From Baffinella frigidus (taxonomy: Eukaryota > Cryptophyceae > Cryptomonadales > Baffinellaceae): 28,798 bases of DNA. The position numbers and the translations under genes are program-made. The notes beneath the pieces were generated by a model, which worked only from the letters and a program-made list of their open reading frames with translations, did not search any database and was not told the DNA's origin. Position 1 is the stretch's first letter. Each line of letters opens with the position of its first letter. Location: the NCBI GenBank assembly GCA_026770585.1, contig MU646849.1, positions 169,781 through 198,578 on the forward strand. Reading direction: 5' to 3'. Positions 1 through 28,798 of the stretch are shown here, in pieces.

Positions 1-97
1 CCCCCCCCCCCCCCAGGACCCTGCAGTAGGCCTATGCCTAGGGCCCTATGGTGATGCTAGGGGAGTGGGCGTTTCTGATGAGCGAGGTACCCCTGTA
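1..97. mobile_element. Family A palindromic element, left end outside window
   Basis: This is the right arm and centre of a hairpin element whose complete copies lie at 17625-17733, 18280-18400 and 19313-19433. The right end reads GAGCGAGGTACCCCTGTA. The centre carries the CCTAGGACC / GTAGGCCTATGCCTAGG motif typical of this family. The left arm is cut off by the window edge, where a C run stands. It has no coding capacity and is probably a non-autonomous, MITE-like repeat. Confidence 0.7.
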
Positions 98-464
98 GCG
101 CGGGTCTCCTCTGTCAGCCTCCCCCAGCCTTCACCACCGCCAACATCCTTTCTAAAGATCCTTTGCTTCGGAACCCATAGAACTGGCCAGTTTTGCTAAA
201 TCCTAAACAATAAAATGTGAAGAGTGCGGTCCTTTCTTCGTTGCAGCACTCCATGTGGAACCAGGCAGTTTCGGCGTGCCAGTTTTGATAGCAGCTTTGA
301 GATGGTAGACATACTGGTACCCACCCCCCACCAGTTCCATTTTCTGAGACTGGTTGATGGGTTCTCGTTGGCCACACTACGCTCCTCCCCACTCGGAAAG
401 CAACGAAATCGCTCACCAACCCCCCCCCACCCCCTGGAAACACCCGCAGGTCATCGGGCAAATG
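98..464. other. Unassigned interval, no convincing gene
   Basis: Short overlapping ORFs exist on both strands (the longest about 115 codons on the minus strand), but they overlap each other, lack paired splice signals and match no family I know. I see no repeat in this interval that recurs elsewhere in the window. Confidence 0.4.
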
Positions 465-569
465 TATCCCTTAAGTGGCCAGCCGGTCAAAATTGACCGC
501 CAAGAGGTCCTAGGCAGGTCCTAGGGCCCTACGGTAGGGCGTATGAGCTTACTGGCCACTTAAGGGATA
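465..569. mobile_element. Family B palindromic element, copy 1
   Basis: The ends TATCCCTTAAGTGGCCA and TGGCCACTTAAGGGATA are inverted repeats of each other. The inside carries GTCCTAGGCAGGTCCTAGGG and CTACGGTAGGGC. Near-identical copies lie at 13779-13883, 16189-16292 and 16830-16933. A TA at both ends suggests a TA target site. About 105 bp, non-coding, MITE-like. Confidence 0.8.
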
Positions 570-1224
570 CTTGCTTTCGGGAGATTGGACCGTGGACTTG
601 ACGGCGAGCCCTTCGGACAGCAAACGGTTCCAGTCATCGTGAGCCTCGGTCGGACAGGCGACGAGTCTCGAAGTGGGGTCTCAGAGAGTGGCAGACAAAG
701 GGGATACGACGAAGACACATAGGCGCCGAGCGGAACATGGGGAGTGAAAACAGGCTTATTGAAAGGCGGGGGGCTGCACTCGCTGCTGTGCTGCTTGTGT
801 TGTGTCATTGGTTCTTGTTTACGGACGCATCGATTGCCATTTAATCTGATGACCCCTAATGACACTTCGAAGCTGACACATTGTTGAACTTTGCTGACGT
901 CCGTACATTAGGGGAAACCTCTGCACGGCCACCCTTCTCTCCTTTCATCGTTGGTGTCTGACTGATCTCTTTCATCGTTGGTGTCTGACTGATTTCACCT
1001 CACCCCCTCACACAATCCCTCTCACCTTGTGGGGGATCCGTAGTTGGAGCTATTATACTTCAACTATGGGATACCATGAGCCTAATAAAGGCTGGCTTGG
1101 GTTCGGTGCGTGGGCGGGCATGGTCACCAATTGGTATACCTCCAAACACCCCAAGAGAACCACCCTGTATCCCCTCTTCACGAGCCTCTGCACTGGAAAG
1201 CGAAACGCGATCCGAAAGCAAACA
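570..1224. other. Repeat-bearing interval, no gene seen
   Basis: It contains a direct repeat of about 27 bp at 951-1000 (TTTCATCGTTGGTGTCTGAC twice). Two motifs recur near 25500-25625: a 'CTGACGTCCGTACATTAGGG..AAACCTCTGCAC' block at 891-925 and a 'GGATCCGTAGTTGGAGCT..CTATGGGATAC' block at 1034-1075. This is therefore part of a dispersed repeat also present in the right half of the window. ORFs here are short and overlapping. Confidence 0.5.
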
Positions 1225-1900
1225 TGCTTTCTCTGCAGATCCCTTCTACGGAACGGCGTGTCGTTGGGCTATGTTGGGAGAAATTAAAACCTAAAGGACC
1301 TAAAGTCATTGGCTGTGCGGCTGTAGGGTTTGGTAGAAATGAACAAAATGCCGTGGACTCGAGAAATGTCACGTCATCGAGCTCGTCGAAGACATGCTCA
1401 TGGCGTCCTCAACAAAACGCCATGCTTCCTTTCGGATCACAGTCAGGCCGCGTGGCACATGGGAAATTGCGAGCCAGCAACTCCAGGATTGCGTCGGAGT
1501 TGAAGCTCCCTGCGACAATCTGTCTCCGCTGAAAAACTTCTTTTCCCGGGAGGCAGTGCGCACCGCAGGGCTTTCGGGGCAGGGAAAGGATGCGGAGCTC
1601 CTTCCTGCATCGATTGCGGGCCCCGCTAGCCTTTGGACCCGCACACAAAAACTCAGCTGAAAGGGACAAGAGCTATTGGAGCTATTGGAGCTTTAATGCA
1701 CGTTGTACCCATGTCCGTCGGACCGGAACGCCGTGATGAGCACAGCCGGAGGCCACTTCTACAGCTATGGAGAGCGTATGGAGTATATGGAGCTTTAATG
1801 AACGTTATGCAGCACGCACCTTTAGGTCCTTTAGGTTTTAATTTCTCCCAACATATGCCAACGACACGCCGTTCCGTAGAAGGGATCTGCAGAGAAAGCA
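1225..1900. mobile_element. Family G foldback element with ~80 bp inverted termini
   Basis: The left arm (1225-1305) runs from TGCTTTCTCTGCAGATCCC to CCTAAAGGACCTAAAG. The right arm (1821-1900) is its reverse complement almost base for base. The interior of about 510 bp contains short repeats such as GAGCTATTGGAGCTATTGG and no convincing gene. Single-arm relatives occur at 19669-19815, 22860-22978, 23402-23480, 24561-24645 and 26147-26283. It looks like a non-autonomous foldback element; no transposase is visible. Confidence 0.65.
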
Positions 1901-2438
1901 TTTTATGGAGCTTATGGACCACTCGCCCTCACGGCAAGACCAATTCCTCGATTCTGAGATCTCGGATTCACCTTGCCATCCAGGCGTATACGCCTGGATG
2001 ACAAAAACGTTTTAATTTAAAAGTCCTGTACCAGGGGCCGGACGTGATCAAGTGTCGGACCCGTGTCCTGATCCGTGACCAGGATCCAACGCCCATTTGT
2101 TTTTCGCACGACTCTTTTCTCGAGTTTCCTACACGCGACAGGGAGGACGTGACCGGTCACTTGATCCCATTCGCGTGTAGTAAACTCTTTGTTTTACATA
2201 TTTTGGACGTGACACCCCGGTATACAATGTTTTAAAGCCCTAAATGTGCCTGGATCACACGTCTCGAAATCAGGCATTTGGTCTCGCTGTGAGGGCTGGT
2301 GGGGAGCTTACGAAACATTGACCAGTATCCCGAAAGTTGGCTCAAAATCGCAAATGCCTAAAGTGGTCCTGTCAACATACGCTTAAGTGGCTCCACATTT
2401 GACGCTAAATTCTCCTTTCCCCCATCTTCGGCGTAGGG
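1901..2438. other. Interval with no gene seen
   Basis: One short hairpin (CAGGCGTATACGCCTG at 1980-1997) is visible, and the rest shows moderate GC. The 63-codon open frame at 2044 has no supporting splice or family signal. It may be intergenic upstream DNA of the gene starting at 2829. Confidence 0.4.
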
Positions 2439-2828
2439 CTGGTCCTCCCCCACTTCACCCGCGGTAGAGCTGGGAAAGCTTCGTGTATCTAGTGTTAGAA
2501 GACCAGCGGCAGTGCTGGCGACGAGCGCGCAGCAGAGCTAATGCCGGAAGTCGCCACGAAGCACCTGGGCTGCAGATCGGCAAGATTTGAGGACTGGGAA
2601 TTTTGAGCAAGGAGAAAATGAGCAGACCAGGCTGTGGAGATTGTGGGAATCTCCCAAGCCTGTGAGGGCGGTGCTGATGCTGCGAAGCCGCTTCGTCTGC
2701 ACGTGCAGCGGACTTTATTGTTCAGAGGCTTCCTAGAGCTAACCTCCGTGAGCTTAGGCCCTGCACCCAGGGGACCACCTGAAAAAGAGTGGCGTTTGAG
2801 CAGGAGAAGGAGCGTCGGGGGATTAGCC
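2439..2828 (+). promoter_or_regulatory. Probable promoter and 5' leader of the 2829 gene
   Basis: This GC-rich, repeat-free stretch leads into the ATG at 2829. No clear TATA box is seen. Upstream ATGs occur near 2541, 2618 and 2677; the one at 2677 is out of frame with 2829, and no in-frame ATG precedes it closely. The reading frame of exon 1 is open upstream to 2634, so a longer N-terminus from a non-ATG start cannot be excluded. The role is inferred from position only. Confidence 0.35.
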
Positions 2829-2988
2829 ATGGCGACAATTTCATTCCTGCGCCTCGCCGGCATCCTATTCGCATCGCTCTTCGTCCTCATCGGGATCTCC
2901 CTCCAGCTCATCTCGGTCCGCTCCCCACCCTCACAAGCCACAACAGGACCGAAGTCGCGTTTTTCCAGGGACATTGATTTGCACTGCA
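2829..2988 (+). CDS. Exon E1: start codon and N-terminal membrane anchor
   Basis: The ATG sits in a strong Kozak context (GCCATGGCG). The first 30 residues begin MATISFLRLAGILFASLF and form a hydrophobic segment of about 24 residues, followed by a basic/polar stretch. This is typical of a signal anchor or uncleaved signal peptide. The donor GCA|GTGAGT at 2989 is near consensus and leaves phase 1. The next sure exon (E3) starts in phase 0, so at least one short exon must lie between them. Confidence 0.65.
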
Positions 2989-5900
2989 GTGAGTCGGATG
3001 ACAGCTCACTCTGGAGCTGTCATGTTACGTTGACTGCATTCTGTTGCACAGCGAAACACATCAAGGAACCCAAGCAGGCGCTGTGGTCCCTCTGGGTGGA
3101 ATGTGTGGGAAGACAGCTCAAGACACTTTACTGAACTTATGACGTCGGACAAAATTCAAAGTGTCCAGAGCGGGCTCGAGCTAATTTTCCGCGAAGGTGA
3201 GTTGACACCTACCCCAGCTTGGCCGGGCAGCTGTTCCGCGGCCGCGACGCCACCAGCACCCCAAAAGAGAACCAAATCGGGATATTTGCCCTGTCGTAGA
3301 TTTCACAGAAAGTCTACTCTGAGAGTAGACTCTTGGTGAAAAACAAGCTCAACTCCGTCCCCAGCTGGTTCTCTTCTGGTGGCTGGTGGCATGCCTTTTT
3401 CTGTTCGAGGCGTAACGTATCCCACACAGGGGACTTCGAAGGAATTTTGAACAACCCCTAAACGATAAGACCTAGGACCCTACGGTAGGCAACCTGTAGG
3501 GACATAGGGGGGTTCCTACGGATAAGGTAACGGAAACTCGGGCATTTCCTACCCGAAGATTCCTTCGTAGCCCGTTGTGTAGCCTGGCAGGGGCGGGGTT
3601 CTTCTAGACCCCGTGATGGGTGAGGGTTAGGGTTACCCTGAACCCCAAACCCAAAACCCGAAGGTGGAAGACATTTCTCTCAAGGGAATTTCCATCCGCA
3701 CGAGAAGTCAGATTGAAATTTGCACCGGTGGAGTGCTGAGCCGCTCGTTTCTCTTTAGGTCCTGCTGAGAAATAGCCTATGGGGTTTGCTTACCACGCAA
3801 GAGTGTGGGGCTGACCTGGGAAAACAAGCCAGTTCACACGGAATTTGCAACAACTTTCCGAAATTTCGATTTTTCTGTGGGAAGAATGTCCACTTACTCA
3901 AGAAATAGTAGAATTCTACTATTTCTCCTGTGGGTCACTCTGCCCTACACTCTTGCGTGGTGTACTGGCGGCCGTCTTGGCAAGATCTATGATTATTACA
4001 TCCTATAATAAAGGCCTCTTTCGTTTCGCGCTCGTTTCGCGCAGGGTGGAAATGCTAAACCCTAACATCCTAACATCCTAACATCCTAACATCCTAAACC
4101 CTAACATCCTAACATCCTAACATCCTAACATCCTAAACCCTAACATCCTAACATCCTCAACCGGGCTGGAAACCTGTACGGAGCCGCTACGTCACTAGAA
4201 CGAAGTCAATCACAGGGCTTACCTCTGTCTCTGTCTTTCTGGGCTCACCAATCTGGTGAGCCCGGGCTCTTTCCCGCTCCAAAGTCACTTTTTGGATTTT
4301 CAGGCTGGAAACCTGTACGGACCCTAAACCCTAACATCCTAACATCCTACACCAGGCTGGAAACCTGTACGGGGTCCCTCTCTCCGACATGTGCAAGGCT
4401 TACTCAGGTCTAACCCCTAAACCTTAAATCCTAAACCCTAACCTAAACCCTAAACCCTGAGCCTGAACCCCCAACCCCGAAACTCGAATTCCTAATCCCT
4501 AATCCCTAAAACATGAAAACTAAAATCTGAAACCTGAGCCCTAAACCCCAAACGCCAATCCCCAAACCACTAACCCCCAACCCGAAACCCGAAACCGAAA
4601 CGCAGGGTCGCCGGACTACTCAGACAAGGAGTCTTTCGACAAGCTGATTGACGCGGTGCTGGTCACGCGGAAACAATGCCTTGGGGGCCTGTCCACCAAC
4701 ATCACCATGTGCCCCCCCACACCACACACCACACACCCCACACCACACACCACACACCACACACCACACACCACAGCACGGTCGAATCGTTGCGTTTTTA
4801 GTGTTTTTATCTCGCCACACATCCCCCGCGATAACCTCCATTGCCGGTACGTTTCGCACGGTTGGGTCGAGAGTTCGTCCCATCGTTCCAATTCTTGATC
4901 CATCCGGGGTCACAGCTCGGGCGCGCATGCGTTTGCGCTTCTTAACGGCTTCCAACGAGCGAACAATCGCCCGTGAAAGCCCTTACGGATGCCTGGACAC
5001 ACCGTCTTGCGAGCGGGCATTGGATACCGCATTCAGTGTGATGACGTTTTGTTGCGTATTCCGTCGCACGAACCTGCTCTGCCAATCCAAATTTTGCCCT
5101 GTGTCATTTCAGGTGGGAGCAAACGCTCAATATATATATTTCTATGGGGAACGTGACCCTGGATATTATAGTTTGGCTGTGAGGATATTAGAAACAACTG
5201 GGAATTTTCAGGTCCGACATGGCCATTCTTCTGGTGTACGCAACGAGACATGGTTGTTTTTTTCAAGTCATTTCTCAACCCGAAAAACAACAACCACGTG
5301 AACGTGGATGTTCAAGACATCCAAGGCTTTTGAAGCATTAAAAAACAAAAACAATAGTGCTGTTCAAGACTTCGAAGGCTTTTGAAGGATTAAACAAAAT
5401 AATTAATAGTGCTGCTGAGCCCAGAAAGACAGAGACAGAGGTAAGCCCAGTGATTGACTTGGGTCTAGTGACGCGGAAGCAATGCCTATGATAGGGGACC
5501 CCGCTTCAAAGAGCCCGGGCCCTTTCCCGCTCTTAAGTTGACTTGTGCTACACACCCAGCTTGACTTGTGCTTCACACCCAGCTTGACTTGTGCTACACA
5601 CCCAGCTTTGTGCGACACACCCCAAGCTGTCAACTTGAGAATAGTCGTGATTAGTCAACCTCTTTTTTTTGTCATTATTATTATTATTGACGGACGCGTT
5701 TCGGGCGCAGGGCTGAGCGGGCTGAGCGCGTCGAGTGCTGCGAAAAGCACAGTCCTGGACCCTCCATCTGGTGCACCCTCGAAACCCGAAACCCCGGAAC
5801 TCGAAACGATGTACCCGAAATCCGGAACCCGGAACCCGAAACCATGAACCTGAGACCCGAAACCCGGAATCCGAGGCCCGGGACCACAGTCCTGGGCCCA

Positions 5901-8900
5901 CCGTCTGGAGCAGCCCCCGAGACCCAAACCCTCACCCCGGAACCCGAAACTCGAAACGATGAACCCGAAATCCGGAATCCGAGACCCGAAACCATGAACC
6001 ACAGTCCTTGACCCTGCGTCTGGTGCACCCTCAAACCCAAAACCCCGAAACTCGAAACGATGATCCCGAAACCCCGGAACCTGGAAATCCGAAACCCGGA
6101 ACCCGAAACTCGAAACCCGGAATCCGAGGCCCGGAACCACAGTCCTGGGCCCACCGTCTGGAGCAGCCCCCGAGACCCAAACCCCCGATGAACCTGAGAC
6201 CCGGAATCCAGGACCCGGAACCCGAAACCAGAAACTATGAACCCGGACCCGAAACCCTAACCCTGAACCCGAAAAAAAACGAGACCCGAAGACCGAAATC
6301 CGGAACCCGAGGCCCGAAGCCCTAACCCGAAACCCGAAACCATGAACCTCGGAACCGGAACCCAGAACCCGGAACATGGAGCCCGAAAACCGAAAAAACG
6401 AGATCCGAAGCCCTAAACCGAAACGCGGACATCAATCAAGGTACCTTTCGGGCATCGAAACCTTGAACATGAGACCTGGAACCCGAACCCCGAAACCCCC
6501 CGAAACCTGAAACCCGAAACGCTAACCACGGAACCTGGACCCCGCGGAACCCTGAACCCGAAACCCAAAAAAACGAGAGCCCCGAAGCGCTGACCCGAAA
6601 CTTGGCATGTTGCAGGCAACTCTCGGGGATCTGCGCCAAGCCCTGGCTCCTGGAGATCTCCCAGAAGGTGCGGTTCACTAACCTCATAGGATAATGGACT
6701 AAAAATGGGATAGTTAGGCCTACGGAATTGCCTGCCGTAGGCCGTAGGGCTCCTGTGACCAAAAAGTCCCTAGGATAGGTCAAAAGGAGCCAGCCCTGCC
6801 TCCTCGAGATCTCCCAGAAAGTGCGGTTCACTAACCACTCGAGAATGCTAGCGGGGCCTATTTAGAACCGAACATATAAAGTCTTTACTACACAAATGGT
6901 CAAATTTGTACCAGGATAAGTTAAAAGTAACCTCGCGCCTCGCATAAATTCTGCCAGGCACGAGGTTACTTTACCTTATCCTGGTACAAACATTTACAAC
7001 CTTTTCCCCCCCCATATAAATAGGCCCCTCTAGCGTTCTCGTGTGGAACCCGCGAGTGATTTGTACTGCGCGGGTATCTAATGCGGGCGGAATTTGTACC
7101 AGGACACGCGAGGAGTACTCAACTGGTGGTGGTGATCGTGTTCAGGGTTCAAAGACCACCGAAAAGGTAGAACAGTCCCTGCATTTATGACCACCCACAA
7201 GGTAGAGCAGTCCCGGCAATGATTGTGAACCGTCTGTATCGCCACGCTGTAAAGCAACTTGCCATCCCTACACCCCTACATGGGGTACCTCGTTCATAAC
7301 AAACCGCCTCCCCCTACAACCCTTCAGTAGGCCTATGCCTAGGGCCCTACGGTGGTCCTAGGGGGGGGGCGGTTTCTTATGAGCGAGGTACCCCTGTACA
7401 CCCTGACAACGGTCCACCTGGCACCCCACGTCGCACCAGGAAGTTTGTACCTGAAACCAAGCCCCCCCCCCTCCTGGAAACAGAATAACTCGGACATCAC
7501 GGACCTCACTCCGATGGAGAAGATGGAGCTCTTCACCTCTGTCCTCGGTATACCCCACATCCTACACCCCTGCACTCTGAACCCCAAGCCCTAAGCCCCA
7601 AACCCCAAACCCCAAACCCCACGCCCCAGACCCCAAACCCCAAGCCCTACACTCTAAACCCTAAACCCCAAACCCCAAACCCTAAACCCTGAACCCCAAC
7701 CCCTAAAACCTAACCCCAAACCCGAAGCCCGAAACTTCAAACTCTAAACCCGAAACTCGGACCTAGGGGACTTCATCGGCGTGCAGAGCGCGGATGGGTA
7801 CATGGATGCCAACCCCGAATTCTGGTACCGAATCACGAATCCCAAAGCCCTAACCTGAAACCCTGAGCCCAAAACCCAAATCTCCCAATTCCGAATTCCG
7901 AATCCCAAATCCCCAAACTCAAACCCCAAAACAATGAGCCCGGAACCCCAAAACCCAAAACCCAAAACCCAACCCCAAAACCCAAAACCCCAAACCCCAA
8001 ACACCAAACCAGGTGCAAGAACTGCCCGGACGACCAACGCAAGAACTGCCCCTTCGATCCTGCCCCCGGCTCGGCGCGCGAGAAGGTGCGCGCCCCTCTG
8101 TTTTCGAGTTCAGGATTTCGGGGGGGTTGACGCGCAACGTCCGCAGCGCTAGGCGAGCACGCGCGCCGCTTGCTCTGCACTGGCGCGCGCGGGTTGGGGT
8201 TTAGGGTGTGGGGTTGAGGGTTGAGGGTGTGGGGTTTGGGGTGTGTGGTGTGGGGTTTAGGGTTTGGGTGAGTTGGTGAGGGTTGAGGGTTCTGGAGAAC
8301 TGTCTGGACGACCAGCGCGAGAACTGCCCGTTCGACCCTTCCCCTGGCTCCGAATGTGAGTAGGTGCGAGCCCATCGTTTTCGGGTTGAGCGTTTGGCGT
8401 CTCTTTTGTTGGGTTCAGGGTTGAGGGTTGAGGGTGGGGCCTTCGAGCGGGAGGCGGTGAGTGCGGGGTTTAGCGTTGATGGGTTATGGGTTGGGGTGGA
8501 GAGGTTTGGGTCCACTTTTTCGGGTTTCGGGGTGTGGGTTGAGGCCCATGCCACGCAAGGTTGCTGGTGGGTGTTGAATTTTCAAAACCCTGTCAGGATA
8601 GGGTTTGCAACTTTTGAAAACCACTGCCTTGAGGGGAAATTGACTTTTGGCAACCCCTTCCAAGAATATGGCGTGGTGGCTCGGCCGGTGAGGCGGTGCG
8701 AGTCCCTGCGTGTAGGGTTTCGGGTTTGGTTTTAGGGATTGGGTTTACGGTTTAGGGTTTTCTGGCTGGAGGGCGCTCCGAACACTAAACACTAGAACCA
8801 AAACCAAAACCAAAACCAAAAACCTACACCCAAAACCCCAAATGCCCAACGCCGAACGCTCAACTCCAAACCTCAAACCCTCACACCCAAATCCTGACAC

Positions 8901-11900
8901 CCAAACCCCAAACCCTAACACCCAACCCCCAAACCCTAACACCCAAAACCCAACCGCAGGTGTGCGACTGTCCTAGCGGGCGCGTCTCGACGGCGAGTGA
9001 GCCCTTCTGGTCTATGGTAAACCCGCTCAACCCGTAACCCTGAACCCTGAACCCCACACCACGCACCCGAGACCCGACACCCGAAACCCCACATCCTAAA
9101 CACTTAACCCTGAGCCCTAAACCTTTGACACTAAACCTCAAACCATCTGAGCCCTTCTGGTCCATGGGAAACCCGAAACCCAAAACCCAAAACCAAAGTC
9201 ACCCCGCGACCCTCACCTAAACCCTGAACCCGAAACCCGAAACCCGAAACCCGAAACCCCACACCCAACGCCCAGCAACAAACATCCTAAACCCTAAACC
9301 CTAAACCCTAAACCCTAAACCCTAAACCCTAAACCCTAAACCCTAAACCCTAAACCCTAAACCCGAGACCCACGACAGTAACGTCGGCATCAACACGGCA
9401 TCAACCCTAACCCCAACCCCAAATCCCAAACCCAGACCCCTGAACCCTAAACCCTAAACCCTAAACCCTAAACCCTAAACCCTAAAACCCTAAATCCTAA
9501 ACCCCACACCCTAAACCCCAAACCCAACACCCTAACCCCTCGACCCTCAACCCCAGACCCCAAACCCAATCACCACGGCATCAACCCCAAACCCTGAATC
9601 CTGAACCAGGTGACGGACCACGGCCTCACCGCGGATTTCGTGCGCTGCGACGACAAGGCTGTGGTACACCCACCATCCCGCGTGGGATCCAAAGAGGCGG
9701 ATTTGGGGTTTGGGGTTCAGGGTTGGATCCCGCGTGGGATCCAAAGAGGCAGATTCACGGGTCGAATTCGATAGGCTGCAGGTGGGAAGTGGCGCAAGCC
9801 ACATGCTTGATTTGGTCCGTTTCGGCCATAGTCTGGAACCAGGTGACGGACCACGCCTCTCGCCGAATTTCGTGCGCTGCGACGACAAGACCCTCAAGTC
9901 TACACCCGAAACCCAACACCCGAAACCCGAAACCCGAAACCCGAACCCCTAAGACGATAATACGCTGGTTCGCCCACACCCGGACTCCGAATCCCGAAAC
10001 CCGAAATCTGAAACTCCAACCCGAACCCCGAAACTCTCGGCGCCCCTGCTGAGACACAGCCTCAGTGGGGGGACATAGATGGCGGCCATGTCGGTATGAA
10101 CAAACGTCGCGCTCTCTCCCCGTGTTGGTATTAATCAAAGTCTCACTTTTAAACAGGTGTTCCGTACATATATATTGTACACGCTACATGTATAGTTCGA
10201 TGGTGTATACATCTATTGTACACTCTACATGTAGTTATATACTCTATACATGTATTGTACACTCCCTTCCACACTCTACATGTAGTTATACACTCTATAC
10301 ATGTATTGTACACCCCCTTCCTGGTGCAAAACGTACACACTAAAACGCCTAAAACCAAAAACGCTGTTTTAAAACAGGTGTACCAGGAGTGGGTGAAGGC
10401 GCTTTTCCCGGATTTCACCGAGAAAGACATTGCCAGCATGCGCTACATCTTCGAGAACAAGTGCCTCGCTTCCAAGAGCCCCCTCGGGTGAGTGCCTCTA
10501 ATGTCTGGAAGGGAGCCTAGGATGTTTGGAAGGAAGCTCGGAAAGGAGCCTAGAATGTTTGGAAGGGTGCGTAGGATGTTTGGAAGGGAGCCTAGGATGT
10601 TTGGAAGGGAGCCTGAGATGTTTTGGAGAACAAGTGCCTCGCTTCCAAGAGCCCCCTCGGGTGAGTGCCGCTAATGTCTGGAAGGGGGCCTCGGATGTCT
10701 GGAAGGAAGGTCGGAAAGGAGCCTGAGATGTTTGGAAGGGAGCTCAGGATGTCTTCGAGAACAAGTGTCTCGCTTCCAAGAGCCCCCTCGGGTGAGTCAA
10801 GGGAGCCTAGAATGTCTAGAAGGGAGCCTAGGATGTCGGTAAGGGAGGCCGGAAAGGAGCCTGAGGTGCTTGGAAGGGTGCGTAGGATGTCTGGGAGGGA
10901 GCGTGGGATATCTGGAAGGGAGCCTAGGATGTCTTGGAGAACAGGTGCCTCGCTTCCAAGAGCCCCCTCGGGTGGGATCGCTCAGAGCTTAGGATGTCGG
11001 AAGGAAGCGTGTGGTGTCTGGGAGGGAGCCTACGGATGTCTGGAAGAGTCCCCCTTGGGGTGAGGTTGCGGGTTGGTGCTTTGCTGAAGCCGGGCCCTAA
11101 TCTCTAAACTCTAACCCCCAAACCCCTCATCCGTAAAACCTCATCCCTCATCCCTAAACTCTAAACCCTCAACCCTAAACCCTAAACCCCAAAAGGTACA
11201 TCTACAAAACCCCAAACCTTCAAACCCCGCACTGAACGGTAGCTAAAGCCTGACCCTCTCCGTTGCTAACAGGTACATCCTGTCGGTGGGGCCGATGCTG
11301 GCGCTGCTCAGACGATGTTCTCCATCGTCTCCTAAACCCTAACCCCTAGACCCCTCATCCGGAAACCCTAAACCCTACACCCTACACCCTAAAACCCTCA
11401 TCCCTTAACCCTAAACCCCAAACCCCAAACCCTAAAAGGTACATCCTAGCAGCCCTAATGTACAAGCCCCAATCCCTGAAGTTCCATTCAACAAACCCCT
11501 TCAACCTGAATCCCTGAACCCGGAACGCAGGTACATCCTGTCGGTGGGGCCGATGCTGGCGCTGCTTGCGACGATGTTCTCCATCGTGTCCCTCCCGGCC
11601 TACTGCGCCAACTCGCCCATGTCACCCCCAATCCCGCGACCTAAACACCCTACAACCTGGACCCTAAAACGTGGACCCTCAACTGGGAGCGTGCTGGGGG
11701 CGTTTGAGCGGTGCTTTGAGAGACGATGTTCTCGAGCGTGTCCCTCCCGGCCTACTGCGCCAACTCGCCCATGTACCCCCCAAACCCGCGACCTACACAC
11801 CCTAAAACCAAGACCCTAAACCTGGGCCCTAAACCTGGACCCTCAACGTGTTGGGAGCGTGTTGGGAGCGTGGTGGGGGCGTTTTAGCGTTGTGGTCAGA

Positions 11901-14900
11901 GACGATGTTCTCGAGCGTGTCCCTCCCGGCCTAGCGCCAACTCGCCCGTGTAACCCCCAAACCCCAAACCCCAAACCCCAAACCCCAAACCCCAAACAAC
12001 TCGCCCATGTAAGCCCTGAACCCTGGACGACGAGGAAGCACTTAACCCTAAACCCTAAACCCTAACCCCTAAATCCTATGCGCCAACTCGCCCACGTCCG
12101 CCCCAAACCCCAAACCCCAAACCTCAAACCCGAAAGCCGAAATCCGAAAGCCGAAAGCCGAAAGCCGAAAGCAGGTCCGCGATCTCATTCAACACCGCGA
12201 TGCTCGCCATCGCCCTCTCCATCATCGGTATACCCCCTAAACCCTCACCCCTGAACCCTGAACCCTGAACCCTAAACCCTAAACCCTTCAGGAATTGATC
12301 AAACCCTGCATCCGGTGAGCGTGTCGAGATTGCGAGTTTGTTGTGCACCAGGAATACCGTGACTCGGACAAGTCCCACCAAGTGATACCGCTCTAGCAAC
12401 CAATGCGCCGTGTACTGTCCAGTAAAGCCTGATGTGTTTCACATGGGTGTGGCCGGACCTCCTGATTAAATTCACTACTCGCGCCCACAGGGAATTGGAG
12501 CCGTTCCTTCAGAAATCAGGCCAACGGCTCCAATTTCCTACGGACGGAAGAACATATATTCACTACTAACGCGTTTATATTCGGCATTAGTAGTAAAGCC
12601 CGATGTGTTTCACAGGGGTGTGGCCGCTGGAGTTCTCGGGGGCCTCGGACCTCCTCTGGGCGCACTTAACTCAACTACTCACTACTTACTTTACTACTCG
12701 CTCTTGTAGGGAATTGGAGCCTTTCCATCACGAATCAGGCCAACGGCTCCAATTCCCGATGGGCGCAAGGTTTTATTTTTAATACTAATTCAGTCAATTT
12801 CGATGCTGAAGCCTGGTGTGGCGCATGAGGCCAACGGCTCCAATTCCCTACGGGGATGAGGATGTCTATATTCGATGCTCAACCATGCACTGGCAACCAG
12901 GGGTCTGGCCGCTGGAGTTCTCGGGTGCCTCAGACCTGCTTGCGCGCTACGCCGTCTGCGAGGTGGGGGTTTGGGGTTTGAGTTTAGGGTTTAGGGTTTG
13001 GAGTCACGCCGTCTGCGAGGTTGCGCGCCTGTCCTCCTCTTCCTCTTCCTCTCCGTCTTGTTCTCTGCAGAGAAGGGACGGAGAAGAGGGCTGTGTTGGG
13101 GCCCTCCCGGTGTTGCTCGCGTGCCTCCCGGAGGCCCCCGAAGGGTCCTATCATCCAGTGATCATCCAGTGTGGGTCCTATCGTGCCTATCTTGCGCGCC
13201 TTTCCGCCTCTTCCTTCTCATCCGCCGCCTTCTTGACGTTCTTCTTCTTCGTTAGCGTAGAGCGGTGTGCAGGGAAGGTGGCCGCTAAAATAGTGGGAAA
13301 GTGGGGAAAGGTTTTGGACCAGAACCGACTCCCCCCCCTCCTTTTGTTCTCTCGAGGTTTGCATTTATGTAACGGCCAGTTTCTCTCTGCCCACTGGAGG
13401 CTGGACTATTTTCAAAGTGGGGTTGTTGAATTTGTACCAGCATAATGTTGTCCAACCTCGTGCCTGACAGAATTTCTGTCAGACACGTGACCAAACCCGG
13501 AGATCTGTGTGAAAAATGCTACACATCGCCCCACTTGTACAGGCAACCCGGTTTTAAAATACTCGCTTTTCTGGCCGTCTCGAGTGGACTCACCGCTCCA
13601 AGGGATACGCATCTCACTGAACTCAACACCCTCACCCCTAAACTCAACCCCCTAAACCCTAAACCCTAAACACTAAACCCTAAACCCCATACCCCAAACC
13701 CCAAACCCTAAACCACAAACCCTAAACCCTAAGCCCTAAACCACAAAAAGGCACCTCTCGTATCACGCAGGGCCGTCCTATCCCTTAAGTGGCCAGCCGG
13801 TCAAAATTGACCCGCAAGAGGTCCTAGGCAGGTCCTAGGGCCCTACGGTAGGGCGTATGCGCCTACTGGTCACTTAAGGGATACGAGACCGGCCGGACCA
13901 CCTGGGCTTCACCGCAGGGCCTGGCATGTCTAGAATGGAGCTTCTGATATCTGTCGAAGGGAGCCTAAAATGTCTGAGAGGGACATCCGAGGCTCCCTTC
14001 CCTGCCTGACATCATAGGCTCCCTTCCAGACATTACCGGCACTCACCCGAGGGGGCTCTTGGAAGCGAGGCACTTGTTCTCGAAGACATCCCAGGCTCCC
14101 TTCCAAACATCATGGGCTCCTTTCCGACCTTCCTTACAGACATCAGAGGCTCCCTCCCAGACATCCTAGGCTCCCTACCTGACATCCTAAGCTCTCACCC
14201 ACACAGACATCCTAGGCTCCCTTCCACCACAGACATCCTTAGGCTCCCTCCCAGACATCCCAGGTTCCCTTCCGACATCCTAAGCCCTGAGCGATCTCAC
14301 CCGAGGGGGCTCTTGGAAGCAAGGCACTTGTTCTCGAAGACATCCCAAGCTCCCTTCCAGACATCCTACGCTCCCTTCCGCACAGACATCCTACGCCCCC
14401 TCACACATTCATAGGCTAACGGACTAAAAATGGGGTAGTTAGGCCTACGGTATTGCCTACCGTAGGCCGTAGGGCTCCTACGACCAAAAAGTCCTAGGAT
14501 TTTGGCCTACAGTAGGAGGTCCCTAGGCAATGCCGTAGGCCCAACTAGCCCATTTGTAGTCCATGGCCCTATTAACCTCTCCTGCATGCAGGGGCGCGGC
14601 GCCCCGGCCGTGCTCTACGAGTCCGGGCAGACCGCCGAGGGGTTCACCGCTGGGCCGACGCTCTACAACCACATCCCGTGCGAGGTGCTCCCCAGACCCT
14701 ACGTTTACATGTATTGTACACGTGTGCCGCGAGTATTATAGTCTGGTTGTATGGTATACATGTGTTGTACACCCCCTTCCTGGTACAAAACGTATCACCT
14801 GCTACGTTTAACAACGTATTATACATGTCCCGGACGAGACCGGGCGGACCGCCCAGGGGTTCCCCGCAGGGCCGACTCTCTACAACTACATCCCGTGCGA

Positions 14901-17422
14901 GGGTACTGCCGAACGTCTGTCAAGCTTTTGGGGTTGCTGGCGTAGGACGGGGACCTCGTTCCTCCCTGTCAAGCTAGTGGATTTTATAAGTGGATTGCAT
15001 AAGTGGCCAACTCTCCACTAGCTCGCTGTCAGCTTGCTGCAGTGCTTCCAACGTGGTGCAGCGTCACCGCTGCTTATGAGACTGGGCACGCAGGTGGAGA
15101 AGACAGATGTTGACACTCCCAACCTCTCCCCTCGCGTGTTCTCCACCCACCTTCATAGGCTAACGGACTAAAAATGGGGTAGTTAGGCCTACGGTATTGC
15201 CTACCGTAGGCCGTAGGGCTCCTAGGCCGTAGGGCTCCTTGGCCGAACCTTGCTCGAAACCAGGCGGACAAGACCCTCTGCAACCATACAGCGCTGCGCA
15301 GAGAAGTTGGCAACGGGAAATAATGGGAAATCGACAAATTGGAGCCATTTTGCAACTTTTGAGAAATTTAGACCATAGATTTCTCAAAAGTGGATAAAAT
15401 GGCTCCAATTCCCCCATTTTCCCATTTTTCGGTGGCCAACTTCTCTGCGCAGCGCTCTACCCCGTGCGAGGTGATGCTGAAAGCCTGCCACGCCAGGTCA
15501 CTCGTGCAAATTCCAGGACGCGACGTTTCGTTTCTTTTACCCAGAATCGAAAATCCCGGTACAAAATAAAATTGAAAAGACGACTGGTCTCTGAAATTGC
15601 AGTTAAACCACCGGAGGCGGGTCAAAAAAACTTTGAAAACAAACAAAGCTGCACACGCTAGGCAGTGTGCAGTAATTTTTATTGGATTGTCACGTCCCCG
15701 CCCGCTTTGGGGGCGGCCACGTGACCGACTTCCAAACAAAGACGCCTGCAATCGACATTTAAAAAGGGTGTTGGATCAGCCTCGTGTAAAAGGAGAACTT
15801 GTTTGGACGCGACTATGGTACAAAATATTACGTTTTTTAAATTGGTTATAAAGCCGTCTATTGTACGGTGTGTACCGTTGGCTTTCTCCGTGACAGGACC
15901 GACCCCAAACCCTAAACCCTAAACCCTAAACCCTAAACCCTAAACCCTAAACCCTAAACCCTAAACCCCAACCCCCAACCCCTAAACTCCAAACCCTAAA
16001 CCCCAAACCTTAACCCCCTGAAACAGGACCTGAACTCGAAGGGCGAGGTCGGGATGAACCCCTTCGTCTCCGCGCTCAACACCTACCACGCGGGGTCAGT
16101 TGTCTACCTTTTTATACATTTGTGGTATATACATGTATTGTAGCCTCTCTTCCAGGTACAAAACGTACATACACGTAGTTCTATGGTGTATCCCTTAAGT
16201 GGCGGACGGGCGATTCATCGCCCTAACTCGCCCTAGGCAGGTCCTAGGGCCCTAGCGTAGGGCGTATGAGCCTACTCGCCAGTTAAGGGATACGTGTATT
16301 GTACACGAGGATCTCAACTCGAACGGCGAGGTCGGGATGAACCCCTTGGTCTCCTCAAAGAGGAGAGCTCAACACCTACCACGCGGGGTGCGTTTCACAT
16401 GTTTGTATTTTATGCGTTTTAGATGTGTTTTACACGTTTTGGATGTGTTTTATCCTCTTGCCGGTTTCATTTCGATAAGTCATAAATGGAGGTTACCGGT
16501 ATTCTGCTGAATTTCAACCCTAAATTTCATCCTTTTTGAAATCTGAAAGCGCAGATCGTCGAGATTTGGCCTTCAGCTCCAGATTCTGCTAAAAAAATTC
16601 GAGCTGCGATGAAATCTTGAGATCTTTACTACAGGCCAAAGGTCAAACAAATGGCTCCAACTAAAGGTATTATTCTACTATAAAACCGGCAAGAGGATAC
16701 GTTTTCGATGTGTGTGATGCGTTTTAGATGTATTTTATGCGTTTTATTCTCTACACGTACTTGTATGGTATGCATGTATTGTACCCTCTGTGCCTGGTAC
16801 AAAACGTACATACATGTAGTTACATGGTGTATCCCTTAAGTGGCCATCCGGTCAAATTGACCCGCAAGAGGTCCTAGGCAGGTCCTAGGGCTCTACGGTA
16901 GGGCGTATGATCCTACTGGGCATTTAAGGGATACGTGTTTTGTACACGAGGACCTCAACTCAAACGGCGAGGTTGGGATGAACCCCTTGGTGTCGGCGCT
17001 CAACAACCACCACGCGGGGTGCGATTCCCGAAACCCGAAATCCGGATCCCTAAATCCGGAACCCGAAACCCTGAACCCGAAGCCCGAATCCCTGACTGCC
17101 GCCTGACCGTCGATTCTCTCTCCAAACCCGAAACACGGAACCTGACAGCCTGATCCCCCAACCCGGAACCTGGAACCCGAAATCTTAAACCCGGAACCCG
17201 AACCCCGAAACCCGAAACCCTGAACCCGAGACCCGAAACCCGAAACCCTGAACCCGAGACCCAAAACCCGAACCCTGAACCCGAAACCCTAACCCAGATA
17301 TGTCACGGGCTGCACGCTGTCGATCCTTTCGCTGCTTATGCTTCTCGCGGTGAGCTCCCTCTCTCCCTCCCTCCCTCCCTCCCTCCCTCCCTCCCTCCCT
17401 CTATGTTCTCTCTCTCTCTCTC

Positions 17423-17454
<32 letters not shown>

Positions 17455-17984
17455 GCGTCAAGGATCGAAAAAGCAGCACTCAGGGTGGCTCTCGAATGTT
17501 CTTCGAGCAGAAACCCCAAACCCCAAAACTCAAACCACCAAACCCCAAACCCTAAACCTCAGCCCCAAGCCGCCCTAAGCCCTCAGCCCCAAGCCCTAAG
17601 CCCTAAGCCCTAAGCCCTAAGCCCTACAGGGGTACCTCGCTCATAAGAAACCAACTCCCCCTAGGACCCTACAGTAGGGCCCTATGGTGGTCCTAGGGGG
17701 GTGGTCGTTTCTTATGAGCGAGGTACCCCTGTAAGCCCTAAGTAAGCCCCAAGCCCTACGCCCGAAGCCCTACGCCCGAAGCCCTAAGCCCTAAGCCCTA
17801 AGCCCTAAGCCCTAAGCCCTAAGCCCTAAGCCCTAAGCCCTAAGCCCTAAGCCCTAAGCCCTAAGCCTGAAAGGCTAATCCCTAACCAACCGAACAGGTG
17901 ATCTCGAAGCACGCGGAGGTAGTCTTCGAGCAGAAGCTTGCGTCGGACCACAACCGCCCCTCCGAAGGCAACGACTCATTGTAA
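2829..17984 (+). CDS. Unrecognised four-pass membrane protein, multi-exon gene
   Basis: Rebuilt by hand from exon islands: 2829-2988, possibly 3052-3104, then 4356-4407, 4606-4708, 5113-5178, 6616-6667, 7484-7547, 7767-7824, 8013-8085, 9610-9660, 10378-10487, 11531-11620, 12175-12227, 12901-12962, 14592-14684, 16027-16094, 17298-17349 and 17898-17984. From 4356 on, all phases agree and the sum is 1134 nt, ending in TAA. The predicted product has about 448 residues: a membrane anchor at 5-30; a loop of about 250 residues with many Cys (a CKNC..NCPF cluster near 204-216) and sequons NIT, NVT and NNS; membrane segments near 282-306 and 312-330 joined by a short loop; a second loop; a fourth segment near 404-424; and a polar tail. 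Sequons and Cys suggest that loop 1 is extracytoplasmic. I know no family with this order. The exon chain is strong; the function is unknown. Introns hold telomere-like filler and exon fragments. Confidence 0.8.
3052..3104 (+). CDS. Candidate exon E2
   Basis: The acceptor TTCTGTTGCACAG at 3051 would close a 63-nt intron. The exon would encode about 18 residues including KHIKEPKQALWSLWVEC. It takes the phase left by E1 and, with donor TGT|GTGGGA, ends in phase 0 as E3 needs. The evidence is phase bookkeeping plus moderate splice sites. An alternative donor, GAAG|GTGAGT at 3199, belongs to a frame that does not join E1. Confidence 0.3.
3105..4042 (+). other. Intron-type interval with three inverted repeats
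   Basis: Besides the possible donor near 3199, I see a short hairpin at 3313-3333 (AGTCTACTCTGAGAGTAGACT). A weak inverted repeat spans about 3424-3580, with arms around CTTCGAAGGAATT and GATTCCTTCGTAG enclosing CTAGGACCCTACGGTAGG. A strong palindrome lies at 3792-3962: outer arms ACCACGCAAGAGTGT / ACACTCTTGCGTGGT and core AATAGTAGAATTCTACTATT. No exon could be placed with confidence. Confidence 0.45.
4043..4160 (+). repeat. Telomere-like repeat, CATCCTAA variant
   Basis: Tandem AACATCCTAACATCCT units are interrupted every few copies by AAACCCTAACATCC, the CCCTAAA-type motif. A further short copy stands at 4321-4350. The local unit is clearly different from that in other introns of the same gene. 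It lies in the intron before E3. Confidence 0.8.
4165..4320 (+). repeat. Two upstream echoes of exon E3 around a family H fragment
   Basis: The first 17 nt of E3 (GCTGGAAACCTGTACGG) occur at 4165-4181 and 4304-4320, the second copy with its own CAG acceptor. Between them (about 4209-4290) lies a fragment of the family H repeat (GAGCCCGGGCTCTTTCCCGC). The intact exon follows at 4356. Confidence 0.7.
4356..4407 (+). CDS. Exon E3
   Basis: The acceptor CACCAG at 4355 opens a frame encoding AGNLYGVPLSDMCKAYS plus one base. The donor is CAG|GTCTAA. The leftover G joins GG of E4 to give Gly, so the frame runs on. It belongs to the start of the long loop 1. Two 17-nt fragments of it stand just upstream. 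Confidence 0.7.
4408..4605 (+). repeat. Degenerate telomere-like intron (E3-E4)
   Basis: The whole intron consists of drifting CCCTAAACC-type units (CCTAAACCCTAAACCCTGAG and the like) running into AACCCGAAACCGAAACGCAG, the acceptor of E4. Confidence 0.75.
4606..4708 (+). CDS. Exon E4
   Basis: After acceptor ACGCAG it encodes SPDYSDKESFDKLIDAV and on through a KQCLGGLST segment to the sequon NIT. It ends in phase 2 at CAT|GTGCCC. The acidic, soluble character fits loop 1. A fragment of its 3' half is repeated at 5451-5487 in the next intron. Confidence 0.75.
4715..4777 (+). repeat. CACAC-rich microsatellite
   Basis: Imperfect ACCACAC / CCCACACC units just after the donor of E4. On the minus strand it reads GTGTGGT. 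No coding meaning. Confidence 0.8.
5113..5178 (+). CDS. Exon E5
   Basis: The acceptor is the strong TGTCATTTCAG. Read in the phase left by E4, it gives WEQTLNIYISMGNVTLDIIVW with sequon NVT, ending at donor CT|GTGAGG in phase 2. A second reading frame, using a donor near 5211, is also open here (residues VGANAQYIYFYGERDPGY). I prefer the first because it joins both neighbours in phase and has the better donor. It is more AT-rich than the other exons. Confidence 0.55.
5405..5665 (-). repeat. Family H repeat with internal tandem repeats
   Basis: It holds the family H signature (GAGCCCAGAAAGACAGAGACAG, GAGCCCGGGCCCTTTCCCGC, CAACTTGAGAATAGTCG). It also has three tandem copies of about 23 bp (GACTTGTGCTACACACCCAG) at 5541-5612. 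An echo of exon E4 (5451-5487) is embedded. Orientation is reversed relative to the copies at 18147-18280 and 26818-27096. Confidence 0.6.
5775..6600 (+). repeat. Telomere-like repeat, AACCCGAA variant (E5-E6 intron)
   Basis: About 800 bp of drifting AACCCGAAACCCGGAACCCG-type units, with GAAACGATGAACCCG inserts. Longer blocks also repeat: ACAGTCCTGGGCCCACCGTC, TGGAGCAGCCCCCGAGACCC at 5890 and again at 6140. These show larger segmental duplications inside the array. The open frames across this region are artefacts of the repeat. Confidence 0.85.
6616..6667 (+). CDS. Exon E6
   Basis: The acceptor is ATGTTGCAG. It encodes QLSGICAKPWLLEISQK and ends in phase 0 at AAG|GTGCGG. A 3' echo follows at 6788-6836, which repeats the exon end together with the first bases of the intron. 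Confidence 0.75.
6685..6776. mobile_element. Family C element, partial copy
   Basis: Begins CATAGGATAATGGACTAAAAA and carries GTTAGGCCTACGG and GCCGTAGGGCTCCT. The complete relative is at 14410-14572 and another partial copy at 15154-15240. It is inserted between E6 and its 3' echo. Confidence 0.65.
6835..7046. mobile_element. Family D palindromic element, copy 1
   Basis: Outer termini CCACTCGAGAATGCTAG and CTAGCGTTCTCGTGTGG are inverted repeats. Inner arms TTTGTACCAGGATAAG and CTTATCCTGGTACAAA enclose GTAACCTCG repeats. The element is AT-rich and about 212 bp. Relatives lie at 13391-13587, 18661-18878, 18931-19109 and 19939-20149. It has no ORF of note. Confidence 0.75.
7277..7398. mobile_element. 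Family A palindromic element, copy 2
   Basis: Left arm GGGGTACCTCGTTCATAA, right arm TTATGAGCGAGGTACCCC, with a CCTATGCCTAGGGCCCTACGG centre. It lies in the intron before E7. Confidence 0.8.
7484..7547 (+). CDS. Exon E7
   Basis: A C-rich tract leads into the acceptor GGAAACAG. It encodes NNSDITDLTPMEKMELFTSV and on to phase 1 at CTCG|GTATAC. The sequon NNS supports an extracytoplasmic loop. Phase 0 at its start matches the end of E6. Confidence 0.8.
7572..8012 (+). repeat. Telomere-like introns around E8
   Basis: Drifting AACCCCAAACCCC and CCCTAAACCC units fill both short introns, 7548-7766 and 7825-8012. The AACCCCAA variant dominates. Confidence 0.8.
7767..7824 (+). CDS. Exon E8
   Basis: The acceptor is CGGACCTAG. 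It encodes DFIGVQSADGYMDANPEF and ends in phase 2 at TG|GTACCG. The TG joins G of E9 to make Trp. Both junctions keep the frame. Confidence 0.75.
8013..8085 (+). CDS. Exon E9: Cys-rich segment
   Basis: The acceptor is AAACCAG. It encodes CKNCPDDQRKNCPFDPAPG and a short tail, with three Cys in thirteen residues suggesting disulphides in loop 1. It ends in phase 0 at GAGAAG|GTGCGC. A mutated copy lies at 8297-8366. Confidence 0.8.
8197..8560 (+). repeat. G-rich telomere-like tract with decayed copy of E9
   Basis: GGGTTTAGGGTGTGGGGTTG-type units run in the opposite orientation to most of this gene's introns. Embedded at 8297-8366 is a copy of E9 (encodes ENCLDDQRENCPFDPSPG) in which an in-frame TAG stands where the intact exon has its final Lys codon. 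A related acidic/GC block precedes each copy's donor. Confidence 0.7.
8720..9600 (+). repeat. Telomere-like arrays of intron E9-E10
   Basis: Several variants stand side by side: AACCAAAACC at 8790-8825, AACCCGAAACCC at 9220-9260, perfect CCCTAAACCCTAAACCC at 9288-9365 (about eleven units) and again at 9440-9490. The perfect runs equal the plant/green-algal telomere unit and form interstitial telomeric sequence. Short G-rich patches flip orientation near 8720-8765. Confidence 0.85.
9610..9660 (+). CDS. Exon E10
   Basis: The acceptor is TGAACCAG. It encodes VTDHGLTADFVRCDDKA in phase 0 to phase 0, donor GCT|GTGGTA. A downstream copy at 9843-9892 is frameshifted by lost bases, so this one is taken as the working exon. 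Confidence 0.75.
9833..9895 (+). pseudogene. Frameshifted copy of exon E10
   Basis: Begins with the same AACCAGGTGACGGACCACG and ends with the same TTTCGTGCGCTGCGACGACAAG. Small indels between them break the frame. The surrounding sequence (9680-9770) also contains a direct repeat around ATCCCGCGTGGGATCCAAAG. Confidence 0.75.
10148..10332 (+). repeat. TACATGTATTGTACAC repeat, tandem copies
   Basis: Units such as CTCTACATGTAGTTATA and CTATACATGTATTGTACAC repeat in tandem and end in CCCCTTCCTGGTGCAAAACG. Single relatives lie at 14703-14795, 16115-16188 and 16750-16830, all in introns of this gene. Confidence 0.75.
10378..10487 (+). CDS. Exon E11, longest internal exon
   Basis: The acceptor is TTAAAACAG. 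It encodes VYQEWVKALFPDFTEKDIAS followed by MRYIFENKCLASKSPL, ending in phase 2 at the consensus donor CGG|GTGAGT. It is the end of loop 1 just before the second membrane segment. Its 3' end with donor is repeated several times downstream. Confidence 0.85.
10488..11062 (+). repeat. Tandem array of E11 3'-end echoes plus intron units
   Basis: The block GAGAACAAGTGCCTCGCTTC..CCCCCTCGGGTGAGT (end of E11 with its donor) recurs at about 10626-10668, 10755-10797 and 10938-10976. It is separated by short units of the type GGAAGGGAGCCTAGGATGTC. The ORFs across it are artefacts. The array is present in inverted form at 13918-14404. Confidence 0.85.
11100..11530 (+). repeat. Telomere-like intron with 5' echoes of E12
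   Basis: CCCTAAACCC and CCCTCATCCC-type units surround partial copies of the start of E12. One at 11271-11333 reads GGTACATCCTGTCGGTGGGG and on with a small deletion. Shorter ones (AAAGGTACATC) stand near 11194 and 11437. Confidence 0.75.
11531..11620 (+). CDS. Exon E12: second membrane segment
   Basis: The acceptor is GGAACGCAG. It encodes YILSVGPMLALLATMFSIVS then LPAYCANSP, a clear hydrophobic segment of about 24 residues. It ends in phase 2 at CCCAT|GTCACC. Upstream lie copies of its 5' part and downstream copies of its 3' part. Confidence 0.85.
11700..12100 (+). repeat. 3' echoes of exon E12 in telomere-like filler
   Basis: Copies of the exon end occur at 11719-11776 (GACGATGTTCTCGAGCGTGT on to CTCGCCCATGT), 11900-11954, 11996-12012 (AACTCGCCCATGTAAG) and 12079-12096, each with a GT after CCCAT or its variant. 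They are spaced by AACCCCAAACCCC or CCCTAAACC units. Confidence 0.85.
12175..12227 (+). CDS. Exon E13: third membrane segment
   Basis: The acceptor AAAGCAG follows an array of CGAAAGC units. It encodes SAISFNTAMLAIALSII, hydrophobic, after a Met made with E12. It ends in phase 1 at ATCG|GTATAC. Only about seven residues separate it from the preceding membrane segment. Confidence 0.8.
12415..12860 (+). repeat. Segmental repeats upstream of E14 with short hairpins
   Basis: Two units begin with AGTAAAGCC(T/C)GATGTGTTTCACA and continue into GTGTGGCCG..; the second (12591-12660) holds a 5' echo of E14 (CCGCTGGAGTTCTCGGGGGC). Each unit carries a hairpin made of GGAATTGGAGCC.. and ..AACGGCTCCAATT (12491-12538 and 12709-12757). 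A partial third copy is at 12828-12855. Confidence 0.7.
12901..12962 (+). CDS. Exon E14
   Basis: The acceptor is GGCAACCAG. It encodes VWPLEFSGASDLLARYAVCE, the start of loop 2, ending in phase 0 at GAG|GTGGGG. A 16-nt echo of its end (ACGCCGTCTGCGAGGT) follows at 13008-13023. Confidence 0.8.
13024..13255 (+). other. Pyrimidine-rich region, possible extra exon
   Basis: A polypyrimidine tract ends in GTTCTCTGCAG at about 13074. The following frame, which agrees in phase with E14, encodes RRDGEEGCVGALPVLLACLP. A second polypyrimidine tract ends in TTCTTCGTTAG near 13257. I could not find a donor that joins E15 clearly. E14 joins E15 directly in phase, so this region may simply be intron. Confidence 0.3.
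13257..13400. mobile_element. Family F element, diverged copy
   Basis: Left arm TAGAGCGGTGTGCAGGGAAG matches the terminus of the element at 15289-15456 (TAGAGCGCTGCGCAGAGAAG in the same orientation). A diverged right arm (GGCCAGTTTCTCTCTGCCC) ends near 13392. Confidence 0.5.
13391..13587. mobile_element. Family D element, copy 2 (diverged)
   Basis: Shares with the other D copies the ends CCACT..AGG and CTCGAGTGG, the inner TTTGTACCAGCATAA, the central hairpin CTGACAGAATTTCTGTCAG, and GTGACCAAACCCG plus CCACTTGTACAGGC motifs. Confidence 0.6.
13625..13750 (+). repeat. Telomere-like repeat tract
   Basis: CCCTAAACCCTAAACCCTAA units with AACCCCAAACCCC and ACCACAAACCC variants, in the E14-E15 intron. 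Confidence 0.85.
13779..13883. mobile_element. Family B palindromic element, copy 2
   Basis: TATCCCTTAAGTGGCCAGCC at the left and GTCACTTAAGGGATA at the right. Almost identical to the copy at 465-569. Confidence 0.85.
13918..14404 (-). repeat. Inverted copy of the E11 echo array
   Basis: The reverse complement contains two copies of the E11 3' end with donor (CTCACCCGAGGGGGCTCTTGG at 14044 and 14297 on the + strand) and many CATCCTAGGCTCCCTTCC units. The segment TGAGCGATCTCACCCGAGG matches the inverse of 10962-10985, so the copied block includes 10750-10995. It lies in the E14-E15 intron. Confidence 0.85.
14410..14572. mobile_element. Family C palindromic element, complete
   Basis: Left arm ATAGGCTAACGGACTAAAAA..GTTAGGCCTACGGTATTGCC, right arm GGCAATGCCGTAGGCCCAAC..TAGTCCATGGCCCTAT. 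About 163 bp, non-coding. Partial relatives at 6685-6776 and 15154-15240. Confidence 0.75.
14592..14684 (+). CDS. Exon E15
   Basis: The acceptor is CATGCAG. It encodes GRGAPAVLYESGQTAEGFTA then GPTLYNHIPCE, phase 0 to phase 0, donor GAG|GTGCTC. Loop 2, polar. An upstream echo (13888-13922), a nearly full downstream copy (14826-14893) and a short 3' echo (15461-15473) exist. Confidence 0.8.
14826..14893 (+). pseudogene. Diverged copy of exon E15
   Basis: Encodes DETGRTAQGFPAGPTLYNYI and PCE in one frame but lacks the first third of E15. It ends GAGGGTACTG rather than the GAGGTGCTCC of the intact exon. It follows another copy of the TACATGTATTGTACAC repeat. Confidence 0.7.
15154..15240. mobile_element. 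Family C element, partial copy 3
   Basis: CATAGGCTAACGGACTAAAAA to CCTAGGCCGTAGGGCTCC, matching the left half of 14410-14572. Confidence 0.7.
15289..15456. mobile_element. Family F palindromic element
   Basis: Ends CAGCGCTGCGCAGAGAAGTT and AACTTCTCTGCGCAGCGCT. Inner arms AATTGGAGCCATTTT / AAAATGGCTCCAATT and AACTTTTGAGAAAT / ATTTCTCAAAAGTGG around a short loop. About 168 bp, strongly self-complementary. Confidence 0.8.
15487..15860. repeat. AT-richer segment with family D-like hairpin core
   Basis: The core at 15688-15726 (GTCACGTCCCCGCCCGC and GCGGCCACGTGAC) is a hairpin. It is preceded by GTGTGCAGTAATTTTTATTG, like the GTGCAGTAATTTTCACACAA beside the hairpins at 18770 and 20030. Outer ends are not clear. 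It is probably a larger or diverged relative of family D; short ORFs here have no support. Confidence 0.45.
15903..16020 (+). repeat. Interstitial telomeric array (CCCTAAA)n
   Basis: About eight nearly perfect CCCTAAA units at 15906-15968, then AACCCC variants, ending at the acceptor of E16. Confidence 0.9.
16027..16094 (+). CDS. Exon E16
   Basis: The acceptor is TGAAACAG. It encodes DLNSKGEVGMNPFVSALNTY and HA, phase 0 to phase 2, donor GG|GTCAGT. Two later copies exist; the one at 16951-17018 keeps the frame and length. This copy is preferred because it has the best acceptor. Confidence 0.75.
16189..16292. mobile_element. Family B palindromic element, copy 3
   Basis: TATCCCTTAAGTGGCGGACG at the left, CGCCAGTTAAGGGATA at the right. 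Inserted in TGGTG|TA..TA|CGTGT, the same site as copy 4. Confidence 0.85.
16311..16389 (+). pseudogene. Second copy of E16, broken by a small insertion
   Basis: Matches E16 from GATCTCAACTCGAACGGCG to CACGCGGGG. It carries extra bases (TCAAAGAGGAGA region near 16354) that break the frame. Preceded by GTACACGAG instead of AAACAG. Confidence 0.75.
16452..16698. repeat. Inverted-repeat segment bounded by CCTCTTGCCGGTTT
   Basis: CCTCTTGCCGGTTT at 16455-16468 and AAACCGGCAAGAGG at 16683-16697 are exact inverted repeats. The inner part is AT-rich and contains ATTTCAACCCTAAATTTCATC. It lies between two copies of GTTTTAGATGTGTTTTAC-type sequence, suggesting insertion into that repeat. Confidence 0.65.
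16830..16933. mobile_element. Family B palindromic element, copy 4
   Basis: TATCCCTTAAGTGGCCATCC at the left, GGGCATTTAAGGGATA at the right, followed by CGTGTTTTGTACACGAG and a copy of E16. Confidence 0.85.
16951..17018 (+). CDS. Intact alternative copy of exon E16
   Basis: 68 nt, the same length as E16, open in the same frame. It encodes DLNSNGEVGMNPLVSALNNH and HA. It differs from E16 at several residues. It has a usable donor (GG|GTGCGA), but the upstream AG lies in GTACACGAG without a pyrimidine tract. It could be a mutually exclusive exon or an unused duplicate. Confidence 0.45.
17024..17296 (+). repeat. Telomere-like intron before E17, AACCCGAA variant
   Basis: GAACCCGAAACCCTGAACCC-type units, the same variant as at 5775-6600 but 11 kb away. 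Confidence 0.8.
17298..17349 (+). CDS. Exon E17: fourth membrane segment
   Basis: The acceptor is TAACCCAG. It encodes YVTGCTLSILSLLMLLA, strongly hydrophobic, phase 2 to phase 0, with consensus donor GCG|GTGAGC. The hydrophobic stretch runs on into VIS of E18. Confidence 0.85.
17352..17456 (+). repeat. CCCT / CT microsatellite just after E17 donor
   Basis: (CCCT)n followed by (CT)n, about 100 bp, starting a few bases after the GTGAGC donor. Strong purine/pyrimidine strand bias. Confidence 0.9.
17515..17890 (+). repeat. CCCTAAG-variant telomere-like arrays
   Basis: Uniform (CCCTAAG)n runs at 17585-17625 and 17776-17868, interrupted by a family A element and by CCCTACGCCCGAAG units. A fragment resembling part of E18 (TTCTTCGAGCAGAA) lies just before, at 17498-17511. 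Confidence 0.9.
17625..17733. mobile_element. Family A palindromic element, copy 3
   Basis: TACAGGGGTACCTCGCTCAT and ATGAGCGAGGTACCCCTGTA are perfect inverted ends, with TA at each border. It is inserted inside the (CCCTAAG)n array. Confidence 0.85.
17898..17984 (+). CDS. Exon E18: C-terminal tail and stop
   Basis: The acceptor is CGAACAG. It encodes VISKHAEVVFEQKLASDHNR and PSEGNDSL then TAA. The polar tail of about 25 residues follows the last membrane segment and would face the side opposite loop 1. Its parts are echoed downstream at 18086-18140 and 19447-19490. Confidence 0.8.
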   Translation: MISKHAEVVFEQKLASDHNRPSEGNDSL

Positions 17985-17999
17985 AGTCGCTCGCGTCCG

Positions 18000-18056
18000 C
18001 TGCCAAAAGTGGATGGGGTGACTTAGTGTCCAAAAGTGGATGGGGTGACTTAGTGG
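18000..18056 (+). repeat. 27-bp direct repeat
   Basis: CCAAAAGTGGATGGGGTGAC followed by TTAGTG occurs twice in tandem, about 15 bp past the stop codon. Confidence 0.85.
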
Positions 18057-18146
18057 GAGGGCTCCTGGGACGGGCCCGCCTCGAGACGCAGCCCTGGGCC
18101 TCGGAACACACCCGCCTCTCGGAAGGCAAAGACAAATAGTGCAGCA

Positions 18147-18280
18147 CTGCCTCACTCGCGTTGGCCGACTATTCTCAAGTTGACGTGCTGGGTTTGCGGT
18201 GCAAATCCGTCAACTTCGGGGCGGGAAAGAGCCCGGGCTCGCCAAAGGGTGCGCCCAAAAAGACTGCGACAGAGCTAGAT
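18147..18280 (+). repeat. Family H repeat, copy 3
   Basis: Contains CGACTATTCTCAAGTTGACG, TGCTGGGTTTGCGGTGCAAA and GGGAAAGAGCCCGGGCTCGC, all shared with 5405-5665 (inverted) and 26818-27096. Confidence 0.7.
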
Positions 18281-18400
18281 ACAGGGGTACCTCGCCCATA
18301 AGAGACCGCATGCCCCCTAGGACCACCGTAGGACCCTACACATGGTCCTACTGTAGGGTCGTGGGGGGTGGCGGTTTCTTATGAGCGAGGTACCCCTGTG
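18280..18400. mobile_element. Family A palindromic element, copy 4
   Basis: Ends TACAGGGGTACCTCGCCCAT and ATGAGCGAGGTACCCCTGTG. It is inserted exactly at the end of the family H copy. Confidence 0.85.
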
Positions 18401-18459
18401 GTGTGAGGACTCTTAGGACGAGCCCGCCTCGGGGCGAGCGACCCGGAGTAGAGGAGAGA

Positions 18460-18569
18460 TGTGAGGACCTAGGCCAGCTCGGCTAGGACGAGCCCGCCTC
18501 GGGATGGCAATGGCTCCAATGCCATCCCGAGGCGGGCTCGTCCTATCCTAGCTGGCCTAGGTCCTCACA
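18460..18569. repeat. Near-perfect 110-bp palindrome
   Basis: Left arm TGTGAGGACCTAGGCCAGCT..GGCA pairs with the right arm over about 50 bp with only two mismatches; the loop is about 10 bases. A further partial arm copy (TGTGAGGACTCTTAGGACGAGC) lies at 18402-18440. Confidence 0.9.
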
Positions 18570-18660
18570 AGAGATTTGGTCTGATGAATTAGGGGTCGAA
18601 GGTGAAAATTATTGGGTACCCGTAAAATCGCGAAATCCAGGGTGTTACAGCACGGCATCC

Positions 18661-18878
18661 CCACTCGAGACTGGAAGAGGGTCTATTTTAAAAGTTTTAA
18701 GTTTACAAGTCCTTTACAAGTGAAGAAAACAATAATTGTGCAGTAATTTTCACACAAATAGGGGCGTTGGTCACGTATCTCGCGGAATTGCTCGAGATAC
18801 GTGACCAAGCCTGCCCGTGACTGGTACTAAGTTTAACAACCCCACATTTAAAATGGTCCCATTTCTAGCCTCGAGCGG
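18661..18878. mobile_element. Family D element, copy 3
   Basis: CCACTCGAGACTGGAAGAGG at the left, CTAGCCTCGAGCGG at the right. Inner TTTTAAAAGTTTTAAGTTTA / TAAGTTTAACAACC..ATTTAAAA. Central hairpin TTGGTCACGTATCTCG / CGAGATACGTGACCAA. Almost the same as the copy at 19939-20149. Confidence 0.8.
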
Positions 18879-18930
18879 CCAGCCGGGCGCGACCGCGCGA
18901 GCCACCAAGTGAGTAGATGTTTGGGCTATT

Positions 18931-19109
18931 CCTGTCGAGAATGCTGGAGCACCCTAATTACATGTGGGGTTGTAAGAGTTTGTGCCAGGAACAGGACACC
19001 ACTCCGGAATTTCCGGGGGGTCGTGACCAAACCCGCGAAAGTTACTACACAAAGGGCCACTTGTAAAGGACCCAGGTTTTAAATTGGGTGCTCCAGCGTT
19101 CTCGAGTGG
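18931..19109. mobile_element. Family D element, copy 4
   Basis: Ends TCGAGAATGCTGGAGCACCC and GGGTGCTCCAGCGTTCTCGA. The centre TCCGGAATTTCCGGGG precedes GTCGTGACCAAACCCG. About 179 bp. Confidence 0.8.
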
Positions 19110-19119
19110 ATAACATGTT

Positions 19120-19237
19120 CAGGGGCTCCTCGCTCATAAGAAAGCGCGCCCCTCCCTAGGACCACCATAGTGCCCTAGGCATAGGGCTACTGTAGGGTCG
19201 TAGGGAGGGCCGTCTTCGTATTATCGAGGTACCCCCA
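19120..19237. mobile_element. Family A element, copy 5 (diverged ends)
   Basis: AGGGGCTCCTCGCTCATAAG at the left, TATTATCGAGGTACCCCC at the right. It abuts the preceding family D copy. Confidence 0.7.
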
Positions 19238-19312
19238 CACAGCGGACTACAAAAGAATTTCGTGAATGACCCCTAAGTGGATAATCCATAGGACCCTACG
19301 GTAGGCAACCCG

Positions 19313-19433
19313 TACAGGGGTACCTCGCCCATAAGAAACCGCCCCTCCCTAGGACCCTACAGTAGGCCTGTGCCTAGCGCCCTACGGTGGTCCTAGGGGG
19401 GTGGGCGTTTCTGATGAGCGAGGTACCCCTGTA
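19313..19433. mobile_element. Family A palindromic element, copy 6
   Basis: TACAGGGGTACCTCGCCCAT and ATGAGCGAGGTACCCCTGTA with TA at both borders. The centre GTAGGCCTGTGCCTAGCGCC resembles the copy at 1-97 closely, including the GTTTCTGATGAGCG arm. Confidence 0.85.
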
Positions 19434-19500
19434 ACCCCTGGAAGGACGTGAGCACTCGGAGGTGCTTTTCGCGCAGAAGCTCGCCTCGGATCCAATATCA
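19434..19500 (+). pseudogene. Displaced echo of exon E18
   Basis: GAGCACTCGGAGGTGCTTTT and CGCAGAAGCTCGCCTCGGA resemble the first two thirds of E18 (encodes EHSEVLFAQKLASD). It stands 1.5 kb beyond the stop codon. Confidence 0.65.
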
Positions 19501-19519
19501 ACTCTGCTTTAATTCAATA

Positions 19520-19621
19520 CAGTGGACCTACCCTAACGCATACTGGTCGGGGACGGGCCGATGGAGTATGTGTGGAGGGTAGGTATGCGTTGCGTTCGTA
19601 TGCGTTAGGGTAAGTGGACTG
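19520..19621. repeat. Stem-loop with 24-bp arms
   Basis: CAGTGGACCTACCCTAACGC on the left pairs with GCGTTAGGGTAAGTGGACTG on the right with few mismatches. GGTAGGTATGCGTTGCGTTC is a further partial copy in the loop. Confidence 0.75.
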
Positions 19622-19668
19622 TACGTTTTGATGCTATCCTAGGGGAGACTATGTTTTATTCAAAAGTT

Positions 19669-19815
19669 ACGTCCGTTAGGTCCTCTAGGTTCTTCGAGCT
19701 CCCAACATAGACGGACACCGGAACTGGCTCTGTAGAAAGGCCATGCTTCCTTTCGGATCACATCAAGCCCCCCTCCCCTGTACAGAGGATCGCGGCAGAA
19801 ACCGGCTAAACGTGA
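19669..19815 (+). repeat. Family G arm, long form
   Basis: GTCCTCTAGGTTCTTCGAGC, CCCAACATAGACGGACACCG, AGGCCATGCTTCCTTTCGGA and TGTACAGAGGATCGCGGCAG. The same blocks occur reverse-complemented at 26147-26283. Confidence 0.75.
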
Positions 19816-19938
19816 AAGCTAAGAATACGTGACCATTACCATCCTTGAGATAGCACATAATCATGTTTTAATTTTAAGTCAAGAGTCCATGTTAGATCAC
19901 AGCCCCCACACAGGGCCACAACGCATAGGCTGCCTCTT

Positions 19939-20149
19939 CCACTCGAGACTGGAAGAGGGACTATTTTAAAAGTTTTAACTTGACATGTCCTTTACAAGTG
20001 GACCGATCTGTAGTAATTTTCACACAAATATCTGGTTTTGGTCACGTAGCTGGGGGAATTCCCCCAGCTACGTGACCAAACCCGCCCGTGACTCGTACAA
20101 ATGTTTACAACCCCACATTTAAAATGCTTTCCTTGCCCGCCTCGAGTGG
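19939..20149. mobile_element. Family D element, copy 5
   Basis: CCACTCGAGACTGGAAGAGG at the left, GCCTCGAGTGG at the right. A perfect central hairpin, GGTCACGTAGCTGGGGGAAT / ATTCCCCCAGCTACGTGACC. Very close to the copy at 18661-18878. Confidence 0.85.
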
Positions 20150-20311
20150 TTTACACATAACGGAGGATATTCCAGAAGAGACAGTGCAAACCGACGCCTT
20201 ATCCGCGTCAGATCTGACGCCGTTGACTTAAGAATTCAAAACCAGACCATCGACGACGTCGCCCCACAAGCTTAATTAATGCCTTTTTTTTTTCTGATTT
20301 TTTTTTTCAAG
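20150..20311. other. Unassigned interval ending in a T-rich tract
   Basis: Nothing recognisable until two runs of T (20284-20293 and 20299-20307) that end in CAAG. They could be the pyrimidine tract of the acceptor for the candidate exon at 20312. Confidence 0.4.
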
Positions 20312-20394
20312 GGGGAAAAGGGGGCTCGGTCGGATCCGGATGGGTCGGGTCGAGGAGCTCATCCGTAGATTACTCCCAACTCCTCAAGAGTGAG
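20312..20394 (+). CDS. Candidate exon of a second + strand gene
   Basis: A long T tract plus CAAG makes a good acceptor. The frame that stays open encodes GKGGSVGSGWVGSRSSSVDY then SQLLKSE, to donor GAG|GTGGGC in phase 0. If the donor is not used, the frame ends at TAA at 20421, overlapping an AATAAA. Its upstream partners were not found and the protein is not recognised. Confidence 0.35.
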
Positions 20395-20675
20395 GTGGGC
20401 TGTGGCCTTCGATGTGAGTGTAAATAAAAGCACCAAAGCACCAAAAAAGGGGTTTCCCTTGAAAGATGTCAAAAGTGGATGTTTCGATCCTTCTGGCGTG
20501 GTGGGGCTACTGGTACTGTATGCTCGGAGGGATTTGTGAGAGAGAGCCCACTTTTAATACCAACTCGACCTGCTGCCACCATACAGTGTACATGTAGTGC
20601 GGTACAGTGCTGTACTGCACGCTGTGCACAGAGAGAGACCTTTGATAATACCAACATGCTCTCTCATCCCCTCAG

Positions 20676-20720
20676 GCCAATACTAAACGCCTCTACGAAG
20701 GATACCGATCTGGCACGAAG
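20676..20720 (+). CDS. Candidate exon joined to 20312-20394
   Basis: Acceptor CTCTCTCATCCCCTCAG and donor AAG|GTAGGA are both good. The 45-nt exon encodes ANTKRLYEGYRSGTK in phase 0, matching the end of the preceding candidate exon. Too short to identify. Confidence 0.4.
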
Positions 20721-21208
20721 GTAGGATCCCACCGGTACTGGGGGGGAAGGCGAGGTTGACTAAGTTGACAAACGCGACCGCGTCACGCTAAGGGGAGAGG
20801 TGTGACGACACCGGAGGACTCGTGCTGCCCCCGTAGGGTAGGTACATGTATGGGAACTAGTGTCTCGTCCACTAGGACGAACGAACTAACCTACGGGGAA
20901 GGCGTGGAGGGGCAGGCGCCAGCGCTCCTCCTCTGCGTCCGAGTACGAGCCTCATCAGGATATTTTCCCAAGGGGTCCATTCTTTCGGGGTCCATTCTTT
21001 TTTGGGGGCCCATTCTTTTTTTACACGCCGGGGGCCGACCCAATTTTCAAAAATGAAGTCCCCTTCGGAAAGACCTTGGTCGGATAGCGAGGGGGCAAAC
21101 CGACGTTTTGAGACGCTTTGATGAATTATTTTAACGATTAAAGTACGCAAACACGTCCCCGTCACGTCACGGTCAAGTGAAGGACGCATCTACGGTACAC
21201 GAAACGTC
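20721..21208. other. Interval with short tandem repeat, no gene seen
   Basis: Three copies of GGGGTCCATTCTTT or a close variant stand at 20974-21021. Open frames of 84 and 105 codons lie on opposite strands without splice or family support. Confidence 0.4.
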
Positions 21209-22393
21209 TTAAAAAAAGACGCAGAAACAATCGAGAAGATTCGATAAGGGGGTCAGCCGGAGGGCTCCGGAACATGACCGATCACGTTTCATCTCCGAGA
21301 GGATGCCGACAATGCCATTATTTTCGGTCGCGTCCTGTTTTGAGGCCCTTTTCGAGAAAAAAATGGTTTTTACTGCCTGGCTTCTCGTAGTAAAATGGTT
21401 TTTACTACCTCTCCAGTGTCGACCATGCTGAAAGTAGATCCCTCGGACCTCGGCGGTAACTCGTAACGGAAACTCCGACGTCCACTCCCACCGAGGACCC
21501 ACACGTTCGAGCGCCCGTCCTGACTCGAAGCGCGAACGCCGCGCCGTGAACACGGCTGAACCAGGCTTCGAAAGAAAGCCGATGATGATTCGTCGCGTCA
21601 AGAAAGTGGGCGACGACGCGAACGCCACGCGTCCGATGGTGGTCGAAATGAAGAAGATGTCCACAGATTCTCGACCGGAAGGGCGAGCCAAGAAGCTGGG
21701 GCGCAAGCTCCTCGAAGCGATGTCGTCCCCGAGAATGATGTTCGGGGGCTTCATGAAGGGACTGCCTCCTCTGATCTCCTCCTCCTCGTCTTCGTCCACC
21801 GCCTTTTCTCTCGACTGGGAGAGCATGTTCGCCAGAAGCAGCTCGTGTCCCACGAGCGGCTTACGACTCAACCCCTCATCGCACACCCAGTCCGAGCAAA
21901 TCATCAAGATGAAGTGGAAGGTGCGACACCCTCCACCTTGTCCACCTTGACGCACTCGACCCTCCAGCGCAGTAGCCAGGTAGCGGCAAGCACGTGTCTT
22001 CGTTCTCACGCGATCCCTCGACCAGGTAGCGAATCGGCGCTTCCAGGATGCCAACCCTGACGAGCTATCAACCTCACACCACGATGTCTGGAGATGCGAG
22101 TCCGCAGAGGACTCGCCATCGCGTGCTGTGGCGCCCGGGGCGCATCGCGTACCACGAGAGGGCGAAGTGGCATTGCGCGCCATAGTGCCGTATCGCGTAC
22201 CACGGGGGGGCGGGGAGGAATCGAGCGGAGTGAGAGAGCCATCAGCCGTACGCCACGATCTTTCACAGGACTCGCCATCACGTGCTGTGGCGCCCGGGGG
22301 ACCACGAACGGGCGACGCCATAGTGCCGTATCGCTCACAAAGGAGGAAGGGCGGGGAGGAATCGAGCACCTTCGTGCCGTGTCCCCGGAACAC
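21209..22393 (-). CDS. Long open frame, coding status uncertain
   Basis: An uninterrupted frame of 394 codons on the minus strand, in GC-rich DNA. It contains an acidic run (DEDEEEE) and segments such as PPNIILGDDIASRSLRPSFL. The opposite strand is also open for about 170 codons over 21437-21950 (RRVKKVGDDANATRPMVVEM, then a Ser run). GC-rich DNA often leaves antisense frames open, so at most one strand is likely to be coding. Its N-terminal third lies in the internal duplication at 22108-22370, which counts against it. No family recognised. Confidence 0.2.
   Translation of the reverse strand: MFRGHGTKVLDSSPPFLLCERYGTMASPVRGPPGATARDGESCERSWRTADGSLTPLDSSPPPRGTRYGTMARNATSPSRGTRCAPGATARDGESSADSHLQTSWCEVDSSSGLASWKRRFATWSRDRVRTKTRACRYLATALEGRVRQGGQGGGCRTFHFILMICSDWVCDEGLSRKPLVGHELLLANMLSQSREKAVDEDEEEEIRGGSPFMKPPNIILGDDIASRSLRPSFLARPSGRESVDIFFISTTIGRVAFASSPTFLTRRIIIGFLSKPGSAVFTARRSRFESGRALERVGPRWEWTSEFPLRVTAEVRGIYFQHGRHWRGSKNHFTTRSQAVKTIFFSKRASKQDATENNGIVGILSEMKRDRSCSGALRLTPLSNLLDCFCVFF
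22108..22370. repeat. Diverged tandem duplication, unit about 140-160 bp
   Basis: ACTCGCCATCGCGTGCTGTG and GCGCCCGGGG at 22109 recur at 22270. GCCATAGTGCCGTATCGC at 22179 recurs at 22317. GGCGGGGAGGAATCGAGC at 22208 recurs at 22350. Variable spacing shows indels since the duplication. Confidence 0.8.
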
Positions 22394-22659
22394 GTTTTCT
22401 ATCCCCGTCTACAGCCTCGGGGCGAGTGCAGCCGCACGTGATGGCCGCGTGCACACGGCGAACCAAGCACCAGCGAGGCACTAGGACAGGCGCCTCCGCA
22501 CGTTTTACAAACGTTTAATGAATACCGTGTGAACTATCTCCTGTGGCTGGTGGCTGGAGTGGTAGTGTGCAACGGCCTTGCGGGTGCACTCCTCCCTCTC
22601 GTGCCCTCTGGTGAAGCTTGACGCTGTCGTGTTTTATGCTCGTTTCAATAAAGTGCCGT

Positions 22660-22708
22660 TCTCTCGCTCGCTCGCTCGCTCGCTCGCTCGCTCTCTCTCT
22701 CTCTCCCG
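22660..22708 (+). repeat. CTCG / CT microsatellite after an AATAAAG
   Basis: (CTCG)n then (CT)n, preceded at 22647-22653 by CAATAAAG. A similar AATAAAG next to a CT run occurs on the minus strand at 27070-27095. Both may be tails of a retroposed sequence. Confidence 0.7.
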
Positions 22709-22859
22709 ACAATGCCTCCACCATGTATGCCCTTCCGCAGGAGAGTGCACACGGCCGTTTTGTGTGACGGCCTTATCGGGGTGCTTGCGGCCTGCTAGGA
22801 CCCTCACGATCAAAAAAATGCGCCCCAGGCTAGGTAAAGCGCTAACTCGCGTTGCTGAT

Positions 22860-22978
22860 CCTCTGTGCATGGGGGGGCTTGGTGTGATCCCAAAGGAAGC
22901 ATGGCATTTATGTAGAACAATTTCCGGTATCCGCCTATGTTGGGAGCTCGAAAAACCTCAAGGACCTAAAGGTCGCTA
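22860..22978 (-). repeat. Family G arm
   Basis: GTGATCCCAAAGGAAGCATG, TCCGCCTATGTTGGGAGCTC and CCTCAAGGACCTAAAGG, in reverse orientation relative to 19669-19815. Confidence 0.7.
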
Positions 22979-23042
22979 GAGCCCCCGGGGGGCGCTAGAC
23001 CCCCGGGGGGTCGGCGCCCCCCGGGGGGTCGGTAGACCCCAC
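22979..23042. repeat. GC-rich palindromic cluster
   Basis: Nested CCCCCGGGGGG palindromes with CGCTAGACCC and GGTCGGCGCC linkers, directly following the family G arm. Confidence 0.75.
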
Positions 23043-23119
23043 CAGGTACCGGCATCTTCCTAGGTGCCGGTTCCGGATACAACGATTGAACAATCATCTG
23101 GTTGATTCATAGGAACGCA

Positions 23120-23265
23120 TCCTCTACATGTAGCAGGGTCGTATCGGGGTTAATGGTCAAAGGGGCCGTGGAGTGGTGTCTTTATGTAGATGTAGAGGAT
23201 ACAGGGGTTGCTCGCGAATAAGAACACGCACCGCCCCTAGGGTGGCCCTGTGCTCCTAGGCATTT
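23120..23265. repeat. ATCCTCTACAT inverted repeat and family A half-element
   Basis: CATCCTCTACATGTAG at 23117-23133 pairs with ATGTAGAGGAT at 23190-23200. Immediately after, ACAGGGGTTGCTCGCGAATA starts a family A left arm that ends without its right arm near 23262. Confidence 0.55.
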
Positions 23266-23401
23266 TTGTTTTATGTTTTAGGGTTTAGGCGGTAAACCCT
23301 CCGATGAGGGGTTAGGATTTAGAAGCTCGGGAGGCGGGGCTCCCTCCGCCGCGCGCCGCTTCTCTCCGTCCTTTCGGTCCTTCAATAATAAAAAGGCCTC
23401 A

Positions 23402-23480
23402 AGGTTCAGGCTTTAAACTTTCCCAACATAGGCGAACACCTCGCTCTTCCGTAGAAAGGATCTGCAGAAAAAGCATCTCC
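23402..23480 (+). repeat. Family G arm, diverged
   Basis: TTCCCAACATAGGCGAACAC, CTTCCGTAGAAAGGATCTGC then AGAAAAAGCATC, matching the right arm of 1225-1900. Confidence 0.65.
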
Positions 23481-23604
23481 GACCGCCTGGGGGGGCACGC
23501 CAGTCAGCCAGGTCACAAGTGAGAATTTGCCTCATCTTGATTATCCTGATTTGCCTCTCATATTTGTATCAGAAACACGCCAAACGTGAATAGCCACCGA
23601 TTTA

Positions 23605-23920
23605 TAAAACCTGAAGGGTTGAGGGTTAGGGGTTAGGGGTTAGGCGTGAGGGGTTAGGGTTTTGGGGTTAGACGCTCGCGGCAGCCGCACACAGCTTCCC
23701 TCCATCCTCCTGGGGGGGTGAGGGGTTTAGGTTTAGGTTTCCTGAACCTTCCCAAGGTTTCAGGGTTTAGAGGTCTGGGGTTTAGGGTTCCGGGTTTAAG
23801 TTCTGGGTTCAGAAATTAGGCGTACCTTGGTCTCTCCCAAGATTTTAGGGTTTTAGGGCGGGGGGTTTGGGTCGGCGCTCAGGGTTTAGGGGATAGGCAC
23901 ACCTTACTGTCTCGGAGAGA
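23605..23920 (-). repeat. Degenerate TTTAGGG-orientation tract
   Basis: GGGTTAGGGGTTAGG, GGTTTAGGTTTAGG and GGGTTCCGGGTTTAAG units, heavily drifted. CCTTGGTCTCTCCCAAG-type blocks are interspersed here and near 24366 and 24548. Confidence 0.75.
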
Positions 23921-23974
23921 GGCCTTTTAAGGACGAGACCAATTTTAAATCATAGGGTCAAAGTTTGACCCTCA

Positions 23975-24126
23975 CTCAGGATTCGCCCAGAAAGACTCAG
24001 GATTTAGTAAAAAAACTCAGGATTCACCCAGAAAAACTCAGGATTCGACCATAAAGTCTTAGTATTCGCCCAGAAAGACTCAGGATTCACCCCCAAAAAC
24101 TCAGGATTTAGTCAAAAAAACTCAGG
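23975..24126. repeat. About seven 22-bp tandem repeats
   Basis: The unit is ACTCAGGATTCGCCCAGAAA with variants (GGATTTAGTAAAAAA, GGATTCACCCAGAAAA). Regular spacing but imperfect copies. Confidence 0.85.
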
Positions 24127-24380
24127 CAAACTGAGCCAGTTTTATGGGTTGCCGAACTTAAAAACTGAGGGGTCACCTTCACCTTGTCTCGTCGGCCACA
24201 CTAGGTCAAACCGTTACGATCCATTGCAAAGTTATGTTGTGTTAAGGAACCACAGTACAAATATTAAGAAACCCTTCCTTCAGTCGGCTAGATGCACTTG
24301 GGTCTGGCGAGATTGCACTTGAAATCAAGGCTAAGGTCAGCCTCGAATGCAAAGGGAATCATACCTTGCTCTCTCCCAAG
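24127..24380. other. Unique-looking interval, no gene seen
   Basis: Contains no tract of the known repeat families and no open frame with splice support on either strand that I could defend. Confidence 0.4.
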
Positions 24381-24420
24381 GATTTAGGGTTTACGGGTTC
24401 GGGGTTCAGGGTTTAGGGTG

Positions 24421-24541
24421 CACAGGGGTACCTCGCTCATAAGAAACGCCCACCCCCCTAGGATCAACATACAGCCCTATGCATAGGCCTACTGTAGGGT
24501 CCTAGGGGGAGGCGTTTTTTTATGAGCGAGGTACCCCTGTA
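24421..24541. mobile_element. Family A palindromic element, copy 7
   Basis: CACAGGGGTACCTCGCTCAT at the left, ATGAGCGAGGTACCCCTGTA at the right, with a CCTATGCATAGGCC centre. It follows GTTTAGGGTG directly. Confidence 0.85.
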
Positions 24542-24560
24542 GGCGTGCCTTGGTTTCTCC

Positions 24561-24645
24561 CAAGGGCCCCTTTAGGTCCTTTAGGTTTTAATTTCGCCCA
24601 ACATAGCCCAACGACACGCCGTTCCGTAGAAGGGATCTGCAGCCC
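24561..24645 (+). repeat. Family G arm, close to the 1821-1900 copy
   Basis: CCCTTTAGGTCCTTTAGGTT, TTAATTTCGCCCAACATAGC, CAACGACACGCCGTTCCGTA then GAAGGGATCTGCAG. Only a few bases differ from the arm at 1821-1895. Confidence 0.8.
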
Positions 24646-24689
24646 ACGCCCGCGGGTTGCTTTCAGAGGAGGAAGGAGAGGGGCGGTCG

Positions 24690-25405
24690 AGGGGGGTTCA
24701 GAGTTTGGGGTTTAGGGTTTGGGGTTTAGGGTGTGGGGTTTAGGGTTTAGGGTTTAGGGTTTAGGGTTTAGGGTTTGGGGTTTAGGATTAAGGGTTAAGG
24801 GTTAAGGGTTAAGGTTTTGAGGTTTAGGGGTTAGGGTTTGGGGTTTAGGGTTTAGGGTTTGGGGTGTAGGGTGTAGGGTTTGGGGTTTAGGGCTTAGAGC
24901 GTAGGGTTTAGGTTCCAGGGTTTACATGCAGGGTGTATGTTGTAGGGTTCAGGATTCAGGGGGTAGGGTGTAGGGTGTAGGGTGTAGGGTGTAGTGTGTA
25001 GGGTGCAGGGGAGTAGGGTGTAGTGTGTATGGTGTAGGGTGTAAGGTGTAGGATACAGGGTTTAGAGCGTAGGGTGTAGACTATAGGGTGTAGGGTTTAG
25101 GCCCAACTTTAGGGTTCGAGTATCGGGTTTCGGGTTTCTGGTAGAGGGTGTAGGGTGTAGGGTGTAGAGTGTAGGGTGTAGGGTGTAGGGTGTAGGGTGT
25201 AGGGGTCCAGGTTCGGGTATCGGGTTTAGGGTTGAGAGTTTAGGGTTTAGGGTTTAGGGTTCAGGGTTTAGGGGTTTGGGTTTAGGGTTTAGGGTTTAGG
25301 GTTTGGGGTTTAGGGTTTAGGGTTTATGGTTTAGGGTGTAGGGTTTAAAGTTAATGGTTTTGGGTTTAGGGTTCAGGGTTCAGGGTTTAGGGTTTGGGAT
25401 TTATG
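24690..25405 (-). repeat. TTTAGGG / GTGTAGG arrays
   Basis: TTTAGGG-type units at 24700-24900 give way to uniform (GGGTGTA)n at 24950-25090 and 25145-25202, then return to GTTTAGGG at 25220-25400. It reads as CCCTAAA-type on the minus strand. Confidence 0.9.
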
Positions 25406-25626
25406 TACAGCCACCTCTGTTTTGATGACTTAGTTTTGTCGATTTCCGACGCTTCGATTGCCCTTGACGTTGCTAACCTCCTTACCTTGGGGGAAACCTC
25501 TACACATCCACCTTTCTTCCTCCCGCATCTCTGCTGACTTCCGTACATTGGGAGAAACCACTAATTTTTCTTGGGTTGACATTTGAGGTATCCGTGGTTG
25601 GAGCTCCTAGGAGCTTAACAATGGGA
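25406..25626. repeat. Dispersed repeat also found at 840-1075
   Basis: TGCTGACTTCCGTACATTGG and AGAAACC, AAACCTCTACACATCCACC, and ATCCGTGGTTGGAGCT..AATGGGATAC correspond to blocks in 891-1075. No coding frame is preserved. Confidence 0.6.
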
Positions 25627-26080
25627 TACAGGGGTACCTCGAGTAAGAAACAGTCCACATGAGAAATAAGGCGTTTTTGGTGTCAGAGTTTCTTAATAAC
25701 TAAGAAACGGAGGGCGGGCGTTCTCACTGAGTTTCTTAATAATCAAGGAACGGAGGGCGGGCGTTTCCACGGAGTTTCTTAATAAACAAGGAACGGAAGG
25801 TCGAATTTCGTCAAATCCTTGGGAGGATGAGTGGTAGGGACCTCGAAACCCTCAAAGATGGGTGGTAAACCCCTGAAAATTTCCAAAAATTGCTGAGGCA
25901 CTTCACGTTTCGGGCAACAAGTTCCATAAAAAATAAGGAACGGAAGGCGGGCGTTGCCATTGAGTTTCTTAATAATTAAGAAACGGAGGGCGGGCGTTCT
26001 CACTGAGTTTCTTAATAATTAAGAAACGGAGGGCGGGCGTTTTCAGATCTCCGGTTTCTTGTAAACGAGGTACCCCTGTA
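25627..26080. mobile_element. Composite family A element with internal minisatellite
   Basis: The ends are family A (TACAGGGGTACCTCGAGTAA and GTAAACGAGGTACCCCTGTA), but the inside is about 400 bp instead of about 80. It is filled with six or so units of 43-46 bp containing GTTTCTTAATAATTAAGAAA and CGGAGGGCGGGCGTT. A unique block at 25800-25930 splits the array. Each unit holds its own small palindrome. Confidence 0.8.
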
Positions 26081-26146
26081 CCATTATGTGTGTGAGCATG
26101 AAAACCAGCTGGTATACCTTCACACACCCGTTTGAGGATACCCTTT

Positions 26147-26283
26147 AGCCGGTTTCTGCCGCGATCCTCTGTACAGGGGGGCTTGATGTGATCAGAAAGG
26201 AAGCATGGCCTTTTTACAGAACCAGTTTCGGTGTCCGCCTATGCTGGGAGCTCGAAGAACCTAAATGACCTAAAGGACCTAGG
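26147..26283 (-). repeat. Family G arm, long form, inverse of 19669-19815
   Basis: TAGCCGGTTTCTGCCGCGAT, CCTCTGTACAGGGGGGCTTG, ATGTGATCAGAAAGGAAGCA, TCCGCCTATGCTGGGAGCTC and GAACCTAAATGACC. Runs directly into the TTTAGGG array. Confidence 0.8.
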
Positions 26284-26512
26284 GTTTAGGGTTTAGGGTT
26301 AAGGGTTTAGGGTTTAGGGTTTAGGGTTTAGGGTTTAGGGTTTAGGGTTTAGGGTTTAGGTTTAGGGTTTAGGGTTTAGGGTTTAGGGTTTAGGGTTTGT
26401 GGTTTGTGGTTTAGGGTTTAGTATGTACGGCTTTGGGGTTTGGGTTTTAGGGGTTTGGGGTTTAGGGCTTAGGGTTTAGAGGTTTAGGGAGTCCTGGTGT
26501 AGGGTTTACAAA
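26283..26512 (-). repeat. Interstitial telomeric array (TTTAGGG)n
   Basis: About sixteen TTTAGGG units, nearly perfect, at 26283-26396, then degenerate GGTTTGTGG and GGGTTTGGGG variants. The longest nearly pure telomeric run in the window. Confidence 0.9.
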
Positions 26513-26817
26513 AAAGCGCGTTTCTCTGCCCTCTCGATTTGAACAGACAGGCCTGCCTCGGGAATTGCCTGCTGACTACTGAGAGACTTTGTTCAGGGAC
26601 TGAGCCGGAATCCGACTCACTCTGGTACACACCAAGGGACACGGAAAAAGAGATTTGGCCCTCTTCTGAGGGCTGGTGGTAGTGTCCGATGGCGCGTCCC
26701 CCGTCGTGTCCGGCATTTGTACTGACACGTCCCCCGTCGTCCTTCGAGATTTGGTATTGACGCGTTTCCCGTGGTGTGTCCTATGGCGGTCCTGCCACTA
26801 GAGAGAGAGTTCTAGAT
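26513..26817. other. Interval with short degenerate repeats
   Basis: GGCGCGTCCCCCGTCGTGTC, CACGTCCCCCGTCGTCC and GACGCGTTTCCCGTGGTG are three related units at 26690-26785. No gene seen. Confidence 0.5.
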
Positions 26818-27096
26818 CTGCCTCACTCGGGTTGACAAACTACTCTCAAGTTGACATGCTGAACACCAGCATGAGGCACCACCAGGCAACCTCATTTTTT
26901 TTTCTCTACGGCGAAGTTTGTCGACACCAGGCAGCCGCCACCACCATAGAGACGCAAGGAACGCAGGAGGCCGTGCGTCACGTCGACTCTGGGTGTGCGG
27001 TACAACTCCGTCAACTCCGTCAACTTTGGAGCGGGAAAGAGTCCGGGCCCACCAAATTGGTGAGCCCAAACAGAAAGAGAGAGAGAGTTCTTTATT
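26818..27096 (+). repeat. Family H repeat, longest copy
   Basis: CTACTCTCAAGTTGACATGC, GGGTGTGCGGTACAACTCCG, TCAACTCCGTCAACTTTGG, AGCGGGAAAGAGTCCGGGCC and TGGTGAGCCCAAACAGAAAG. A block absent from the copy at 18147-18280 separates the first two motifs. The adjoining minus-strand sequence (27095 to 27130) has AATAAAG and a TGGTGCAGTGG box. Confidence 0.65.
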
Positions 27097-27265
27097 GACA
27101 ACGGCCGGCAGATCCGAATCCACTGCACCACAGCCACCGCGGTGGATGCTTGGATCCACCGTCCTAACTGCTAAACCTACCTTCCTAACTGCATGGCGGA
27201 GCCTGCCCGCATATGTGTGAGGGTTGGCCGACACACAGCCACTCTCGCCCCTCAGATCAGCTTAC

Positions 27266-27461
27266 GGATTTCCGCATTTCGCTGGTGTGCGAAACCGCCC
27301 GGGTTGTTGTCGAGGAGATTTAGGTTGCTTGCATTCATCGTTCCGAGCGCTGGATCTTTCGGCCGCCCAAACGTCTCCCGCACTCTCGAGCCCGTCGCGG
27401 GATAGTCGTCGATCTCTTCGGGCTGGGTTGCAGCCGACAAGCTCGAGCATGCCGAGCCCAT
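27266..27461 (-). CDS. Probable first exon, N-myristoylation-type protein
   Basis: The minus-strand ATG (CCAGAGATGG, purine at -3 and G at +4) starts MGSACSSLSAATQPEEIDDY. The frame is open for 65 codons plus one base to donor ATCC|GTAAGC. Gly2 with Ser6 fits the N-myristoylation consensus, and Cys5 is a typical palmitoylation position, so membrane attachment is likely. The rest is hydrophilic (includes NASNLNLLDNNPGGF). Reading through the donor gives a stop four codons on (TGA at 27252-27254), so a 69-residue single-exon protein is the alternative. Open frames on the other strand exist but lack such signals. Later exons would lie to the left and were not found. Confidence 0.5.
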
Positions 27462-27539
27462 CTCTGGAGGGGCAGGAGGAGATTGGGAGGGGCGGGGAGG
27501 TGGATGCAGGGATTCTTGTGTGAAACACAGTTCCGGTCA

Positions 27540-27625
27540 CGATCAGCAAGAGGAAATATTGTAATTCTAGACCCTTGCGATCCAAGAGGAAATATTGTAA
27601 TTCTAGACCCTTGTGCGATCAGACA
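27540..27625. repeat. Direct repeat, two units of about 45 bp
   Basis: CAAGAGGAAATATTGTAATT and CTAGACCCTTG appear twice in tandem, each followed by (T)GCGATC. Confidence 0.85.
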
Positions 27626-28275
27626 CAAGAGGTGTCAAAGTCGCGCGTTTAAACGGACACACGTTGGGTCGGATTTCCTCGATTTACCCCCGATTTGGCG
27701 GAAAGGTCAGTGTGTTTTGGTCACAGATGCTCAAGATACGAATTTACCACACGATTTTGTGGCCGTGTGCCAATCAATCACTTCGAAACGTTGCGTGTGT
27801 CGAGTCTTATTGCGTTGACGTCCTTTGCCAAACCGCTCGTTTCATTAACGTTTCACAATTCAGGTGGTAAACTCGCACCTACGAGCTCGTACCGGTACCA
27901 CTCAGAACACCTACGAGAAACATCCTAAAGTCAATTACTGCATTGTTTCTTAGGGAAAGACGCCAAAAGTCGTCAATTGTTGGTCACGTTGCACCGGATA
28001 TCCGGGGCTGCGGTTCCTCGTTGGATCCCGAGTGGCGCACCGGCCGGTAGATATGCGGCGGTCGTGTCCAAGAGACACACTAATTTTCCATTTTTACACT
28101 TACGGTTACGTTTAGATGGACTTTTTAGGTACACACTCAACTGCAAGATATGGTTAGAACAGTCGCAGGTTCCTAAAGCAGGTCATCAGCACTTATTGAG
28201 GACGTCAGCAGGTCGTATCAAAAAGTGGCTTTCGACGAAAGTTAGTTTCTGCGGCAAGACGACCACGGCATGAAC
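27626..28275. other. Lower-GC segment of unknown origin
   Basis: Base composition falls compared with both flanks, and none of the window's repeat families occur. The longest open frame is 98 codons on the + strand at 27977 (includes KWLSTKVSFCGKT), basic and unrecognised. Nothing fixes its strand or start. Confidence 0.35.
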
Positions 28276-28527
28276 ACGTTCAGGGGCGAGGCACGTCCAG
28301 AAAGGAAGCGAGGAGCGCGATGCAGCAGGTCCGCTCCCCGTGGTCAGCCCCCTGGCTTTCAGCCGCTAGCTCTGCGTTTGAGAATTGGATGTGATTTTGG
28401 GACAACCTTCCTTCTCGTCAGAGCCAAACCCATCTAAATACCCCCCGCCCGCGCTCTGCCTTCGAGTCCTCCAAGGCTCTGCTTCCGCACCTCCCCGAGA
28501 ACCACCGACCCCAGGCGTCTGACAAAC

Positions 28528-28641
28528 CTGCCACGCCCCTAGGCGATCCCGGTGGTGCAGGGTCTTCCGGTCGAGGATGGTGTCTCGCAGCCGGTGTACC
28601 ATCACAAGCCACACTCGCAGCGCCTCGTCGCGGTCGTCCAT
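28528..28641 (-). CDS. Probable first or internal exon, minus strand
   Basis: The ATG (GGAAGAATGG, A at -3 and G at +4) starts MDDRDEALRVWLVMVHRLRD followed by TILDRKTLHHRDRLGAWQ. It ends in phase 0 at donor CAG|GTTTGT. The charged, helix-like composition looks protein-coding. The frame is open upstream to the GA-rich microsatellite, so it may be an internal exon. Family not recognised. The next exon would be further left. Confidence 0.45.
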
Positions 28642-28685
28642 TCTTCCGTGGGCTGGCCAGGCTGGTTTCCAGCTCGAGAACGTAA

Positions 28686-28700
28686 TTCTCTCTCTCTCTC

Positions 28701-28798
<98 letters not shown>
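28686..28798. repeat. (TC)n microsatellite at the window end
   Basis: Over 100 bp of nearly pure CT, running off the window. On the minus strand it is (GA)n just upstream of the exon-like island at 28528-28641. Confidence 0.95.

Follow-up and report, generated by a model that had tools for sequence, protein, structure and literature searches.

Partial exon copies flank intact exons in several genes of the cryptophyte Baffinella

The window gene and its echoes

The window, a stretch of 28,798 nucleotides, is nuclear DNA from the cryptophyte Baffinella, an Arctic alga. It contains a gene that was rebuilt as 18 exons (X1 to X18, all on the + strand), with a complete coding sequence of 1275 nt. 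X1 to X15 were modelled by matching the annotated protein P0001 (374 residues). These are X1 with the start codon (2829..2915), X2 (4356..4407), X3 (4606..4708), X4 (5711..5770, AERAERVECCEKHSPGPSIW), X5 (6616..6667), X6 (7484..7547), X7 (7767..7824), X8 (8013..8085), X9 (8960..9016), X10 (9610..9663), X11 (10378..10487), X12 (11531..11620), X13 (12175..12227), X14 (12901..12962) and X15 (14592..14684). X16 (16027..16094), X17 (17298..17349) and X18 with the stop codon (17898..17984) were modelled from homologues. The window gene reproduces residues 1-356 of P0001. The tail of P0001 is intron read-through, and the published gene model ends inside an intron, which calls for caution with the annotation.

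We use the term echo for a significant partial copy of an exon. The window was searched with the exons alone (blastn-short, E<=0.05, non-self matches). There were 24 non-self matches, distributed over 13 of the 18 exons; X1, X6, X7, X13 and X17 had no significant echo in the window at this threshold. The same search gave 0 matches in the reversed window and 3 matches summed over all 20 dinucleotide-shuffled windows. Direct orientation and a distance of at most 1.5 kb from the own exon apply to 22 of the 24 matches. A preliminary description of this DNA had claimed that exon fragments flank intact exons. This is borne out, and the piece positions given there (4165, 4304, 11271 and 19490) were all recovered by the exon search. 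Eleven exons had been named, with a numbering that cannot be matched to X1-X18 throughout. X4 is seemingly missing from that set (it has pieces at 5885, 5997 and 6135). Each of the proposed decoy donors lies within 7 bases of an echo donor (10661, 10792, 11773 and 12009), the one at 12009 being part of a short X12 piece that did not pass the E cut-off.

All echoes described here are on the + strand unless stated otherwise. Upstream of X2 are echo a, with exon bases 1-17 and 33 intron bases (4132..4181, 94% identical), and echo b, with cag and exon bases 1-17 (4301..4320, 100%). The upstream echoes of X12 (cag and exon bases 1-61, 11270..11332, 94%) and X14 (cag and exon bases 1-47, 12613..12663, 88%) are of the same type.

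Downstream echoes are more numerous. X4 is followed by echo a (bases 38-60 plus 80 intron bases, 5885..6000, below the E cut-off), echo b in tandem (bases 35-60 plus 230 intron bases, 5997..6243) and echo c (bases 35-60 plus 95 intron bases, 6135..6257). X5 has one echo (bases 24-52 plus 16 intron bases, 6792..6836, 93%). Between X5 and this echo lies a partial copy of a repeated hairpin-like element (6684..6776; judged by eye to be part of the element), which has other copies at 14409 and 15153. Its first base directly follows the duplicated stretch. Further downstream echoes belong to X8 (bases 6-73 plus 28 intron bases, 8296..8390, 80%), X9 (bases 39-57, 9148..9166) and X15 (bases 26-93, 14834..14902, 90%). 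For X11, echo a is a tandem unit of bases 73-110 with donor and intron (10623..10752), and the unit of echo b (10752..10974, exon part 10752-10791) continues into echo c (10932-10971). X12 has three downstream echoes, with bases 29-90 plus 63 intron bases (11708..11834), bases 40-90 (11901..11964) and bases 69-90 (12075..12110).

Some echoes are exceptional. X3 (internal bases 40-76, 5451..5487, 81%) and X18 (bases 43-78, 18098..18133; bases 11-50, 19451..19490) have downstream echoes with no border. The X10 echo runs against the polarity, with 7 intron bases and exon bases 1-48 (only the 5' border) located downstream (9836..9889). Two X11 echoes are inverted and lie 3.5 kb downstream on the - strand, both with bases 71-110 (echo d, 14047..14086, 100%; echo e, 14301..14340, 97.5%). 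X16 was copied twice as a whole exon with AG and GT. Echo b has a 10-base insertion causing a frameshift (16308..16389), and echo c has an open frame (16949..17020, DLNSNGEVGMNPLVSALNNHHA).

Echoes in other genes

The preliminary description had presented the pattern for one gene. This proved too narrow: the same pattern occurs in unrelated genes outside the window and is thus not a matter of a single collapsed or misassembled locus. Overall, 28 of 60 exons or segments have echoes (window gene plus the other genes examined). For CCT1, these are 5 of 18 exons, with all six echoes in the adjacent intron, and for CCT4, 4 of 8 exons. Two kinesins have echoes for 5 of 6 segments (C506: 3/3; C101: 2/3). 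One kinesin exon has seven echoes, the upstream ones forming an array spaced 145-192 bp. In kinesin C506, a second match to the family contains an in-frame stop; an echo can thus show up as a match of its own when a conserved family is searched for, a point of caution for annotation. The only dynein C13 segment has an echo (1/1). In a control, this segment also had one match in the window, so that it may contain a dispersed repeat. None of the four dynein C23 segments has an echo, and none was found within 1.5 kb for dynein C65 (0/3 segments) or a third CCT (0/2). Echo density thus differs between genes.

In the control with the reversed CCT1 locus, 1 of 18 exons had a match. CCT1 exons had 5 weak matches against other loci, and 1 of 8 CCT4 exons had a match in the CCT1 locus. 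Local direct duplication is generally common: unmasked sequence of 13 loci has 0-5.7 pairs per kb, a rate that leaves out sequence touching modelled exons, with exons modelled in only three of the 13 loci.

Polarity and geometry

The echoes are strongly oriented. Over all genes, upstream echoes come from the 5' half of the exon in 21 of 21 cases and downstream echoes from the 3' half in 27 of 31 (25 of 29 when the two copies of whole X16 are left out); the difference is highly significant for all 52 echoes (Mann-Whitney p=2e-9). Genes outside the window fit this polarity as well (upstream 17/17, downstream 12/13). Among echoes with a single border, those upstream carry the acceptor side in 10 of 10 cases and those downstream the donor side in 17 of 19 (Fisher p=3.3e-6). 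In the window, for which this polarity had been proposed, all four upstream echoes contain the exon 5' end, and 15 of 18 same-strand downstream midpoints are in the 3' half. The latter count includes the two whole-exon copies of X16 (midpoint 0.507), which are uninformative on polarity. Such a polarity results when the duplicated stretch crosses one exon border and one whole exon is retained.

The distance between copies was analyzed for 21 single-border echoes from three genes with no other echo between echo and exon. Eight of these nearest pairs have gaps below 60 bp; in the other 13, non-aligning sequence of 108-565 bp lies between the copies. Strict head-to-tail tandem copies, without anything between them, thus fail as a general description. 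Clear tandem cases are X4, X11 and X12 (downstream), X7 and X10 of CCT1 and X7 of CCT4, with gaps of -4 to 43 bp and 51-230 bases of shared intron. The separated pairs share a median of 6 intron bases. In 13 of the 21 pairs, a direct repeat flanks the intervening sequence, as is required for break repair with filler. Both geometries, tandem and filler-separated, are present.

Origin of the echoes

The echoes probably arose as DNA spanning exon borders was frequently duplicated nearby, often with filler, and the copies then decayed. Stretches of ~20-260 bp would often be copied to a close site in direct orientation. If just one exon border falls within such a stretch, the gene would retain one whole exon, with an extra half upstream if the acceptor border is copied and an extra half downstream if the donor border is copied. 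Some copies would be joined head to tail; more often, non-aligning sequence (filler or later insertions) would lie between them. Filling-in of staggered breaks, with captured DNA included at the joining step, would produce such filler. We infer that break repair provides the enzymology, and the filler may be part of the same event as the duplication. The extra piece would then decay as intron. An echo usually has only one splice site, so exon-definition splicing would ignore it; the cost would be low and the duplication could persist. The preliminary description had also held that the splicing machinery has to deal with the decoy sites in some way; active handling may not be needed, as half exons would be passed over under exon definition and the transcript-derived CCT1 protein shows no trace of the six CCT1 echoes. 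The two inverted X11 copies and the whole-exon X16 copies are left unexplained by border-crossing duplication.

The preliminary description had proposed tandem duplication across an exon-intron border. The crossing of one border, the single whole exon left and the polarity all stand; the simple tandem form does not, given the 13 separated pairs, the inverted X11 copies and the whole X16 copies. Plain tandem duplication could be kept if the gaps are later insertions, with decay, a less likely possibility. Clear tandem cases with shared intron exist, and some gaps hold whole palindromic elements which, by eye, resemble later insertions. However, among the 21 nearest pairs, separated copies are not less identical (gap versus identity, rho +0.39, p=0.08), yet they have less intron in common (rho -0.71, p=0.0003), and the partial element near X5 begins where the duplicated stretch ends.

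Decay is close to neutral. In 25 of 34 same-strand echoes (three genes), exon-echo differences were 51 synonymous and 49 non-synonymous. According to our own calculation, the synonymous share would be ~41% with constraint acting on the real exon and not on the echo; the fully neutral expectation is 26 of 100. The excess over 41% makes weak constraint or conversion possible for some echoes. Most of the echoes examined have retained their splice dinucleotides (AG 10/13, GT 14/20). This, the excess over full neutrality and the intact X16 echo c would fit functional echoes maintained by selection, be it as regulated decoys or as alternative or mutually exclusive exons, which we nevertheless consider unlikely. 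In whole-exon tandem duplication and in mutually exclusive exons, copies likewise lie next to the parent exon. X16 is similar in this respect, but nearly all echoes are partial: in most, one splice site and a portion of the exon are missing, and X16 echo c is the only one among the 24 window matches that combines a whole exon, both splice sites and an open frame. Non-synonymous changes make up about half of the differences, X16 echo b is frameshifted and one kinesin echo is interrupted by an in-frame stop. All six CCT1 echoes are absent from the transcript-derived CCT1 protein, and the synonymous excess is mostly accounted for by constraint on the real exon alone.

When the coding sequence was compared to the whole genome (382 Mb), at least 32 matches were found, and all of those listed are at the own locus; dispersed copies of window-gene exons are absent among them. 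This points to a local origin of the echoes. It is thus improbable that mobile elements, introners or reverse-transcribed pre-mRNA brought exon pieces to nearby sites by copy-and-paste, even though the inverted X11 copies lie at a distance, several fillers contain repeated hairpin-like elements and many echoes stop within a few bases of a splice site. Repeated elements with several intronic copies, a likeness to introner elements, are present in these introns, but the echoes are exon pieces at one locus (among the matches listed) and are not dispersed. The strong polarity is unexpected from random reinsertion, and the tandem arrays include intron sequence.

False duplication in the assembly, with two haplotypes or collapsed repeats placed side by side, is very improbable. 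The assembly is described as an Illumina/AllPathsLG draft (PMC9756366), ten retrieved stretches consist of N throughout, and P0001 and the window are listed on contigs of different length (306,883 bp and 277,013 bp, respectively). However, the aligned parts of paired copies have 74-100% identity with non-synonymous changes, the sequence past these parts is mostly non-matching, the polarity holds, six genes are affected and an echo-bearing contig reproduces 552 of 552 residues of the transcript-derived CCT1 protein.

Local border-crossing duplication with filler has partial counterparts in other systems. In a potato RdRp gene, an intron arose from a tandem duplication that spanned an intron-exon border (PMC4974935). 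As described there, the duplicated segment likewise crosses one boundary and the existing border supplies most of the splice signals; the potato gene is a single case with a demonstrated new intron, whereas in Baffinella several genes each have many copies, and filler is frequent. In human and mouse cells, CST-Pol alpha fill-in with end joining at staggered breaks leads to small tandem duplications (PMC8355091). These are also short, direct and side by side, and the mechanism would yield the polarity, but the reported insertions are <100 bp. Aligned copies in Baffinella reach ~260 bp, filler is common and the enzymology is our inference. In maize, filler DNA copied from near the break is inserted at the join (PMC2686159). 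Such copying would also account for the inverted X11 copies, but in that account it is tied to deletions, in contrast to the retained duplications at exon borders seen here. Single border-crossing duplications are thus already known; a literature search found no report of comparable density.

For separated pairs, the median distance between the splice site and the end of the copied stretch is 6 bases. It is tempting to speculate, though doubtful, that exon borders are recurrent break and refill sites in this lineage. Transcription- or splicing-linked breaks may split exon edges, with filler between the halves enlarging or creating introns. If so, introns would grow outwards from splice junctions, and an exon echo would mark the birth of each.

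With echoes for nearly half of the exons or segments from a few conserved genes, one genome supplies many oriented events. They look like the debris of frequent short local duplications, a natural record of intron growth from which the persistence of partial exons and the tolerance of splicing for half exons can also be read.

The window gene and the copies of its exons

The window gene is encoded on the forward strand (2829-17984). Our model has 18 exons (X1-X18) of 52-110 bases each, which code for an unbroken protein of 424 residues. The introns have 188-1629 bases, and every internal border has an AG before and a GT after the exon. The closest protein (the homologue search used the first model, with 382 residues) is T484DRAFT_3172556 from Baffinella frigidus (P0001, 374 residues). 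The final model agrees with P0001 without difference over the first 356 of these 374 residues. The remainder of P0001 is the translated intron after X15 (14685-14738), followed by a stop, and X16-X18 are absent. As its tail is a translated window intron, P0001 derives from the window locus and its annotation is truncated. Exons X1-X15 are based on P0001, and X16-X18 on phase and homologues. An exon of the first model (5212-5233) was spurious and was replaced once P0001 had been matched. Homologues exist in Guillardia theta and Hemiselmis (43-44% identity). The first 382-residue model could not be attributed to a Pfam family (best match DUF4505, E 0.067, below the Pfam cut-off). By eye, the product has hydrophobic stretches resembling membrane segments.

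Partial (rarely whole) copies of exons, here called echoes, are found in nearby introns. With the exons alone as queries (E<=0.05), 13 of the 18 match 24 other places in the window. The reversed window yielded no matches, and 20 dinucleotide shuffles yielded three in total. When the joined coding sequence was compared to the whole assembly (382 Mb, 1364 contigs; E<=0.1), at least 32 places were listed (the 18 exons and 14 echoes), all within the window gene itself. This search passes over simple repeats and very common words, so that the counts are lower bounds. The exons have no match in nine other stretches with real letters (ca. 64 kb) or in the CCT1 locus (see below); ten 10-kb stretches (L034-L040, L042-L044) are N throughout. 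In the assembly searched, the window lies at C537:169781-198578. The published assembly of Baffinella sp. CCMP2293, presumably the same one, is described as a 534.5 Mb draft from Illumina reads, assembled with AllPathsLG (PMC9756366).

Echo c of X16 (16949-17020) covers the whole exon with an open frame and both splice dinucleotides, and could be an alternative exon. The echoes at 11310-11330 and 16351-16365 carry changes that create a perfect hairpin (AGACGATGTTCTCCATCGTCT) and a small palindrome (CTCCTCAAAGAGGAG), respectively, which resembles quasi-palindrome mutation.

The window also contains repeats. Telomere-like heptamers are abundant in the introns (4055-4157, 7580-7756, 9216-9567, 15902-16017, 17732-17867 and others). 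By eye, most have the C-rich form (CCCTAAA) on the sense strand, and many directly precede the acceptor; the CTAAC/CTAAAC within them could act as a branch site. Palindromic elements whose ends are CAGGGGTACCTCGC and which seem to have TA on both sides are located at 7271-7404, 17619-17739, 18280-18399, 19120-19235, 19308-19440 and 24415-24547. A second palindromic kind has ends TCCCTTAAGTGG (13779-13885, 16232-16294, 16830-16935). A dispersed repeat family (GGAGCGGGAAAGAGCCCGGGCTCACC...) occurs in both orientations (4190-4285, 5413-5473, 18213-18277, 27023-27085).

Echoes in other genes and their polarity

The other genes were chosen as members of conserved families that could be fetched, and are not a random sample. 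A query joined from open frames retrieved P0022, a transcript-derived protein with relatives named T-complex protein 1 subunit alpha (CCT1). All of its residues (552 of 552) are encoded by 18 exons on contig C94. Five of these exons have echoes, six in total and all in an adjacent intron. As controls, CCT1 exons have five weak matches in other fetched stretches, one of the 18 matches the reversed CCT1 locus, and none matches the window. CCT4 (P0143 from Baffinella, with relatives named subunit delta) was modelled for 309 of 433 residues; six echoes were found for four of its eight exons and none in the reversed locus.

Two kinesins, three dyneins and a third CCT on contig C39 (which we take to be CCT6) were tested only as segments matched by Pfam profiles, with approximate borders. 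All three segments of the kinesin on C506 and two of three from that on C101 have echoes, while none of the six matches the reversed loci. The single segment of the dynein on C13 has an echo and no match in the reversed locus, yet it has one match in the window. No echo was detected for the four segments of the dynein on C23 or, within 1.5 kb, for the three segments of that on C65 and the two of the third CCT, a weak match of which 5.2 kb away was excluded from the count. In total, 28 of 60 exons or segments have echoes, including the window gene. Left out of the 60 are L013 (telomere-like repeats), L014 (contig edge) and segment 4 of the C506 kinesin (itself an echo of segment 3, with four matches).

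One kinesin exon (L046, reverse complement 3915-5209) has seven echoes, with five 5'-pieces upstream and two pieces downstream. The upstream pieces are 145-192 bp apart, and two kinds of intron sequence alternate between them (a higher-order tandem array). This suggests that an initial duplication left unlike sequence between its two copies and that the pair was duplicated afterwards. A separate locus (G000:C709:130108-134621) has two HSP70 matches with the same score in opposite orientation, both open over the full 599-position match; they may represent an inverted pair of recent origin, or else foreign DNA.

Echoes have a clear polarity. It was counted for 52 same-strand echoes from the window, CCT1, CCT4, the C13 dynein and both kinesins, with the inverted copies of X11 and echo a of X4 left out. 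The midpoint lies in the 5' half of the exon for all 21 upstream echoes and in the 3' half for 27 of 31 downstream ones (Mann-Whitney p=2e-9). These 27 include two whole-exon copies of X16 (midpoint 0.507); without them, the count is 25 of 29. The polarity also holds outside the window (upstream 17/17, downstream 12/13; Fisher p=1.5e-7). Exact borders can be assigned to 34 echoes from the three modelled genes (window gene, CCT1 and CCT4). Among single-border echoes, all 10 upstream ones have the 5' border and 17 of 19 downstream ones the 3' border (p=3.3e-6); one echo has both borders and four have neither. When each exon side is counted once, the numbers are 8/0/2/12 (p=1.4e-4). Of the downstream echoes, X10 and X16b do not conform, the latter being a whole exon for which the alignment extension ended at a 10-base insertion. 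Duplication across one border would cause the observed polarity by geometry, unlike insertion at some random position nearby.

Decay, gaps and filler

Exon and echo differ by 51 synonymous and 49 non-synonymous changes and by 5 indels (990 aligned bases, from 25 of the 34 same-strand echoes of the modelled genes). For a fully neutral pair, a ratio of about 26:74 is expected, from which the observed one differs (p=1.2e-7). With constraint on the real exon alone, we calculate ca. 41% synonymous differences. Judged from these sequence comparisons, echoes appear to evolve near neutrality, with a small synonymous excess remaining unexplained. AG is retained in 10 of 13 and GT in 14 of 20 echoes examined; thus, decoys are not systematically destroyed.

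Local direct duplications also occur off the modelled exons, with 0-5.7 pairs per unmasked kb across 13 loci. As exon models cover just three of the loci, some of the pairs in the others will be exon echoes. Echoes look like part of a general duplication process that is made visible by exons. Local duplicates cover exons about twice as much as introns: in the window, 45% of exon and 20% of intron, and in CCT1, 8% and 4%, respectively. We do not claim an exon preference, because a slow-changing exon keeps pairs recognisable for longer, which may explain the higher coverage.

Among 29 single-border echoes, eight are separated from their exon by a further echo; the other 21 are nearest pairs. In these, the gap is below 60 bp in eight and 108-565 bp in 13. 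Seven of the eight close pairs share 51-230 bases of intron, while in separated pairs this amounts to 1-28 bases (median 6). The shared stretch of intron shrinks as the gap grows (rho -0.71, p=0.0003 for the nearest pairs; -0.58, p=0.001 for all 29). Identity does not fall with the gap (rho +0.39, p=0.08 and +0.25, p=0.19, respectively), and this argues against the gaps being due to age alone. Some gaps contain whole elements resembling later insertions, so that gap lengths are not pure. The X5 gap has a part-copy of a repeated hairpin-like element, starting at the base right after the duplicated stretch. Inverted pieces of X11 (within 13983-14417) fit filler copied from nearby.

The exon fraction of the 21 single-border echoes with a gap of at least 60 bp is far from uniform (p=9e-5). 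In the same 21, a surplus of echo ends at splice sites is not significant once exon-side detection is allowed for (P=0.34). Eight of them have an echo intervening before the exon, and the recount used nearest pairs only.

Three further ideas were considered. A nucleosome-sized spacing (median 173 bp, 53 spacings) is not claimed, other local duplications being broadly spread (158 pairs, quartiles 157-398 bp). As to whether filler is mainly telomere-like, the share of such sequence is 0-0.56 across 34 stretches between partners and at least 0.25 in seven of these. No enrichment is claimed; simple or telomere-like masking, a different measure, covers 28% of the window intron bases. That echoes are long target-site duplications of palindromic elements was dropped as a general rule; elements with ends CAGGGGTACCTCG seem, by eye, to be flanked by TA only.

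Possible origin and relation to intron gain

Most likely, echoes would arise from breaks with offset nicks; the ends would be filled in and then rejoined, in some cases with DNA captured in between. Small tandem duplications are reported as a product of fill-in synthesis at staggered breaks (PMC8355091). In maize, filler is described as copied from near the break (PMC2686159), and in primates, telomeric repeats are reported to be inserted at breaks, at times with a target-site duplication (PMC2246262).

In open-licence literature (titles and abstract openings), no earlier description of partial exon copies occurring often in neighbouring introns was among the matches listed, and likewise none among those from searches on Baffinella and cryptophytes. 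The word "intron" is absent from the main text of the Baffinella genome paper (PMC9756366).

In potato, an intron is reported to have been created by a tandem duplication crossing a border (PMC4974935). By analogy, echo formation may be an intermediate in the gain or growth of introns.
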